From Alistipes sp. (GTDB lineage Bacteria > Bacteroidota > Bacteroidia > Bacteroidales > Rikenellaceae), in NCBI GenBank assembly GCA_017559615.1, contig JAFYRB010000053.1, positions 1 to 61,480 on the forward strand: 61,480 bases of DNA. The letters run 5' to 3'. Below the pieces are notes generated by a model, which was not told the DNA's origin, did no database searches, and saw only the letters and a program-made list of their open reading frames with translations. The number at the start of each line of letters is the position of its first letter. Positions within the stretch are counted from its first letter, which is position 1. This document shows positions 1 through 61,480 of this stretch, in pieces. Both the position numbers and the translations under genes were made by a program.

Positions 1-593
1 CCCTGAGTCTCGGTCTGTGGCACACGCTGCACGCGGTGTACGCCCGACTCATACTTCAATGTGCCATATACGCTCTGGCCTGTAACCTTGAGGACAACCT
101 CCTTGTAACCACCTGCGGTACCCTCCGATGCAGAGGTAATCTCGTAGCGCCAGCCCTTCGACTCGATGTACTTGGTGTACATACGCAACAAATCACCAGC
201 AAAGATAGCTGCCTCGTCACCACCCGTACCACCACGAATCTCGACAATAGCATTCTTGTCGTCCTGTGGGTCTTTAGGGATGAGAAGGAGCTTAATCTCC
301 TCCTCCATCTTCTCGATTGCTGGCTCGAGAGTAGCAATCTCCTCGCGTGCAATCTCGCGGAACTCCTCGTCCTTCTCGTTTGCAAGAACATCCTTCGCCT
401 CGGCGAGGTTTGCAATAGCGGTGCGGAAGCGGTCCGAAGTCTCGATGATAGGCTCAAGCTCCTTGTACTCCTTGGTGAGCTGGATGAAGAGCTTCACGTC
501 GGCGATAACTTCAGGGTCGGTCAACTTCTGGCCAATCTCCTCGTATTTCAACTTTAGTCCATCCAAGCGGATGAGTATTGAATTGTCTGCCAT
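1..593 (-). CDS. prfA: Peptide chain release factor 1 (C-terminus outside window)
   Basis: Release factor 1 reads UAA and UAG in the ribosomal A site and triggers peptidyl-tRNA hydrolysis. The visible 197 residues hold the N-terminal coiled-coil domain (about residues 1-105) followed by the start of the PCRF/core domain with GGTGGDEA at residues 121-128 and the conserved ESGVHRVQRVPQTE stretch near residue 182. The peptide-anticodon and GGQ motifs lie beyond position 1, so the gene is cut by the window edge and is not a pseudogene. The start is the ATG at 593-591, which gives the usual RF1 N-terminus (MADNSILIRLDGL). It is transcribed away from the phage-like block; a TATATTTG box lies about 27 bases upstream. 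RF1 rather than RF2 is chosen from the length of the N-terminal domain and this sequence pattern. Confidence 0.95.
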   Translation of the reverse strand, partial: MADNSILIRLDGLKLKYEEIGQKLTDPEVIADVKLFIQLTKEYKELEPIIETSDRFRTAIANLAEAKDVLANEKDEEFREIAREEIATLEPAIEKMEEEIKLLLIPKDPQDDKNAIVEIRGGTGGDEAAIFAGDLLRMYTKYIESKGWRYEITSASEGTAGGYKEVVLKVTGQSVYGTLKYESGVHRVQRVPQTETQ

Positions 594-619
594 ATTCTAT
601 GCTTTATTTTATTTTCGCG

Positions 620-627
620 CAAATATA
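620..627 (-). promoter_or_regulatory. Candidate -7 box for prfA
   Basis: On the minus strand the sequence is TATATTTG, a full match to the Bacteroidetes -7 box TAnnTTTG, 27 bases before the prfA start. No clear TTTG -33 box is present at the expected spacing, so support is moderate. Confidence 0.5.
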
Positions 628-1003
628 GTGATTATTTTTTAAAAAAATAAATCTGTTAACTAATTGTAAATTAAATAATTTGACGAACGGTAGAAAAATA
701 GTGTAAAAAAATTTAACAAAAAGACTTGACAAACGCTTTTTGAGGTTGTATATTTGTACCGTCAAACGCAGTGTAACCGATAACTTAAAAGGGGTGAATA
801 GGATGGTGCGTGTTGATAAAGTGTAAAAGTTATTAATAGTTGTAATATCCTTATATAAAGCACTATATATATTATTATAAACATAAGTAAACAGCTTATT
901 GACAGGGTTATTAACATTCGCAAAGGTCTTGTTTCGTGGCTCTGTTGCAGGCTGGGTATAGGGGAGATTATACACTTTTTACAAAATATAAAATATTTAA
1001 CAA
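628..1003. other. Gene-free AT-rich stretch between prfA and the phage-like block
   Basis: About 375 bases with no convincing gene on either strand. It holds one good plus-strand promoter (725-756) and then roughly 245 bases of AT-rich leader before the first phage-like gene. I saw no integrase site, direct repeat or tRNA end that would mark a prophage boundary. Confidence 0.6.
725..756 (+). promoter_or_regulatory. Bacteroidetes-type promoter for the phage-like operon
   Basis: CTTG-type -33 (TTG at 726-728), 20-base spacer, then TATATTTG at 749-756, a full match to TAnnTTTG. It points at the gene starting at 1004, which implies a leader of about 240 bases. Confidence 0.55.
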
Positions 1004-1957
1004 ATGAAATTCTTAAGACAACCAAACAATGGCGCATCGTGGCAAGAACCGTTGCTCTATGCCGTAGCGCTGGATGATGAAGATGGGGGCGTTGCGAGGG
1101 TGAGAATCGAGACGAGTGATACGCAGCAGCTCATCGCACGATTCAATATCTACGGCGGTAATGAGGTGGAGTTTGACATCGCGCCCTATCTGCGAAATAG
1201 TATTGATGATACACCGACAAGTGGCCAGCGCGGACTCTTCATTTCGCCCTATGCCTTTAACGTTGTGGTGAACGTGAATGGCGTATCGTCGAGTCCGAAA
1301 TGCTTCTATCGCACCCCGTTGCAGGGGCTTCAGCCAGGCATTATTTCGCGCGGTGCGGGGACTTCGACGATCTCGCGTGGCGAGCGTATTCAGATGACGT
1401 TGTATGCTCAATCGAGGGTTGATGTGACGGTAATGCACCACGCTCTTCGCAACCTACGAAAGAGCTATGCCATAAATTCTAATGGTTGCCCTGTGGAGCT
1501 AATCTATCCGCTTACGGAGGTGGATGAGGGGTTACAACGTGTGGTTTTGAGTATCTCGGTGGATGGGCAGCCGCGTGTTTCGGTGGATATCCCTTATGTC
1601 GAGCGCAGTGGCCCGCAGCGTCAGGTGATGTGGCAGGGCGGGCGTGGAGGAACCGAGGGGTATCTCTTTCCGCAGTGTGTGCTGAAGAGTCGTGAGGCGA
1701 TTACAGAGCGAGGTGCCGATGGCAAAGAGAGGGTTGTGGCGCGTGATGAGAGGTGGCTCTTAACCTCGGCATACGAGACTCCGGAGGAGATGGAGCGCAT
1801 CGAGGATATGATATTTGCTGATAAGCTCTACTTTGTAAATGCTGCTGAGTGTGAGGAGGTTGTGCTTCAGACGCGAAAACTTAATAGAGGTGATGCGGGA
1901 GAGCTGAAGCGTATGCAGATAGAGGTTACGAAGCGCGAGAGAGGAGGTGGTCTATGA
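1004..1957 (+). CDS. Phage-like structural protein, probable tail/baseplate type
   Basis: A 317-residue soluble protein with no signal peptide or membrane segment. I do not recognise a named family. It is the first gene of a tightly packed block that also encodes ClpP-like protease, capsid-like, portal, holin and lysis proteins, so a virion role is inferred from context. The sequence is rich in predicted beta strands, and the C-terminal third carries a run of basic and Arg/Glu residues. Its stop overlaps the start of the next gene by four bases (ATGA at 1954-1957), which suggests translational coupling and that the two products act together. Start: ATG at 1004, preceded by an A-rich stretch. 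The reading frame is intact. Confidence 0.55.
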   Translation: MKFLRQPNNGASWQEPLLYAVALDDEDGGVARVRIETSDTQQLIARFNIYGGNEVEFDIAPYLRNSIDDTPTSGQRGLFISPYAFNVVVNVNGVSSSPKCFYRTPLQGLQPGIISRGAGTSTISRGERIQMTLYAQSRVDVTVMHHALRNLRKSYAINSNGCPVELIYPLTEVDEGLQRVVLSISVDGQPRVSVDIPYVERSGPQRQVMWQGGRGGTEGYLFPQCVLKSREAITERGADGKERVVARDERWLLTSAYETPEEMERIEDMIFADKLYFVNAAECEEVVLQTRKLNRGDAGELKRMQIEVTKRERGGGL

Positions 1958-4275
1958 GGGTGTTGATTGATGGCGTAGAGGCAAAGTTGGTTGATGAGCG
2001 TGTGACGTTGCCGTTGTATCGTTTCTCGTCGCTGCGTAGTGTTGAGGGATGGCGCGAGGGTGAGAGTGTGGATGTGGAGGTTGTGGCAACTTCGGAGTTA
2101 TCGCGCTTGTTTGGCGTGGCGGAGCAGATGCACCGTACGGAGTGTTTTAATGATAGCTACCATAGTGCTACGATTGAGGCGGATGGCGTGGCGGTATACA
2201 AGGGAGTGGCGACTCTTGTGGCGGCAAGGCGCAGTGGTGAGAGTGTGGTCTATCGTGTGAGGATACGTGTGGGAGGTGCCGAGTGGGCAGATGATGCGGC
2301 GATGACGCGCCTTGCGGATACGGCAATCGAGGGTGAGAGGCTGATGACCGTAGGTGGTGTGGAGGAGTCGTGGAGCGATGATGGTGCGGTGAGGATGCTG
2401 CCGCTACATAGGGATAGTTATGCCGAGGAGGCGGCTACAGGAATCTCGGTGCCGCAGCAGACTCTGCAACCTCAAGATTATCATCCCTTTATCTCGGTGA
2501 GAGCGGTTATTGATAGCATCGTGCAGGGTAGTGGTTATAGGCTATGCAGTAACTTTCTGGAGACGCCCCTTGCGAAGCGTCTAATGATAAGCGGAGCGTA
2601 TAAACGTGTGGAGAGCGAGCAGGCCTATGCCTCGATGGGCTTTAAGGCGTTGCGAACAAGGAGCGCTACGGCAACAGCATCGCCCATAGGTCGTGTCGAT
2701 GCGTGGTTTCCGGAGGGTGGCTCGAATGTCGGTATAGTAGTCGATACGGTAAACCCTAATACGTTGGATGAGAATGGTTTGCCAAGTGTCGGGGCGTATG
2801 ATAATGGTGGATGTTTCACCTTCGAAAGTGGTGTGCCAATGTTCCGTCCAAAGCGTGAGATTAGTGCTGCCTTCGACCTTCATCTTCGCTATACCACCGA
2901 CTACCGCATAATCTCCTCTACGAGGTTGCGTGGCTTCGATAAGATTGACTTAGGTAATGAGTGTTATGTCGATGTGGGGCTTCAAAACAACTTCCACGAT
3001 GTGAGAAACGAACTTCAATCGGGTGTGAGTTATCGACTCTTTATCTTCGACTATGATCCTACGACGACCTATCTGTTGCGAGGTTGTAGTGCGCAGATAA
3101 CCAGCGAGATAACTACGATTACGTTCCCTGCGGGCTTCGCCGGTGAGACAGATTTGTATGCACGTGGCGAGGGGCAGACGGGATATAGGTCTTATGAGGG
3201 CGATTGGGCAATTTATGAGGCTTATGTCGAGCCAGAGGGGCGCCGCGAGGTGGAGGTGACGGTGAGAATGCCTTATGAGTTGTTGTCGCCATCCTCGCCA
3301 AAAACCTTTAACCATATCTTCTTCTATGGCGCTGAAGAGGGGCAGAAGCTGACGTTGCACGCGGGGTGTAGCCTTGTGCCAATATTTGGCGGTGTGGCGG
3401 GATATGGTCAGAGGATTCGGTTTAAGGATGTTGCGAATCACGATATCTCGCAGGCGCAACTCCTTGAGTCGGTGGCTCATATGTTTAACCTCTGCCTCTA
3501 TACGCATCGCCCGTCGAAGAGGCTCTATGTCGAGACGTATGATGAGTTCTTTAATGGCGCGGTGGAGGATTGGCGCGATAGGCAGCTTGGCGATTATGTT
3601 GAGATTGAGGAGTGTGTGGTGGATAGCTTCCTTATGACGCGCTTGGGTTATCAACCGACGGATGGCGCTACGAAACGTCTTACGGAGGGCGAGGAGTTTG
3701 GAATGTGGAGCGTGGCGGAGGAGAGTTATGCTGTGAAGCAGAGTGTGTTGAGTATGCTCAATCCGCTCCTCGCGCCGACAGCCTCGATGAGGGGTGCAGT
3801 GGGCGTAGCACCATCGGCATCGGTACTTGTAGTTGGTGAGCGAGATGTTGTAGATGCGTCGGAGTATGTCACACCGCGTGTGGCACTCTACTATGGTATG
3901 CAGCAACTGCCTCTCGGTGAGCATTGGCCAATGGGGTATAACAATAGGAGTTATCCGCTGGTTGCCTTTCACATCCCAGAGCGTGGCGAGACACTCTGCT
4001 TTGAGGATAGGGATGGTTGTCAGGGCTTGCACCGCTTCTACGATAATCAGCTGCGTGAGGGTGCAGAGCGACAGCGTGTTACGCTTCAGTTGAAGCTCTC
4101 GCCAGCGGAGTATGTGGCACTCTTCGACCCCGATAACAATGGCGCTACGATACGTTCACGATTTAGGCTTCAGGTGGGCGGAAATAGCTCGCTGTTCCGT
4201 CTTGATGAGGTTGTGGAGTATGATGCGGAGCGCGGTGTGGCGAAGTGTAGGTTTCAGCGTCTAATGCAGGATTGA
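1954..4275 (+). CDS. Large phage-like structural protein, probable tail/baseplate type
   Basis: A 773-residue soluble protein without signal peptide. No catalytic motif is visible. The N-terminal 180 residues look like a small beta-rich domain. A segment near residues 180-200 (FISVRAVIDSIVQGSGYRL) resembles the I..I....GY.. pattern I associate with Bacteroidetes phage tail-tip proteins, and the C-terminal half is beta-rich with many aromatic residues. Function is inferred from this weak resemblance and from the co-transcribed head and lysis genes. It overlaps the preceding gene by four bases and is followed by an 86-base gap before the ClpP-like gene. The frame is open throughout, which argues against decay. 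Confidence 0.5.
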   Translation: MRVLIDGVEAKLVDERVTLPLYRFSSLRSVEGWREGESVDVEVVATSELSRLFGVAEQMHRTECFNDSYHSATIEADGVAVYKGVATLVAARRSGESVVYRVRIRVGGAEWADDAAMTRLADTAIEGERLMTVGGVEESWSDDGAVRMLPLHRDSYAEEAATGISVPQQTLQPQDYHPFISVRAVIDSIVQGSGYRLCSNFLETPLAKRLMISGAYKRVESEQAYASMGFKALRTRSATATASPIGRVDAWFPEGGSNVGIVVDTVNPNTLDENGLPSVGAYDNGGCFTFESGVPMFRPKREISAAFDLHLRYTTDYRIISSTRLRGFDKIDLGNECYVDVGLQNNFHDVRNELQSGVSYRLFIFDYDPTTTYLLRGCSAQITSEITTITFPAGFAGETDLYARGEGQTGYRSYEGDWAIYEAYVEPEGRREVEVTVRMPYELLSPSSPKTFNHIFFYGAEEGQKLTLHAGCSLVPIFGGVAGYGQRIRFKDVANHDISQAQLLESVAHMFNLCLYTHRPSKRLYVETYDEFFNGAVEDWRDRQLGDYVEIEECVVDSFLMTRLGYQPTDGATKRLTEGEEFGMWSVAEESYAVKQSVLSMLNPLLAPTASMRGAVGVAPSASVLVVGERDVVDASEYVTPRVALYYGMQQLPLGEHWPMGYNNRSYPLVAFHIPERGETLCFEDRDGCQGLHRFYDNQLREGAERQRVTLQLKLSPAEYVALFDPDNNGATIRSRFRLQVGGNSSLFRLDEVVEYDAERGVAKCRFQRLMQD

Positions 4276-4361
4276 TGATGCGTGTAGTAAGAGCAAGAGA
4301 CTCGCCAGCAGAGTAGGTGTGTGAGTCATAGTGATAGTTATTAATTAAGTGTTAAAGTAAA

Positions 4362-5258
4362 ATGAATCAGCAGATAAAGATTAAAAACGAAGTGGACTGC
4401 TCGATAATCGACATCGAGGGAACTATCGGTGTCGAGGAGTCGTGGCAGTTCGAAAATCCCGAGAGCCGTGTGGCGACATACGAGCGCTTCAAGGAGTGTG
4501 TGGCACGTATCGCCGACATCCGCAATAGCGAGATACGTGTGAACATCCGCTCTACGGGTGGCGATGTGAATGATGCGATACTTATCTACGAGGCTCTGCG
4601 CGCTACGGGGGCAAAGGTTACGACGTGTTGTTATGGCTATACCGCCTCGGCAGCAACAATCGTGGCGCAGGCCGCCAGCGAGGGTTGCCGCTATATGGCC
4701 TCCTCGTCGCTCTACCTTATCCATAACTCGATATGTTCGACTGAAGGTAATGCCTCCGAGTTGCAAGCCGAGGTGGAGATGTTGGAGCAGACCGACCGCC
4801 GTCTTGCCGAGATATACGCCTCGCGTTCGGGACGTAATGTCGTGGAGATTGCAGAGCTTATGAACGAGAATGGAGGCCGTGGCCGTTGGCTATCCCCCAG
4901 CGAGGCTATCGCGGCGGGACTTGTCGATGCGGTGATTGAGGAGAGCGAGAAGCCACAGACGGTGATTGAGCGTGCCAAGCGCGGCGTGAAGGCCTTTCTT
5001 CGGAATATTGGCGTGGAGAGCAGCGCGGAGAGTGTGGAGGAGGAGAGTGCTACGCCTGGTGCGGTGGCGAACCATACACGTTGTGGTGCGCGTGCCGAGC
5101 ATCTTATCTACGTCTCGCTTCGTGCCTTGCAGAGTGGGCAGAAGGGAGCCTCATCCTCGCAGGTAAAGAGTGTTCAGGATCCCGACCTTCTCGATATTAA
5201 GCACGATCCTCGTACAATGGCATACGAGGAGGATGCCCGCAAAATACGCCTTCGATAA
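4362..5258 (+). CDS. ClpP-like phage head maturation protease (S14 family)
   Basis: Phage ClpP-like proteases cut scaffold and capsid precursors during head assembly. The 298-residue protein has a ClpP/crotonase fold in its first 195 residues: oxyanion-type STGGDVND at residues 64-71, nucleophile Ser96 within GYTASAATI, and catalytic His121 in YLIHNS. The helix after it and ASRSGR, then WLSPSEAIAAGLVD, match the C-terminal part of ClpP, where the third catalytic residue sits. About 100 further residues follow, rich in Ser, Ala and Glu, and could be a scaffold-like tail. The gene directly precedes the capsid-like gene, the usual neighbour of such proteases. A housekeeping ClpP is unlikely because of the length, the divergent active-site spacing and the context. 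Confidence 0.8.
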   Translation: MNQQIKIKNEVDCSIIDIEGTIGVEESWQFENPESRVATYERFKECVARIADIRNSEIRVNIRSTGGDVNDAILIYEALRATGAKVTTCCYGYTASAATIVAQAASEGCRYMASSSLYLIHNSICSTEGNASELQAEVEMLEQTDRRLAEIYASRSGRNVVEIAELMNENGGRGRWLSPSEAIAAGLVDAVIEESEKPQTVIERAKRGVKAFLRNIGVESSAESVEEESATPGAVANHTRCGARAEHLIYVSLRALQSGQKGASSSQVKSVQDPDLLDIKHDPRTMAYEEDARKIRLR

Positions 5259-5316
5259 TTAGCAATAACCTAAAACCTAATAACCTTATTATTAACCTAT
5301 TAAACATTTTAAAATT

Positions 5317-6285
5317 ATGGGACTTATTGAAAATGCAAAGACCTATACAGGTCGTGACCTTGAGACTATCTTCTTCCGCCCAATGTTCATTGGCGATAAC
5401 GCCGAGCAGCTTGGCATTCGTGTGATGTACAATATGCCTGTGCCTACAACCATTCAGATGTGGAGCCCAAGTGCCGATGTGTTGAAGCAGTATAGTGCTG
5501 GCTGGACGGGTGGTAGCTCGGCAACACGTGTGCAGAAGAGTATCGATATGAGTAAGCTAAAGGCCGAGGTGGGCTTCTCGGCTATGGACTACTTCCAGAG
5601 TGTCTATGAGCTTATCGTAGGTCGTTCGGATGTAAACCTCGATGACCTTACAGGCTCGGAGCTTGAGCAGGCCGAGACCGAGATGTTCCGCGCGGCTATT
5701 GCCGAGAGTTTGCGAGTATTGATGTGGGTAGGCGACGTAGAGGCCGACTCATACAATATGATGGATGGCTTGCTTACCCGCGCTGCGAAGTATAGCAGCA
5801 CGTCGTCTGCCGTTACGACATACAATCAGCAGGGCCCTGTTACGGCGGATAATGTCCTCGACCTATTGCGAAATATGTGGTCTATGGCGCGCCCCGAGTT
5901 GAAGGCGTTGCGTGGCGATGGTAACTTGGTCTACTTCGTGACAACGGATATCTACGATGCCTTCGAGGAGTATCTCGATAACCACTCGGCTGATGGTGCA
6001 TATTTGGACCTTGTGTCGGGACGTAGAGAGTTGTCGTACCACGGTATTAAGCTCGTGGATATGGGCATCACGAAGTATATTTCTGATGGCGATAAGGCTA
6101 AGTCATACTGCTTGCTTACCGACCGCAGAAACCTTGTGCTTGCGGTGAACACGTCGGACTATCCAGGCTCGGAGGTGCGTATGTGGTACAACCCTGATGT
6201 TATGGAGAACCGCCAGCGAGCAATCTTTATGGCGGGTACCGAGATTCTCGATGAGACACTTATGGTGTGGGCATCGTTGCAGTAG
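5317..6285 (+). CDS. Probable major capsid protein
   Basis: A 322-residue soluble protein, acidic, no signal peptide. The identification rests mainly on position between the head protease and the portal gene, on length (typical of HK97-type capsid proteins is 300-400 residues), and on codon use that leans towards highly expressed genes. The C-terminal part (SGRRELSYHGIKLVDMG, then a segment ending in a description-like MAGTEILDETLMVW) resembles the P-domain/A-domain strands of phage major capsid proteins, but I cannot confirm the fold. Start ATG at 5317 is preceded by an A/T-rich 58-base gap. If capsid assignment is wrong, a tail-tube or coat-like protein is the next option. Confidence 0.5.
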   Translation: MGLIENAKTYTGRDLETIFFRPMFIGDNAEQLGIRVMYNMPVPTTIQMWSPSADVLKQYSAGWTGGSSATRVQKSIDMSKLKAEVGFSAMDYFQSVYELIVGRSDVNLDDLTGSELEQAETEMFRAAIAESLRVLMWVGDVEADSYNMMDGLLTRAAKYSSTSSAVTTYNQQGPVTADNVLDLLRNMWSMARPELKALRGDGNLVYFVTTDIYDAFEEYLDNHSADGAYLDLVSGRRELSYHGIKLVDMGITKYISDGDKAKSYCLLTDRRNLVLAVNTSDYPGSEVRMWYNPDVMENRQRAIFMAGTEILDETLMVWASLQ

Positions 6286-6317
6286 AAAGTAGTGTAACTT
6301 ATTAAAATTCAGAGATT

Positions 6318-7541
6318 ATGACAAAGCATATTGCTACACGTGTGGCAGTTGCCTCGAACCGTACCGAGCCTCTTTTAGGCTCGGGCGGTGGGGCGGCGTC
6401 GCGGGTGGATAAAGTGTGGAAGTGGGGCGGAGATAACCTGCTTCCAGTAGCCCTCTCGTTGCTGGCACGTCGCTCGGTGGCACACCGCAGAATCATCAAC
6501 GATAAGGCTGATTATATCGCTGGCAAGGGTGTTGCGTATGACGAGCGTGTTGCGCAGTTGAGACACTTGGCGGAGTGTGCTAATGGCGATGGGGAGACGT
6601 TGCGAGGTGTTCTGTCGCGTCTGGCGATGGATATGGCGATGTTCGGAAATGCCTTTATGGAGGTTGTCACCGACGAGAGTCACTCCTTCCTTTCGTTCTA
6701 CCACATCGACGCCTCGAAGTGTCGCGTTGCTGAGGACTCGGAGCATATCGTGGTGCATCACGACTGGTCGGCATTCCGTGCCGAGGAGGCATCGACCATC
6801 GCGCTCTACCCACGTTTCGAGGCGGGTGAGGATGGCGTGCTGCGCGCGGTGGTCCACTACAAGAGTTATGAGCCGATGTTCTCGCACTATGGCGTAGCGC
6901 CCTACATTGCGGGTTTGGATGCCGCGGCTATAGTCTACAAAACCGACCATTGGAACATCTCACGTATCGACAATGCCTTCCAACTTTCGGGTGTTATGAT
7001 GCTCGATAATGCGGTGGACAACGAGCAGGAGGCAGACCGTATAGTGCGTATCGCCGAGGAGAAGTTTGCGGGAAATCCTGGTCAGGTGTTGTTTGTGCTA
7101 CGTGGTGATAATGAGAATGATAACTCACGATTTATCCCTATCGACACCTCGTCGGATGGCGATTGGCAGAAGCTGCATACACAGGCCGAGTCGGACCTTG
7201 TTGTGGCGCACTCGTGGTTCCGTTCGTTAAGTGGCTTGGACTACGCCTCGGGCTTCTCGACAGAGCGCATCCTGCACGAGTATGAGGTGGCGCTCAATAC
7301 GGTTATTCTTCCGCAGCAGGCTGAACTTATGGAGCCTATACGTGCGTTAATTCGTATGGTGCTGGGTGTGGATGCCTCGTCGCTGGAGATTGTCAACCGC
7401 CCACCATCGCGCTCGAAGCCTATCTATATGCGAATATGGGAGGCACGTAAGGCTGATGGCTTGGATTATGATGAGAGTAGCCCCGAGCAGCAGCGTTTCC
7501 TGGCAGAGATAACAAAGTATAACATTCGTTCAGTTGAGTAA
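6318..7541 (+). CDS. Phage portal protein
   Basis: Portal proteins form the dodecameric ring through which DNA enters the head. This 407-residue protein has the characteristic N-terminal run KWGGDNLLPVAL, then a stretch about surviving a remaining portion (INDKADYIAGKGV, residues 58-70) seen in the wing/clip region of portals. It also has FGNAFMEVV (residues 111-119), which matches the common 'G.ay.ei' portal motif, followed by the interplay IDASKCRV. It lies after the capsid-like gene, the reverse of the usual portal-protease-capsid order. It is four bases upstream of the connector-like gene. No terminase gene, the portal's normal partner, is present in the block. Confidence 0.7.
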   Translation: MTKHIATRVAVASNRTEPLLGSGGGAASRVDKVWKWGGDNLLPVALSLLARRSVAHRRIINDKADYIAGKGVAYDERVAQLRHLAECANGDGETLRGVLSRLAMDMAMFGNAFMEVVTDESHSFLSFYHIDASKCRVAEDSEHIVVHHDWSAFRAEEASTIALYPRFEAGEDGVLRAVVHYKSYEPMFSHYGVAPYIAGLDAAAIVYKTDHWNISRIDNAFQLSGVMMLDNAVDNEQEADRIVRIAEEKFAGNPGQVLFVLRGDNENDNSRFIPIDTSSDGDWQKLHTQAESDLVVAHSWFRSLSGLDYASGFSTERILHEYEVALNTVILPQQAELMEPIRALIRMVLGVDASSLEIVNRPPSRSKPIYMRIWEARKADGLDYDESSPEQQRFLAEITKYNIRSVE

Positions 7542-7544
7542 GTT

Positions 7545-8003
7545 ATGAGGACAATTGTAACACCGCAAGAGGTTGTGAGTTTGGCATTTGTAGACGAGGG
7601 ATTGGTTACAATGTCGAAGATTTCGCTTACGGATATCGCCGTTGCCGAGAGTCGCTATCTCCTGCCGTTGGTGGGTGAGGCGCTCTGCGAGAAGCTCCTT
7701 AATGGGGAGTATGAGTCGTTGCGTGATGACTACGTTAAGCCTATGGTTGCGCTGTGGGCGCGCTACGTTGCCGAGCCTCTGTTGGAGGAGCGTCTTGGAG
7801 GTGGCTATGGAGATAAGTATACCGAGGCAGATGTCGAGGCTCGTGAGGTGGTTGTTGTGCGTCTGCGCCGCACTGCCTCGGCACTCTCTCGTCGTTTGAG
7901 CGACTATCTTAATGCTCATTGCGAGGAGTTTGCGGAGTATAATCCCGCGGATAACCCTTTAAATCATTGTGTGATAGATGGAGGTATTGTTCAGATATTT
8001 TAG
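7545..8003 (+). CDS. Probable head-tail connector-like protein
   Basis: A 152-residue, mostly helical soluble protein with no signal peptide. It begins MRTIVTPQEVVSLAF, and the helix-rich middle and its position just after the portal fit the small connector/adaptor proteins that plug the portal ring. The family (possibly the Bacteroidetes DUF6712 type) is a guess from size and context. The 3' end overlaps the holin gene by 26 bases, so the two are probably translated from one message. Confidence 0.45.
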   Translation: MRTIVTPQEVVSLAFVDEGLVTMSKISLTDIAVAESRYLLPLVGEALCEKLLNGEYESLRDDYVKPMVALWARYVAEPLLEERLGGGYGDKYTEADVEAREVVVVRLRRTASALSRRLSDYLNAHCEEFAEYNPADNPLNHCVIDGGIVQIF

Positions 8004-8403
8004 TGCTTTTGTGGCTTCGCTATGTGGGCTTCTATGTCCCATAGCGCCACTTATTACCACCGCTACGCTCTTCATCGTTGTGGACTTCATTACGGGTGTC
8101 GTAGCCTCCCACGCCGAGGCTCGCCGCGAGGGCAGGGAGTGGTGGTTTGAGAGCCGTAAGGCGTGGCGTACGGTAATCAAGGCGGGCTTTGTTGCCATAG
8201 CCATTGTTATGATATGGGTTCTTGATTATCACGTGTTGGAGTTTATGAATCTCAATATGGCAAAGCTATTTACGGGCTTTGTGTGTGGCGTGGAGCTGTG
8301 GTCGTTCTTGGAGAATGCGGCAACCATCAGTCGCGCTCCGCTCTTTGAGTGGATGAGCCGATGGGTGAAGCGCCGCGTAGAGAGGGAGGTGAAGGATGAG
8401 TAG
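7978..8403 (+). CDS. Phage holin-like membrane protein
   Basis: A 141-residue protein with about three membrane segments: residues 5-35 (including the run APLITTATLFIVVDFITGV), 60-80 (VIKAGFVAIAIVMIWVLDY) and 88-108. The pattern VVDFITGVVASHAEAR and the following basic loop match the phage holin family in which a D-x-x-T-G motif ends the first hairpin. Holins permeabilise the inner membrane and release or activate the lytic enzyme. The C-terminus is strongly basic. It overlaps the connector-like gene upstream and the lysis gene downstream (8 bases), the standard holin-endolysin arrangement. Confidence 0.75.
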   Translation: MEVLFRYFSAFVASLCGLLCPIAPLITTATLFIVVDFITGVVASHAEARREGREWWFESRKAWRTVIKAGFVAIAIVMIWVLDYHVLEFMNLNMAKLFTGFVCGVELWSFLENAATISRAPLFEWMSRWVKRRVEREVKDE

Positions 8404-8809
8404 AGGACTTAAAAACAATAACCCTGGAAATATCCGTCGCTCTAAAACGCGATACGTGGGTGAGATTTCGCCAAGCGCGGATGCGGAGTTTAAGCAGTTC
8501 GAGAGCGTAGCGTATGGCTATCGTGCGATGTTTGTGCTGCTCGATAGCTATCGCCGAAGATACTCCTTGAGTACCATTCGCCAGATGATAAACCGCTATG
8601 CTCCGCCCTCGGAGAACTTCACCGAGGGGTATATTCGCTTTGTGGCGCAGCGAACAGGAATACGTCCTGATGAGGCTCTCGATACCCGCTCGGCACGCGA
8701 TATGGTGCCTATTGTTATGGCGATGTCGGAGATTGAGAATGGCGTTAAGGCTGTGGTGGCGGATGTCGAGGCTGGCTGGGTGCTGTTCGAGGCATCTGCG
8801 GCGCGTTAA
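8396..8809 (+). CDS. Phage lysis/structural protein (P5-like, NNNPGNIR family)
   Basis: A 137-residue protein beginning MSRGLKNNNPGNIRR, a signature of short phage proteins usually annotated as structural protein P5 or lytic enzyme in Bacteroides phages. The middle (FESVAYGYRAMFVLLDSY, residues 40-57; INRYAPPSEN, near 66) matches a lysozyme-like helical core, so a peptidoglycan-degrading role next to the holin is plausible. It is the last gene of the block and is followed by an intrinsic terminator at 8825-8852. Its start lies inside the holin gene. Confidence 0.65.
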   Translation: MSRGLKNNNPGNIRRSKTRYVGEISPSADAEFKQFESVAYGYRAMFVLLDSYRRRYSLSTIRQMINRYAPPSENFTEGYIRFVAQRTGIRPDEALDTRSARDMVPIVMAMSEIENGVKAVVADVEAGWVLFEASAAR

Positions 8810-8824
8810 ATCCATGATGTGTGG

Positions 8825-8852
8825 GGCGGCTCTGCGGAGTCGCCTCATTTTT
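8825..8852 (+). terminator. Terminator of the phage-like operon
   Basis: Stem GGCGGCTC / GAGTCGCC (one G-U pair) with loop TGCG, followed by TCATTTTTG. It lies 15 bases after the lysis gene. Confidence 0.7.
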
Positions 8853-8862
8853 GATGCTTAAT

Positions 8863-8893
8863 TTTGAATGTTGGATAAATTTTCTTAAATTTG
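8863..8893 (+). promoter_or_regulatory. Promoter for the SDR-sialidase-apt-recG group
   Basis: TTTG at 8863-8866, a spacer of 19 bases, then TAAATTTG at 8886-8893. Both boxes match the Bacteroidetes consensus. The SDR start is 63 bases downstream. Confidence 0.65.
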
Positions 8894-8956
8894 CGTGTTT
8901 GGAATATTTTATTCCAAGAGAGTGGATGTAAAATAAAATTTAAACACGTAAATATT

Positions 8957-9700
8957 ATGAAAAGAATTCTTGTTACTGGAGCGACTTCAGGTATTGGTCG
9001 CGCTACCGCATTGCGTCTTTCGGAGCCTAACACCGAGATTATCATCACTGGCCGCCGTAAGGAGCGCCTCGAGGCTTTGAAGGCCGAGGTTGAGGCGAAG
9101 GGAGCGAAGTGTGTAGTCCTAAATTTTGATGTTCGCTCGGAGGCGGAGTGTATTGAGTATTTGAAGCCACTCGGCCGTGTGGATGTCCTTATCAACAACG
9201 CAGGTCTTGCAGCGGGTTTGGAGCATATCGACAAGGGTGACTCCCGCGATTGGGATGCTATGATTGACACAAACGTCAAGGGCCTCCTCTACGTAACGAA
9301 GATTATCAGCGGCGCTATGGTCGAGGCTGGTCAGGGTGGCCATATCATCAATATTGGCTCTATCGCAGGTACAGAGCCTTACGAAAATGGTGCTGTATAT
9401 TGCGCTTCGAAGCACGCCGTACACGCTATCTCGCAGGCTATGCGTGCTGACCTCCTCTCGGCAGGTATCAAGGTTGGCGAGGTGCGCCCAGGTATGGTTG
9501 AGACCGAGTTCTCGGAGGTACGTTTCCACGGCGATAAGGAGCGCGCCGAGGGTGTTTATCGTGGTGTTGAGGCGTTGCAGGGCGAGGATATCGCCGAGGC
9601 TATCCACTGGATGCTCAACCTCCCAGCGCATATGAACGTTAACGATATCGTGCTTATGCCTACTTGTCAGGCTGGCGCATACTACACATATCGCAAATAG
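8957..9700 (+). CDS. Short-chain dehydrogenase/reductase (YdfG-like)
   Basis: A 247-residue NAD(P)-dependent oxidoreductase of the classical SDR family. It has the dinucleotide-binding TGATSGIGRA (residues 7-16), GRR at the end of the second strand which favours NADPH, NNAG near residue 82, catalytic Ser in NIGSIAG and the YCASK pair (YxxxK) near residue 149. The nearest characterised relatives in mind are YdfG-type 3-hydroxy acid/serine dehydrogenases, but substrate cannot be read from sequence. The start is set at the ATG at 8957; an upstream in-frame extension would begin at a TTG inside the promoter and is rejected. It precedes the sialidase gene by nine bases and is probably in one operon with it. 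Confidence 0.9.
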   Translation: MKRILVTGATSGIGRATALRLSEPNTEIIITGRRKERLEALKAEVEAKGAKCVVLNFDVRSEAECIEYLKPLGRVDVLINNAGLAAGLEHIDKGDSRDWDAMIDTNVKGLLYVTKIISGAMVEAGQGGHIINIGSIAGTEPYENGAVYCASKHAVHAISQAMRADLLSAGIKVGEVRPGMVETEFSEVRFHGDKERAEGVYRGVEALQGEDIAEAIHWMLNLPAHMNVNDIVLMPTCQAGAYYTYRK

Positions 9701-9709
9701 TTTAGGATT

Positions 9710-11038
9710 ATGACAAAGAGTGTAAATATTCTCTTTGCCGTGCTTTTTAGCGTGGCATTTATGGCGTGCGGATGCACGAAGCCCGAGGGTGGTAACGAGC
9801 CAGAGCCTCAGAAGCCTGCCGCAGAGCGCTTCGAAGTGTTTCAGTTGTTGAACCCTTCGGATATCCCATACCGTATCCCAGCGCTTGCTGTGGCGAACGA
9901 TGGTACGCTTATCGCTGTTGCCGACTATCGTCATAGCGGTACTGATATTGGCGTTACGGATAAGGGACGTATCGACCTCCACTATCGCCTCTCGCACGAT
10001 AATGGTAATACGTGGAGCGAGGTAAAGACGCTTATCAATGGTCAGGGTGCCGAGTCACCAGATTTTATGAACGTAGGCTTTGGTGATCCTTGTATCGTAG
10101 CCGATAGAGAGTCAAGCCGCGTGCTATTGCTCTCGTGTGCGGGCAATGTGTCGTTCCAGAATGGTACGCGCCAGAAGCATCAGAATATCGCCCGCTTCTA
10201 CTCGGAGGATTGTGGTAAGACGTGGAGCGCTCCCGAGGATATCGCCGAGAGCATCTACTCGCAGTTCGATGCTTCGTCGTATGGCCCTGTACGCTCTATG
10301 TTCGTAGCGTCGGGACGTATTATGCAGAGCCGCATCACAAAGGTGGGCAACTACTACCGCTTGTATTGTGCGGTATTGGTGCGTGACCGTCAGGCAACGC
10401 ATATGAATTATGTCCTCTTCTCGGATGACTTTGGTGGCACGTGGAAGGTGCTTGGCGATATCAACGAGCCAGCGGTCTACGGTACTGCCGATGAGCCAAA
10501 GGTTGAGGAGCTGCCTAATGGCACAATCATCATCAGTTCGCGCTACAATGGCGGTCGCTACTACAACTACTTCACTTATACGGATGTTAATTCGGGTGCT
10601 GGTGATTGGGAGGTTGCGAAGTTCTCGGGTGCTTCGAATGGAGGTGTGGAGTCGAAGGATAACTCTACAAATGGCGAGATTATGCTTATCCCAGTAACAC
10701 GTGTTGCGGATAAGAAGTCTACCTATGTCGTCTTGCAGTCTGTGCCATTGGGCCCAAGTCGCAAAAATGTGGGTATCTACTATAAGGAGCTTGCCGATGA
10801 GAACGAGGATTATATCTCACCTATCGAGTTTGCTCGCGATTGGGATGGTGTAACACAGATTACATCGCTCAACTCGGCCTACTCTACGATGGCTTGGCAG
10901 AGAGATAACCGCCTTGGCTTCCTCTACGAGGAGGAGACTCACGGAACATCGAACTTGGCATACGGAGGCTATACCATTGTTTATGAGTGCTTCGATGTTG
11001 AGGATTTAACCGATGGAAAATATACATATCGTAAATAG
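9710..11038 (+). CDS. nanH: Exo-alpha-sialidase lipoprotein (GH33)
   Basis: Sialidases release terminal sialic acid from mucin and other host glycans. The 442-residue protein starts with a lipoprotein signal peptide (FMACGC, Cys near 21-23), so it is expected on the cell surface or in the periplasm. The YRIPAL motif (near 50) supplies the carboxylate-binding Arg. Three Asp boxes follow: SHDNGNTW, SEDCGKTW and SDDFGGTW. Further Arg residues of the triad and the LYEEE segment near the C-terminus fit the Glu/Tyr pair of GH33. It lies between an SDR gene and apt. No sialic acid transport or catabolic genes and no SusC/D pair are in the window, so this may be a stand-alone foraging enzyme. Confidence 0.9.
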   Translation: MTKSVNILFAVLFSVAFMACGCTKPEGGNEPEPQKPAAERFEVFQLLNPSDIPYRIPALAVANDGTLIAVADYRHSGTDIGVTDKGRIDLHYRLSHDNGNTWSEVKTLINGQGAESPDFMNVGFGDPCIVADRESSRVLLLSCAGNVSFQNGTRQKHQNIARFYSEDCGKTWSAPEDIAESIYSQFDASSYGPVRSMFVASGRIMQSRITKVGNYYRLYCAVLVRDRQATHMNYVLFSDDFGGTWKVLGDINEPAVYGTADEPKVEELPNGTIIISSRYNGGRYYNYFTYTDVNSGAGDWEVAKFSGASNGGVESKDNSTNGEIMLIPVTRVADKKSTYVVLQSVPLGPSRKNVGIYYKELADENEDYISPIEFARDWDGVTQITSLNSAYSTMAWQRDNRLGFLYEEETHGTSNLAYGGYTIVYECFDVEDLTDGKYTYRK

Positions 11039-11044
11039 TTGATT

Positions 11045-11605
11045 ATGAAAGAGGTCTTGAAATATTATAAGGATTTCCCAAAGGAGGGTATCGTGTTCGT
11101 TGATATCATCCCATTCTTGCAGAATAAGACTGTGTTCAAGGAGCTTACGGCAAAGGTTGCCGAGGCTTGCACAGCTCCAAATATCATAGCTCCCGAGGCT
11201 CGTGGTTTCCTCTTTGCAGCGCCACTTCTTACCGAGGCGCAGCACATCGAGAATATCATCCCCGTGCGTAAGAGCGGTAAGTTGCCATTTGCCGAGGGCG
11301 ACCTCCACGAGGTGCTTATCGAGAAGGAGTATGGCTTCGATAAGCTCTACTATCGCTTGAGTGATATCGCTGCGGGTAAGTCTGCGGGCGATGTGTTTGA
11401 GGTTACCATTCTCGACGATGTCTTGGCTACGGGAGGTACTGCCGAGGGCCTTGCGCAGTCGTTGGAGGCGCAGAAGGTTGTCGTTGATGGTAAGGAGTAT
11501 GGCATCAAGGTGAAGGAGTTTGTCTTCATCGTTGAGATTGCCGAGCTTGGTGGTAAGGTACGCTTGGAGAAGATTGCTCCAGTACGCTCTATCACAGTTA
11601 TTTAA
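11045..11605 (+). CDS. apt: Adenine phosphoribosyltransferase
   Basis: Converts adenine and PRPP to AMP in purine salvage. The 186-residue cytosolic protein has YYKDFPKEGIVFVDIIPFL at its N-terminus, the typical APRT opening, EARGFLFAAPL which closes over the base, and the PRPP loop VTILDDVLATGGTA near residues 118-131. A TTG six bases upstream is in frame, but the ATG at 11045 gives the family start MKEVLKYY. It follows the sialidase stop by only six bases and precedes recG by 18, so these genes probably share a transcript. It is a little longer than the E. coli enzyme (183) and shows an insertion before the final strand. Confidence 0.9.
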   Translation: MKEVLKYYKDFPKEGIVFVDIIPFLQNKTVFKELTAKVAEACTAPNIIAPEARGFLFAAPLLTEAQHIENIIPVRKSGKLPFAEGDLHEVLIEKEYGFDKLYYRLSDIAAGKSAGDVFEVTILDDVLATGGTAEGLAQSLEAQKVVVDGKEYGIKVKEFVFIVEIAELGGKVRLEKIAPVRSITVI

Positions 11606-11623
11606 CAAAATTTCGTGACGTTG

Positions 11624-13747
11624 ATGTCGGAGCTACTTAAGCGAGAGGTAAAATACCTTACGGGTGTTGGCGAGGCGCGTGCGCGCCTGCTGGAGCGCGA
11701 GGTGGGGGTGCGAACTATCGAAGACCTCCTTATGCGCTTCCCGTATCGTTATGTCGACCGCTCGCGAGTGTTCCGTATCAACGAACTCGACGAGTCGATG
11801 GAGTCCACCTACGTGCAGCTACGTTGCCGTGTGGTGGGTAAGTCGTATGTTGGCGATGGCCCCAAGAAGCGCTTTGTCGTTGAGGTTAGCGATGCTACGG
11901 GACAGGCAGAGCTGCTGTGGTTCCACGGCGTTAAGTGGATTGAGAAGCGCGTGGAGATGCAGAGGGAGTATATCATCTTTGGTCGTCCCTCGATTTTCAA
12001 GGGGCGTGTCAGCCTTGTGCATCCCGAGATAGAGCCTGTGGAGGTGGTCTTATCGCGTAAGGTGGAGAGTAGCTTTCAGGGTATCTACTCCACAACCGAG
12101 AAGCTCTCGCAGATGATATCGGTCAAGATGATGCACACGTTGGTACACAACGCCTGGCAACTCATAGCCTCGGATGCAACCTCTTTTGCCGATCCATTGC
12201 CCGAGGATATGCGCCGAAGGCTGGGGCTTATCTCGCTTCGTGAGGCACTCTATAATATCCACTTTCCGCAATCTGCCGAACGTCTTAAACAGGCGCAGTA
12301 TCGCTTGAAGTTCAACGAGTTATTCGGTGTGCAACTAACTATCCAAGCACGCCGCTCGTCACGTCATCAGCGTGGTGGAGGTTTCCTCTTCCCGCGCGTG
12401 GGTGCTGCGTTCAACACCTTCTACCGCGAGAAACTCCCCTTTGCCCTTACGGGAGCGCAGCAGCGTGTGATAAAGGAGATTCGCGCGGATATGATTTCGG
12501 GTAAGCAGATGAATCGTCTGTTGCAGGGTGACGTAGGTAGCGGTAAGACTATGGTGGCGTTTATGTCGATGCTTCTGGCTGTTGACAATGGCTTCCAGGC
12601 CTGTATTATGGCACCTACCGAGATTCTCGCCCGCCAGCACTACGCCTCTATGTGTCGCTTCGCCGAGGGATTAAACGTCAGGTTGGCCATATTAACTGGC
12701 TCGTCTAAAGCGAGGGAGCGTCGCGCAGCCCTTGAAGGCGCAGCATCGGGAGAGGTCGATATCCTCATTGGTACCCACGCTCTGCTCGAGGATAAGGTTC
12801 AGTTTGCTAATCTCGGATATGTCGTTATCGACGAGCAGCACCGCTTTGGTGTAGAGCAGCGTGCGAAGCTCTGGACGAAGAATCATCAGCCCCCCCATAT
12901 CCTTGTTATGACCGCCACGCCAATTCCACGAACGTTGGCGATGACGCTCTATGGTGATTTGGAGGTGTCGGTTATTGATGAGCTACCTCCAGGACGTCAG
13001 CCTATCCGCACGTACCACTATTTCGACTCGATGCGACTTCGTATGTTTGGCTTCCTGCGTCAGGAGATAGCCAAAGGGCGTCAGGTATATATAGTCTACC
13101 CACTTATCAAAGAGTCGGAGAAGATGGACTACAAAGACCTCTACGATGGTTTCGAGTCCATCTCACGTGACTTCCCGCTGCCGCAATATCGCATCACGGT
13201 GTGTCACGGTAAGATGAGCCCCGATGATAAGGATGCTGCTATGGCGCAGTTCAAGCGTGGCGAGGCCGATATCCTTATCGCAACGTCGGTTATCGAGGTT
13301 GGTGTCGATGTTCCGAATGCCACGGTGATGGTCATCGAGTCTGCCGAGCGTTTCGGACTCTCGCAGTTGCATCAGCTTCGTGGCCGTGTAGGTCGTGGTG
13401 GCGAGCAGTCCTACTGTATCCTTATGTCGGGCGATAAGCTCTCGAAGGAGGGACGTGCGCGTCTGGAGGCTATGTGTGCTACCAACGATGGCTTCCAGCT
13501 CTCGGAGCTTGACCTTAAGCTTCGTGGTGCGGGCGATATCCACGGCACGCAGCAGAGTGGCGATGCCTTCGAGCTGAACATCGCAAACCTCGCTACTGAT
13601 ACCCAGATTATGGAGGTTACGCGCGACGAGGCACTTCGCGTCTTGGCCGAGGATAGCGAGTTACAACGCCCCGAGAATAGGCTTCTACGCGAGCTACGTG
13701 ATAGATATCGCAAGCGTGAGGCTATTGATTTTTCCGATATTTCATAA
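11624..13747 (+). CDS. recG: ATP-dependent DNA helicase RecG
   Basis: Branch-migrates Holliday junctions and reverses stalled replication forks. The protein of about 707 residues has the N-terminal wedge/OB domain (to about 230) and then the SF2 helicase core: Walker A QGDVGSGKT, DEQH box (VVIDEQHRFG), motif III TATPIPRT, and the C-terminal QLRGRVGRG motif VI. The TRG region DGFQLSELDLKLRG follows. The start is either the GTG at 11615 or the ATG at 11624; the latter is preferred since it gives MSELLKREVKYLTGVG. A run of seven C residues at 12890-12896 falls inside two Pro codons and could slip. The last residues end in FSDIS and the frame is intact. Confidence 0.95.
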   Translation: MSELLKREVKYLTGVGEARARLLEREVGVRTIEDLLMRFPYRYVDRSRVFRINELDESMESTYVQLRCRVVGKSYVGDGPKKRFVVEVSDATGQAELLWFHGVKWIEKRVEMQREYIIFGRPSIFKGRVSLVHPEIEPVEVVLSRKVESSFQGIYSTTEKLSQMISVKMMHTLVHNAWQLIASDATSFADPLPEDMRRRLGLISLREALYNIHFPQSAERLKQAQYRLKFNELFGVQLTIQARRSSRHQRGGGFLFPRVGAAFNTFYREKLPFALTGAQQRVIKEIRADMISGKQMNRLLQGDVGSGKTMVAFMSMLLAVDNGFQACIMAPTEILARQHYASMCRFAEGLNVRLAILTGSSKARERRAALEGAASGEVDILIGTHALLEDKVQFANLGYVVIDEQHRFGVEQRAKLWTKNHQPPHILVMTATPIPRTLAMTLYGDLEVSVIDELPPGRQPIRTYHYFDSMRLRMFGFLRQEIAKGRQVYIVYPLIKESEKMDYKDLYDGFESISRDFPLPQYRITVCHGKMSPDDKDAAMAQFKRGEADILIATSVIEVGVDVPNATVMVIESAERFGLSQLHQLRGRVGRGGEQSYCILMSGDKLSKEGRARLEAMCATNDGFQLSELDLKLRGAGDIHGTQQSGDAFELNIANLATDTQIMEVTRDEALRVLAEDSELQRPENRLLRELRDRYRKREAIDFSDIS

Positions 13748-13767
13748 TAGAGTATCTATAAAAACGT

Positions 13768-13775
13768 TATATTTG
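13768..13775 (+). promoter_or_regulatory. -7 box upstream of the zinc-ribbon protein gene
   Basis: TATATTTG, a full match to TAnnTTTG, 27 bases before the start at 13803. No good TTTG at the -33 spacing was seen. Confidence 0.5.
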
Positions 13776-13802
13776 CACCCTAAATAATAATTGCATAACA
13801 GA

Positions 13803-15041
13803 ATGGCACTTGTAAGATGTAAAGGATGTGGTAATCCAGTCTCTACCAAGTCGAAGGCGTGTCCTATATGTGGCGAGCCTTTGGCAACCGAGAGCGCACC
13901 TACCACAATAGCCGATTCGGCAGTGGAGAGTCAACCGAAGACTCTTAACGATATTATTGCAGAGCGACAGCGCGAGCAGACACTAAACGATGTGCATACC
14001 GAGGCAGTGGAGACTCCAAAGGTGGAGGCTGCGGCAGAGGAGAGTGCATCGGAGCGTGAGGTTGTTGCGCCTGTGGCTTACGACACACCTTCGCACGAGG
14101 AGTCGCATTATGCTAACGATGCGGATGTTGATGACCTTATGGCGGAGATAGACCGTAGCAACCGCTCGTTGAAGGGATACAAACTTATTGCGTTGATGCT
14201 ATTTGTGTTGCTTATCCCTGCGGCGTACTTCGGTGTCACCTATGGCCTAAAGTATAAGACTATCGAGGGCGATTATGCTATCGTGGAGTCGGCGCGTCAG
14301 CTCTTCGAGGAGCAGAACTCGATGCTTCAGCGCGATGCCGAGAGCCTTGTAACGGAGCTTGAGAGCCTCAAGGACCAGAACGACACGATGATGGTTAAGT
14401 ATCAGGAGGCTGTCGTGATGCTCGAGCAGTTGCAGAAGGAGAATACCTATAACTATAATCAGCTTGCCAAGTATAAGCGCGAGGTGGAGACCTTGCGTGG
14501 TGTGATGAAGGGCTACCTCAAGCAGATTGACTCGCTGAATACCATTAATAGTAGCCTTCAGGCGCAGAACGTTGCGTATAAGAAGGAGATATCTACGGCG
14601 CAGTTGCGTGCCGATGTTGCGGAGGAGAAGGCCGACGAGCTTAACACCAAGGTGCGTATTGGTGCTGTTATCCGCGCCAGTGGCATCCGTATGGTTGCTC
14701 TTAGCGATAAGTCGAAGGAGGTGCGCCGCATTAAGATGGCCAAGCGCTTGCGTGTCGACTTCGAGCTTACGGCTAACGAACTTGCCGAGCCAGGTGAGAA
14801 GTGTATATATATATGTATCACCCCTCCTGATGGCTATGTTCTTTCGTCGAACGAGGTTATCGCCTTCAACTTCGAGGGTTCGGAGATGATGGCCTCGGCG
14901 ATGCGTAAGGTCGACTACGAGAATCAGTCGGTTCCTGTAAGTATCTTCTACGATGGTGCAGCCTTCGAGAAGGGTACTTATAAGGTTGATATCTATATCG
15001 ACGGTCGTCACAGCGGTTCGCAGGAGGTTTACTTCGAGTAA
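13803..15041 (+). CDS. Zinc-ribbon, single-pass coiled-coil membrane protein
   Basis: A 412-residue protein of unknown function. It opens with a zinc ribbon (CKGCG at residues 6-10 and CPICG near 20-24), then about 95 low-complexity acidic residues. One membrane segment follows (about residues 122-146, LIALMLFVLLIPAAYFGV). Next comes a coiled coil of roughly 110 residues rich in Leu, Gln and Glu, and a C-terminal beta domain with a 'WxxxNPDG'-like GEKCIYICITPPDGY. No signal peptide, so the ribbon should face the cytoplasm and the coiled coil and C-terminal domain the periplasm, a shape that could link a cytoplasmic signal to the envelope. The start at ATG 13803 is chosen so that the ribbon begins at once (MALVRCKGCG). 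It stands alone between recG and the next small gene. Confidence 0.7.
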   Translation: MALVRCKGCGNPVSTKSKACPICGEPLATESAPTTIADSAVESQPKTLNDIIAERQREQTLNDVHTEAVETPKVEAAAEESASEREVVAPVAYDTPSHEESHYANDADVDDLMAEIDRSNRSLKGYKLIALMLFVLLIPAAYFGVTYGLKYKTIEGDYAIVESARQLFEEQNSMLQRDAESLVTELESLKDQNDTMMVKYQEAVVMLEQLQKENTYNYNQLAKYKREVETLRGVMKGYLKQIDSLNTINSSLQAQNVAYKKEISTAQLRADVAEEKADELNTKVRIGAVIRASGIRMVALSDKSKEVRRIKMAKRLRVDFELTANELAEPGEKCIYICITPPDGYVLSSNEVIAFNFEGSEMMASAMRKVDYENQSVPVSIFYDGAAFEKGTYKVDIYIDGRHSGSQEVYFE

Positions 15042-15104
15042 CGATTCCGTAACACGCTGAAACTTAAGTAGGTGGTAGAGTTTTCTGCCACCTGCTTGCG
15101 TTAT

Positions 15105-15140
15105 ATATGGTATGATTATAAGTTTTGCTTATAACCATAT
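15105..15140 (+). other. Hairpin after the zinc-ribbon gene
   Basis: ATATGG / CCATAT around TTATAAG / CTTATAA with loop TTTTG. A second, imperfect GGTGG/CCACC hairpin lies just before it (15066-15096). Either could terminate the upstream gene, though no clear T-run follows. Confidence 0.4.
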
Positions 15141-15162
15141 AATTATTTCTGTTGGATATTTT

Positions 15163-15193
15163 TTTGTAGTTTCAATAATTGTTCTGATATTTG
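15163..15193 (+). promoter_or_regulatory. Promoter for the 59-residue protein gene
   Basis: TTTG at 15163-15166, a 19-base spacer, then GATATTTG at 15186-15193 (seven of eight matches to TAnnTTTG). The start codon is 38 bases beyond. Confidence 0.6.
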
Positions 15194-15230
15194 CAGTACG
15201 AAAATAAACAACTAATAAAATATTACAACT

Positions 15231-15410
15231 ATGGAGATTAAGAATAAGGTATTGGCAACAATGGTTGAGGCTGGTGAGCCTCTTAACGCAGGTAAGATTG
15301 CAGAGCTTTCGGGCTTGGACCGCAAGGAGGTCGACAAGGCTATGAAGGCACTCAAGGATGAGGGCGCGATTGTTTCACCTGTGCGCTGCAAGTGGGCGCC
15401 AGCAAAGTAA
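15231..15410 (+). CDS. Small winged-helix-like DNA-binding protein (59 residues)
   Basis: A complete 59-codon gene, too short for most gene-length cut-offs. The sequence runs as a helix (NKVLATMVEAG), a turn, a helix-turn-helix (AGKIAELSGLDRKEVDKAM), another helix, and ends in a short basic Trp-containing wing (VRCKWAPAK). This is the layout of a minimal winged-helix or MarR-like DNA-binding module without a sensing domain. A good promoter lies 38 bases upstream and a strong intrinsic terminator 33 bases downstream, so it is a free-standing, probably well-expressed unit. Codon use (AAG, GAG, GGT, CTT) is that of well-expressed genes. Role unknown; it lies upstream of the pilus locus but a link is not shown. 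Confidence 0.85.
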   Translation: MEIKNKVLATMVEAGEPLNAGKIAELSGLDRKEVDKAMKALKDEGAIVSPVRCKWAPAK

Positions 15411-15442
15411 TTGCGTTTATGCCATAAATATAAAAGTCGGGT

Positions 15443-15475
15443 GCCAACCTCCCTCTGTGGAGGTTGGCTTTTTTT
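15443..15475 (+). terminator. Intrinsic terminator of the 59-residue protein gene
   Basis: Perfect 10-bp stem GCCAACCTCC / GGAGGTTGGC, loop CTCTGT, then seven T residues. Confidence 0.9.
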
Positions 15476-15892
15476 GGCTCTTCTTCGAGCCGAGGGGTGG
15501 GGGTGCTTCTCGGCAAATAGATAAAAGTTGTCAAAGATAATTGTTCTGTATTTCCACTTGGGCTATGAACTTCGAGGGCAAAAAATATTAGTAATCTATT
15601 CATTGCTGTCGCTCGATTTCGATGCCTGTTTGTCGAGGGAAAAGAGCGGTTATATTGAAAAAAAATCGTATTTTGTTGGAAAATAGAAAAAAGGAGTAAA
15701 AATATTTTCCTCTTCGCTATCCGTCTAACATATTGATTAACAGTGTGTTATAGGGGGGGGGTAGTTAAAAAGACAAAATAATAGTAATTAATGCCTAAAA
15801 AAATAGTCTAAAACTGTTGCGCAATAGAAATTAATTACTAATTTCGTAGTGGCAATCGGCTAAAAAGTGTAAGAATTGAGACTTATATGAGA

Positions 15893-15900
15893 TAAATTTG
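15893..15900 (+). promoter_or_regulatory. Possible -7 box for pilus locus 1
   Basis: TAAATTTG matches TAnnTTTG, but no TTTG lies at the normal -33 distance (the nearest TTG is 14 bases before). If used, the leader is about 245 bases and includes both hairpins. Confidence 0.35.
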
Positions 15901-16017
15901 GTTGTTTGCAATTGGTGTGTCCCTCATATTGAAATTGTACTCTAATTCTCAATTGCGAGTCTAGGTTTAGTATGAGATTATATGAGAAAGTCACAGGTTA
16001 ATAAAGTGGTGTGTTGT

Positions 16018-16046
16018 CATTGCAAAGTGTCCCCCTCTTTGCAATG
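16018..16046 (+). other. Perfect 10-bp hairpin in the pilus leader
   Basis: CATTGCAAAG / CTTTGCAATG with loop TGTCCCCCT, followed by CGTTTTCTG. The short T-run could make it a weak terminator or attenuator. A degenerate copy of the same motif (TTGCAATTGGTGTGTCCCTC) lies near 15905-15925. Confidence 0.5.
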
Positions 16047-16086
16047 CGTTTTCTGAAAAAATTATTAGAAAACTATGCAGAGAATG

Positions 16087-16120
16087 CCTATGTCACAGAG
16101 CGTACAGCTCTGTACATAGG
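16087..16120 (+). other. Stable hairpin just before pilus locus 1
   Basis: CCTATGT-C-ACAGAGC, loop GTACA, then GCTCTGT-ACATAGG: 14 paired bases with a single bulged C, ending 30 bases before the first start codon. The position suits translational control or RNA stability. Confidence 0.55.
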
Positions 16121-16150
16121 TGCGTAGATACGTATATATTATAAACTACT

Positions 16151-16735
16151 ATGTATAAGCGTCTTGCTATTTTAATGTTGGCTCTCTTTTCGTTTGTGTC
16201 GGTGTCGGCACAAAATTGGGCCATTAAGACAAATCTCGTGGGTGATGCCACTGCATCTATAAACCTCGGTGCCGAGATTGGACTTGCCGAAAGGTGGACT
16301 CTCGACCTATCGGGTAGTTATAACCCATTTACCATCAACAAAGATACCAATATGAAGTGGAAGCACTGGTTTGCACAACCAGAGGCGCGCTACTGGTTTT
16401 GTCATAAATTCGGTGGCCACTTCCTCGCTATGCACATCTTTGGAGGTCAGTATAATGTTGGTAACATCGACTTTCTTCCCGATATGCTTGGCACAAAGTT
16501 CTCAACCCTTGCCGATTATCGCTATCAGGGCGACTTCGTAGGTGCGGGTATCGGTTATGGCTATGCGTTCCTTCTCGGCGAGCATTGGAACCTCGAGTTG
16601 CAGTTGGGCGTCGGTGGTGCATACACCTGGTTCGATAAGTACTACTGCGCCAAGTGTGGCTCGAAGATTACCTCTGACGACCACATCTATTGGGGTATTA
16701 CGAAGTTGGCTGTAAATATTGTCTATCTATTCTAA
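16151..16735 (+). CDS. DUF3575 outer-membrane barrel protein, pilus locus 1
   Basis: A 194-residue protein with a cleavable signal peptide (about residues 1-20, ends VSAQ), then alternating amphipathic beta strands typical of an 8-strand outer-membrane barrel, ending in Leu-Phe (IVYLF). It belongs to DUF3575, a family found at the head of type V pilus loci in Bacteroidales; its molecular role is not known to me. A late loop carries CAKCG, two Cys two apart, also present in the locus 2 paralog. It is the first gene of locus 1 and lies 12 bases before the DUF3868 gene. A platform or surface-presentation role is inferred from strict pairing with the next gene. The closest relative in the window is the 41918-42499 gene. 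Confidence 0.8.
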   Translation: MYKRLAILMLALFSFVSVSAQNWAIKTNLVGDATASINLGAEIGLAERWTLDLSGSYNPFTINKDTNMKWKHWFAQPEARYWFCHKFGGHFLAMHIFGGQYNVGNIDFLPDMLGTKFSTLADYRYQGDFVGAGIGYGYAFLLGEHWNLELQLGVGGAYTWFDKYYCAKCGSKITSDDHIYWGITKLAVNIVYLF

Positions 16736-16747
16736 AAACTCGGAGCG

Positions 16748-18208
16748 ATGAAACGATTTATACTTATATTATATATAGCAATCTTCTGTGCGGCATCAGT
16801 TTCGGCACAGCAACTATTCTACGCCGAGGATGGCGAGATTCGTAACCTTGAGGTTAGCCGCGATAATGGCGAGGTTAAGGTGGCGATGGATATCGACATC
16901 TCGGAGATATCGCTCGGTAGCGACGAGACTGTTATCCTTACACCAATCGTTACCGATGGCCAGAATAAGATTACTATGCCATCTATTGAGCTTATGGGCC
17001 GCCGTGCCTACTTCTACTATAAGCGTGACGGTGCAGTTCCCGAGACCGAGAATCCTTTCGCTGCGCAGCGCGTTGCTAAGCGTGCCGAGAAGAAGGAGGG
17101 CGTTAAGCAGATTGTAAACTACGAGGCAAGCTTTGCGTTTGCCGAGTGGATGCGTGGCTCTACGGTTGCTATCCGCGAGGGTTTGTGTGGCTGTGGTAAG
17201 CTTCGTGGCCAGCGCGATGTTCCTGTTGGTAATTTCGGCCATAACATCTACGTTCCAGAGTACGTGTGGTCGTTCATTCAGCCTGACCCAGAGCCTATTA
17301 AGGTGCGTAACGAGTCACATACGGCCTATATCAACTTCTGGGTAGACCGCTACGAAATCTTGGAGAATTACAAAAACAATGCCGTGGAGCTTGCGGGTAT
17401 CATCGAGTCTATCTCGAAGGTGGACGACGACGAGGACCTTACCATCACCTCTATCACCATCGAGGGTTGGGCATCTCCCGAGGCTACAGAGCAGCATAAC
17501 AAGGTGTTGTCGCAGAATCGTGCTAACTCGTTGGCAAACTACGTCTCAAGGAAGACAGGCGTAGAGCGTAAACTTATCGAGGCTATCGGCTGTGGTGAGG
17601 ATTGGGCAGGCTTGCGTGAGTTGGTTGATGCAACTCCAGGACTCCTCTATCGTGATAAGGTATACGAGATTATGGACTCTAATCTCACTCTCGACCAGAA
17701 GGATTGGAAACTTTCGCAGCTCAAGCCTTCGGATATCTACACCCGCTTGATGAACGAGATGTATCCAAAGTTGCGCCGCAACGACTACGTGATTATCTAC
17801 GAGATTCGTAACTTCGACCTTGAGGAGGCGCGCCGCCTTATCAACGAGCATCCTGCGAAACTCTCTGTGGATGAGATGTATAAGGTTGCTGGAAGCTACG
17901 AGCGTGGCTCGAGGGAGTATAACAACGTCTTGGAGACTGCCGTTCGCCTCTATCCAGAGGTTGTTGCTGCTGCTGTTAATGCTGCTGACCTTGCGCTCAA
18001 GGAGGGTGATGATGTCGACTATGCTCTTGAGATTTTGGAGCGCAGCAACCAGGCTGATGCACGTATTCAGGCTGCCGAGGGTTATATCTATATCCTCAAG
18101 GGTGACTACGATAAGGCTCTTGACCTTCTTCGCAAGGCCGCTAAGGAGGGTAATGAGGATGCACAACACAACCTCGCGGAGTTGGAGCGTTACCTCGCCT
18201 CTATCTAA
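16748..18208 (+). CDS. DUF3868 and OmpA-like pilus-associated protein, locus 1
   Basis: A 486-residue periplasmic protein with a signal peptide (cleavage after VSAQ). The first 150 residues form the DUF3868 domain (beta-rich, includes GRRAYFYYKRDG). A conserved GLCGCGK cysteine pair follows near residue 149. Residues about 195-330 look like an OmpA-type peptidoglycan-binding domain (ITIEGWASPEAT, SQNRANSL). The C-terminal 120 residues are tandem helices resembling TPR repeats, around KGDYDKALDLLRKAA. The domain set suggests a protein that binds peptidoglycan and contacts the barrel partner encoded just upstream, so I infer a cell-wall link for the pilus machinery. The paralog at 40442-41905 is nearly the same length and is closely similar over the OmpA domain. 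Confidence 0.8.
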   Translation: MKRFILILYIAIFCAASVSAQQLFYAEDGEIRNLEVSRDNGEVKVAMDIDISEISLGSDETVILTPIVTDGQNKITMPSIELMGRRAYFYYKRDGAVPETENPFAAQRVAKRAEKKEGVKQIVNYEASFAFAEWMRGSTVAIREGLCGCGKLRGQRDVPVGNFGHNIYVPEYVWSFIQPDPEPIKVRNESHTAYINFWVDRYEILENYKNNAVELAGIIESISKVDDDEDLTITSITIEGWASPEATEQHNKVLSQNRANSLANYVSRKTGVERKLIEAIGCGEDWAGLRELVDATPGLLYRDKVYEIMDSNLTLDQKDWKLSQLKPSDIYTRLMNEMYPKLRRNDYVIIYEIRNFDLEEARRLINEHPAKLSVDEMYKVAGSYERGSREYNNVLETAVRLYPEVVAAAVNAADLALKEGDDVDYALEILERSNQADARIQAAEGYIYILKGDYDKALDLLRKAAKEGNEDAQHNLAELERYLASI

Positions 18209-18271
18209 CGAAATAATTAGAAACCAAATAATTATACTAACAAATTTACTAATTTTTAAACTTAAAAAACT

Positions 18272-19456
18272 ATGAAAAAGTTATTCGTAGCAATTTTGGC
18301 TCTTGGTGCATTGGCATCTTGCCAGAAGGAGAATGTTCCTGTAGTAGAGGCACAGAACAAGACCATTGAGGTTTCAATTTTGAACCTTGTAGGTGAGTCA
18401 AGAGCTGTTGTAGGTGGTGAGACTGCGCAGGGTACTGAGAAGTTGTGCGCAGAGTTTGGCGAGCTTAACATCCTTTTCGTTGAGGCTGATGGTACAATCG
18501 CTTTTGAGGATACATTGGTTGCCGACAACGAGAATATGACTGATGATACTCACAATGCGATCGATGGTGAGTATGTTAAGGATGAGGCTTATGAGAATGG
18601 TACTCGCAGATGGCACAACGTCCCTTCATCAATTAGAATGATTGCTGTTGTTCGTTACGAGACTACAGACTTCCCAGATGGTTTAGTAGGCAAGGATCTT
18701 GAGGATAATGTATTGGCACTTGCTTCAAATATGGAGGCAAACGTAGCTCGTCCAATCGAGACTATGGTTCTTTGTGGCTATGACACTCTTGAGGATACTG
18801 GCGAGACACATATGGTTGGTGAGTCTTTGTATCACATTTGGAAGGCAGAGGTAAATGTAGCTCCTGCGTTCGCACGTTTCGAGGTTCGTAAGATTCAGTG
18901 CCTTGAGCTTGGTGATAAGAATGGTTCAGAAGATTCACGAGAGTATGACTTTGATGAGTTGAAGCTCAATAGCCTTACTTGGAACTACAAGCCTACTTCT
19001 GGCGCTGCAGTAGAGTACTCTGCTCCTACTGACTTTGGTGCAACACTTTATGGTTCTTATGTTCCTGCAGCAGATTATGCATATCCTTACGACAAGAATA
19101 CTTGCGTGGCTGCTACTCGTTCTAATGAGTACAATCCAGAAGGCGCTTGGTCTTGGAATGTTCTCCCAGGTGAGTTCCAGGATTTGACTCTTGATATTGA
19201 TGCTTACGCTTACAACTATCAGGTTTCTTACAAGGAGGATGAGTCAGACCGTAACTTCCCATTGTTTGTTTCAGGCCTTTCTACTTCTGCTAATGGCACT
19301 GCTGATGGTAATACATTTGAGGCTGGTAACATCTACCACATCAACCTTATCTTCAAGCAGGAGAATATCAAGACTGATGACGGTATTTGCGTTGACGTAG
19401 TTGTAACAGTTAATCCTTGGAAGGTTGTTGAGCGTCACCCAATTTACCAGAACTAA
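18272..19456 (+). CDS. Major pilin, FimA/Mfa1-type, pilus locus 1
   Basis: A 394-residue lipoprotein precursor: lipobox LGALASC with Cys17, then QKEN, a charged stretch that suits surface export in Bacteroidetes. GESR places Arg44 27 residues after the lipid Cys, where Arg-specific cleavage would free a new N-terminus and open the donor-strand groove. The rest is beta-rich with the C-terminal sandwich ending in VNPWKVVERHPIYQN. Codons shift to the pattern of highly expressed genes (TCT/TCA, GTA/GTT, ACT), unlike its neighbours, fitting the bulk subunit. It follows the DUF3868 gene by 63 bases and is itself followed by a strong hairpin. Identity as the major shaft subunit rests on position before the anchor gene and codon bias. 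Confidence 0.75.
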   Translation: MKKLFVAILALGALASCQKENVPVVEAQNKTIEVSILNLVGESRAVVGGETAQGTEKLCAEFGELNILFVEADGTIAFEDTLVADNENMTDDTHNAIDGEYVKDEAYENGTRRWHNVPSSIRMIAVVRYETTDFPDGLVGKDLEDNVLALASNMEANVARPIETMVLCGYDTLEDTGETHMVGESLYHIWKAEVNVAPAFARFEVRKIQCLELGDKNGSEDSREYDFDELKLNSLTWNYKPTSGAAVEYSAPTDFGATLYGSYVPAADYAYPYDKNTCVAATRSNEYNPEGAWSWNVLPGEFQDLTLDIDAYAYNYQVSYKEDESDRNFPLFVSGLSTSANGTADGNTFEAGNIYHINLIFKQENIKTDDGICVDVVVTVNPWKVVERHPIYQN

Positions 19457-19493
19457 TCAACCCTCGTTTAGCATAGTCTAAACTTAAAAACCG

Positions 19494-19530
19494 ATTGCTC
19501 CCCTTCCGTGGGGGAGGGGAGCAATTTCTT
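19494..19530 (+). terminator. Hairpin after the locus 1 major pilin (attenuator-like)
   Basis: 14-bp stem (one G-U pair): ATTGCTCCCCTTCC at 19494-19507 and its complement at 19512-19525, loop GTGG, followed by TTCTTAAATAATT. It sits between the pilin and anchor genes, so most transcripts may stop or be stabilised here. Locus 2 has a hairpin at the same place. Confidence 0.7.
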
Positions 19531-19609
19531 AAATAATTATTTGGTTAAGAAGCAATAACAGCTCTTCGGAGCATATAGTAACATCAGGCATATAGACGCC
19601 AATACTGAA

Positions 19610-20590
19610 ATGAAAAGAATTAAAAAACATACCCTTCTTCTATGCTTGTCGCTCGCCTCGTTCGTTCTGCTTGCGGGCTGCATCAAGGAGAATCTCGACG
19701 GCTGTTTGCGTTGTATAAACTTCGAGTACTACGCTGACGGCAATACCGATGTCTTCCCAGATTACATCGAACGTGTAAGTCTATATGTCTTCGACAAAGA
19801 TGACAAGATGGTCTCTGCTTCCGACCTCGGAAGGAGCAACCCCATCATATTGGAGCAGAACGACTTAAAGGAGTATCAGGGTGTAAAGCTGATGATTACA
19901 GGAGGTACGTATCGCTTCGTGGCGCTCGGAAATCCTAATACGGAGCAGGCTACCGAGGTCTATAACGTGGAGTGTGGCAATATGGCCGACATCTTCTGTA
20001 GCCATCCTCATTGCACATCAACAGAGGTCGAGGGTAACGATCCGTTGTACCTCGGTTCAAAGGTGGTGGAGATTCCCGATGATACGAACTACGAAACAAC
20101 ACTCCGACTCTACTCTGCGCATCAGAAAGTGACCGTTACGGTTAAGGGTTATATCGGCGAGGAGGTTCAGGGTAAGAGTGCTATGGCAGCAACGGGCGAC
20201 CTTGTGTTACGCCTTGTGGACCTAAAGAGCAAGGTCGATTTCTACCACGATGAGGCTGGCGTTAAGGACCAGAACCTCGCATTGGGTGACCTTGTTGCCT
20301 ACAACCCAACAATCGCACTCGACAGAGAGACAGGCTGGTATGAGGCCAAGTTCAATATCTTGCGTCATACGGCCGACAGCACTATGGGCTTCGTGGTTAC
20401 GGAGCGTGCTACGGGTCGAGTTATAGCAACGGTATCTCTCGCAAAGTTCCTCGAGGCATTTTACGAGGTGGATATCACAAAACAGGAGGCTCTCATTCCG
20501 CTAATTCTGGAGATTACCGACGAAGTTGTGGTAACAATTCCAAGCTGGATGTTAGAGCATCGTAACCCAATCTATGATAAAAACTATTAA
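19610..20590 (+). CDS. FimB/Mfa2-family pilus anchor lipoprotein, locus 1
   Basis: A 326-residue lipoprotein (lipobox LLAGC) of the FimB/Mfa2 anchor family, which ties the pilus base to the outer membrane and limits length in Porphyromonas. It has the family's paired cysteines just after the lipid Cys (NLDGCLRCINFEY), the VERVSLYVFDKD region, and the C-terminal WMLEHRNPIYDKNY. Unlike the pilins of the locus, no Thr-Arg or Ser-Arg site follows in the first 40 residues after the lipid Cys, so it should stay lipidated. It follows the major pilin after a 153-base gap with a hairpin, and precedes the accessory pilin gene by 14 bases. Confidence 0.85.
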   Translation: MKRIKKHTLLLCLSLASFVLLAGCIKENLDGCLRCINFEYYADGNTDVFPDYIERVSLYVFDKDDKMVSASDLGRSNPIILEQNDLKEYQGVKLMITGGTYRFVALGNPNTEQATEVYNVECGNMADIFCSHPHCTSTEVEGNDPLYLGSKVVEIPDDTNYETTLRLYSAHQKVTVTVKGYIGEEVQGKSAMAATGDLVLRLVDLKSKVDFYHDEAGVKDQNLALGDLVAYNPTIALDRETGWYEAKFNILRHTADSTMGFVVTERATGRVIATVSLAKFLEAFYEVDITKQEALIPLILEITDEVVVTIPSWMLEHRNPIYDKNY

Positions 20591-20604
20591 GGAACAGTGT
20601 AACA

Positions 20605-22269
20605 ATGAGAATGTTTGTGAAATATCTTATCGTGGTGGCTCTATGTGGCGCTGCACTCCTTAATTCTTGCATCAAAGAGGAGATTTTTAAGGAGGAGGTT
20701 GCCGAGCTATCGGTAAATCTTACACGTGCTGGTACATCAAGTACCGTGCAGGGTGATGCCATTACCGACGTGTGGATTTGGGCATTTAAGTGCGATATCG
20801 ACACTTCAGGTGCGCCAACTCTTAGTGACAATACTGTGGCAGTAGGTGGCCGTTATGTTAGTGGTTTGAGTAGCTATGGCAATATCAGTGTCCATTTGCC
20901 ATTGCCTATCTGCGACGGCAAGCAGGATTACCTCCTTGTGGCGGTAATCAACACCCAAACTTTTACAGGCGCGCAGTTTAGCGCGGATAGTACGTGGGGC
21001 GAGATTAAGAGCGCAACGTTTAACGACGATGCCAAGTTCTGGAGCGCCTGTCCAAGTGACGAGGGGCTAACCCCAGAGGTTATGCCAGTCTCGAATTGGA
21101 CGACGTTTACCATCAAGTCGAATAATACCCACTCTTCGAACTGCTATCGTCTAAACCTTCCTGTCTATCGTGCTGTGGCGAAGGCGCAGTTCTTCGCAAG
21201 CCGCTCGAATAGCAGCCTCGATGTCGACATTCTCGATGCGAAGGTTGTGGCAAGCAAGGGTTATAGCAATGGTAAGGTTCTTACACGTAGCGCCGAGCAA
21301 TCAACAGGCTCGAATAGCGAGACCATTCAGCGCGGTATTCCAGATGCAGCCTCTACCTCTTGGTGGTGGGGTGTGCCTAATCGCGCAGAGACTCTCGTCT
21401 ATAATATGAAGAATAGCGACAGCGGCTTTACAGCTGTAACAGACATCGCAACAACCAACGCACTTACGGATATCGTAAGTGGTCAGTATACGAAGGTTGC
21501 CTCGACATTCCTCTACGAGAATGATTTTGAGGCTGCTACGCCAGAGGGTTTCAACTATGCTGCGCAGCAGGGCGATGGCTATAATATGTATGTGAAATAT
21601 AGCGTCAATGGCCAGGTGAAGGAGGCATACACACCTCTTGGAAAGGTGGTTCGCAACCACGATTACCAGATTAAGGCTACGGTCGATGCTGGCGGTCAGA
21701 TGAACTTCAACGTCATAGTCAATGAGTGGCTATTGGACGAGGAGCAGATTATGGATTACCAGAATACCGTTACGGTATCGAGCGACGATATGCTGAGGTG
21801 GATTAGTGCTACCCCTGCGAGTGAGGGTGGTAAGACTACGGTTAAGAAGGATGGTAGTGTGGAGACAGCACCTGTTGGCGACTTCACAACAATGCGTACG
21901 GACCTTGTAGACCTCGGCTCGTTGGCAGGAGGTAGAGCATCGCTCGACTTTGGTCTTCGTGCCCCTGTGGGTGGTAAGTGGTATGCCGAGCTTGTGACCA
22001 TTCAGGGCGAGGTAGGTGCTGTGGTATTTGCCGAGAATAACTCTACGGTCATCTCGGGCGATATCAGCACTACAAACCGCATTGTGCTAAATATTAAGAA
22101 TGCAAAGGCTAACTCTGCAACGCAGGGTAGCTATACAGATAACATCGTTGAGCTTCAGATCTCTGCGAAGAAGGTGTGGGGAGGTCAGGAGCGTACCTAT
22201 AAGGTTTTCGGACTTACGGGACTTGAAAACAATGCTAACTATCAATTGATTCAGCCACTTGGTAACTAA
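20605..22269 (+). CDS. Accessory fimbrial subunit, pilus locus 1
   Basis: A 554-residue lipoprotein precursor (Cys22 in LLNSC, then IKEEIFKEE, an acidic start consistent with surface export). LTR puts Arg41 19 residues after the lipid Cys. The N-terminal part is a FimA-type beta fold (DVWIWAFKCD, LLVAVINTQTF); the C-terminal third is a separate domain of about 170 residues (from about position 385) which includes GGKWYAELVTIQGEVG. It lies in the second slot after the anchor, as does the 36071-37684 gene of locus 2, and probably caps or links the shaft. The start is ATG 20605; its upstream gap is 14 bases. Confidence 0.7.
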   Translation: MRMFVKYLIVVALCGAALLNSCIKEEIFKEEVAELSVNLTRAGTSSTVQGDAITDVWIWAFKCDIDTSGAPTLSDNTVAVGGRYVSGLSSYGNISVHLPLPICDGKQDYLLVAVINTQTFTGAQFSADSTWGEIKSATFNDDAKFWSACPSDEGLTPEVMPVSNWTTFTIKSNNTHSSNCYRLNLPVYRAVAKAQFFASRSNSSLDVDILDAKVVASKGYSNGKVLTRSAEQSTGSNSETIQRGIPDAASTSWWWGVPNRAETLVYNMKNSDSGFTAVTDIATTNALTDIVSGQYTKVASTFLYENDFEAATPEGFNYAAQQGDGYNMYVKYSVNGQVKEAYTPLGKVVRNHDYQIKATVDAGGQMNFNVIVNEWLLDEEQIMDYQNTVTVSSDDMLRWISATPASEGGKTTVKKDGSVETAPVGDFTTMRTDLVDLGSLAGGRASLDFGLRAPVGGKWYAELVTIQGEVGAVVFAENNSTVISGDISTTNRIVLNIKNAKANSATQGSYTDNIVELQISAKKVWGGQERTYKVFGLTGLENNANYQLIQPLGN

Positions 22270-22281
22270 TATTAGGGCTAT

Positions 22282-24732
22282 ATGAGAAGGTATATACTAT
22301 ATATTGTTTGCGTAATTGCGGCGCTTGGTCTTGGCGGTTGCGTTGCTGCGGATGAAAACGATATTTTGTTTCGTGAGGGCGATGTAACGCTTACACTTTC
22401 GTTGGGCGACCTCACCCGCAACAATACGGCTGATAACGGCGTTGGCGAGGGTACTAACGACGATGACACTTCGGGTATTGTGCTTAATGAGAATAAGATA
22501 GCTTCGCTCGAGATATTCCTCTATGCTAATGGTGCAGAGGGCAAGGATGCTACCTATGCCACACGCATCGAGGGACTTGATGGCCGAGATAGAGTTGATA
22601 ACGTTAAGTTCTCGATTCCTGCCGATGCTATTACCACGCTCTTTGCCGGTGGTGCTACTACGTGTGGTATCTATGTCATTGCCAACTACGATACGGGTCG
22701 CACCATAGCCGTTAATGGCATCTATGAGAATACATCTATCGCGGAGCTTAAGGCTATTGAGGTTACCTCGTCGTTCGATGCCTTGCAGTCGCTAAACCTC
22801 GCAGCACTTGATGCAAGATATAGCGGCAGCGTGCAGAATATCAAGCCACAGGAGTACTTTGTTATGGATAGCGACCTTGCTACCGTAACCAAGAGTGGCA
22901 ATAACCTTTCGGGTACGGTCTATATCACCCGTGCGGCCTCGAAGATTACGTTCCGCGCAACTATTGCCCAGAGCCTTGAGATTGACGACAAAACGTGGGT
23001 TCCTATGCTTGAGAACCTCTCGTTCAGCTACAACAATATCGTAAATAAGGGCTATATTGATAATGGTAGCGACACAAATGCCAACTTTGCGATGCCTACG
23101 GGCGAGGGTGTCTATGCTACTGCCAAGGGTATCCAGATGGCGAACCTTGGTGGCAAGACTCCAAACTACGGTAGTGAGGTAGAGGGTGTGTCTGTCTGGA
23201 CAACTATCGACCACGTTATTCCTCTCTATACTTATAGCTCATATTGGAGCGATGGCGCTAATAATCAGGCATATATTATGCTTACTGTGCCTTGGAAGGT
23301 TGAGGACGAGGGTAACGAGGCTCTCACCTACTACAACTACTTCGTGCCGTTGAATATGAACGAGCTGAAGCTTGTTCGCAATAAGCACTATCGCATCAAC
23401 CTTCGTGTTGGTGTTCTTGGCGACCTTGAGGAGCTTACCGAGAGCGAGTATAGCTATGAGGTACTCGATTGGGTTGGCGAGGATATCAGCGTGGAGTTGA
23501 ACAAGCCTACCTACCTTGTTGTTGACCAGAACTACGTTGTAATGAAGAATATCGAGGAGTTCTCGGTGGGTTACCATAGCTCTGATGAGGTGGAGTGTGA
23601 GGTTTTGTCGACAACGATTAGCAACGAGGTAAGGTCAGGTGGAGTTATTGTGTCGTATTCTTCGTATCGGAAGTTTTACCTGAATGGAGTTGAAATGACC
23701 CCTGATAACTACGAGGACAAAACCATTTCGGCACCAGGTGGTGTGGTTACCTTCGAGCACGGCTTGGATAACACCCGCTCAGATAACGATACAGACTACG
23801 ACTTCTTGATTCAGACTACCGTTGTACGTGTCTATCACAAGAACAACCCCTCTATTTACGAGGATATCACCTTTGTGCAGTATCCAGCTATGTATGTAAC
23901 GGTTAATGCAGGAATTGAGGGTAAATGGAACTATATCAACGTAAATGGTAATGGTTGGGAGAATTGGACTACTAGCAGCGGTGCAGGTACAGGCTGTCCA
24001 ACTGTTAAAGTTGGTAGAGATAATGTGAAGGTCTACTGGGTAGGTATTGGAGGTAAGTCGCAGGCTAGTACAATCCACAATATGTATCAGATTACCGTAA
24101 CGGCATTCGATGAGACCACTGCAAATTATATCGTAGCAGACCCACGAGCAGAGGCAACTGATATTACAATATTCCCTGGTTATAATCACGGCTCAAGCAG
24201 CCAGGCTCCCGACTATCCTGTTCAGCCTGACCAGTTGGGTGTAACAACAATCAAGGGATATCGTGGTACTCTTGTGGAGAATTCCGATAATCTTGTGGCT
24301 CCGGAGTTTATTGTAGCCTCACACTGCTCAACGTGTACTAATGCAGATCAATACTTCTACTCTGAAGATAGCGGTTATAATCGTTGCGCAGGATATCAGG
24401 AGGCAGGCTACCCAGCGGGCCGTTGGCGTCTCCCAACAACTGCTGAGTTGGAGGTAGTAGGTAAGTTGTGCGCACAAGATAAGTTGCCACAGATTTTTGT
24501 GGATGGTGTCGCATATGTAAGTGCTTCGGGTACTTTCTTGAATAGTGGTGGTAGCTTCTCGCCATCAACAACAAATCAAGCACAGTCCGTACGTTGCGTT
24601 TACGACACTTGGTATTGGAAGGATAAGTGTAACGATACTTCTATGCAAAAGTTGCTTTGGGCTGCCGATGGTAATGTGGCGGATATGAAGGCGAATGGTA
24701 AGTATGACACCTACCTACAGAGAGTTAAATAG
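22282..24732 (+). CDS. Accessory/tip fimbrial subunit with C-terminal lectin-like module, locus 1
   Basis: An 816-residue lipoprotein precursor (Cys20 in LGLGGC; DLTR gives Arg46). The N-terminal half resembles FimA-type pilins (SLEIFLYANG, CGIYVIANYD). The C-terminal about 140 residues hold RWRLPTTAELEV, then a final SVRCVYD with several Cys, the pattern of FISUMP/C-type-lectin-like domains, so glycan or protein binding is plausible at the pilus tip. From about 23.6 kb on, codon use changes: GAA, CAA, AGT/TCA become common where the first half uses GAG, CAG and TCG. This suggests that the C-terminal module was swapped in. Position and the same module in the 33087-36038 gene of locus 2 support a shared role. 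Confidence 0.65.
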   Translation: MRRYILYIVCVIAALGLGGCVAADENDILFREGDVTLTLSLGDLTRNNTADNGVGEGTNDDDTSGIVLNENKIASLEIFLYANGAEGKDATYATRIEGLDGRDRVDNVKFSIPADAITTLFAGGATTCGIYVIANYDTGRTIAVNGIYENTSIAELKAIEVTSSFDALQSLNLAALDARYSGSVQNIKPQEYFVMDSDLATVTKSGNNLSGTVYITRAASKITFRATIAQSLEIDDKTWVPMLENLSFSYNNIVNKGYIDNGSDTNANFAMPTGEGVYATAKGIQMANLGGKTPNYGSEVEGVSVWTTIDHVIPLYTYSSYWSDGANNQAYIMLTVPWKVEDEGNEALTYYNYFVPLNMNELKLVRNKHYRINLRVGVLGDLEELTESEYSYEVLDWVGEDISVELNKPTYLVVDQNYVVMKNIEEFSVGYHSSDEVECEVLSTTISNEVRSGGVIVSYSSYRKFYLNGVEMTPDNYEDKTISAPGGVVTFEHGLDNTRSDNDTDYDFLIQTTVVRVYHKNNPSIYEDITFVQYPAMYVTVNAGIEGKWNYINVNGNGWENWTTSSGAGTGCPTVKVGRDNVKVYWVGIGGKSQASTIHNMYQITVTAFDETTANYIVADPRAEATDITIFPGYNHGSSSQAPDYPVQPDQLGVTTIKGYRGTLVENSDNLVAPEFIVASHCSTCTNADQYFYSEDSGYNRCAGYQEAGYPAGRWRLPTTAELEVVGKLCAQDKLPQIFVDGVAYVSASGTFLNSGGSFSPSTTNQAQSVRCVYDTWYWKDKCNDTSMQKLLWAADGNVADMKANGKYDTYLQRVK

Positions 24733-24751
24733 ATTGTAATTTAGTGTTGCA

Positions 24752-26647
24752 ATGAAAAAGATATTTCTAATCATAGCGTCGATGTTTGCTCTTGCGGCGT
24801 GCGTAAGAGAGGATATGCCGAGTGTGAAATACCCCGCAGTGGGGGATGACGAGGTGCTTATAGAGGCGAGCATCGTGGTGCCTGAGATGCAGGAAACCCG
24901 CTCCTTCGCAGCGCCAGCAATCACATCGCTCCACCTATTGGTATTCGATGAGAATGGCTATCTTATCGAGGCTGATAAGGCTGTTGCAGTGAATGCCTTT
25001 GGCGTGGAGAAGGACAAGGAGTACACCTTCAAGGTTAAGCTCGGACAGTCGAACTACAAACGTACTATCCACCTTGTTGCTAACTCGCCTGTGGCTATCA
25101 ACGATGATGGCACTATGGGATATATGATTGGCGAGCACGAGCGCCGTGTGATTAACACTCTTAGCACCGAGGGTGGCGCAGATGCCTACTGGGCGCAGGT
25201 GATTTTGGAGGATGGTATCATCGGCGAGCAGATTACTGCGGCGAATGGCCAGCAGGTCTTCGAGCCTTCGGCAAAGCTTAAGGCGATGCTTACACGAGTG
25301 CCTATGGTGCGTAACTTCACACGTGTGTCGCTTACGAACAACGCGTCGGACTATATCAAGAACGTGGAGATTATGATGATGAACATCCCTGATAAGGGCA
25401 GTGTCGCTCCACTTATCAGCGATGGCCGTTACGCATCGTTTGCCGAGCGCAGTGGCACGCAGAATAGCGAGTATGGCTACGACGATATCTCGGCGCAGGG
25501 TTATGAGGGCTATGAGCCTAACGATATGGCTCTTATGAACTCCGACTGGGGTACACGTATCGACTTCTACGAGCGTCATCAGCAGAGTGGTGGCCGTGTT
25601 GTTGCTACACCAGCCTTCGCCATTGTGCGAGGCCATTATGTAGGTAGCACTGCTACGGATAGAGATTACTCTTACTATAAGATTGACCTCTGCTACCAGA
25701 ACACCTCGACAGGAGCTACGGAGCTTTATAACCTCCTTCGTAACATCGAGTACAACGTCATCATCACAGGCGCTTCGGGCCGTGGCTATGCTACTGCCGA
25801 GGAGGCTGCTGTGGGTGCTGCTACGAACAACCTTAACTTCGCCGTTGAGACAAAGAGCTTGAATAATATCTCGGATGGCGAGCGTCGCTTGAGCGTGGAG
25901 TACACACAGCGCGTTCTCACTCAGGGTGATGCACTCTTCACGCTGAAGTATCGCTTCGAAACCAATATCGCTACGGGTGCTACCAACAACAATGCGGTTT
26001 CGTTCTCGAACCTCGCGGGTAACGTCTTGGCGGTGAATAATGCTGCGGGTGCTACCGATGCGGAGAAGTATATCGTGAGCAAGAGTACGGGTGCTGATGG
26101 CTGGAATACTGTGACCTTCAAGACGCAGGCTATCAGCGGTACTAAGCTGCAGACCATCATCCTTACTGCCGAGAACCTCCAGCGAAGTGTGGAGTTTATC
26201 CTCGGTAGCCCTTATACTATGGTTCTCGATATGGTCCCAGGCTCGGATACGAATATCGTCGAGCGTAAGGTTGGCGCATCTGTTTCTGCGAAGATTAGCT
26301 TGCCTATTGGTCTTCCCGAGGCGCTCTTCCCACTACAGATTTACCTCGTTGCCGAGGCTCTATCGCTCTCACCCGATGCCGCGAAGAATGTCCTTCCGGT
26401 TATTACCGACCTCGACTCGAATGGTGTCCCTTCGAGCGAAGGCACCCATTTCGGCTATGTCATCACCATCGAAGCGGATTACTACTATAAGATGGATACC
26501 GAAGGCAAACGTTCGGGGGAGTATAACAACGAGGTTACGCTCTATTTCAAGACCTCTATGGCTGACTCCTCATCGGTGGTAAACATCTATAACCCCTATT
26601 TCGAGATAGCTTCAGATAGCTTCACCGCCCAAGCGGCAGGACGATAA
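24752..26647 (+). CDS. Large tip-like fimbrial lipoprotein, locus 1
   Basis: A 631-residue lipoprotein precursor (Cys17 in ALAAC, VRED next). ETR places Arg50 33 residues after the lipid Cys. The N-terminal domain (TSLHLLVFDENGYLIEA, IHLVANSP, DAYWAQVILEDG) is similar in pattern to the 1165-residue protein of locus 2 (LTLFCFDENGLF, LHLLANQN, IYWARIEAPKE), so the two are likely paralogs of different length. Middle and C-terminal parts are beta-rich with no catalytic motif. As the last gene of locus 1, followed by a terminator, it may be the distal tip or adhesin. Starts ATG 24752, 19 bases after the preceding stop. Confidence 0.6.
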   Translation: MKKIFLIIASMFALAACVREDMPSVKYPAVGDDEVLIEASIVVPEMQETRSFAAPAITSLHLLVFDENGYLIEADKAVAVNAFGVEKDKEYTFKVKLGQSNYKRTIHLVANSPVAINDDGTMGYMIGEHERRVINTLSTEGGADAYWAQVILEDGIIGEQITAANGQQVFEPSAKLKAMLTRVPMVRNFTRVSLTNNASDYIKNVEIMMMNIPDKGSVAPLISDGRYASFAERSGTQNSEYGYDDISAQGYEGYEPNDMALMNSDWGTRIDFYERHQQSGGRVVATPAFAIVRGHYVGSTATDRDYSYYKIDLCYQNTSTGATELYNLLRNIEYNVIITGASGRGYATAEEAAVGAATNNLNFAVETKSLNNISDGERRLSVEYTQRVLTQGDALFTLKYRFETNIATGATNNNAVSFSNLAGNVLAVNNAAGATDAEKYIVSKSTGADGWNTVTFKTQAISGTKLQTIILTAENLQRSVEFILGSPYTMVLDMVPGSDTNIVERKVGASVSAKISLPIGLPEALFPLQIYLVAEALSLSPDAAKNVLPVITDLDSNGVPSSEGTHFGYVITIEADYYYKMDTEGKRSGEYNNEVTLYFKTSMADSSSVVNIYNPYFEIASDSFTAQAAGR

Positions 26648-26657
26648 TAATTTAAAG

Positions 26658-26684
26658 AAAGGTTGAGTTTCTCAACCTTTTTTT
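26658..26684 (+). terminator. Terminator of pilus locus 1
   Basis: AAAGGTTGAG / CTCAACCTTT, loop TTT, then TTTT, 10 bases after the last pilus gene. Confidence 0.85.
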
Positions 26685-26694
26685 ATTAACTTTG
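26662..26694 (+). promoter_or_regulatory. Promoter for the clostripain-like pair
   Basis: GTTG at 26662-26665, 21-base spacer, TAACTTTG at 26687-26694 (full match to TAnnTTTG). It overlaps the terminator stem of locus 1. The ATG of the first peptidase gene is 31 bases further on. Confidence 0.6.
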
Positions 26695-26725
26695 TGTGGA
26701 GAAAGTTTTAACCCTAATATAGGTT

Positions 26726-28090
26726 ATGAAGAGTCTTATGCGAATTATAGCTGTAGTGGCAATGGCAATTGTGATGGTGGCGTGTGTCAATAAATATCCT
26801 GTCCCTACGCCAGAGCCTACGCCGCGACCTACGCCCGAGGAGCCAGATGTCTATAGCTACACCATTATGATTTATGGCTGTGGTGGCGCAACTCTCGATA
26901 GTGGTAATGAGCATATCGTAAGCGTGCTATCTGACTATTTGGAACTCCCAGAGCATATCAATGTCGTGGGACAGATGAAGTGGAGCAATGGTTATAGGTC
27001 GAGGTGGTCGGATGGCCGGGGTGGTGTGACACGCCTCCAGTACAACCATACAGCAAAGAGGTTTGATAATGAGGCTTTTAGCGACAATAGCTTTCGTATT
27101 GATGACTCTGCAAACCTCGCGGAGTTTATCACGTGGGCGCGAGAGACGGCTCCTGCGGATGAGTACATAATGGTGTTTTTAGGTCACGGCAACTCCTATC
27201 ATCCAGCCTTTGAGGGTGACGTTACACGTGGCACGTTGCGCGACGATGAGGAGATCGCATATCTGGGCCTTAATGCCATTGTCGATGCTTTCGAGAGTAC
27301 GGGAACGCGCTTCAGCCTTACCTATATGATTAGCTGCTTGATGAATAGTATCGAGTATGCTACGGAGCTTACGCCATACACCAGCTACTATCTCGCTCCT
27401 AACCACGTCCACGCCTTATGTGGTGCGGAGCTATATAGTATTGTTGAGCATCTTATCTCTGTGGAGAAGCCCGATGCCACAACCATCGTCGATGCAGTGC
27501 AATATTTCCTTGATTTGAATTTCGATGACTTTTTGGTGGAGGAGTCGATGACTCTCGACCTTACGCTCACGAAGTGTAGCAAGATAGCTGCGCTGAATAG
27601 CGAGATACGTAAGTTTGTGGATGCTGTCGTTGCGCTCTACGACGAGGAGGCGACTATTGGTGCGGATGCTATGCTTGACTGTTATGGCTTCACTACGCAG
27701 GCTATTGACGAGGCTCTGAGTAATGCCTACTATCCTATTGCGGCTTATCACTCGGAGCGTGAGCTTCAGACTACGGAGTGGTATCGTATTAGTTATGGCT
27801 TTGATATCGTGGATATTGCAGCACAGGTTGTAGCGGCAACAAACAACGGCACACTCCGCTCTGCGGCAGAGAAAATTAGGAACGCAGCGACGCAGGCTAT
27901 CGCTTATCAGCGAGCTATAAACCTTGAGGATGTTGAGAGTGTCTACTACAACGTTACGCTTGTCAACCAGAGTCAGTGGGCATCGCTTGGCTACGAGGCT
28001 GCGGGCTACGAGGATACCACGTTCGATAGAGCAACGGGTTGGAGCCGCCTGCTAAAGCGAAATAAAGCGACATTCCGTCACGTGCGATAA
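26726..28090 (+). CDS. Clostripain-like (C11) cysteine peptidase lipoprotein 1
   Basis: Clostripain peptidases of clan CD usually cut after Arg or Lys. This 454-residue protein has a lipoprotein signal (AIVMVAC, Cys20), then a Pro-Thr linker (PTPEPTPRPTPEEP). The N-terminal strand is YTIMIYGCGG. Catalytic His154 sits in FLGHGNSYHP and the probable nucleophile Cys204 in ISCLMNSIE, at the expected spacing. The C-terminal half is helical and ends GWSRLLKRN. It lies between two type V pilus loci, with its own promoter, and is 30 bases upstream of a close paralog. I infer that it could mature prepilins at Arg, the role gingipain has in Porphyromonas, but other surface substrates remain possible. 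Confidence 0.75.
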   Translation: MKSLMRIIAVVAMAIVMVACVNKYPVPTPEPTPRPTPEEPDVYSYTIMIYGCGGATLDSGNEHIVSVLSDYLELPEHINVVGQMKWSNGYRSRWSDGRGGVTRLQYNHTAKRFDNEAFSDNSFRIDDSANLAEFITWARETAPADEYIMVFLGHGNSYHPAFEGDVTRGTLRDDEEIAYLGLNAIVDAFESTGTRFSLTYMISCLMNSIEYATELTPYTSYYLAPNHVHALCGAELYSIVEHLISVEKPDATTIVDAVQYFLDLNFDDFLVEESMTLDLTLTKCSKIAALNSEIRKFVDAVVALYDEEATIGADAMLDCYGFTTQAIDEALSNAYYPIAAYHSERELQTTEWYRISYGFDIVDIAAQVVAATNNGTLRSAAEKIRNAATQAIAYQRAINLEDVESVYYNVTLVNQSQWASLGYEAAGYEDTTFDRATGWSRLLKRNKATFRHVR

Positions 28091-28120
28091 TTTAACTATT
28101 AACGAGCAATAAAGAGAGTT

Positions 28121-29482
28121 ATGAGAAGTCTGTTGAGAGTGCTATCTATGGCGGTCATAGCCGTTGTGTTTGTGGCGTGCGGCGAACCTAATGATAATCC
28201 TCCTACTCCTGTACCTCCTACACCTATCCCTCCGCAGAGTGAGATTAGGAGCTACACTATTATGACCTATGGTTGTGGTGGCGGAGAACTTGACGAATTC
28301 TACGAGGAGACAATAAAGAACGTAACACTCCTTGATGTCCCTCCTCATATTAACATCGTGGGACAGATGAAGTGGAGCAACGGCTACAAATCGGAGTGGT
28401 CTACGGGCGATGGTAGCGTGACACGCTTCCAATACAACCACGCAGCAAAGGGTTTTGACAACGAACCTTATGGTGACAATAGCTTCCGTATTGATGACTC
28501 TGCGAATCTTGCGGAGTTTATCACGTGGGCGCGTGAGGAGGCACCTGCGGATGAGTATGTCATCATCTTTATGGGACACGGTAACGCCTACCACCCTAAC
28601 TTGGAGGGCAGTGTAACACGAGCTATTATGCGCGATGACGAGGAGCCAGTCTATTTGGGATTGAGTGGTATTGCTGAGGCGTTTAGGAGCGTGGATGCGC
28701 ACTTTAGCCTTAGCTTTATGATGTGCTGCTTGATGAATAGCATTGAGTATATCACCGAGTTGGAGCCATATACAGACTACTATCTTGCCTCAAGTCACGT
28801 TACTTCGATTAGTAGTGGCGAGATATACCTTATTCTTGAGAGTCTGATAGGTATGGAGGAGTATGATGATATGAGTCTCGTTGAGGCTGTGACGCAATAT
28901 ATCGACCAGGATTACGATATGTGGTGGAGTCAAAATCTGTTGGCCATAGACCATACGTTGACTAAGTGTAGCAATGTTGCCGCGCTGAACGATGCCATCC
29001 GTGAATTCACAGATGTTGTGGTAGCGCTCTACGATGAGGAGATGACTATTGGTGCGGATGCTATGCTTGCCCGCTATGGCTTCACCGCAGCCGACTTAGA
29101 TGAGGCGTTAAGTGGGGCTTACTACCCTGTTAATGCGACCTTCTCGGAGAGTGATATAAAGGCCCTGGAGTGGTACCGTATGGACTACGCCTTCGATATC
29201 GTTGATATCGCCACAAAGGTCGCCGCCGCCACCCAACATAGCGATGTTATCCGCACTGCCGAGAATATCAAGAGTGCCGCCGCCGCAGCCATTACTTACC
29301 AGCGCGATGCTAATTTATTGGCGGTGGAGCGGGTTTGCTATACCGCACTGCTCGTAAACCAGAGTCAGTGGGCATCGCTTGGCTTGGAGAGTGCTGGATA
29401 TGAGAATACGGCTTTCGATATAGCAACGGGCTGGAGTCGTCTGCTAAAGCGAAATAACGCGAAATTCTCCCACGCAAGATAG
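28121..29482 (+). CDS. Clostripain-like (C11) cysteine peptidase lipoprotein 2
   Basis: A 453-residue paralog of the preceding gene, with the same layout: lipobox VVFVAC (Cys20), proline-rich linker (NPPTPVPPTPIPPQ), YTIMTYGCGG, His153 in MGHGNAYHP and Cys203 in CCLMNSIE. The C-terminal WSRLLKRN is conserved. Long stretches, such as GQMKWSNGYKSEW and RIDDSANLAEFITWARE, are nearly identical to those of the first copy, while the segment after the Cys is more divergent and could change specificity. Two adjacent Cys residues flank the active site here. It is followed by a bidirectional terminator that separates it from locus 2. Tandem duplication is the simplest origin. Confidence 0.75.
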   Translation: MRSLLRVLSMAVIAVVFVACGEPNDNPPTPVPPTPIPPQSEIRSYTIMTYGCGGGELDEFYEETIKNVTLLDVPPHINIVGQMKWSNGYKSEWSTGDGSVTRFQYNHAAKGFDNEPYGDNSFRIDDSANLAEFITWAREEAPADEYVIIFMGHGNAYHPNLEGSVTRAIMRDDEEPVYLGLSGIAEAFRSVDAHFSLSFMMCCLMNSIEYITELEPYTDYYLASSHVTSISSGEIYLILESLIGMEEYDDMSLVEAVTQYIDQDYDMWWSQNLLAIDHTLTKCSNVAALNDAIREFTDVVVALYDEEMTIGADAMLARYGFTAADLDEALSGAYYPVNATFSESDIKALEWYRMDYAFDIVDIATKVAAATQHSDVIRTAENIKSAAAAAITYQRDANLLAVERVCYTALLVNQSQWASLGLESAGYENTAFDIATGWSRLLKRNNAKFSHAR

Positions 29483-29500
29483 TTTATGTATCAAGGAACA

Positions 29501-29541
29501 AATAATAGAGGCTGTGACAATCTATCACAGCCTCTATTATT
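29501..29541. terminator. Bidirectional terminator between peptidase 2 and locus 2
   Basis: Perfect 17-bp stem AATAATAGAGGCTGTGA and its complement, loop CAATCTA, between convergent genes ending at 29482 and 29556. Confidence 0.85.
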
Positions 29542-29555
29542 ATGTCAGGGATGAC

Positions 29556-32500
29556 CTACTGTCCCTCAACGTATGTAAGTGTAATCTGCCTATTTGAAGA
29601 GTTGTAGAGCGTCTTCAAATCAGGAAGTATTGTCGAGTAGTACTTGCCATCAATCGAACACATAACTTCGATAGGATCATTTGTCCAGTTGAACTCATAC
29701 TCGGCACGCATTCGCAACTCATAGTAGATTTCAGACATAGGGTTATTCTCGTCCTCGGCCTTAACGGTCAACGAACCGATTCTACTACCGTCGTGCAGAC
29801 GTGTGAACGATACGAACTGTCCTGCTGGCACGCTCTGTGGCGTTGAGGTCGAGGTGCCATTGCTCTGCTGTGGAACGTAGAGAATCTCACCCTTGATAGG
29901 GGTATTGGATACCTCGAAGCTCTTCGAGTGGTATGTCACCTGGTCAGGGTTTGCACTTATGGTGATTGTGCCACCGCTAACGATAGAGTTCTTCTTGAAG
30001 TATATCGTCTTGCGCTCGCCGTATGGGTCGATAGTCTGGTCGATAATCAGAGGGAGCGATGTAATGCTACTCCAATTAGTCCAGTGGTCTGCCTCGGCGG
30101 AGTTCAAAGCATCGACGCGATATACAAACCTGCCATTTCCCAAATCCTCGAGCTTTGGCTTGTGATAGTAGTAGCCATTGCCATTGCTATCCTTGTCGAA
30201 CATCTCTACCGAGATATCCTCGAAGTTAGCACCCGAAATACTCCTATTCATACCCTTGTGTAGCGAGAGCATTGGAGCATCGATAAATATCTCAAATGCG
30301 TGGCCAAATGGGTTGATAGAGAGCATATCGCTGCCGCTACCCGCGCTATATGACGTTACGTCGAACGACACCGCGATAGTCTCATCTGGGAGGTACTCAA
30401 ACTCGATGTTGTCGACCACCTCGCTTGCGGTTATGGCATCCGCTGCCAAGCCCTCATCGCTACGATAGCTACCCTTGCCATTTACCTGTGCCGCAAAGCG
30501 GAAAGGACGATAGTTGATAACCTCGAATGTCACCGAGCGGAATGTCTCACCATTATATAGCTGCGAAGGGTCCTTCACCTGTATGGAGTTCTGCTGGTTT
30601 GATGCTATACGTACCACCTCCGCACTATTAGGTTTGTTGGTCTCCATATGGATTTGGAAGTTGTTCTCCGCATCCCATATATCGCTTTTTTCACGAGGAT
30701 AGAAACCAAAGATACGTCCTCCCGTAGACCAGATATCCTTGTTATATGGCTTAAAGTAGCAGTCGAAATCACCCTTCGTAAAGCTATAGGAGTAGTTCGC
30801 AGAACTCTCGGGAACACGGATGTCGTTATCGGCATAGTGGTCCAAGTTCGAAGAGTAGAGCAGGAACTCCTCATCGGTAAGCTCTCGGTAGTGTTCGCCA
30901 TTGGCCATAAGGCTTACGTCAAATACCACTGGCACAAAACGCTTTTGTGGCACGAGGATATACTTTACAACCTCCTGATCGGTGATCGTTGCATCGGCAT
31001 TGACCGAGTAGTACGATAGGTTAGGAAGCACAATCTCGTTGTGGTGGTCGACGAAGGTCACCATCTTTGTCACATAGTCGAAGTACTCTGCTTCGAGTGT
31101 TACATACTCAACCTCCTCGTTCTTCATATCCATAACATTCTTGAAATAGATATGGTGCTGGCCTGGCTCGTTGACGGTAAACTTATACTTATATCCGATG
31201 TCGGTGATTCTCTCGCCGTTGAACTCAAAATCAAAGTAGTTGCCATAGCCATCCTCGCCATCACGAACAATAGGCAATATCTGGCCCGTAGCTGCGCGAC
31301 CATCAAGACCATTTGTTGTGACAAGAACATCCATTGGGAATAGCTCCTCGGGGCAGGTGTTAGGGATGGTGAATACTACAGTGACGTTCGAACTCGACTC
31401 GCTGTTATCCGTTACACCGCCATATACCTCGGCACTCACCCACGTAGGTATAAACTCCTTGGTGCGCATCAAGATAATACGAATCTTACGCTGCAAGTGG
31501 CCATACTTTACCACTATCGATGCTCGCTCATACTCTGTGCCGCTCTTAAGAGTATTCATATCCAGCGATATCTCACCCTTGCCTGTTGTGGCGTTGAACT
31601 CCACTCTGTTGCCAATTGTAAGGTTAGGGTTAAAGGTGCTGGATACCTTCTGGTCATCCTCAATCCACGATACCTTCAACTTATCGAGGTTGATGGCTGT
31701 GCCATCCAATTGCTGAATACTAAAACCAAGTTTTAGCACGTCGGTTTTAGGCTCGCCGCTCGTTGCATTGGCCTCCACTACTGCTGTGGCATTATCCACC
31801 GAGAGGATAAAGTTGTTGTTGCGAACCGAGGTTACCTCGTCCGAGATAGAGAGCCAGATGTTGTTTGTTGGAGGTGCTGTAATAGCCTCGTTGAAGCTCT
31901 GGCAGCCGTTTGTTAGGTTGCCTGCGATGTGAATCTCATAGTGGTGGTTACGCAATATCTCAACGAACTCACTCTCGAGGTCGAGGATGTTCACACGATA
32001 GTAGTATCGCTCCTCCTGCTTTACGCCATTAACGATGTTGCAACCACGAAGGATAAGGTCAACAGGGTTGGTACTCAAGTTGCGACTCTCGAATACGAAT
32101 AGCTCGCGCTGTGTGGTAACATCAACGATATCCGATACCATATCTCTGCGCTCGGGCAGCGTTACGTTCTTCTCCGTTAGCCAGTTATGCTTAGAGTGAG
32201 CAGTCGAGGTATCCATCACGCCGAACTCTGGCTCGTATGTTGTGCAGGCATAGGTTGGGAAGCCATACTCGGTGTGATATGGTGCTACGGTACCAAATGC
32301 CAAGGTGTTGCAGATAGCAAATCCTGTAACCTCAAAAGAGTCTCCCTTCCACTCGTCGTTAGCATCTTCGCCCTCGCCATCCGATACTACTGTAAACTTC
32401 GCCTGATTGCGGAGTAGGATGATAGGGTTTCCCTTGCCACTTACGCCACGATGCGACTCCGACGTAGGGATAGTCTCGATTGTCAACCAATCGACAAATG

Positions 32501-33053
32501 CCTCGGCATTAGTGCGGCTGTTGATATCTCGGCCATTGTCCATCTGCACATCACGATAGAGGCTCAGAAGCTCCTTTGGAGCCTCGATACGCGCCCAATA
32601 GATAAGCATTCCCGCGCTACCCACCAACGCCGAGAGTACCTCATCCTCGCTCTTGTAGAGATAGTCGGATTTGTTGAATGCCGACATATTCTGGTTTGCA
32701 AGTAGATGAAGTATACGTGTAGTCTTGGGTACAGTAGCGCTGAAGCTGCCGCTCAACCTATCTTGGCTGCTGCTTACAATCTGTGCTGGTGAGGTCGTAA
32801 GAAATAGTCCATTCTCATCGAAGCAGAAGAGTGTCAACGTCTGCAACGTCATACCATCGGGGTCCACAGCGCGTGTGTCGACCGTAAACGGATTAGGAGC
32901 CTTGACATTGAGATGCAATCTCATCTCATCGCCAAACACACCGACCTCGGTATTAGGTTGCTGTGGCACATTTGGGATATCCTCATAGTTGCGACACGCC
33001 GCCGCCATCACCACCAGCGCCAACACTGCAAATATGCTGTATATGTGTTTCAT
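29556..33053 (-). CDS. Very large tip-like fimbrial lipoprotein, locus 2
   Basis: A 1165-residue lipoprotein precursor (Cys20 in VVMAAAC, then RNYED, an acidic run). DTR gives Arg61, 41 residues after the lipid Cys. The N-terminal third is homologous in pattern to the 24752 protein; the C-terminal part is a row of Ig-like beta domains (for instance NPFGHAFEIFIDAPML and GKSFEVSNTPIKGEILY) that lengthens the protein. No catalytic motif. It is the last gene of locus 2 and is separated from the peptidases by a bidirectional terminator. The length fits an extended stalk or adhesin. It is the longest protein in the window. Confidence 0.6.
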   Translation of the reverse strand: MKHIYSIFAVLALVVMAAACRNYEDIPNVPQQPNTEVGVFGDEMRLHLNVKAPNPFTVDTRAVDPDGMTLQTLTLFCFDENGLFLTTSPAQIVSSSQDRLSGSFSATVPKTTRILHLLANQNMSAFNKSDYLYKSEDEVLSALVGSAGMLIYWARIEAPKELLSLYRDVQMDNGRDINSRTNAEAFVDWLTIETIPTSESHRGVSGKGNPIILLRNQAKFTVVSDGEGEDANDEWKGDSFEVTGFAICNTLAFGTVAPYHTEYGFPTYACTTYEPEFGVMDTSTAHSKHNWLTEKNVTLPERRDMVSDIVDVTTQRELFVFESRNLSTNPVDLILRGCNIVNGVKQEERYYYRVNILDLESEFVEILRNHHYEIHIAGNLTNGCQSFNEAITAPPTNNIWLSISDEVTSVRNNNFILSVDNATAVVEANATSGEPKTDVLKLGFSIQQLDGTAINLDKLKVSWIEDDQKVSSTFNPNLTIGNRVEFNATTGKGEISLDMNTLKSGTEYERASIVVKYGHLQRKIRIILMRTKEFIPTWVSAEVYGGVTDNSESSSNVTVVFTIPNTCPEELFPMDVLVTTNGLDGRAATGQILPIVRDGEDGYGNYFDFEFNGERITDIGYKYKFTVNEPGQHHIYFKNVMDMKNEEVEYVTLEAEYFDYVTKMVTFVDHHNEIVLPNLSYYSVNADATITDQEVVKYILVPQKRFVPVVFDVSLMANGEHYRELTDEEFLLYSSNLDHYADNDIRVPESSANYSYSFTKGDFDCYFKPYNKDIWSTGGRIFGFYPREKSDIWDAENNFQIHMETNKPNSAEVVRIASNQQNSIQVKDPSQLYNGETFRSVTFEVINYRPFRFAAQVNGKGSYRSDEGLAADAITASEVVDNIEFEYLPDETIAVSFDVTSYSAGSGSDMLSINPFGHAFEIFIDAPMLSLHKGMNRSISGANFEDISVEMFDKDSNGNGYYYHKPKLEDLGNGRFVYRVDALNSAEADHWTNWSSITSLPLIIDQTIDPYGERKTIYFKKNSIVSGGTITISANPDQVTYHSKSFEVSNTPIKGEILYVPQQSNGTSTSTPQSVPAGQFVSFTRLHDGSRIGSLTVKAEDENNPMSEIYYELRMRAEYEFNWTNDPIEVMCSIDGKYYSTILPDLKTLYNSSNRQITLTYVEGQ

Positions 33054-33086
33054 ATTTCTAATCGTTAAATTTGTTGATTAGTAACG

Positions 33087-36038
33087 CTATTTCTTACGAT
33101 TTACATCGCGCACGCAACGGATGTAGTAGCCTGTTTTATTTGAGTCATAATTAGGCACCTCGTTCGACACCCAATTATCCTTATCGTTGATGTCGGCATC
33201 GTCGCCATTACCCGTAATACAGAAGTAGTATTGGCCTACCAGCAATCGGTCCATAGCGCGTGACGACTGCTGAAGTTCAATCATCTGGTCAATCTCTGCC
33301 TTTGTAGGCAAGCGCCAATCATCGTAGTGGATAACGACCTCAGGATGGCCGTTTACATTCTCATCCCACACATTATTCTCGTTCTCATCAATAAACGTTG
33401 TCTCGACATACTCTCGACAATGCTCCTTGGCAAACTCATAGAAACCACCAACAACAGGGATAGGGTAAGGTGTTGAAAGACTTGCTGCATTTGCAAGAAT
33501 GGATTGATAATGAGTCTCGCCAAGCTGCGACGCAACCTGTAGGTTTGGAGATATCATAACCGAATTATCGTGCGCGTTCTCCAGTGTGCCATCACTATTG
33601 AGCGATGGATAACCAATTATATAGTTATTCTTGGTCGTAGTAGTACGTATGTTGTACATTCTGTGGTTGCTATACCTCTGTTTGCCCCACGCGCCCCAAC
33701 CAGTTCCAGGGTCATCTTTATAGGTTGTTGTAGCGTGAGTCATCGAGTAGATATCAGCCTGACCCTTAACTTTGTCTGCCTCATTCTCCTGATATACCTT
33801 TCCGACGAACTGATTATAGAATACAACCTGGATGTTCCACACATAGTGTTTTCTATACCATCGAGTTTCGGTTACACCATCAACTGTAACCTCCTTCGTG
33901 TAAAGACCGCCAATGGATAGACCTTGTGAGTCATTGTTCGATGCACCTATACCATTGTACCTCCAACGGTAGAAATAATCTGTAGGGAATGTTGATGGAC
34001 GATAAATACCACCATATACTTTCTCCTGTAGTACACCTTTGGAGTTGTGCCAAGTAACAGGATTACCAATGTTTCCGTAGTGAACATTCTCAACACCCGC
34101 AGCTTTGTGATTTGCAGGACAAGTTTGAGGCACTACCCACGAGTAGTCTCTCTCGTTTCTATTCTCTGCCCACCACTCATCGGTCATCTCAAACTCCTTC
34201 GACCATTCGTGTTCGTGGTAGAAGTACAATCCAGTGAGGTGAAGGCTCTTATATCCCATATAGTTGTGATAGTGGGAAGCCTCCTCCTGGTCATCTGTTA
34301 GCTTCTGGTCCGAGCGATATGAGAAATAACCCTCTTCGTTAGAGATAATGATGTGAGGTATCTGCTCCACGCGGAAGGTGGCGATAAGGCCCTGCTCGTT
34401 CATAACCTCAAACTCCAAATAGCGAATAGTATTGAAGTGCGAGTTCCAGTCTAAATCCTCGTCGCCAGCAACAGCATTGATAGGCGAGTAGATGTGGATG
34501 TTGCCATTGAGCTTGCGCTCGTCGCCAGGTGCTACAACAGCTCTAATATGTTGAATATCAGCTCCCTCCTTCTTGTAAAGGTTTAGCTCGCGCTGCAAGA
34601 CCTCTTCCTTTGTAAGTTCGGGATACTCCGTAATCTTGATATCGAAACCAGGGTCGGTGCCGAGCTGAATCTTCTGGCCAAACTTGTCGATATAGTAGGC
34701 GTAGACACCATCGCCCTCCTCATATACGGGTGCGGTAATGCCATCCGACTCCTGGGTAATATCCACCGACTGGAAGCTATCCAAGCGAGCGTTGTGGCTA
34801 TATACATCCTTAAGCGTGATGCTCTTGATAGGCGATGATGAGGTAAAGGTGAGCTGGTCGAGATCGAGGTTGGTGTTGTAAATCTTCACAACCTCCATAT
34901 TCAGCGTTAGATACTTCGCCTCGTTCTGGCCGATGCCAACATCCACCTTCTGCCAATCCAGCGTAACATACTCGGCATTGTTAATCTCGATAGGAGTGTT
35001 CTTCTCCTGTGCGCCTATGGCGTTGATATTCACGTTGATAATATAGCACTTATTGCGCTCAAAACGATTCTCTTTGCTAATCGGAATCTTATACCAATTC
35101 ACAGGACTTGCGCTCTCCTTGCTGCCATCCTTGCTGCCATCCTTATTCCACATCATAGGGATGTTGAGAAGGAGCGCACTCTCGTTAGCGGTCTGCTTCG
35201 ACCAATCGTTGGCATAGGCATAGCCGATAAGTGTTAGTGAGGTGCTACCATTGCCGCTATTCCACTCGAAGGTGTTGGCATTAAGTCCCATCTCCTCGGT
35301 AGTCTGCTTCTGGCAGCTATACTTAACACCCTCCTCGGGTCGTACAACAAGGGTGCTGATAGGGAGCTGATAGAAGGAGTAGAGAGGCACACTGCCATCC
35401 ATCTCCTGACTAAACTCCACGCTTGAGCCTTGTGTGAGTGTCACAACAATCTTTGCAGCTGCGCGATATAGCGTTCCTGCAAGGTATATATCCTTATTCT
35501 TCTGGCCATCGTTGATAACATAGGCTGTCATAGCCTCGGGAGCAGTCTCGTTGCCACTCTCCGAGAGATAGGCGAAGCCATCCATAAGGAAGTAGTCGGG
35601 ATTTTGCTCACCCTCAATACCAGAGAGGTGGATATTCTCGTCGGACTGTGTCATCTCGCATAGCTCCTCCCACGTTGTTGCGGTGCTGAGCGGCGATGTA
35701 GAGTTGGCAATCATATACACGAAATACTTCTCGCCTACGGTAAACTCATCACGATTCTTGCGAAGTGTGAACTCGCCGCCACCAACCACAGGCGATGCTG
35801 ACTTATCTATACGTTCGCTATATACGACGTTATAGGCCTCGTCCATAACATAGACATCCACCAATGCAAGCGATGACTCGATGTCGGTATCCTCCGAACG
35901 TGTGGTTATGCCGAGCGACTTTGCCGAGATGATAATCTTGTCGCTTCCCGCAGGACGCTGCTCAATCTCAACATCGCTATTGGTACACGATACGAGCATT
36001 AGAAGTGACGCAAATATGATAGAAATATAGTTTCTCAT
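33087..36038 (-). CDS. Accessory/tip fimbrial subunit with C-terminal lectin-like module, locus 2
   Basis: A 983-residue lipoprotein precursor (Cys18 in LMLVSC; TTR gives Arg47). The N-terminal half is FimA-like (ALVDVYVMDEAYN, FVYMIANSTS). The C-terminal part contains DDWRLPTKAEIDQM and ends YYIRCVRDVNRK, the same FISUMP/C-type-lectin-like signature as the 22282 protein of locus 1. Codon use drifts over the C-terminal third (AGA, GAA, TTA-like codons appear near 33.5-34.2 kb), again suggesting an exchanged module. It lies 33 bases before the 1165-residue gene. Tip adhesin is the likely role. Confidence 0.65.
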   Translation of the reverse strand: MRNYISIIFASLLMLVSCTNSDVEIEQRPAGSDKIIISAKSLGITTRSEDTDIESSLALVDVYVMDEAYNVVYSERIDKSASPVVGGGEFTLRKNRDEFTVGEKYFVYMIANSTSPLSTATTWEELCEMTQSDENIHLSGIEGEQNPDYFLMDGFAYLSESGNETAPEAMTAYVINDGQKNKDIYLAGTLYRAAAKIVVTLTQGSSVEFSQEMDGSVPLYSFYQLPISTLVVRPEEGVKYSCQKQTTEEMGLNANTFEWNSGNGSTSLTLIGYAYANDWSKQTANESALLLNIPMMWNKDGSKDGSKESASPVNWYKIPISKENRFERNKCYIINVNINAIGAQEKNTPIEINNAEYVTLDWQKVDVGIGQNEAKYLTLNMEVVKIYNTNLDLDQLTFTSSSPIKSITLKDVYSHNARLDSFQSVDITQESDGITAPVYEEGDGVYAYYIDKFGQKIQLGTDPGFDIKITEYPELTKEEVLQRELNLYKKEGADIQHIRAVVAPGDERKLNGNIHIYSPINAVAGDEDLDWNSHFNTIRYLEFEVMNEQGLIATFRVEQIPHIIISNEEGYFSYRSDQKLTDDQEEASHYHNYMGYKSLHLTGLYFYHEHEWSKEFEMTDEWWAENRNERDYSWVVPQTCPANHKAAGVENVHYGNIGNPVTWHNSKGVLQEKVYGGIYRPSTFPTDYFYRWRYNGIGASNNDSQGLSIGGLYTKEVTVDGVTETRWYRKHYVWNIQVVFYNQFVGKVYQENEADKVKGQADIYSMTHATTTYKDDPGTGWGAWGKQRYSNHRMYNIRTTTTKNNYIIGYPSLNSDGTLENAHDNSVMISPNLQVASQLGETHYQSILANAASLSTPYPIPVVGGFYEFAKEHCREYVETTFIDENENNVWDENVNGHPEVVIHYDDWRLPTKAEIDQMIELQQSSRAMDRLLVGQYYFCITGNGDDADINDKDNWVSNEVPNYDSNKTGYYIRCVRDVNRKK

Positions 36039-36070
36039 AGCCTTTTATTAGTTCAGTTCATTACTCTGGG

Positions 36071-37684
36071 TTACTCCTGACGAATTGATATCCAATGGAT
36101 ATCTGGTTCGTCGTTAGCATTCGTACCATCCCAAGGGTAATACAAACCATTGTTATTGCCTTTGTTGATGATTAGCAATGGGTTAGCCTCGGCATTCCAA
36201 TCTACGGTGTATGTCAAACCGAGCTTTATGACGTTGCCAATGTTATTAGGGTTCTTCGCCACCACAACAATCTTATAGAAGTTGTTTGCCTCGGCCTCGA
36301 TAGCAGCATCAGTAACCAAAACATTGTATTCCGCGTCGGTGCCGTTGGTTGTGTAGATGCGAACTTCGTAGTCGGCGCTGCTTGCGTTGATAAGCGTAGG
36401 ACGCCACGTAGCACCCTCTGGCGACTCCATCATAAAGTAACCCACAAAGGCACCTGCTTCACCCGAAGCGTCGCTATTGTCGTAGCGAACCGTAGGCACG
36501 TCAACAGGAGCCGCAGCACTCTTGTCGGGCGCGGTCATAAGGTTGGTGTGGATAGGTACCGAGAGGTCGAGATTCCATACGGGCTCATCCTCCCACTCTG
36601 CAACAACGAGGTTCATCTTTAGACCGATGTTGACAGCCGTGATGGTGTAGTCGTAGAAGTGGTTACGTACGATATCGTAGTTTTCTCCCGAGGGCTGGCC
36701 ATTATCGTAGTTGCAGAAGCGGATGCCCTTCTCGTATGGGAACTCTACACTCTCGACGATAGTGCCATTCTCCACTCTGTTAAGCTCTACGGCAAGAGCT
36801 AAATCGGTAGTGATTGACTCGTTGTAGTTTAGGCTATTATTCTTAGTCTCAGGGATATAGATGTTATATGAGCCAGAGTTGAGTCCCATTGTCGTAGCGC
36901 TAATGTTGGTCATCAGCGATGCGTCGGTATTAGGGCGGAATACATCGCTACGCACCATACTCTCGGTGTGGTCGGCAGTGTTCCACTCGGCAGGTAGACA
37001 GTAGCCATTTGCATTTGCGTAGTTGAGTTTCAAGCCGCTAATCTTCCAACCCTCGGCCTTCACCTCGTCAGAGAGTTTTACGCCCACCTTCGCAGTAGCA
37101 CGAAGCACGCTAATCATACCCATCTCTATTCGGCGGTTGTCGGGCATATTGGTTGGGAACTCGAAACTCTTTACGCCCCACATCGGAATTGATGCAGCGA
37201 GTGGGGTAGCATAGACCAACTTCTCAAGAGAGGGAGTGTTGTTGTTATAGCTGATGCCATAGCTGCGGTTTGTGCAGTTTGCTATGACCATAACGCGATA
37301 CGATTCTCCCAAAACATACCTAAATGTGGCAGGAAAGGCGCATACGAATGTCGCCCTACCATCAATCTCCTCGCTCTGAAGGATTGGTAGTTCATCGAGG
37401 AATCCACCATCCGCACCATAGACGAAAACCTTGAGCGTAGCGATATCGACTCTATTCTCGAAGTCGCTACCCTCGATGCTCGAGTAGTCGCCACCCCAAG
37501 TCTTGTCATCGGCACGTGTGCCGAGCTGTGCGGTAGCATCCATCGAGAATGTTGCGACCATAGGCTCATCTCCCACAACTTCGTACTTTACATCCTCTAC
37601 ACGCGAACAGGAACTGCATAGAAGAGTGAAAAGTAGCGTTAGGAGAGATATATGTGTTATGCCAAATTTCATATTCCAAAGCAT
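36071..37684 (-). CDS. Accessory fimbrial subunit, pilus locus 2
   Basis: A 537-residue lipoprotein precursor (Cys26 in LLCSSC; GTR gives Arg57, 31 residues after it). The first ATG at 37684 overlaps the anchor stop in TAATG, a one-base overlap that suggests coupled translation; a later ATG four codons on (MKFGITH) is a possible alternative. The N-terminal domain is FimA-like (ATLKVFVYGADG, YRVMVIANCTNRS) and the C-terminal 170 residues form a second domain. It has the same slot as the 20605 gene of locus 1, so the two probably serve the same role. Confidence 0.7.
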   Translation of the reverse strand: MLWNMKFGITHISLLTLLFTLLCSSCSRVEDVKYEVVGDEPMVATFSMDATAQLGTRADDKTWGGDYSSIEGSDFENRVDIATLKVFVYGADGGFLDELPILQSEEIDGRATFVCAFPATFRYVLGESYRVMVIANCTNRSYGISYNNNTPSLEKLVYATPLAASIPMWGVKSFEFPTNMPDNRRIEMGMISVLRATAKVGVKLSDEVKAEGWKISGLKLNYANANGYCLPAEWNTADHTESMVRSDVFRPNTDASLMTNISATTMGLNSGSYNIYIPETKNNSLNYNESITTDLALAVELNRVENGTIVESVEFPYEKGIRFCNYDNGQPSGENYDIVRNHFYDYTITAVNIGLKMNLVVAEWEDEPVWNLDLSVPIHTNLMTAPDKSAAAPVDVPTVRYDNSDASGEAGAFVGYFMMESPEGATWRPTLINASSADYEVRIYTTNGTDAEYNVLVTDAAIEAEANNFYKIVVVAKNPNNIGNVIKLGLTYTVDWNAEANPLLIINKGNNNGLYYPWDGTNANDEPDIHWISIRQE

Positions 37685-38715
37685 TATAGGTCGGTATCGT
37701 TAATGACTACGCTCCAAGAGTTGATGATAACCACGCCAGCAGCCCAATTACCAAACTCATCAAGGAAGAACGTGAGGTTGTACTCATCCTGACGATCCAA
37801 GTACTCCTGATTGCTCATATTACGGTTGTAGTAACCCTTAACAAGCAGTGCATAATCCTTCAATGGAATAGAGAGTACGAGCTTATCGTTTGTAGTGTTG
37901 TATACCGAAAGGATAGGGTTGTTGTCAACCAACAGACGGTTAACTGTAAACTCGGCAAGAGCCACGCTAACGGATGTCTGCGTACGTGTAGCATCGTATA
38001 TATCGCCCTCGCCAACGCCTGCCGAACCAGAGGTTACGCTCCAAGGATAGTAGGTAATAACCTCCTCCGAGAGAAGTGAGTTGTCATACTTGAGAGCGCC
38101 GTTTTTATCGGTAATCTCGAAGCGGAATAGATCCTTATCTACGTCGATACCCGAGAGATGCTGCAAAATTACGCGTACGACGTTAGTGTCCTTCGTAAGA
38201 GAGATGGTCTCCTTACGCACGCCATACTTACCCTCGATTGTGATACGCTTCATACCGTGGAATAGCTGACCTACATCCTCCTTTACGGTGTTGTTCTCCT
38301 CGCGGGCCATAGTACAGTTAAGCTCCGTGATATGCGAGATGTTGGCAGTTGGCTGTGGCACCATAAAGTTGTTATTCATAAGACCGTCGCCACACCACGC
38401 AACAAGGTCATAGGTGCCTGCTGTGAGGTTGTCGAGGGTCATAACATAATCCTCCTGTGCCAGTGCCTCGCCGCTATCGACCATTCTTGTTACGAGCTTA
38501 CCTGTCTCGGCATCGTAGACGCATAGTGTCACGTAGTCTACCGAGTTTGCAAACGCATCGGCAAACTTCATATTCATATCGTACTTAAACTTAATGTTGC
38601 ACACCAAAGTACAATTTGAATTATCCTCCGTGATAGTGCCGCACGACACCATCAATGCCGCAATTGCCAACGAAGGAAGAATTGCCAATCTCTGAAGTAG
38701 GTTTCTAACTCTCAT
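37684..38715 (-). CDS. FimB/Mfa2-family pilus anchor lipoprotein, locus 2
   Basis: A 343-residue lipoprotein (lipobox ALMVSC, Cys25) with the anchor family's Cys pair (NCTLVCNIKFKYD) and a VTLCVYDAETG segment matching SLYVFDKDDK of the locus 1 anchor. No Thr-Arg or Ser-Arg site in the first 40 residues after the lipid Cys, in contrast to the pilins. Its role is to tether the pilus to the outer membrane (family knowledge). It follows the major pilin after a hairpin-containing gap of 103 bases and overlaps the next gene by one base. Confidence 0.85.
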   Translation of the reverse strand: MRVRNLLQRLAILPSLAIAALMVSCGTITEDNSNCTLVCNIKFKYDMNMKFADAFANSVDYVTLCVYDAETGKLVTRMVDSGEALAQEDYVMTLDNLTAGTYDLVAWCGDGLMNNNFMVPQPTANISHITELNCTMAREENNTVKEDVGQLFHGMKRITIEGKYGVRKETISLTKDTNVVRVILQHLSGIDVDKDLFRFEITDKNGALKYDNSLLSEEVITYYPWSVTSGSAGVGEGDIYDATRTQTSVSVALAEFTVNRLLVDNNPILSVYNTTNDKLVLSIPLKDYALLVKGYYNRNMSNQEYLDRQDEYNLTFFLDEFGNWAAGVVIINSWSVVINDTDL

Positions 38716-38761
38716 CCCTGTTAATGTTTTTCGTAATACCTGTTTTATTTATTATTTTAGC

Positions 38762-38791
38762 TCCTATAAGGGCGGCCAAGCCCTTATAGGA
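38762..38791 (-). terminator. Hairpin after the locus 2 major pilin (attenuator-like)
   Basis: Perfect 12-bp stem TCCTATAAGGGC / GCCCTTATAGGA, 6-base loop. There is no strong T-run on the minus strand, so it may stabilise the upstream pilin message or cut down read-through rather than stop transcription outright. Position equals that of the hairpin at 19494. Confidence 0.6.
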
Positions 38792-38818
38792 AAAGTATCT
38801 CTGCGTCGAGAGATTTAA

Positions 38819-40381
38819 TTAGTTCAACTCAACATCGTTCTGAACCAAAGACCAAGCAAGAACGTTGATCTGAGCTGCAAGGTGTGCAGGCTCATCAGCC
38901 TCTGGCTTCTCAGGGATGATATAGTGCTCTGGGTTGTAAACTGGAGTACCCAAGCCTGTGATGCTCTTCAAAGAGACCTCATACCAGTGGTTACGAACAA
39001 CACCAGTTGTGCTGCCGTAGTGGTTGATGTTTGTGTAGTAGTATGTGTAACCAGTTGTGTACATCTTCGCAGGGCTTACAGCGCCGAGGATTGCATTAGC
39101 ATCTGCAGCTACACCAGCAGCATCGTAGTATGCAATACCCTCCTTTGCACGCATCTTAACCTCGTAGCGGTTGTCTGCAGTTGTGTCAGGCATCTGGTAG
39201 AACTCTACATCGTCCTTATTTACAGATACATAAGTCTCACCATTCTTAACGAAGAGCTTCGATGCAACGGTGTTAACCATAACAGTCTTAAGATCCTCGA
39301 TAGTGTACTGAACGCCATACCACTCACCAAGTGAGATAGCATTGCCATCCTTATCAACAAGCTGTGCAGCAACGAGAAGCTGTGGAGTCTGGTTACCCTC
39401 ACCTGGATTTACGCTATTCTGCTCGGCAGCAGGTTTTGTATTCTCGAAGTAATAGTCTACAGCGCCGTTGTGAGCCTTAAGAGCGTTGAATGTAAGGTTG
39501 TGTGCAGGAATGGCAGTTGTAGCAGCCCAGTATGAACGGAAGAATGGAGTGTTGTTCCACTGGAAACCAAGTGTAGTAGCATCCCAAGCAGCGTCGATAG
39601 CCTTTACGAGGTTAGCCTCAGCGGTGTTGTTAGTAACGCCCCAACCGAGAACCTTTGCGTAGATGTTGCCCTCGCCAGCGTTGTACTTAACGCCAGTATC
39701 GTACATATTGTCCTCCTTAATCTTAACCTCTACAGCAGCAGCAACACGCTCAACGTAGATGTCGATAGGGTTAACACCCTCAAGCTCCAAAGTGCCAGGA
39801 GCCTCTACATCGCCGACAGTAGTAGTGAAGATGTTCTCAGGGAGAATCTGTGTAGCGGTAATCTTCACAGTACCATCCATATATACAGAGTTAGACATCA
39901 CGAAGTTACCCTTATCATCGTAGAGAGACTCCAATACTACAGCCTCAAGCTCAGCCTTGCTCTTTGTTGTTGCAGCGGGACCGTTTACGATAGCAATCAC
40001 CTGTGTTGGAAGCTGCTGCTTTGCGCCCTTGATAACGAGAACTACATCCGAGATCTCCTCGATGTAAGTCTTGTCGTTCTCTGCCGCGAAGTTAGGCTTG
40101 TATGTGATGAAGTTGTCACCACCAGCTACACCGTTAACAGCATAAGCGCCGCCCTGTGCATCGAAGAAGTAGAAATCTACCTTCTCAACAGCGTTCTCAG
40201 CATCCGAGCCATCCTTGTAATCACCTGGAACACCCGCGCGTGTCAAATCGCCAGCAGACTTGATGTTAACCTTAAGAAGAGCAGAGTCACCGTTTGTAGG
40301 CACCTTCTCAATCTCGTTGAAGCTGTCGTTACAGCCTACCATTGCAGCAAGTGCAAGAGCTGCAAAAAATAGTTTTTTCAT
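38819..40381 (-). CDS. Major pilin, Mfa1-type, pilus locus 2
   Basis: A 520-residue lipoprotein precursor (Cys17 in AAMVGC; DLTR gives Arg48, 31 residues after the lipid Cys). The FimA/Mfa1 beta fold is indicated by KVDFYFFDAQG, VIAIVNGPAAT and the C-terminal VVRNHWYEVSLKSITGLG, a hallmark of the Mfa1-type major subunit. Like the locus 1 pilin, codon use is that of a highly expressed gene (GCA/GCT, GTA/GTT, AAC, TAC). It follows the DUF3868 gene, as in locus 1, and precedes the hairpin and the anchor gene. At 520 residues it is longer than the 394-residue pilin of locus 1. Confidence 0.8.
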   Translation of the reverse strand: MKKLFFAALALAAMVGCNDSFNEIEKVPTNGDSALLKVNIKSAGDLTRAGVPGDYKDGSDAENAVEKVDFYFFDAQGGAYAVNGVAGGDNFITYKPNFAAENDKTYIEEISDVVLVIKGAKQQLPTQVIAIVNGPAATTKSKAELEAVVLESLYDDKGNFVMSNSVYMDGTVKITATQILPENIFTTTVGDVEAPGTLELEGVNPIDIYVERVAAAVEVKIKEDNMYDTGVKYNAGEGNIYAKVLGWGVTNNTAEANLVKAIDAAWDATTLGFQWNNTPFFRSYWAATTAIPAHNLTFNALKAHNGAVDYYFENTKPAAEQNSVNPGEGNQTPQLLVAAQLVDKDGNAISLGEWYGVQYTIEDLKTVMVNTVASKLFVKNGETYVSVNKDDVEFYQMPDTTADNRYEVKMRAKEGIAYYDAAGVAADANAILGAVSPAKMYTTGYTYYYTNINHYGSTTGVVRNHWYEVSLKSITGLGTPVYNPEHYIIPEKPEADEPAHLAAQINVLAWSLVQNDVELN

Positions 40382-40441
40382 AATAGAAAATTTAATGGAG
40401 TTAATTGTTTATTATAAATAATTGGTTTGATGATATTCCTA

Positions 40442-41905
40442 TTAGTTGAGGCTCTTTTCCAACTCCTTGAGGTTGTGCATTGCCTCCGCAGAGCCTTGTG
40501 CTGCGGCCTTCTGCCAAGCCTCACGTGCCTTGTCGTTGTTGCCACATACGGCATAGGCGTAGCCCATAGTTAGCTGAACGTTAGCATCCTCCTGGTCGGT
40601 GAGCTTTAGGATTGCAACAGCGCCCTCGCAGTCGCCATTGTTGAGCTTCATTACTGCTGCGTTTACTGCTGCTGCCACCTCGTGTGGGTAGGTCTCTGCT
40701 GCTACGGCCATAACGTGCTGATACTCCTTCGAACCACGCTCGTAGCTGCCTGCAACCTGATACATCTCGTCGATAGAGAGTTTGTATGGGTTCTGGTCGA
40801 TAAGTGCGCGAGCCTCCTCGAGGTTAAAGTTACGAACGCTATAGATAATGCGATAGTCGTTGCGGCGCAACTTTGGATACATTTCGTTCATAAGTCGCTG
40901 ATAGATGGTTGGAGGCATAAGCTGCGAGAGTCGGTAGTCCTTCTCGTCGAGTGTCAAAGCTGGATCATCAATCAAGGCGTATACCTTATCGCGGTAGAGG
41001 AGTCCTGGTGTCGCATCAACCAACTTACGCAAGCCTACCCAATCCTCGCCACAGCCGATAGCCTCGATACGCTCACGCTCGATGCCTGTCTTCATCGATA
41101 CGTAGTCGGCAAGTGAGTTAGCACGATTCTGCGAAAGTGTCTGGTTGTGAGCCTGTGTAGCCTCTGGAGATGCCCAACCCTCGATGGTGATAGATGTGAT
41201 TGTGAGGTCCTCATCCTGGTGTACGCGGTCAATAGAGTTCAGGATTGATGCAAGCTCCACCTTGTTGTTGCGGTAGTTCTCCAGGATTACATATCGGTCT
41301 ACCCAGAAGTTGATGTATGCCGTATGCGACTCCTCACGAACCTTGATAGGCTCGGGATTAGGCTCTACGAATGCCAACAAGTAGTGTGGCTCATACTTAT
41401 CGTGAAGCACCTGCTTGAGTGGAGTACTGCCCAATGCTACGAGAGCCAACGAGCAGCCGCAGCTACCCTCGTTGATAGAGATTATAGCATCCTTCATCCA
41501 AGGCTCATAGGCAACCTCGGCGCTGTATGCTACCAACTGCTTCTTGCCCTCCTTGCGCTCTGTGCGTGTTGCCTCGCGCTCTGCGTATAGTGGCGACTTG
41601 GTAACTGTCTGCTCGCCATTACGCATCCAATAGAGCCACGCGCGGCGGCCCATAACCTCGATTGAAGGGAGTTCTACGGACTTATCCTCTCGCTTCATTA
41701 CGGGCGTAAGCACCATCGTCTCATCGCCACCTACCTCAAGTTGGCTGATGTCGATATTCATAGCAATATGCACACGGTCATTGCTATTTGTAACACTCAA
41801 ATCCTTCACCTCCACCTGATTCTCGGCAACCTTTTGCGCCGAAGCAGTGAAGCTAACCATTGCCAATGCAACAACACTCAATGTGTATAGAATAGTCTTT
41901 TTCAT
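40442..41905 (-). CDS. DUF3868 and OmpA-like pilus-associated protein, locus 2
   Basis: A 487-residue periplasmic protein with a signal peptide (ends ASAQ), DUF3868 domain (GRRAWLYWMRNG), GSCGCS Cys pair near residue 147, and the OmpA-type domain with ITIEGWASPEAT and SQNRANSL. TPR-like helices at the C-terminus (CGNNDKAREAWQKAA) close the protein. Long stretches match the locus 1 paralog word for word, such as ESHTAYINFWVDRY and IEAIGCGEDW, so the two are recent relatives compared with the pilins. Thirteen bases separate it from the DUF3575 gene. Confidence 0.8.
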   Translation of the reverse strand: MKKTILYTLSVVALAMVSFTASAQKVAENQVEVKDLSVTNSNDRVHIAMNIDISQLEVGGDETMVLTPVMKREDKSVELPSIEVMGRRAWLYWMRNGEQTVTKSPLYAEREATRTERKEGKKQLVAYSAEVAYEPWMKDAIISINEGSCGCSLALVALGSTPLKQVLHDKYEPHYLLAFVEPNPEPIKVREESHTAYINFWVDRYVILENYRNNKVELASILNSIDRVHQDEDLTITSITIEGWASPEATQAHNQTLSQNRANSLADYVSMKTGIERERIEAIGCGEDWVGLRKLVDATPGLLYRDKVYALIDDPALTLDEKDYRLSQLMPPTIYQRLMNEMYPKLRRNDYRIIYSVRNFNLEEARALIDQNPYKLSIDEMYQVAGSYERGSKEYQHVMAVAAETYPHEVAAAVNAAVMKLNNGDCEGAVAILKLTDQEDANVQLTMGYAYAVCGNNDKAREAWQKAAAQGSAEAMHNLKELEKSLN

Positions 41906-41917
41906 ACTGCGTCAGAT

Positions 41918-42499
41918 TTAGAAGAGGTAAACAAAATTGATTGCGAGCTTTGTAGGGCCGTAGTAGACGTGCTTTCCTGAGCCTATCTGCTCGCCACATT
42001 TCGGACACTCGTACTTATTGTACATAGTATATGCTACACCGAAGCAGGCCTCTACTTCGAAGTTCCAATGCTTGTTAAGCATCCACGCATAGCCGTAGCC
42101 TACGCCAGCACCCACGAGCAAGCCCTCGAAACGATAGTCGCGGAGCTGTGAGAATGGTGTGCCGAGGAAGTCGGTTGCAAAATCTATGTTACCAGCGTTG
42201 TACTGCATACCCAGAAGGTGGGCTGCAAAAAAATGACCGCCGAATTTACGACAGGTCCAATAACGGATTTCTGGTTGTATCAACCAGTGTTTCCACTTCT
42301 TGTTGTCTGCGAATTGGAATGGGTTGTAGTTTGCCGACAAATCGAAGGTAAACTTCTCGCCCAGTCCAGCCTCAATGCCAAGATTAATTGTAGCAGTAGC
42401 ATCATAGAGTAGATTGCTCTTGATGGCGAACTTTTGAGCTGATGACTCTTGGATAGTGATTAACATCACTAATCCAAAAAACAGTAAAAATTTCCTCAT
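41918..42499 (-). CDS. DUF3575 outer-membrane barrel protein, pilus locus 2
   Basis: A 193-residue outer-membrane barrel protein with a signal peptide (ends SSAQ), the same pattern as the locus 1 paralog (AIKSNLLYDATATINLG against AIKTNLVGDATASINLG). It ends in FVYLF. The late loop has CPKCG. The start is set at the ATG at 42499, since 36 further upstream in-frame codons do not look like a signal peptide. It is the first gene of locus 2; a promoter lies at 42640-42672. Confidence 0.8.
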   Translation of the reverse strand: MRKFLLFFGLVMLITIQESSAQKFAIKSNLLYDATATINLGIEAGLGEKFTFDLSANYNPFQFADNKKWKHWLIQPEIRYWTCRKFGGHFFAAHLLGMQYNAGNIDFATDFLGTPFSQLRDYRFEGLLVGAGVGYGYAWMLNKHWNFEVEACFGVAYTMYNKYECPKCGEQIGSGKHVYYGPTKLAINFVYLF

Positions 42500-42639
42500 A
42501 TTAGTGTTGGTTAATTTCATCTTTTGTGGTAGTTGCGTAGCCTGATGATGTAAGTCTGCATTGCATCCATCATACCCATTTTTTCGCACCGTCCTCTCTA
42601 ATCGCACCAGGCACTAACTACTGCTTTCTAAAAGCGATA

Positions 42640-42672
42640 CAAAGTTGATAAAAAAAAACCATAAAAACCAAA
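42640..42672 (-). promoter_or_regulatory. Promoter for pilus locus 2
   Basis: Minus strand: TTTG (42672-42669), 21-base spacer, CAACTTTG (seven of eight matches to TAnnTTTG) at 42647-42640. Leader to the start is about 135 bases. Confidence 0.5.
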
Positions 42673-42902
42673 TTTTCTTCAATGTTTTTGTGTTTTTTTA
42701 TCATAAACCGCGGTTTTTTTTAATTTACTTGGTCTTTAATCTGTAGAGGCTAAATACTTTTGAGAATTTGAGAACAATGTTTGGTCGTTGCTGAAATTCT
42801 ATTGGATGTTTAGTAGTTCCTCTTTGTCCCTCCGACAGGAGAGATTTGCCTATTTCAAAACCTATTTATTCGTTCACTTTATGAATTTTGAACAATTCTT
42901 AT

Positions 42903-42910
42903 TACCTTTG
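42903..42910 (+). promoter_or_regulatory. -7 box before the small secreted protein
   Basis: TACCTTTG, full match, 26 bases before the start at 42937. A clear -33 box was not found. Confidence 0.45.
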
Positions 42911-42936
42911 TATAGAGAGCAAATTTGAGAAGATTT

Positions 42937-43380
42937 ATGAAACAGGTTATCATTCTAATTGTATTACTCGCTGGAGTATTATGCAATGTTGGCGCACAAG
43001 ATAGACCGCATCATACGTATACATCCACTACCAAGAGTGATGTGATTAAGACATTCATCACGCAGATGTATAACAACAAACTCTATGAGGATTACGACTT
43101 TTTGCGGAAGCATTGTTCTGCGGAACTGCTCAAAAAACTTCAAGATGCGTACCCTTACGATACTGATGGCATAGCATACGCAACTTGGCTATTTAGGAGT
43201 GGACAGCAGGATAGCAGGCCCGGAGCAGACGACAAGACTATTATGCTTAAAATAAAAGCGGATGGTGATTGGTTTGTTTACACCGCTTTGGATATGGGAT
43301 GGAAATTCACCAACAGGATCAAAGTCTCCAACAAAGATGGCAAAATTGTAATAGAAGATATTTGTGAGGTCAAAGATTAG
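42937..43380 (+). CDS. Small secreted protein, possible DUF3828-like
   Basis: A 147-residue protein with a Sec signal peptide (VIILIVLLAGVLCNVGA, cleaved before Q). The mature part is alpha/beta, with a helical first half (VIKTFITQMYNNKLYEDYDFL) and strands at the end (IMLKIKADGDWFVYTALD, GKIVIEDI). This matches small NTF2-like or DUF3828 proteins in layout. The start is set at ATG 42937, four codons downstream of an in-frame TTG, because it begins the signal peptide properly. It is transcribed away from pilus locus 2. Function unknown. Confidence 0.7.
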   Translation: MKQVIILIVLLAGVLCNVGAQDRPHHTYTSTTKSDVIKTFITQMYNNKLYEDYDFLRKHCSAELLKKLQDAYPYDTDGIAYATWLFRSGQQDSRPGADDKTIMLKIKADGDWFVYTALDMGWKFTNRIKVSNKDGKIVIEDICEVKD

Positions 43381-43510
43381 CACAAATTAATAAACAAATG
43401 TTTGTTGCCCCACCGGAAATCTGGACTGATTCGATATATGGAATTTGAAAAACGCCCGTAGAAGTGCGTAGAAACGGGGTCGGTGCATTTTTGGTGCAAC
43501 TTTTTGGGTA

Positions 43511-43553
43511 CAAAAAAAAGTCTACAAGGTTGAAAATCAACTCCTTGTAGACT
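43511..43553 (-). terminator. Minus-strand intrinsic terminator
   Basis: On the minus strand AGTCTACAAGG pairs with CCTTGTAGACT around a smaller TTGA/TCAA stem, followed by eight T residues. The transcript it ends could only be tRNA-Ser or an unknown RNA from 43554-43731. Confidence 0.75.
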
Positions 43554-43731
43554 ATTCAGAGCGGAGAGGGAGAATTGACTACTACGCTCCCGTTGGTCGC
43601 TTCGCTTAACGCCTTTCCCTTCTGCTTGCCGCAGGGGCCCTTGCAAGCCCACTGCGCAAAAAGCGGCACGCCGACATCTTTTGTTTCCACACCTTCGTCT
43701 GCAAGTAAACTTGCGCCAAAGGTATAAAAAC

Positions 43732-43760
43732 AAAAGGTATCGATTTCTCGATACCTTTTT
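43732..43760 (-). terminator. Terminator-like hairpin after tRNA-Ser
   Basis: AAAGGTATCG / CGATACCTTT with loop AGAAAT on the minus strand, followed by TTGTTTTT. It lies 15 bases after the tRNA 3' end. Confidence 0.7.
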
Positions 43761-43774
43761 GCTTCGTGGTCTAG

Positions 43775-43859
43775 CGGAGAGGGAGGGATTCGAACCCCCG
43801 GAGCCTCGCAGCTCAACGGTTTTCAAGACCGCCGCAATCGACCACTCTGCCACCTCTCC
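43775..43859 (-). tRNA. tRNA-Ser (anticodon TGA)
   Basis: An 85-base tRNA on the minus strand. The acceptor stem GGAGAGG pairs with CCTCTCC. The anticodon loop is CTTGAAA with TGA. A long variable arm (TGAGCTGCGAGGCTC) marks it as class II, and the T arm has GGTTCGAATCC. CCA is not encoded. Any protein frame across it is spurious. Confidence 0.95.
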
Positions 43860-44257
43860 AAAGGACAAAAGTATAGCATTTTTTTTAAACCACCAAATAT
43901 TTTCAATAAAAAATTTAAATATTTTTTGACACCATTTTGCAAGGTGCTGTAATACAATGAAATAGATGCTTAGCTAAAAATCGAGAAAATTCGTGCAAAA
44001 ACTCCAATTTTAAGAAAAATATCCCCAAATGTACGATTCCCATAGTCGCGTCCCGCCCTCAAAATATTGCAAAAATATCTGCGAAAAACCGATAATCGGC
44101 ACCCATATCGTTCCGTTTATTATATTATATAGTGTAAATCGTCGCTTGCTCGTTGTCGATTTTGTGGTTTTTGGCGGTGGAGGTGTGGGTTTTTACGAAA
44201 TAATTTCCTATCTTTGTTTGGTATATCCAAAACGGAAGTAATATAAACATTAAATAA
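43860..44257. other. Gene-free AT-rich stretch
   Basis: About 400 bases between tRNA-Ser and the membrane protein gene. Only a -7 box (44209-44216) was found. A 70-residue reading frame here has no features that suggest a gene. Confidence 0.5.
44209..44216 (+). promoter_or_regulatory. -7 box before the Mpv17-like gene
   Basis: TATCTTTG, full match to TAnnTTTG, 41 bases before the start. The -33 box is weak. Confidence 0.45.
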
Positions 44258-44956
44258 ATGAGTAAAATGAAACGTTCCGATCTCTATTTTGCCATCGTAA
44301 TGTTGGCGATATTCGTGCCTTTCTTCCTATCGCCAGAGCTTTATGCGTGGTATAAGGGTTTCAATGCCGAACACGCAATGATTATGGCATTCCTGAAGTT
44401 CGCTATTCTCTCGACGCTCGGTGAGATGCTCGGATGTCGTATCTCTACGGGAGAGTACACTCATCCTACATTCGGTGCATTGCCACGTATGGTTATCTGG
44501 GGTTTGCTCGGTATGGCTATCTCGATGGCGATGACCGTATTCTCGGCGGGTATCCCAGCATTTATTACCAATATGGGTGGCGGTGAGCTTGTGGCACAGT
44601 TCTATTTGCCAGGTCTATCGTGGGGTAAGTTTGTCGTGGCGTTGTCGATTTCGGTTATGATGAACACCTTCTTCGCGCCTGTGTTTATGACCTTCCACAA
44701 GATTACCGATGCGCATATCGCGGAGTGTGGTGGCTCGCTCAAGGCTCTTGTAACGCCTATCCCTATGCAGCGCCTTATCAAAAACGTGAACTGGGATGTG
44801 CAGTGGGGCTTCATCTTTAAGAAGACCATTCCGCTATTCTGGTACCCTGCGCACACCATTACGTTTATGCTTCCAGGTGAGCTTCGCGTGCTATTTGCTG
44901 CGTTGCTCGGTGTGGCCCTCGGCGTTATCCTCGCAATAGGCCTCAAGAAGAAGTAA
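44258..44956 (+). CDS. Mpv17/PMP22-like membrane protein
   Basis: A 232-residue inner-membrane protein with about four or five membrane segments: near residues 8-28, 43-60, 79-101, 125-145 and 205-228. The segment FWYPAHTITFMLPGELRVLFAALLG is close in outline to the Mpv17 signature (W...Q..NF..VP...R followed by a helix), so I assign it to that superfamily tentatively. Its role in bacteria is unknown. The start could be ATG 44258 or the ATG at 44267 (MKRSDLYF); the first is used. It stands alone, with a promoter box upstream. Confidence 0.6.
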   Translation: MSKMKRSDLYFAIVMLAIFVPFFLSPELYAWYKGFNAEHAMIMAFLKFAILSTLGEMLGCRISTGEYTHPTFGALPRMVIWGLLGMAISMAMTVFSAGIPAFITNMGGGELVAQFYLPGLSWGKFVVALSISVMMNTFFAPVFMTFHKITDAHIAECGGSLKALVTPIPMQRLIKNVNWDVQWGFIFKKTIPLFWYPAHTITFMLPGELRVLFAALLGVALGVILAIGLKKK

Positions 44957-45017
44957 CTGATAATCAGTGAGTATAAGTGTTGCTTATGGGGCTATAAAAA
45001 ATCATTAAGGAAAACTT

Positions 45018-45048
45018 ATTGCAGATAAGTAAAAAGCACTTATATTTG
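45018..45048 (+). promoter_or_regulatory. Promoter and possible operator of the rubrerythrin gene
   Basis: TTG at 45019-45021, 19-base spacer, TATATTTG at 45041-45048 (full match). The -33 box lies in the loop of a perfect 6-bp inverted repeat, ACTTAT-TGCAG-ATAAGT (45014-45030), and ACTTAT recurs at 45038, so a regulator may bind here. Confidence 0.6.
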
Positions 45049-45113
45049 CACCAGGAAACAGAAAGATAACCAATAAAACTAAATAAAAAATTAACCTAAA
45101 AACTAATAAGATT

Positions 45114-45671
45114 ATGGCAAAGAAGTTTATTTGTTCAGTATGCGGATATATTCACGAGGGTAACGAGGCTCCAGATCAGTGCCCATTGTGCAAGGTAGGT
45201 AAGGATAAGTTCAACGAGATGCAGGAGGAGGGTGCCGCTCTTGAGTTCGTAACAGAGCATAAGATTGGCGACGGTCGTGTAGATCACCCTGAGATTCTCG
45301 AGGGCCTCAACAACCACTTTATGGGTGAGTGTACAGAGGTGGGTATGTACCTTGCTATGAGCCGTCAGGCAGACCGCGAGGGTTACCCAGAGATCGCAGA
45401 GGCTTTCAAACGCTACGCTTTCGAGGAGGCAGAGCACGCTTCGAAGTTCGCAGAGCTTCTTGGTGACTGCGTATGGGATACACGTACTAACCTTGAGAAG
45501 CGTATGAACGCTGAGGCTGGTGCTTGCGCAGATAAGATGCGTATCGCAGCTCTTGCAAAGCAGAATAACTACGATGCTATCCACGACACTGTTCACGAGA
45601 TGGCAAAGGATGAGGCTCGTCACGGTAAGGGCTTCGAGGGCTTGTTCCGCCGCTACTTTGGCAACAAGTAA
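45114..45671 (+). CDS. Reverse rubrerythrin (rubredoxin-ferritin-like)
   Basis: Peroxide-scavenging diiron protein of anaerobes. Here the rubredoxin-like Cys4 iron site is at the N-terminus (CSVCG at residues 7-11 and CPLC at 23-26) and the four-helix diiron domain follows, the reverse of classical rubrerythrin. The diiron ligands appear in [20 protein letters not shown] and the DEARHGKG motif near the C-terminus. Reverse rubrerythrins couple NADH-derived electrons to reduce peroxide and oxygen (family knowledge). At 185 residues it is full length. It has its own promoter and terminator, and codon use points to high expression. Confidence 0.95.
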
Positions 45672-45701
45672 TCGCTCGGCGATAACGCGAACATAGATAC
45701 G

Positions 45702-45739
45702 GCGAATGGGTTATATGCGTAGCCCATTCGCTTTTTTTT
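45702..45739 (+). terminator. Terminator of the rubrerythrin gene
   Basis: GCGAATGGG / CCCATTCGC followed by eight T residues, 31 bases after the stop. Confidence 0.9.
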
Positions 45740-45770
45740 ATGCTGTTGGGCGATTCATCCTAAAGGATGA

Positions 45771-45802
45771 GTTGTGATTTCGAAAAAATATTCATATATT
45801 TG
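45771..45802 (+). promoter_or_regulatory. Promoter of pgk
   Basis: GTTG at 45771-45774, 20-base spacer, TATATTTG at 45795-45802 (full match). A perfect 6-bp hairpin TCATCC-TAAA-GGATGA (45755-45770) abuts the -33 box and could be an operator. Confidence 0.65.
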
Positions 45803-45868
45803 TACGATTTTAGAGCTATTGTTCTAAAACCGTCATAGACAACAATCTATAACTAAAACTATAAAGCT

Positions 45869-47131
45869 ATGTTTGCAATTGACAACTACAATTTCGCAGG
45901 TAAGCGTGCTATCATTCGCGTAGACTTCAACGTGCCTCTCAATGGCGAGGGCCAGGTAACCGACGATACACGTATCCGTGCTGCTATCCCTACCATTAAG
46001 AAGGTCTTGGCTGGTGGCGGTGCAGTAATCCTTATGTCGCACCTCGGACGTCCTAAGAAGAACCCAGATGCAAAGTACTCTTTGGAGCAGATTGTTCCTG
46101 CTATCGAGGCTCGTCTTGGCGAGAAGGTGCTCTTCGCAGGTGACTGTATGGGCGAGAAGGCTGCAGAGATGGCGGCTAACCTTAAGCCAGGTGAGGTGAT
46201 GATGTTGGAGAACCTTCGCTTCTATGCCGAGGAGGAGGGTAAGCCACGTGGTCTTGCTGAGGATGCTACCGACGAGGAGAAGGCAGAGGCAAAGAAGGCT
46301 GTGAAGGCTTCACAGAAGGAGTTCGTAAAGCGTCTTGCATCATACGCTGACTGCTATATCAACGATGCTTTCGGTACTGCACACCGCGCTCACGCCTCTA
46401 CAGCACTTATCGCTGACTACTTCCCAGAGGATAAGATGTTCGGCTACGTTATGGAGAATGAGTTGCAGGCTATCGACGGCGTTATGGAGAACCCACAGCG
46501 TCCATTCTGCGCTATTATCGGTGGCTCGAAGGTCTCTACAAAGATCTCGATTATCGAGAAACTTATGGATAAGGTTGACTCTATCATCATCGGTGGTGGT
46601 ATGACCTACACCTTCGCAGCTGCAGAGGGTGGTCAGGTAGGTAAGTCTATCTGCGAGCCAGATATGTTCCCTGTAGCACTCGAGATTTTGAAGAAGGCCG
46701 AGGCTCGTGGTATCCAGATTCTCCGCTCTCCAGATGCTCTCATCTGCGACGACTTCTCGGAGAATGCTAATACTCAGGAGGCTCCAGCAAACAACATCCC
46801 AGAGGCTTGGGAGGGTGTCGATATCGCAACAGGTGGTAAGGCAAAGTTCCGCGAGCATATCCTCGGTTGCAAGACTATCCTTTGGAATGGCCCAGTAGGT
46901 GTATTCGAGATTAACAAGTTCTCAACAGGCTCACGCGCTGTGGCAGAGGCTATCGCCGAGGCTACCGAGAAGAATGGTGCTTACTCACTCATCGGTGGTG
47001 GTGACTCTGTAGCTTGTATCAACAAGTTTGGCCTTGTAGATAAGGTATCTTACGTATCTACAGGTGGTGGTGCCTTGTTGGAGTATATGGAGGGTAAGGA
47101 GCTACCTGGTGTAGCTGCTATTCGCAAGTAA
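45869..47131 (+). CDS. pgk: Phosphoglycerate kinase
   Basis: Transfers phosphate from 1,3-bisphosphoglycerate to ADP in glycolysis. The protein of 420 residues has RVDFNVPL (substrate loop), [26 protein letters not shown], and the ADP-site [18 protein letters not shown] and GGGDSVA, all in the usual order. An insertion of about 20 residues rich in Glu, Lys and Ala after ENLRFY is typical of Bacteroidetes versions. Codon use is that of a highly expressed gene. Its stop overlaps the left arm of a large hairpin region. Confidence 0.98.
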
Positions 47132-47258
47132 TTTCTTGTGATAAGGGGCTATCTCCGTCACCAAGCTCATTGCCTCGAATGGGGATGTACGCCAAGTACA
47201 CCCCCATCCGTGTCAATTTCGACTTGGCAACAAATCTAACCCCTTCTAACAAGAAATT
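47130..47258 (+). repeat. Nested inverted repeat, possible structured RNA or MITE
   Basis: Perfect 10-bp outer arms AATTTCTTGT and ACAAGAAATT, then AAGGGG / CCCCTT, CCAAG / CTTGG, ATTG / CAAT, ATGGGG / CCCCAT and TGTAC / GTACA around the loop GCCAA. Its outermost base pairs overlap the pgk stop codon. Folded as RNA it would form one long interrupted hairpin. Confidence 0.6.
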
Positions 47259-47271
47259 GGGGAGCGAGATA

Positions 47272-47320
47272 AGGAGCTATTTACTGCCGACGGAAATACG
47301 ACACGCAGTAGGGCGCTCCT
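47272..47320 (+). other. Second hairpin before the M13 peptidase gene
   Basis: AGGAGC / GCTCCT and ACTGC / GCAGT form the stem. The preceding GATAAGGAGCTAT is 12/13 identical to GATAAGGGGCTAT at 47140-47152 in the upstream structure. Confidence 0.5.
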
Positions 47321-47383
47321 CTTGATGCCTCATTTGTGGAGAACATCTCCTAACCAAGATTACTAATTACTAATTTATAATAG

Positions 47384-49402
47384 ATGAAACGATTAACATT
47401 TATCCTTGCAACTGCACTTATGATGACAGCTTGCGCGACTGCCGATAAGCAGGTTCCAGCTATCGACAGCAACAACTTCGATGAGTCTATCGTTCGCAAC
47501 GATGACTTCTATCAGTGGGCGACAGGTGGTTGGCAGAAGAACAACCCTCTTAAGCCAGAGTACTCACGCTATGGCTCGTTCGACGTATTGCGTGAGAACA
47601 ACGAGATTCGTATCAACGAGCTCTTCTCGGAGATGACAAAGACCGAGGCTGCGTTTGGTACTGTTGAGCAGAAGATTTCTGACCTCTACAAGATGGGCCT
47701 TGATGAGGAGCGTCTTAACCGCGAGGGCGCAGAGCCTATCCGCGAGGCTGTGAACGCTATCCTTGCAACAGAGAGCCGCGATGAGCTTATCGCCTCTATC
47801 CCACAGCTTCACACTGATGGTATCGGCGTATTCTTTGCAGGTTATCCTGCTGCGGACCTTGCAGATAGCAATATGACAATCTTCTACCTCGAGCAGGGTG
47901 GTCTTGGTATGGGTAACCGCGACTACTATGTTGACGAGAAGAACGCAGAGATTAAGGCTGCTTACCGCACATACCTCGAGAAGATTTTCACGCTCGCAGG
48001 TGTTGAGGGCGACATCGCAAAGATGGTTGAGGATGTTGTAGCGGTTGAGGATCGCATCGCTGTGAACTCTTGGACTAACGTAGAGTGCCGCGACATCGTG
48101 AAGGGTTACAACCCACACACTATGGATGAGGTACGTGCGAAGTACAACACCGTAAATTGGGATGCTTACTTCGCAGTATTTGGCCTCGAGAACCTCGAGA
48201 AGCTCGTTGTTAGCCAGCCATCATCATTCGCAAATATTATGGACGTACTCGCAACAATGCCTGTTGAGGCACTTCGCGCTTACGTTGCTGCACACTACAT
48301 CGACGCAGCTGCATCATACCTCAGCGAGGAGTTCGCAGTAGCATCTTTCGAGTTCTTCGGCAAGACTATGTCTGGTACACAGGAGATTCGCCCACGTTGG
48401 AAGCGTGCTATGGGTGTGCCTAACTCAATTCTTTCGGAGGCTGTAGGTCAGATGTACGTTGCAAAGTACTTCCCAGAGGAGGAGAAGGTACGTGTTGAGA
48501 CTATGGTATCAAACATCCAGAAGGCATTCTCGAAGCACATCGAGGCTCTCGACTGGATGGGTGAGGCTACAAAGGCTAAGGCACAGGAGAAGCTTGCTGC
48601 CTTTACCGTTAAGATTGGCTACCCTAACAAGTGGAAGGATTACTCTACACTCGTTGTAGATCCAGCAAAGAGCTACTGGGCAAATGTTGTTGAGGCTAAC
48701 CGCTGGTACACTGCCGATGCTATGGCTGAGGTTGGTAAGCCAGTAGACCGCGAGAAGTGGCTTATGCCTCCACAGATGGTTAACGCATACTATATGCCTA
48801 CTACCAACGAGATCTGCTTCCCAGCAGCTATTCTCCAGCCTCCATTCTACAACCCTAACGCTGACGATGCTGTAAACTATGGTGCTATTGGCGTGGTTAT
48901 CGCGCACGAGATGACTCACGGCTTCGACGACCAGGGTTCACAGTTCGACAAGGTTGGTAATATGAACGACTGGTGGACTGCCGAGGATCGTGCAGCATTC
49001 GAGGCAAAGACTAACATTCTTGTAGAGCAGTTCAACGCTATCGAGATTCTTCCAGGTTTGTATGCTGATGGTAAGTACTCTTTGGGTGAGAATATCGCTG
49101 ATCAGGGTGGTCTTCGTCTTGCCTTCACAGGTCTTACTGACTACGCTTGGGCAGAGGGCCGTCCAGAGGATATCGACGGCTTCACAGGCGAGCAGCGCTT
49201 CTACATTGGTTACGCTACTCTCTGGGCACAGAATATCACTGACCAGGAGAAGGAGCGTCTTACAAAGGTTGACGTACACTCTTTGGGCCGCAACCGTGTA
49301 AACGCTACTTTGCGTAACATTCAGAGCTACTACGACGCATTCGGCGTAACAGAGGAGGATGCGATGTATATGCCTGTTGAGGAGCGTGTTATCATCTGGT
49401 AA
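47384..49402 (+). CDS. M13-family (neprilysin/PepO-like) metallopeptidase lipoprotein
   Basis: Zinc endopeptidase of oligopeptides, expected at the outside of the cell or in the periplasm. A lipoprotein signal (LMMTAC, Cys17) is followed by a full-length 672-residue M13 protein. NAYYMPTTNEI forms the substrate-binding strand. HEMTH at 508-512 binds zinc with Glu569 in ENIADQGG as third ligand, and the C-terminus carries the R of substrate binding. An H-x-x-x-H/E pair intact means it is likely active. Codons suggest high expression. The gap to pgk is filled with hairpins, and there is a terminator after it. Confidence 0.92.
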   Translation: MKRLTFILATALMMTACATADKQVPAIDSNNFDESIVRNDDFYQWATGGWQKNNPLKPEYSRYGSFDVLRENNEIRINELFSEMTKTEAAFGTVEQKISDLYKMGLDEERLNREGAEPIREAVNAILATESRDELIASIPQLHTDGIGVFFAGYPAADLADSNMTIFYLEQGGLGMGNRDYYVDEKNAEIKAAYRTYLEKIFTLAGVEGDIAKMVEDVVAVEDRIAVNSWTNVECRDIVKGYNPHTMDEVRAKYNTVNWDAYFAVFGLENLEKLVVSQPSSFANIMDVLATMPVEALRAYVAAHYIDAAASYLSEEFAVASFEFFGKTMSGTQEIRPRWKRAMGVPNSILSEAVGQMYVAKYFPEEEKVRVETMVSNIQKAFSKHIEALDWMGEATKAKAQEKLAAFTVKIGYPNKWKDYSTLVVDPAKSYWANVVEANRWYTADAMAEVGKPVDREKWLMPPQMVNAYYMPTTNEICFPAAILQPPFYNPNADDAVNYGAIGVVIAHEMTHGFDDQGSQFDKVGNMNDWWTAEDRAAFEAKTNILVEQFNAIEILPGLYADGKYSLGENIADQGGLRLAFTGLTDYAWAEGRPEDIDGFTGEQRFYIGYATLWAQNITDQEKERLTKVDVHSLGRNRVNATLRNIQSYYDAFGVTEEDAMYMPVEERVIIW

Positions 49403-49446
49403 TATGACTCGGTAAGTCACTCTTGTGGCTTTCCTACTGCGAAAGT

Positions 49447-49483
49447 TATCCCGCTTGGAGTTGCCAGGCGGGATACTTTTTTT
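49447..49483 (+). terminator. Terminator of the M13 peptidase gene
   Basis: TATCCCGC / GCGGGATA stem with inner TGG/CCA pairs, then seven T residues. Confidence 0.9.
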
Positions 49484-49540
49484 GTGGCTATACCTATATA
49501 TAATAAAAGTGTAGAGGCAGACTACTCGCGCGCTTACCTA

Positions 49541-49577
49541 ACAAAAAAGGAGCTACCCCGCAATGAGATAGCTCCTT
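49541..49577 (-). terminator. Terminator of transketolase
   Basis: Minus strand: AAGGAGCTA / TAGCTCCTT followed by TTTTTT. It is 43 bases after the tkt stop. Its AAGGAGCTATCTC arm recalls the AAGGGGCTATCTCC found near 47143. Confidence 0.85.
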
Positions 49578-49619
49578 CTAATATGTATGTGATAACTCTG
49601 CGTTATCCGAGGCTGTGGC

Positions 49620-51644
49620 TTACTTCAACAACGCCTTAACCTCCTCGGCAACAGTCTTACCGTTGTAGCCGAACTTCTCATCCAATACCTTGAATGGTGC
49701 AGAGTAACCGAAGTGGTCGAAGCCGTGGATGAAGCCATCCTCACCAACCAAGCCACGAAGGTTTACTGACAAACCTGATGTCATACCATAGCGTGGCAAG
49801 TTACCCAATACCTCTGCCTGGTATGCCTTATCCTGGTCGCGGAACAAGCCCTCTGATGGGATAGATACGATACGTGTTGCGATACCCTCCTCGGCCAAGA
49901 GCTCTGCGCCCTCTACCAATGTAGATACCTCCGAACCAGTTGCGATAAGTGTAACCTTCGCATCCTTGTTCTCCAAAACTACGTAACCACCGCGCTCTGC
50001 CTTCATAGCCTCCGAACGACGTGACTCGCCGTTAAGAGCTGGCAATGACTTGATGTTCTGACGTGAGAGAATCAACGCTACAGGGCGTGTCTCCTCCATC
50101 GCCATCTTCCACGCTGCTACGGTCTCCTCCGAGTCTGCAGGGCGAAGAACGAGCATAGAACGCTGGCCAGAGTGGTTGTGGAGATGCTCCATAAGACGAA
50201 TCTGTGCCTCGTGCTCAACAGGCTCGTGGGTAGGACCATCCTCACCTACGCGGAATGAGTCGTGTGTCCAGATGTAGATAACCTTCTTCTCCATAAGAGC
50301 AGAAAGACGTACCGCTGGCTTCATATAGTCTGAGAATACGAAGAATGTACCGCACGCAGGGATGATACCTCCGTGAAGTGCCATACCATTCATCACGCAA
50401 GCCATAGTCAACTCTGCAACACCAGCCTGGAAGAACTGACCTGTGAAGTCGCCCTTTGTGAAGGCCTTGGTCTTCTTCAAGAAGCCGTCAGTCTTATCAG
50501 AGTTCGAGAGGTCGGCAGATGATACCACCATATTCTCAACGTGCTCGGCGAAGTATGAAAGCATATTTGCCGATGCAGCACGTGTAGCCTGATCTGGCTT
50601 AACCTCGATAGCTGAGTAATCAATCTCTGGGAGCTTGCCAGAGTAGAAGTTATCCATCTTCTCTGCAAGTGCAGGGTTAGCCTTACGCCACTCTGCCTCT
50701 GTAGCCTGCATCTCCTTTGCCCACGCGCGAAGCTCCTCGCGACGCTGTGCGTAGATCTCCTTCGACTCCTCGAATACTGCGAATGGCTCCTCTGGGTTAC
50801 CACCAAGATTCTTGATAGTCTCTGCGATATCGGCACCCGCAGCTGTAAGAGGCTGGCCGTGTGTAGAAACCTGATTCTCGAACGATGTGCCATCAGCCTT
50901 ACGAGCACCGAAGCCCATAATAGTCTTACCGATGATAAGCGTTGGACGCTCTGTCTCGGCGATAGCAGCCTTCAAAGCAGCACGAATCTCATCGATAGAC
51001 TGGCCGTTAACGGTGATAACGTTCCAGTTCCAAGCCTTATACTTCATCTCGATATCCTCTGTATCTACCTCGTCGCACTTTGTTGAGAGCTGTACGTTGT
51101 TCGAGTCGTAGAACATAATGAGGTTTGAAAGACCGAGGTGACCAGCAACACGACCTACACCCTGTGAAATCTCCTCCTGAATAGCACCATCAGAGATAAA
51201 TGCGTAAGTCTTGTGTGCCATCCACTCACCGAAGCGAGCTACCATAAAACGCTCAGCAATAGCTGCACCAAGAGCCATAGCGTGGCCCTGACCAAGAGGA
51301 CCAGATGTGTTCTCAACGCCACGAAGTACGTCAACCTCTGGGTGACCAGGAGTTACGCTGCCCCACTGACGAAGGCTCTGCAAATCCTCGGTAGAGTAGT
51401 TGCCTGCCAACGAAAGAACAGCATAGAGCATAGGTGACATATGACCTGGATCGAGGAACAAACGGTCGCGGTGAGGGTATGCCATATTATCTGGGTCGTA
51501 GCGAAGGAACTCGCTATAGAGGACGTTGATAAAATCTGCACCGCCCATTGCACCACCTGGGTGACCAGACTTTGCCTTCTCTACCATCGAAGCTGCAAGA
51601 ATTCGGATGTTATCCGCAGCACGCTGAAGTTTGTTGTTTTCCAT
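49620..51644 (-). CDS. tkt: Transketolase
   Basis: TPP-dependent enzyme that moves two-carbon units in the pentose phosphate pathway. The 674 residues have the N-terminal TPP domain (KSGHPGGAMGGADF, residues 24-37, and DPGHMSPMLYA), the TPP/Mg motif region near EEISQGVGRVAGHLGL and YDSNNVQLS, and the second half with THDSFRVGEDGPTHEPVE and the C-terminal transketolase domain. The start is set at ATG 51644, since 22 in-frame codons before it have no family match. A promoter lies 64 bases upstream. Codon use marks it as highly expressed. Confidence 0.97.
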   Translation of the reverse strand: MENNKLQRAADNIRILAASMVEKAKSGHPGGAMGGADFINVLYSEFLRYDPDNMAYPHRDRLFLDPGHMSPMLYAVLSLAGNYSTEDLQSLRQWGSVTPGHPEVDVLRGVENTSGPLGQGHAMALGAAIAERFMVARFGEWMAHKTYAFISDGAIQEEISQGVGRVAGHLGLSNLIMFYDSNNVQLSTKCDEVDTEDIEMKYKAWNWNVITVNGQSIDEIRAALKAAIAETERPTLIIGKTIMGFGARKADGTSFENQVSTHGQPLTAAGADIAETIKNLGGNPEEPFAVFEESKEIYAQRREELRAWAKEMQATEAEWRKANPALAEKMDNFYSGKLPEIDYSAIEVKPDQATRAASANMLSYFAEHVENMVVSSADLSNSDKTDGFLKKTKAFTKGDFTGQFFQAGVAELTMACVMNGMALHGGIIPACGTFFVFSDYMKPAVRLSALMEKKVIYIWTHDSFRVGEDGPTHEPVEHEAQIRLMEHLHNHSGQRSMLVLRPADSEETVAAWKMAMEETRPVALILSRQNIKSLPALNGESRRSEAMKAERGGYVVLENKDAKVTLIATGSEVSTLVEGAELLAEEGIATRIVSIPSEGLFRDQDKAYQAEVLGNLPRYGMTSGLSVNLRGLVGEDGFIHGFDHFGYSAPFKVLDEKFGYNGKTVAEEVKALLK

Positions 51645-51707
51645 AATAAATTTATTTGTATTGTTTGTACTTATTGTCCAAAATTTGAGTTGGGGGGTTA
51701 GAACACA

Positions 51708-51739
51708 CAAAGGTACTAAAATTTTGTGACGTTGTACAA
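51708..51739 (-). promoter_or_regulatory. Promoter of tkt
   Basis: Minus strand: TTG (51739-51737), 21-base spacer, TACCTTTG at 51715-51708 (full match). Confidence 0.65.
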
Positions 51740-51764
51740 CAATTAGCTCAAATTTTGCAAAAAC

Positions 51765-53042
51765 TTACTCCTTAAGCCATATCCAGAGGTCGCGCCACGA
51801 CGAACGCTTGCCGTGCATAAAGATTCCGACGCGGAAAATCCTTGCTGCGATGAGTGTTGTGACGATGAAAGTAGCGTAGAGTATTGCTATCGAAATGGCA
51901 ATCTCCCACCCAGGAATGCCAAATGGTATTCGGGCAATCATCACGATAGGCGAGGTAAATGGTATCATCGATGCCCAGAAGGCCAGCGGTGAGTTAGGAT
52001 CGTTGAATACCGACATCATAACGATTATCGAGAGGATGATAGGTATCATAATCACGGAGTGGAACTGCTGGCTATCCTGTATAGAGTCTACGGCAGAGCC
52101 TGCGGCGGCAAAGAGCGAGGCGTAGAGCAGGAAACCTCCAATGATAAAGAGGGCAAGAAGGGCGAAGAGCGTTGCTATATAGCCTGTGTCGGTCACCGTG
52201 CCGAGCGCTGCGCCAAGCATCATATCGTTAGCTGCCACCACCTCGGCAGAGAATATCGAAGGGATGAGGAACTTCGATGCCGAGAGTACGAGTAGTGCCC
52301 AGATGGCTATCTGGGTGAGGGCTACGGCGGCAATACCGAGAATCTTACCCATCATTAGTTGGAATGGGGTACAGCTTGTTACCATAACATCTATCACGCG
52401 CGATGACTTCTCTTCGATAACCGACGTGAGTACCATCTGACCGTAGAGGATGATAATCATATAGAGTATCATTCCCAGTGCGATGCCGAGGATGTAGCTT
52501 ACGCCCGAGGATGTAGACTCCATATCCTCCTCGCCGATGCCGTCATTGACATAGGTCGCAAGGTCGATGTTGGTCTCGATGTTGGCGAGTATCTCTTCAA
52601 GATTCTCGATGTCGTATGCCTTCAACTTCTCGCGCTCGATGATTGCTTCAATCTGCGATGAGATATTCTGCTCGAACATCATCGACGATGAGCTGTTGGT
52701 GATAAGTTGCACAGAGTCACGCGCTTCGACACTCTCGCCGATGTAGAGAATGCCAAAGATTCCACTCTCTTCGTTGTAGGTGTTGCACGCCTCGCTCTTC
52801 GACATCGCATCCTCGCGGATGAAGCTCACCTCGGGTGTTGATGTGAGGTTATCGGCAATAAGTCCCGAGCGGTCGATTACCACCACCTGCTTCTGGTCGC
52901 TCGAACCGTAGAACATCATCAGCGATGGCGCAACCATCATCGCTATCATAAATATCGGCATCAGCAGCGTCACGATAATAAACGACTTCTTGCGTACGCG
53001 CTCGAGGTATTCGCGCGAGATAATAAGGTATATATTCTTCAT
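51765..53042 (-). CDS. ABC transporter permease (NatB/ABC-2 type)
   Basis: A 425-residue membrane protein. One N-terminal membrane segment (residues 20-45) is followed by a large periplasmic domain (to about 180), then five or six membrane segments, the ABC-2/NatB arrangement. VIEEKSSRVIDVMVTSCTPFQLMMGKILG is the conserved cytoplasmic coupling region. Substrate is not clear: NatAB-type exporters move Na+ or other small molecules. It lies 21 bases after the ATPase gene, in one transcript, and forms the exporter with it. Confidence 0.85.
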   Translation of the reverse strand: MKNIYLIISREYLERVRKKSFIIVTLLMPIFMIAMMVAPSLMMFYGSSDQKQVVVIDRSGLIADNLTSTPEVSFIREDAMSKSEACNTYNEESGIFGILYIGESVEARDSVQLITNSSSSMMFEQNISSQIEAIIEREKLKAYDIENLEEILANIETNIDLATYVNDGIGEEDMESTSSGVSYILGIALGMILYMIIILYGQMVLTSVIEEKSSRVIDVMVTSCTPFQLMMGKILGIAAVALTQIAIWALLVLSASKFLIPSIFSAEVVAANDMMLGAALGTVTDTGYIATLFALLALFIIGGFLLYASLFAAAGSAVDSIQDSQQFHSVIMIPIILSIIVMMSVFNDPNSPLAFWASMIPFTSPIVMIARIPFGIPGWEIAISIAILYATFIVTTLIAARIFRVGIFMHGKRSSWRDLWIWLKE

Positions 53043-53063
53043 AGTTGCTCGTTTTTTAGGGTG

Positions 53064-53990
53064 TTACAAAGCGCCATTTACGGCACGGATAAAGATGTCG
53101 TTCATCGAAGGTATAACCTCGTTCAGGGAGCGGAGTTCACACTCGTCGTTAAGCTTGGCGATAACGTGTCGAACATCCTCGTCTTTAGGGATGTGGATGC
53201 GCGTTTGGGTGTAGCCGCCTACCGTACCGCGGCTCTCGCTGACGGCCATTGCCAAATCTCCAAGTGCGCTCTCAAACGCCTCATTTGTAGCACGATACAA
53301 AACCTCGAAGTTATTACCTCCCGCCGTGCGGCGTATCTCATCCACCGAGCCAGAGAGGATATTTCGCGACTTGTTGATAAGGGTTATGTGGTCGCAAATC
53401 TCCTCCACCGAGGCCATATTATGTGTCGAGAAAATCACCGTAGCACCACGGTCGCGGAGTCCGAGAATCTCCTCCTTCAGAAGGTTGGCATTTATAGGGT
53501 CGAAACCCGAGAAAGGCTCGTCGAAAATCAGGAGTTTTGGCTCGTGAACGACGGTGGCGATAAACTGCACCTTCTGCGCCATACCCTTCGACAAATCCTC
53601 CACTTTACGCTCCCACCAATCGGCGATGTTTAGGCGCTCAAACCAGCCACGTAGTCGGCGCTCTGCCTCGCTGTGGCTGAGGCCTTTAAGGCGTGCGAAG
53701 AAGATAGCCTGCTCGCCCACACGCATCTTCTTGTATAGACCTCGCTCCTCGGGCATATAGCCGATGTGAAATACATCCTCCTTAGTAAGAGGTTTGCCAT
53801 CCAGGAGTACACGTCCTGTGTCGGCCATTGTGATGCGTGTTATCACGCGAATAAGTGTGGTTTTACCCGCACCATTAGGGCCGAGAAGTCCGTACACCGC
53901 GCCACGTGGCACCTCCAAAGAGACATCATCCAGAGCCTTATGTCCGGTGTAGCTCTTCGAGACATTTTCGATTTTTAGTATCGTATCCAT
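53064..53990 (-). CDS. ABC transporter ATP-binding protein
   Basis: A 308-residue ATPase. It has Walker A LLGPNGAGKTT, Q-loop region, signature LSKGMAQK, Walker B LLIFDEPFSGFDP and the H-loop STHN, all intact. About 90 residues beyond the ATPase core (from 220) carry a small accessory domain typical of NatA-type export ATPases. It is the first gene of a two-gene operon with the permease, with a leader of about 145 bases that includes a run of nine G residues (minus strand). Confidence 0.92.
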   Translation of the reverse strand: MDTILKIENVSKSYTGHKALDDVSLEVPRGAVYGLLGPNGAGKTTLIRVITRITMADTGRVLLDGKPLTKEDVFHIGYMPEERGLYKKMRVGEQAIFFARLKGLSHSEAERRLRGWFERLNIADWWERKVEDLSKGMAQKVQFIATVVHEPKLLIFDEPFSGFDPINANLLKEEILGLRDRGATVIFSTHNMASVEEICDHITLINKSRNILSGSVDEIRRTAGGNNFEVLYRATNEAFESALGDLAMAVSESRGTVGGYTQTRIHIPKDEDVRHVIAKLNDECELRSLNEVIPSMNDIFIRAVNGAL

Positions 53991-54135
53991 TCATTAAAAG
54001 TTTTAAAGTTCAAAACATAGTGCCGATTCTGTTGGGTGAAGGGGTGGTTTACATAATCGCCGTAACTTCCCCCCCCCAATGTGTTAGCGTAAAAATAATC
54101 GCTGAAAATCAGATGCTTACAACAGATTACAAAAA

Positions 54136-54167
54136 CAAATATAATACATTTTAAGCGAAAAAGCAAA
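54136..54167 (-). promoter_or_regulatory. Promoter of the ABC exporter operon
   Basis: Minus strand: TTTG (54167-54164), 20-base spacer, TATATTTG at 54143-54136. Both boxes match in full. Confidence 0.65.
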
Positions 54168-54201
54168 TCGCCACCGAAAAACTATCTATTCCTCCGAATG
54201 G

Positions 54202-54233
54202 TTTGTATATTTTGTGATTTTTTGTTATTTTTG
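54202..54233 (+). promoter_or_regulatory. Promoter of the HExxH outer-membrane protein gene
   Basis: TTTG at 54202-54205, 20-base spacer, TATTTTTG at 54226-54233 (full match). It lies 26 bases upstream of the start and is divergent from the exporter promoter. Confidence 0.65.
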
Positions 54234-54258
54234 CACGTTATATTTACATAAGCGAGAG

Positions 54259-57237
54259 ATGAAGCGGTTTCTGATAATTATCACACTGTTGCTCTGTGGT
54301 CTTTTTGCCACCGAGCGCCTCTCTGCGCAGTATTATAGCTGGGGTGTCGACCCGCCATCTTTCAAGTGGCGACAGATGCGTGCCGAGGAGTATCGTGTGG
54401 TATATCCCGATACGGCACGTCAGATAGCATCGCGTATGATGTACTACCTCGATGCGGTGAAGGATGATATCAGCTATGGCTATCGCCACCCGCAGATGTC
54501 GATACCGTTTGTTGTCCACCCCTCGAATTTCCGCTCTAATGGTCTTGTGATGTGGATGCCACGACGTGTGGAGTTCCTCTCTACGCCCGAGGTGAATGGC
54601 TACTCGATGCCTTGGACCAAGCAGCTTATAGCCCACGAGTATCGCCACGCGGTGCAGTACAATAACCTCAATCGTGGTGTTGTCAAGGCCCTCAGCTACA
54701 TCCTTGGTCAGCAGAGTTCTACCATAGGCCTGCTCTTTATGCCGCTGTGGATGATGGAGGGTGATGCTGTGATGACCGAGACCGAGATGTCGACCTTTGG
54801 TCGTGGTTTGCAGCCATCGTTCACGATGCCTTATCGTGCTTATGGCAATGTCGCAACCCAGTTTAGGTGCTACGATAAGTGGTTCTGTGGCTCGTACAAG
54901 GATTATATCCCCAACCACTATAACCTCGGTTACTTGATGTCGCGTCACGGCTATAACCGCTTTGGACGTATTATGGGCGATGATGTTGCGGAGCTTACGT
55001 CGCGCCGCCCATATATGATTATCTCGAATAACTGGGTGCTGAAGCGACTCTATGGAGCCTCGGAGTCGAAGCTCTTCTACGATACGTTCCATACGTTGTA
55101 CTACCATTGGGAGCCTCTAGCGCAGGTCGAGGAGAGTGCGGTACGTATCCCTGTCAAGGAGCCAAAACTATATACCGCGTACTCCTATCCTCAGGTTATG
55201 GAGAGTGGCGAGGTGCTATTCCTAAAGGAGGATTTGGCCAATACGTCGGCCTTTGTGGCGGTAGATACGGAGGTGGGTGAGGAGCAGCGAATAGCAAGGA
55301 TTGGCTACCTCTCGTCACGCCCAGCGTTGAGTCAGACGGGTAGAGTGTGGTGGACGGAGTATCGTCAGAGTTCGCTCTTTGCCGAGCAGGTCTACTCGAA
55401 GCTCTGCTATATGGACCTTAATGAGAAGCACCCTCGAGTGTTGTATCGCCATCGTAACGTGCTGTACCCTACGCCAACGTCGGGCTATGGCATCGCGTGG
55501 GTGGAGTATACCGCAGATGGACGATATACGGTTGTGGTAAATGGAGCATTGGATGCGGAGCGTCGCACGCAGCTGCCTTATGGCAGTGAGATTCACGGTA
55601 TGGCGTGGGATGATGTCACCGATGCGCTCTACGTTATCATCACCGATGACGATGGTATGCACATCGCAAAGTTGGTGCGTGGAGGCTTCGAGCGCGTTAC
55701 ACGTTCGGCATATACAACCCTTAGTGACCTACGTGCCAAGGGCGGTAAACTATATTTCGGCTCTATCGCTTCGGGACGTGATGAGGCGCACTACTATGAC
55801 CTCGCATCGGGGAAGGAGTATCGTCTTACAACCTCGCGCTATGGCTCGTTCCAGCCTATGCCGATTAGCGACTCTACGGTTGTGGCTACGACCTACGACC
55901 GAAGAGGTTATCTGCCATCGTTGCAGCAGACATCGGACGCTACGGAGGTGAGGTATCTGCCACATCCTCCAAAGATTATGCTTCCGGAGAGTAAGCCGTG
56001 GGGTGTTGTGAATCTCGATACGGTGCGTTATAGCGATATGGCGGGCGAGGAGGTTATGAAGCGTACACCTTCGAAGCGCTTCTCGCGTTTGGGCCACGCC
56101 TTTAATATCCATAGTTGGGCTCCAGCTTCGTATGACCCTTATGCCATTGTCGAGGAGTCGTCTATCGCCTTTAACCTCGGTGCTACGGTAATGTCGCAGA
56201 ATCTCCTCTCGACGTTGGAGGGCTTCCTGACGTGGGGCTGGAATCCAAACGAGGGCTCGGTGTTTAAGGGTATGTTGCGCTACTATGGCCTTGGCGTAAA
56301 CCTCTGGGTGAATGGAACATTTGGCGGTAACCAGCAGATATATAAAATCGCTACCTACGATACGGAGGAGGGAAAACTTATCCTCTCGCCTGATATAAAA
56401 CGTGGCAAATATTACTCTTTAGGAGCAGGAGCAACGCTGCCGATACTCCTAAACAATGGCTATCACACCTCGCAGTTGGCTCTGTCAACATCGTGGAACT
56501 TCTCGAATGGTATGGTTGCCAATGTCGATAAACTCATTATCGAGGATTATAAGGTTACGAATATCCGTACTATTGGCTACTCGGAGGGTGTGCATCAGCT
56601 CTCGTTTGGCGTGGGATTTCAGGATATGGTGCGTAAGTCGCATCGTGACTTCCTGCCACCGTGGGGTGTGGCGCTTCAGGGAAGCTATACGCTCAACCCC
56701 GCAACGAGTACTATGGGACATCTGATGGTGCTGTATGGCAAACTATATACACCAGGTTTTGCCAAGCACCACTCACTGTCGCTGGCAGCATCGTATCAGA
56801 CATCGCTCGGAGGTTTCCAGTCCGACTTGGTACTCTCGTCGTTGTCGTTTAAGTCTACGCGCTTGGTACCTCGAGGCTACTCCTCGTACGAAATCGAGAA
56901 TAGGGACTATGTGGCAACGTCGCTGAACTATCAGATGCCCGTATGGTATCCCGATGGTGGTTGGCCAGGTATCGTATTCTTCAAGCGTCTGAGGGTAAAC
57001 GTAGGTGGTGACTACGCCTCGTTCCGCACCCCTGTGCTGTTGGAGGATGGTACAATTGGCGATAAGCGTAAACATATCGGCTCGGTGGGTATGGACCTCG
57101 GTGTGGACTTTAACATCGTCTCGATGCCCGATGCTGCAACAATATCGGCAACCTTCTCGTTGTATAAGAAGATGGCCTTCGCACCATTCCAGGAGGGTAA
57201 GTGGCACTTCTCCTTTGGTTTGGGATTGCCATTCTAA
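54259..57237 (+). CDS. Outer-membrane barrel protein with gluzincin-like peptidase and propeller domains
   Basis: A 992-residue exported protein with a signal peptide (LLLCGLFATERLSA). Residues about 30-290 have the gluzincin metallopeptidase layout: H126-E-Y-R-H130 and, 41 residues on, the WMMEGDAV segment with Glu167, as in M1-like families. Residues 320-600 look like a WD40/TolB-type propeller. The last 350 residues are amphipathic beta strands ending LGLPF, an outer-membrane barrel. This peptidase-propeller-barrel order is seen in uncharacterised Bacteroidetes proteins as far as I know. The active site looks intact, so a surface or periplasmic-facing zinc peptidase is possible. Start ATG 54259 is preferred over 15 codons of upstream extension. 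It precedes the PBP gene by 36 bases. Confidence 0.7.
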   Translation: MKRFLIIITLLLCGLFATERLSAQYYSWGVDPPSFKWRQMRAEEYRVVYPDTARQIASRMMYYLDAVKDDISYGYRHPQMSIPFVVHPSNFRSNGLVMWMPRRVEFLSTPEVNGYSMPWTKQLIAHEYRHAVQYNNLNRGVVKALSYILGQQSSTIGLLFMPLWMMEGDAVMTETEMSTFGRGLQPSFTMPYRAYGNVATQFRCYDKWFCGSYKDYIPNHYNLGYLMSRHGYNRFGRIMGDDVAELTSRRPYMIISNNWVLKRLYGASESKLFYDTFHTLYYHWEPLAQVEESAVRIPVKEPKLYTAYSYPQVMESGEVLFLKEDLANTSAFVAVDTEVGEEQRIARIGYLSSRPALSQTGRVWWTEYRQSSLFAEQVYSKLCYMDLNEKHPRVLYRHRNVLYPTPTSGYGIAWVEYTADGRYTVVVNGALDAERRTQLPYGSEIHGMAWDDVTDALYVIITDDDGMHIAKLVRGGFERVTRSAYTTLSDLRAKGGKLYFGSIASGRDEAHYYDLASGKEYRLTTSRYGSFQPMPISDSTVVATTYDRRGYLPSLQQTSDATEVRYLPHPPKIMLPESKPWGVVNLDTVRYSDMAGEEVMKRTPSKRFSRLGHAFNIHSWAPASYDPYAIVEESSIAFNLGATVMSQNLLSTLEGFLTWGWNPNEGSVFKGMLRYYGLGVNLWVNGTFGGNQQIYKIATYDTEEGKLILSPDIKRGKYYSLGAGATLPILLNNGYHTSQLALSTSWNFSNGMVANVDKLIIEDYKVTNIRTIGYSEGVHQLSFGVGFQDMVRKSHRDFLPPWGVALQGSYTLNPATSTMGHLMVLYGKLYTPGFAKHHSLSLAASYQTSLGGFQSDLVLSSLSFKSTRLVPRGYSSYEIENRDYVATSLNYQMPVWYPDGGWPGIVFFKRLRVNVGGDYASFRTPVLLEDGTIGDKRKHIGSVGMDLGVDFNIVSMPDAATISATFSLYKKMAFAPFQEGKWHFSFGLGLPF

Positions 57238-57273
57238 CAAGATGATACATAAGGAATTAAAATATAACCCAAT

Positions 57274-59721
57274 ATGGCAAAAAAGAGTAACAACACAAAG
57301 AGTAAGCGAGGCTTAAGGTCGTGGATAATCATTGCGATGTGGACGGTGGTTGCCGTCGGCGTGGTATCCTTAACGAGCCTCTTCCTTATGGCGAAGTATG
57401 AGGTACTTGGCCCTATGCCTTCCTTCGAGGAGTTGGAGAATCCGAAGACTAATCTTGCAACTCAAATCTTCTCCGAGGATGGCGAGGTGCTTGGTAACTA
57501 CTTCATTGAGAACCGTACCTACCTCTCGTACGAGGATATGTATCCTGCCGATCAGGAGAAGTGGCTCGAGATAGATGGTCATAAGCTCCCTACTATCGTT
57601 GCAGCGTTGCTGGCAACCGAGGATGTCCGCTTCTTCGACCACTCGGGTATCGACTTTGTGGCTACGGCACGTGCGGGTATCAAGACCGTAATCCTCCGCC
57701 AGTCGGGACAGGGTGGTGGTAGTACCATCACACAGCAGCTTGCCAAGAACCTCTACAAAACACGTCGTAATAAGGAGGGCTTGGAGGGTAATGCGGGTAC
57801 TCTTGCGGCAAAGGCACAGGAGTATGTCATAGCTACGCAGCTCGAGTATAACTATACCAAGGAGGAGATTGTGGCGATGTACCTCAATACCGTTGAGTTC
57901 TCGAACTCGAACTTCGGTATTAAGTCTGCGGCAAATAACTTCTTCGGTAAGGAGCCTTGTGACCTCGCTATCGAGGAGGCAGCGGTTATCGCGGGCCAGG
58001 TGAAGGCTCCAGGTACGTATGCGCCACTGAAGCGTGGTGAGCCTAATGAGCGTGCGCGTGAGCGCCGTAACACCGTATTGGACCGTATGGCTGCGGCGGG
58101 TGCTATCAGCCAGAAGATGGCCGACTCGTTGAAGCAGTTGCCTATCGATCTTACACGCTACCGCCGTGCTGCGGATGCTCATAACGAGGGCTCGGCAACC
58201 TACTTCCGCGAGATGGTGCGCCGCACGATGATGGCCAAGGAGCCAGAGCGCAGAAACTACTACACAGAGTGGGACTACGAGCAGGCCTTGAAGCAGTATG
58301 AGGAGGATCCTATCTATGGCTGGTGCTACAAGAATAAGAAGGCTAATGGCGAGTCGTATGATATCTATCGCGATGGTCTTAAGATTTACACTACGGTGGA
58401 TGCCCGTATGCAGCGCTATGCCGAGGAGGCATTCCGTGAGCAGATGGCAGAACTTGTGCAGCCACGTATGGATGCGCAGATTAGAAGCCGCGGAGGTTCG
58501 CTCTTCCCCGACCTTACAAAGGCCGAGTCGGATGAGAAGGTAAATGCTGCGATGCGTCAGACCGAGCGCTGGAAAAATATGGCAAAGGAGGGTGCTTCGG
58601 AGAAGGAGATTAAGGCAGCGTTCAATACCCCTATCTCAATGTCGGTATTCACCTATAAGGGTGTGCGCGATACGGTTATTACACCTCGTGACTCGCTCAT
58701 CCACTATAAGAAGACGATGCGTGGTGCCTTCGTGGCTGTGGACCCAGAGACGGGCTATGTGCGTGCTTATGTTGGTGGCCCGGACTATCGCTACTTTAAG
58801 TACGATGCTGCTACGCAGGGTAAGCGTCAGGTAGGCTCTACGGCAAAGCCATTTATCTACACCTTTGCTATCGACCACCTTGGCCTAACACCTTGTACGC
58901 CAGTGCCTAACGTGCCAGTGTCGATTGAGACTCCTGCGGGAATATGGTCGCCAAAGGAGGCGGGCGAGGTGGAGTACACGGGAGTACATCCGCTCTACTG
59001 GGGTTTGGCAAATAGCCGTAATAACTACTCGGCGTGGATTATGAAGCAGGCGAAGCGCCCAGAGGCTGTTGCCGACTTTATCCACGACCTCGGTATTCGT
59101 AGTTTCATCGACCCTGTGGTGGCGTTGTGTATCGGCTCGTACGATAGTAATCCATTCGAGATGGCTTCGGCATATTCTACCTTCGCAAATCAGGGTGTTC
59201 ACGTAGATCCAATCTTCGTGACACGCATCGAGGATAGTCAGGGTAATGTGCTTGCTACGTTTACACCAAAGACCGAGGATGTGTTGTCGAAGCGCGTGGC
59301 ATATACGATGATTACGATGATGCAGCGCGTGGTGACGATGGGTACGGCGCGTCGTATGCTCTATGAGTTTGGCTTCAACGATGTGGAGATTGCCGCAAAG
59401 ACAGGTACTACGAACGACAACGTTGATGCGTGGTTTATGTGCGCTGTTCCAAACCTTGTGATGAGTGTTTGGGTAGGTGGTGAGGAGAATGCTATCCACT
59501 TCGCACGTAATGCCGATGGTTCGCGTATGGCGTTGCCTGTGGCTGGTAAGTTCCTAACGAAGGTATTCCGCGATGGTACCCTCGGCGTGGAGCGCACAGA
59601 CCGCTTTGAGCGTTCGGATGAGGAGCCAGATTATAGCTGCGAGATAAATATCGCCGAGGAGACAGAGAGTCAGACCGAGAGCGAGGATATCTTCTTTGGC
59701 GGCGAGGATGACTTCTTCTAA
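57274..59721 (+). CDS. Class A penicillin-binding protein (PBP1A-like)
   Basis: Bifunctional glycosyltransferase and transpeptidase that builds peptidoglycan. The 815-residue protein has one N-terminal membrane anchor (WIIIAMWTVVAVGVVSLTSLF), the glycosyltransferase domain with catalytic Glu116 in ATEDVRFFDHSG and QGGGSTITQQLAKNL, then the transpeptidase domain with S522-T-A-K525, S581-R-N583 and K709-T-G-T. The C-terminus is acidic and ends GGEDDFF. A linker of about 100 residues after the GT domain is longer than in E. coli PBP1b. It follows the barrel gene by 36 bases, so both may be transcribed together. Confidence 0.95.
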   Translation: MAKKSNNTKSKRGLRSWIIIAMWTVVAVGVVSLTSLFLMAKYEVLGPMPSFEELENPKTNLATQIFSEDGEVLGNYFIENRTYLSYEDMYPADQEKWLEIDGHKLPTIVAALLATEDVRFFDHSGIDFVATARAGIKTVILRQSGQGGGSTITQQLAKNLYKTRRNKEGLEGNAGTLAAKAQEYVIATQLEYNYTKEEIVAMYLNTVEFSNSNFGIKSAANNFFGKEPCDLAIEEAAVIAGQVKAPGTYAPLKRGEPNERARERRNTVLDRMAAAGAISQKMADSLKQLPIDLTRYRRAADAHNEGSATYFREMVRRTMMAKEPERRNYYTEWDYEQALKQYEEDPIYGWCYKNKKANGESYDIYRDGLKIYTTVDARMQRYAEEAFREQMAELVQPRMDAQIRSRGGSLFPDLTKAESDEKVNAAMRQTERWKNMAKEGASEKEIKAAFNTPISMSVFTYKGVRDTVITPRDSLIHYKKTMRGAFVAVDPETGYVRAYVGGPDYRYFKYDAATQGKRQVGSTAKPFIYTFAIDHLGLTPCTPVPNVPVSIETPAGIWSPKEAGEVEYTGVHPLYWGLANSRNNYSAWIMKQAKRPEAVADFIHDLGIRSFIDPVVALCIGSYDSNPFEMASAYSTFANQGVHVDPIFVTRIEDSQGNVLATFTPKTEDVLSKRVAYTMITMMQRVVTMGTARRMLYEFGFNDVEIAAKTGTTNDNVDAWFMCAVPNLVMSVWVGGEENAIHFARNADGSRMALPVAGKFLTKVFRDGTLGVERTDRFERSDEEPDYSCEINIAEETESQTESEDIFFGGEDDFF

Positions 59722-59787
59722 TCGAAGATAAAAGGATATATTTCCTAATATATATAAAGTGTTAACGAAAATAAATTAAGATAAATT

Positions 59788-60789
59788 ATGAAGATTGCTA
59801 TTGTTGGCGTTAGTGGCGCTGTGGGACAGGAGTTTCTCTCGATTTTGGAGAATCACCCAATGCAGATTGAGGAGTTACGTCTCTTCGGCTCGAAGCGTAG
59901 CGCAGGCTCTACATATCGCTTCCGTGGTGAGGATATCGTGGTGCGTGAGCTTCAGCATAATGACGACTTTATGGATATAGACGTTGCGCTATGCTCGGCG
60001 GGAGGCTCTACGTCGTTGGAGTTTGCCGAGACAATCACCAAGCACGGCACGTTTATGATTGATAACTCGAGTGCCTTCCGTATGGAGGATGATGTGCCAT
60101 TGGTGGTGCCAGAGGTGAATGGCGAGGATGCTTTCAACGCTCCACGTCGTATCATCGCAAACCCTAACTGTACTACTATTCAGATGGTTGTGGCATTGTC
60201 GGTTATCGAGCGTCTGTCACATATCGAGCGTGTTCACGTGGCGACATACCAGTCGGCAAGTGGTGCGGGTGCTACGGCGATGCAGGAGTTCGAGGAGCAG
60301 CATCGTGCTATCGTCGAGGGCCGTGAGCCAAAGGTTGAGAAATTCGCATATCAGCTCGCCTATAACCTTATTCCACATATCGACGTGTTCCAGGATAACG
60401 ACTACACCAAGGAGGAGATGAAGATGTTCCACGAGACTCGCAAAATTATGCACTCCGACATCCGCACCTCGGCAACGTGTGTTCGTGTTCCTGTTATGCG
60501 TGCGCACTCCGAGGCTATCTGGGTGGAGACCGAGGAGGAGTTGTCTGTTGAGGCAGTGCGTGAGGCTTTTGCCAATGCACCGGGCATCGTGCTTATGGAT
60601 GAGCCTGCGGAGAAGTGCTATCCTATGCCACTCTTTGTGCAGGGCTCAAACCCTGTCTACGTAGGCCGTATTCGCAAGGATATAAGCTCGGAGCGTGGCC
60701 TAACATTCTGGTGTGTTGCTGACCAGATTCGTAAGGGCGCAGCGTTGAACGCTATTCAGATTCTGGAGCTTCTTGTTGCGAATAAGTAG
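59788..60789 (+). CDS. asd: Aspartate-semialdehyde dehydrogenase
   Basis: Reduces aspartyl phosphate to aspartate semialdehyde, the branch point for lysine/diaminopimelate, threonine and methionine. The 333 residues have the nucleotide-binding [10 protein letters not shown] (residues 7-16), SAGGSTS, NPNCTT with the catalytic Cys, and the [10 protein letters not shown] loop. The basic RKIMHSD and the late [11 protein letters not shown] complete the family pattern. It lies 66 bases after the PBP gene; diaminopimelate supply and peptidoglycan synthesis thus sit side by side. Confidence 0.96.
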
Positions 60790-60837
60790 AATATGGTTTT
60801 TTCTGCTTCGTGGTGGTAAAAATAATTATGGCAATTA

Positions 60838-60869
60838 GTTGCATTTGACTATATTTTTATTTACCTTTG
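60838..60869 (+). promoter_or_regulatory. Promoter of tnaA
   Basis: TTG at 60839-60841, 20-base spacer, TACCTTTG at 60862-60869 (full match), 99 bases before the start. Confidence 0.6.
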
Positions 60870-60968
60870 TTGCGGAGTATATCTAAATAGCTATATTTCA
60901 CTGAAAATAACATATTGAAAAAAGAATATATTATTAAAATCAAGTATAACCTAAAAAACTAAACAACT

Positions 60969-61480
60969 ATGGAAATCCCATTTGCAGAAGCGTATCGAAT
61001 TAAGATGGTTGAGCCATTGAAGAAGAGCACACGCGCAGAGCGTGAGCAGTGGCTTAAGGAGGCACACTACAACCTCTTTGGCTTGAAGTCAGAGCAGGTA
61101 TATATCGACTGTTTGACAGACTCTGGTACAGGTGCTATGAGCGACCGTCAGTGGGCTGCTATGATGACAGGTGACGAGGCTTACGCTGGTTCAAAGTCAT
61201 TCTTCCAGCTTAAGGAGACTATCGGTGCTATCACAGGTTTCGAGTACGTTATCCCTACTCACCAGGGCCGTGCTGCTGAGAACGTATTGTTCTCTCACCT
61301 TGTAAAGGCTGGTGATATCATCCCAGGTAACTCACACTTCGATACTACAAAGGGTCACATCGAGTTCCGTAAGGCTGTAGCTTTGGACTGCACTATCGAC
61401 GCTGCGAAGGATACTCAGCTTGAGATTCCTTTCGAGGGTGAGGTAGACTGCGCTAAGTTGGAGAAGGCTTTGGCAGAGAA
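60969..61480 (+). CDS. tnaA: Tryptophanase (C-terminus outside window)
   Basis: PLP-dependent lyase that splits tryptophan into indole, pyruvate and ammonia. The visible 170 residues start MEIPFAEAYRIKMVEPL and include LTDSGTGAMSDRQWAAMM, GDEAYAGS, PTHQGRAAENVLF and GNSHFDTTKGHIE. Tyrosine phenol-lyase is the close alternative: both share LTDSGT and PTHQGR. The SHFDTTKGH segment and the overall similarity to the Bacteroides tryptophanase as I recall it favour tryptophanase. The PLP lysine is beyond the window. Codon use is that of a very highly expressed gene. Confidence 0.9.
   Translation, partial: MEIPFAEAYRIKMVEPLKKSTRAEREQWLKEAHYNLFGLKSEQVYIDCLTDSGTGAMSDRQWAAMMTGDEAYAGSKSFFQLKETIGAITGFEYVIPTHQGRAAENVLFSHLVKAGDIIPGNSHFDTTKGHIEFRKAVALDCTIDAAKDTQLEIPFEGEVDCAKLEKALAE

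What the first reader, a model, noticed from the sequence alone, without database searches (positions are those of the whole stretch)
16151..42499. Twin type V pilus loci converge on a tandem pair of clostripain-like peptidases, proposed pilin maturases
Seen: two seven-gene loci with the same gene order run towards each other and flank two tandem C11 lipoproteins that have their own promoter and terminators on both sides. Known: type V prepilins are lipoproteins that need Arg-specific cleavage to polymerise; Porphyromonas uses gingipains, which are clan CD like clostripain. Inferred: in this organism the linked C11 enzymes are the dedicated maturases for both pili, a self-contained pilus-plus-protease system. 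I know of no description of this arrangement.
Basis: partly seen in the sequence, partly recalled or inferred. Interest (0 to 1): 0.82.

Follow-up and report, generated by a model that had tools for sequence, protein, structure and literature searches.

The report
Twin pilus operons around peptidase pair
Two gene clusters for surface hairs (pili) in a gut bacterium face each other around two protease genes; the pair is probably not what matures these hairs, but some related bacteria carry a different protease beside a pilus operon together with a changed cutting site in the hair proteins.

Summary
The anatomy is real: two seven-gene type V pilus operons of different types converge on a separately transcribed tandem pair of C11 lipoproteins (58% identical), and all eight non-anchor subunits carry a Thr/Ser-Arg site. 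That this pair is the dedicated maturase is not supported. Its subfamily is strong in 18 of 180 genus genomes, and in none within 20 kb of a pilus gene on the same contig (contigs often short). 79 of 92 genomes with a strong Mfa2 lack it. It has lost the S1 aspartate behind Arg/Lys preference (3 of 90 keep Asp). A core C11 beside ffh keeps it (17 of 17 fetched). A 2025 review already says type V pilins are cut by 'the surface clostripain'. Elsewhere the idea fares better: another C11 clade, with Glu at S1, follows type V pilus genes in eight Bacteroidales loci. There most subunits have Tyr where others have Arg (8 of 8 loci with Tyr-only subunits, against 2 of 57 without such a C11). This suggests a linked maturase whose specificity changed with its substrate; all eight belong to one C11 clade, so it may be one event.

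The parts
16151..16735 (+). left operon: DUF3575 outer-membrane protein
   Evidence: PF12099 233 bits
16748..18208 (+). left operon: DUF3868/OmpA protein
   Evidence: PF12984 40 bits, PF00691 28 bits
18272..19456 (+). left operon: putative stalk prepilin, site SR|A at mature residue 28
   Evidence: lipobox and site; no family above cut-off; orthologue in G006
19610..20590 (+). left operon: Mfa2 anchor, no TR/SR site
   Evidence: PF08842 96.5 bits
20605..22269 (+). left operon: accessory pilin, site LTR|AGT at mature residue 20
   Evidence: read by eye (script printed no lipobox call for it)
22282..24732 (+). left operon: large tip-like subunit, site LTR|NNT
   Evidence: PF06321 23.9 bits
24752..26647 (+). 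left operon: terminal accessory subunit, site ETR|SFA
   Evidence: 199 homologues at E <= 0.001
26653..26685 (+). terminator-like hairpin after the left operon
26687..26694 (+). candidate Bacteroidetes -7 box TAACTTTG (motif recalled)
   Evidence: sequence
26726..28090 (+). C11a lipoprotein peptidase, window-type
   Evidence: PF03415 58 bits; His/Cys present, S1 Asp position holds Ile
28121..29482 (+). C11b lipoprotein peptidase, window-type; His153, Cys203, Arg167
   Evidence: PF03415 64 bits; S1 Asp position holds Met
29501..29541 (-). hairpin between the convergent units (terminator-like on the - strand)
29556..33053 (-). right operon: terminal accessory subunit, site DTR|AVD
33087..36038 (-). 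right operon: FimD-type tip adhesin, site TTR|SED
   Evidence: NF052322 335 bits, cut-off 170
36071..37684 (-). right operon: accessory pilin, site GTR|ADD at mature residue 32
   Evidence: read by eye (script printed no lipobox call for it)
37684..38715 (-). right operon: Mfa2 anchor
   Evidence: PF08842 214 bits
38819..40381 (-). right operon: Mfa1-family stalk prepilin, site LTR|AGV
   Evidence: NF038041 148 bits, cut-off 130
40442..41905 (-). right operon: DUF3868/OmpA protein
   Evidence: PF12984 40 bits, PF00691 32 bits
41918..42499 (-). right operon: DUF3575 protein (ATG start at 42499)
   Evidence: PF12099 240 bits for the longer GTG frame

Best explanation
The window holds two complete type V pilus operons of different types that converge on an independent transcription unit of two lineage-specific C11 surface lipoproteins. 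The prepilins reach the surface as lipoproteins and are cut after a conserved Thr/Ser-Arg, which frees the groove for strand exchange. In this lineage the Arg cut is most likely made in trans by the core C11 encoded beside ffh, which keeps the S1 Asp. The tandem pair is an accessory expansion: probably active His/Cys enzymes whose S1 Asp has become Ile or Met, surface peptidases with a different or relaxed P1 preference that process other surface proteins or outside peptides, and which lie between the pili by lineage-specific rearrangement. Shown: anatomy, sites, distribution, residue changes. Inferred: who cuts the pilins and what the pair cuts.
For: Strong window-type C11 (E <= 1e-110) in 18 of 180 genus genomes (9 further matches at 1e-35 to 1e-56 are cousins); 0 of 18 within 20 kb of a DUF3575 or Mfa2 gene on the same contig. 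79 of 92 genomes with a strong Mfa2 (E < 1e-20) lack it. Arg-site pilus loci in G115 and G117 without it. The residue two before the catalytic Cys is Asp in 3 of 90 (88 of the 95 proteins that are at least 390 aa, plus C11a and C11b), against Asp in 18 of 18 other C11s from these genomes (pattern without Asp). PMC4850288 and PMC11296011 name this Asp the P1 determinant (passages). Core C11 with this Asp lies beside ffh in 17 of 17 genomes fetched for it. Some C11 in 90 of 92 strong-Mfa2 genomes against 78 of 88 others (Fisher p 0.016, kinship not corrected). Two convergent pilus operons with no C11 between them in G079 (L146). Purifying selection on the type (L001/L002 dN 0.04, dS 0.134).
Against: Arg167 is invariant (90 of 90) at the place of the PmC11 autocleavage Lys147, so Arg may still be accepted. 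Glu234, invariant in the 25-row alignment, lies near the place of PmC11 Asp207 and could supply an acidic S1. Strong Mfa2 is somewhat commoner with the window type: 13 of 18 against 79 of 162 (p 0.08). The window's own genome is not held, so its core C11 was not seen. Relatives are mostly fragmented MAGs: of the 11 Alistipes loci only L001, L002 and L004 have 10 kb on both sides, so absence of a pilus is open for several. Linkage of pair and left operon recurs on at least one other contig: P0003 (C11b, 95%) and P0096 (last left-operon gene, 99%) both give contig length 63041.
Confidence: 0.6

Rival explanations
1. One reading: C11a and C11b are the dedicated Arg-specific maturases of both flanking pili, one perhaps for each pilus.
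For: Adjacency; surface lipoproteins; catalytic dyad intact; Arg sites in 8 of 8 non-anchor subunits; invariant Arg167 at the autocleavage place; C25 peptidases in only 9 of 180 genomes; C11-pilus linkage exists in other loci; weak co-occurrence with Mfa2 (p 0.08).
Against: Own transcription unit; none of 18 strong relatives near a pilus gene on the same contig; same Arg sites in relatives without the type; S1 Asp lost; not in the Glu-type pilus-linked C11 clade.
Confidence: 0.15
2. The pair has a different pilus-related job: trimming, shedding or turnover of assembled pili or tips, or a second cut.
For: Position between two pilus operons; both copies kept, dN/dS about 0.2 between them with dS near saturation; C11-pilus proximity is seen with more than one C11 clade (window pair; Glu-type clade; Asp-type L203).
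Against: No sign of association outside this species; one adjacency among the window and 18 strong matches is not far from chance.
Confidence: 0.2
3. The adjacency is pure coincidence in a variable surface-gene region near tRNA-Ser (this overlaps the best explanation, which adds what the enzymes do; the odds are not exclusive).
For: No pilus-C11 block upstream of PGK in 20 fetched relatives, several cut short by contig ends; in G001 a DUF3575 gene lies on the other side of M13.
Against: The tandem pair looks older than the species: proteins of lower identity share contig lengths in pairs (P0016/P0041 23064; P0017/P0042 10063; P0025/P0033 4040), so it seems kept as a unit.
Confidence: 0.3

Closest known systems
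Porphyromonas Mfa1/FimA type V pili matured by Arg-gingipains (PMC5954841, passages read)
   Same: lipoprotein prepilins, Mfa2 anchor, FimD-type tip, cut after Arg before strand exchange
   Different: gingipains are family C25 (name recalled, and in PMC4850288); here C25 is in 9 of 180 genus genomes and C11 in 168 of 180
Fragipain and other surface clostripains of Bacteroidales (PMC8406203, PMC12632263, passages read)
   Same: C11 surface enzymes; Fpn cuts Arg-Ala; the review says type V pilins are cleaved by the surface clostripain
   Different: solved C11 chains aligned (6n9j, 9cip, 6mzo, 3uws, 4yec, 6nag) show Asp at S1; fragipain's own residue was not looked at; the window pair lacks Asp and is a tandem between pilus operons
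PmC11 and clostripain (PMC4850288, PMC11296011, passages)
   Same: His/Cys dyad; basic residue at the autocleavage place (Arg167 against Lys147/Arg190)
   Different: Asp177/Asp229 replaced by Ile (C11a) or Met (C11b)
Pilus-linked Glu-S1 C11 clade found here (L150-L152, L157, L188, L190-L192)
   Same: C11 lipoprotein next to type V pilus genes
   Different: same strand after the pilus genes, Glu at S1, Tyr instead of Arg at most pilin sites; the window pair has its own unit and Arg-site pilins

Membership tests
Type V pilus locus | Mfa2 anchor plus stalk/tip prepilins as lipoproteins | tested here: met
   PF08842 96.5 and 214 bits; NF038041, NF052322 for the right operon; lipoboxes. The left stalk is called by position and site only
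Type V pilus locus | maturation site near the N terminus of non-anchor subunits, lacking in the anchor | tested here: met
   8 of 8 with T/S-R; anchors without one at that place
Peptidase family C11 (Pfam PF03415) | profile match above cut-off and His/Cys dyad | tested here: met
   58 and 64 bits, cut-off 25.8; His and Cys in 90 of 90
Clostripain-type Arg/Lys-specific C11 | S1 Asp two residues before the catalytic Cys | tested here: not met
   Ile and Met in the window; Asp in 3 of 90
Clostripain-type Arg/Lys-specific C11 | basic residue at the autocleavage place | tested here: met
   Arg167 in 90 of 90; meaning unclear without the Asp
Clostripain-type Arg/Lys-specific C11 | Arg/Lys cleavage activity | not testable with these tools
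   needs purified enzyme
Dedicated pilin maturase linked to pili | gene linkage conserved in relatives | tested here: not met
   0 of 18 strong matches within 20 kb of a pilus gene on the same contig; contigs often short
Pilus-linked Glu-S1 C11 clade | Glu at S1, same strand as the pilus genes, Tyr pilin sites | tested here: not met
   window: Ile/Met, own unit, Arg sites; separate clade

The most novel reading that the evidence does not exclude
Type V pili and C11 peptidases co-evolve. The default is a trans-acting core C11 with Asp at S1 that cuts Thr-Arg sites. Some pilus loci have captured their own C11 with Glu at S1 and changed their pilin sites to Thr-Tyr, a self-contained maturase-substrate pair that keeps one pilus separate from others in the same cell. 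The window's pair, with a hydrophobic residue at S1, would be a third, lineage-specific state beside pili that still use Arg.
Probability: 0.45. Interest if true: 0.85.

Novelty: new variant of a known kind. Interest (0 to 1): 0.6.

Why it matters
Which enzyme matures type V pili outside Porphyromonas is stated in a review passage, but I saw no direct test of it. The comparison gives testable predictions: Asp-S1 C11 cuts Thr-Arg pilins, Glu-S1 C11 from pilus loci cuts Thr-Tyr pilins, and the window pair cuts neither well. If true, Bacteroidales keep several pili separate by matched protease-substrate codes, a new principle for donor-strand pili and a source of site-specific proteases with changed P1 choice.

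Tried and rejected
Island at tRNA-Ser: only a 13-nt repeat of the tRNA end 213 bp away and no copy elsewhere in the window; not pursued. Synteny through PGK/M13: 20 regions fetched, several cut short by contig ends; no pilus-C11 block upstream of PGK. The first locus scan searched 14 C11 loci with window proteins only and would miss diverged fimbrillins; whole-genome DUF3575 and Mfa2 coordinates were used instead. The canonical set was picked with a pattern that demands Asp, so its 22 rows are not evidence; the unbiased count is 18 of 18. Contig-length fingerprints show linkage only positively, since they list a few contigs per cluster. C11-to-Mfa2 distances in the genus were read by eye from truncated lists and (27 genomes), so further linked cases may exist. 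Core C11: 17 genomes were fetched of the 23 with any match; G003 showed no such C11, and G033, G076, G094, G118, G130 were not looked at. Of the 40 order loci, 8 were left out of the S1 alignment and tree (L210, L212, L221-L226). The Tyr/Arg count left out L246, L247, L267 (no core gene found) and L155, and was not given L103, L112, L113, L115, L116, L143, L148, L156 (partial, orphan or duplicate), nor L193, L203, L215; its motif patterns are mine. The linked loci share one C11 clade, so the Fisher value treats kin as independent. Paper searches for a linked C11-pilus system; I saw listings, and passages of PMC12632263, PMC5954841, PMC8406203, PMC11296011, PMC4850288, PMC12502800 and PMC13271334; nothing on such linkage beyond the review sentence; most subscription papers are not held.

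Full report
OBSERVATION. The window carries a left operon on + (16151-26647) and a right operon on - (42499-29556) with one gene order: DUF3575, DUF3868-OmpA, stalk, Mfa2 anchor, accessory, tip-like, accessory. Between them, both on +, are C11a (26726-28090) and C11b (28121-29482), 58% identical. A hairpin with a T run follows the left operon (26653-26685), a TAACTTTG box follows it at 26687-26694 (Bacteroidetes -7 motif, recalled), and a strong hairpin separates C11b from the right operon (29501-29541). The pair is thus probably its own transcription unit. The operons are not copies of each other: DUF3575 58% and DUF3868 57% identical, the other subunits barely alike.

SITES. All eight non-anchor subunits have a T/S-R site 20 to 42 residues after the lipid Cys (six, two read by eye); the two anchors have none at that place. 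Homologues in relatives mostly have the same, with V-R in several terminal accessories. In P. gingivalis this cut is made by Arg-gingipains and is needed for the wild-type Mfa1 polymerization pattern (PMC5954841, passages). C25 peptidases occur in 9 of 180 genus genomes. [quoted passage not shown]

DISTRIBUTION OF THE PAIR'S SUBFAMILY. A profile of 25 relatives gives 27 matches in 23 of 180 genus genomes: 18 strong (E <= 1e-110, one in each of 18 genomes) and 9 weaker cousins. All 23 genomes have DUF3575 genes (11 of 11 and 12 of 12) and 20 of 23 have Mfa2, but none of the 27 C11 genes lies within 20 kb of one on the same contig; only in G001 do both lie on one contig, about 84 kb apart. Many contigs are short: of the 11 Alistipes loci only L001, L002 and L004 hold 10 kb on both sides. 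In 20 fetched pilus regions the only nearby C11 is the core one of G009. Of 180 genomes 92 have a strong Mfa2 (E < 1e-20) and 79 of these lack the strong window type; strong Mfa2 occurs in 13 of 18 genomes with it and 79 of 162 without (p 0.08). Some C11 is present in 90 of the 92. G079 has two left-type operons facing each other with only a 142-aa ORF between them. Left-type operons in G005 and G101 (last gene 70-71% identical) have no C11 next to them (G005 holds about 3.7 kb beyond the last gene).

ACTIVE SITE. His and Cys are invariant (90 of 90). The residue two before Cys, Asp177 in PmC11 and Asp229 in clostripain, called the primary S1 residue (PMC4850288, PMC11296011, passages), is V 35, M 34, I 12, G 3, and L, H, A once each; Asp in 3. 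In 18 other C11s from the same genomes it is Asp in all 18; cousins of the window type such as L060 and L061 also keep Asp. Against a simple loss of Arg specificity: Arg167 is invariant and aligned with the autocleavage residue, and Glu234 may replace Asp207.

CORE C11. In 17 of 17 genomes fetched for it a C11 of about 500 aa with S1 Asp lies beside ffh (SRP54 domains, and a BACON domain in the one C11 tested, L021). It is present in G115 and G117, which have Arg-site pili but no strong window-type C11. It is the better candidate for the Arg maturase; the window's own copy, if any, was not seen.

A PILUS-LINKED C11 CLADE ELSEWHERE. Comparing C11 and Mfa2 coordinates showed four genus genomes (G020, G022, G024, G027) with a C11 downstream of a type V operon on the same strand; in G024 it starts 2 nt after the stop of the preceding gene. 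G024 is probably Alistipes provencensis (its contig length equals that of P0218). A search of 393 order genomes with this C11 hit 66 at E <= 1e-15. Of 40 loci fetched, four of the five closest have type V genes upstream on the same strand (L188, L190, L191, L192); the fifth (L189) is cut by the contig end. L193 of the same clade is not linked; L194 is cut by the contig end. The link is not always direct: a thioredoxin-like gene lies between in L188, a reverse transcriptase in L190, an unnamed ORF in L191 and about 1.3 kb in L192. All 11 members of this clade have Glu at the S1 position; 25 other order C11s, 5 core and 5 other C11s have Asp. In a quick tree (SH-aLRT only) the 11 rows group at 95% and the 9 'pil' rows are on one side of a 99% branch against the other named groups; the window type is separate (96-100%). 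One Asp-type C11 (L203) also follows fimbrillin genes and a reverse transcriptase, with Lys at its sites (ATKG, LTKG), and L215 lies beside a DUF3575 gene.

SITE SWITCH. In the eight loci with a linked Glu-type C11 most prepilins read ETYAVE, KTYADD or alike where others read T-R-A: 19 subunits Tyr only, 3 Arg only, 1 both, 5 neither (the last group includes non-pilin lipoproteins). In 57 loci without one: 2 Tyr only, 197 Arg only, 3 both, 11 neither; all 57 have at least one Arg-only subunit. By locus 8 of 8 against 2 of 57 (Fisher p 9e-9, kinship not corrected; all eight share one C11 clade). Against a clean rule: the last accessory of L150-L152 keeps T-R-A; the L157 stalk has a Q-R-A a few residues before its T-Y-A; L190 has P-Y-A and T-K-A; and the L188 anchor, which should not be cut, reads K-S-Y-A. 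I infer that these C11s are dedicated maturases with a changed P1 choice; cleavage after Tyr is not shown.

CONCLUSION. For this pair the maturase reading is weak, but the general idea led to a stronger case in other loci.

Noticed in passing
window 1-8000: Phage-like genes at the left end: Clp-type protease (PF00574, 4362-5258) and a portal match just under its cut-off (PF04860, 6318-7541); perhaps part of a prophage.
   Followed up: no
L190:10587-11795, L203:10738-11892: A reverse transcriptase gene (PF00078), perhaps of a diversity-generating retroelement, lies between pilus/fimbrillin genes and a C11 gene.
   Followed up: partly
L021-L031, L117-L128: A C11 gene sits next to ffh in 17 of 17 genomes fetched for it, a conserved neighbourhood I did not expect.
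   Followed up: partly
L146 (G079:C23): Two left-type pilus operons converge tail to tail with only a 142-aa ORF between them.
   Followed up: partly
window 43560 and 43773: 13-nt direct repeat of the tRNA-Ser end, 213 bp apart, possibly an old attachment remnant.
   Followed up: no
L229, L238: Stalk prepilins with T-K-A instead of T-R-A at the site.
   Followed up: no
L006-L010, L056, L057, L059: Several window-type C11 genes begin within 1 kb of a contig end, as if assembly often breaks beside them.
   Followed up: no
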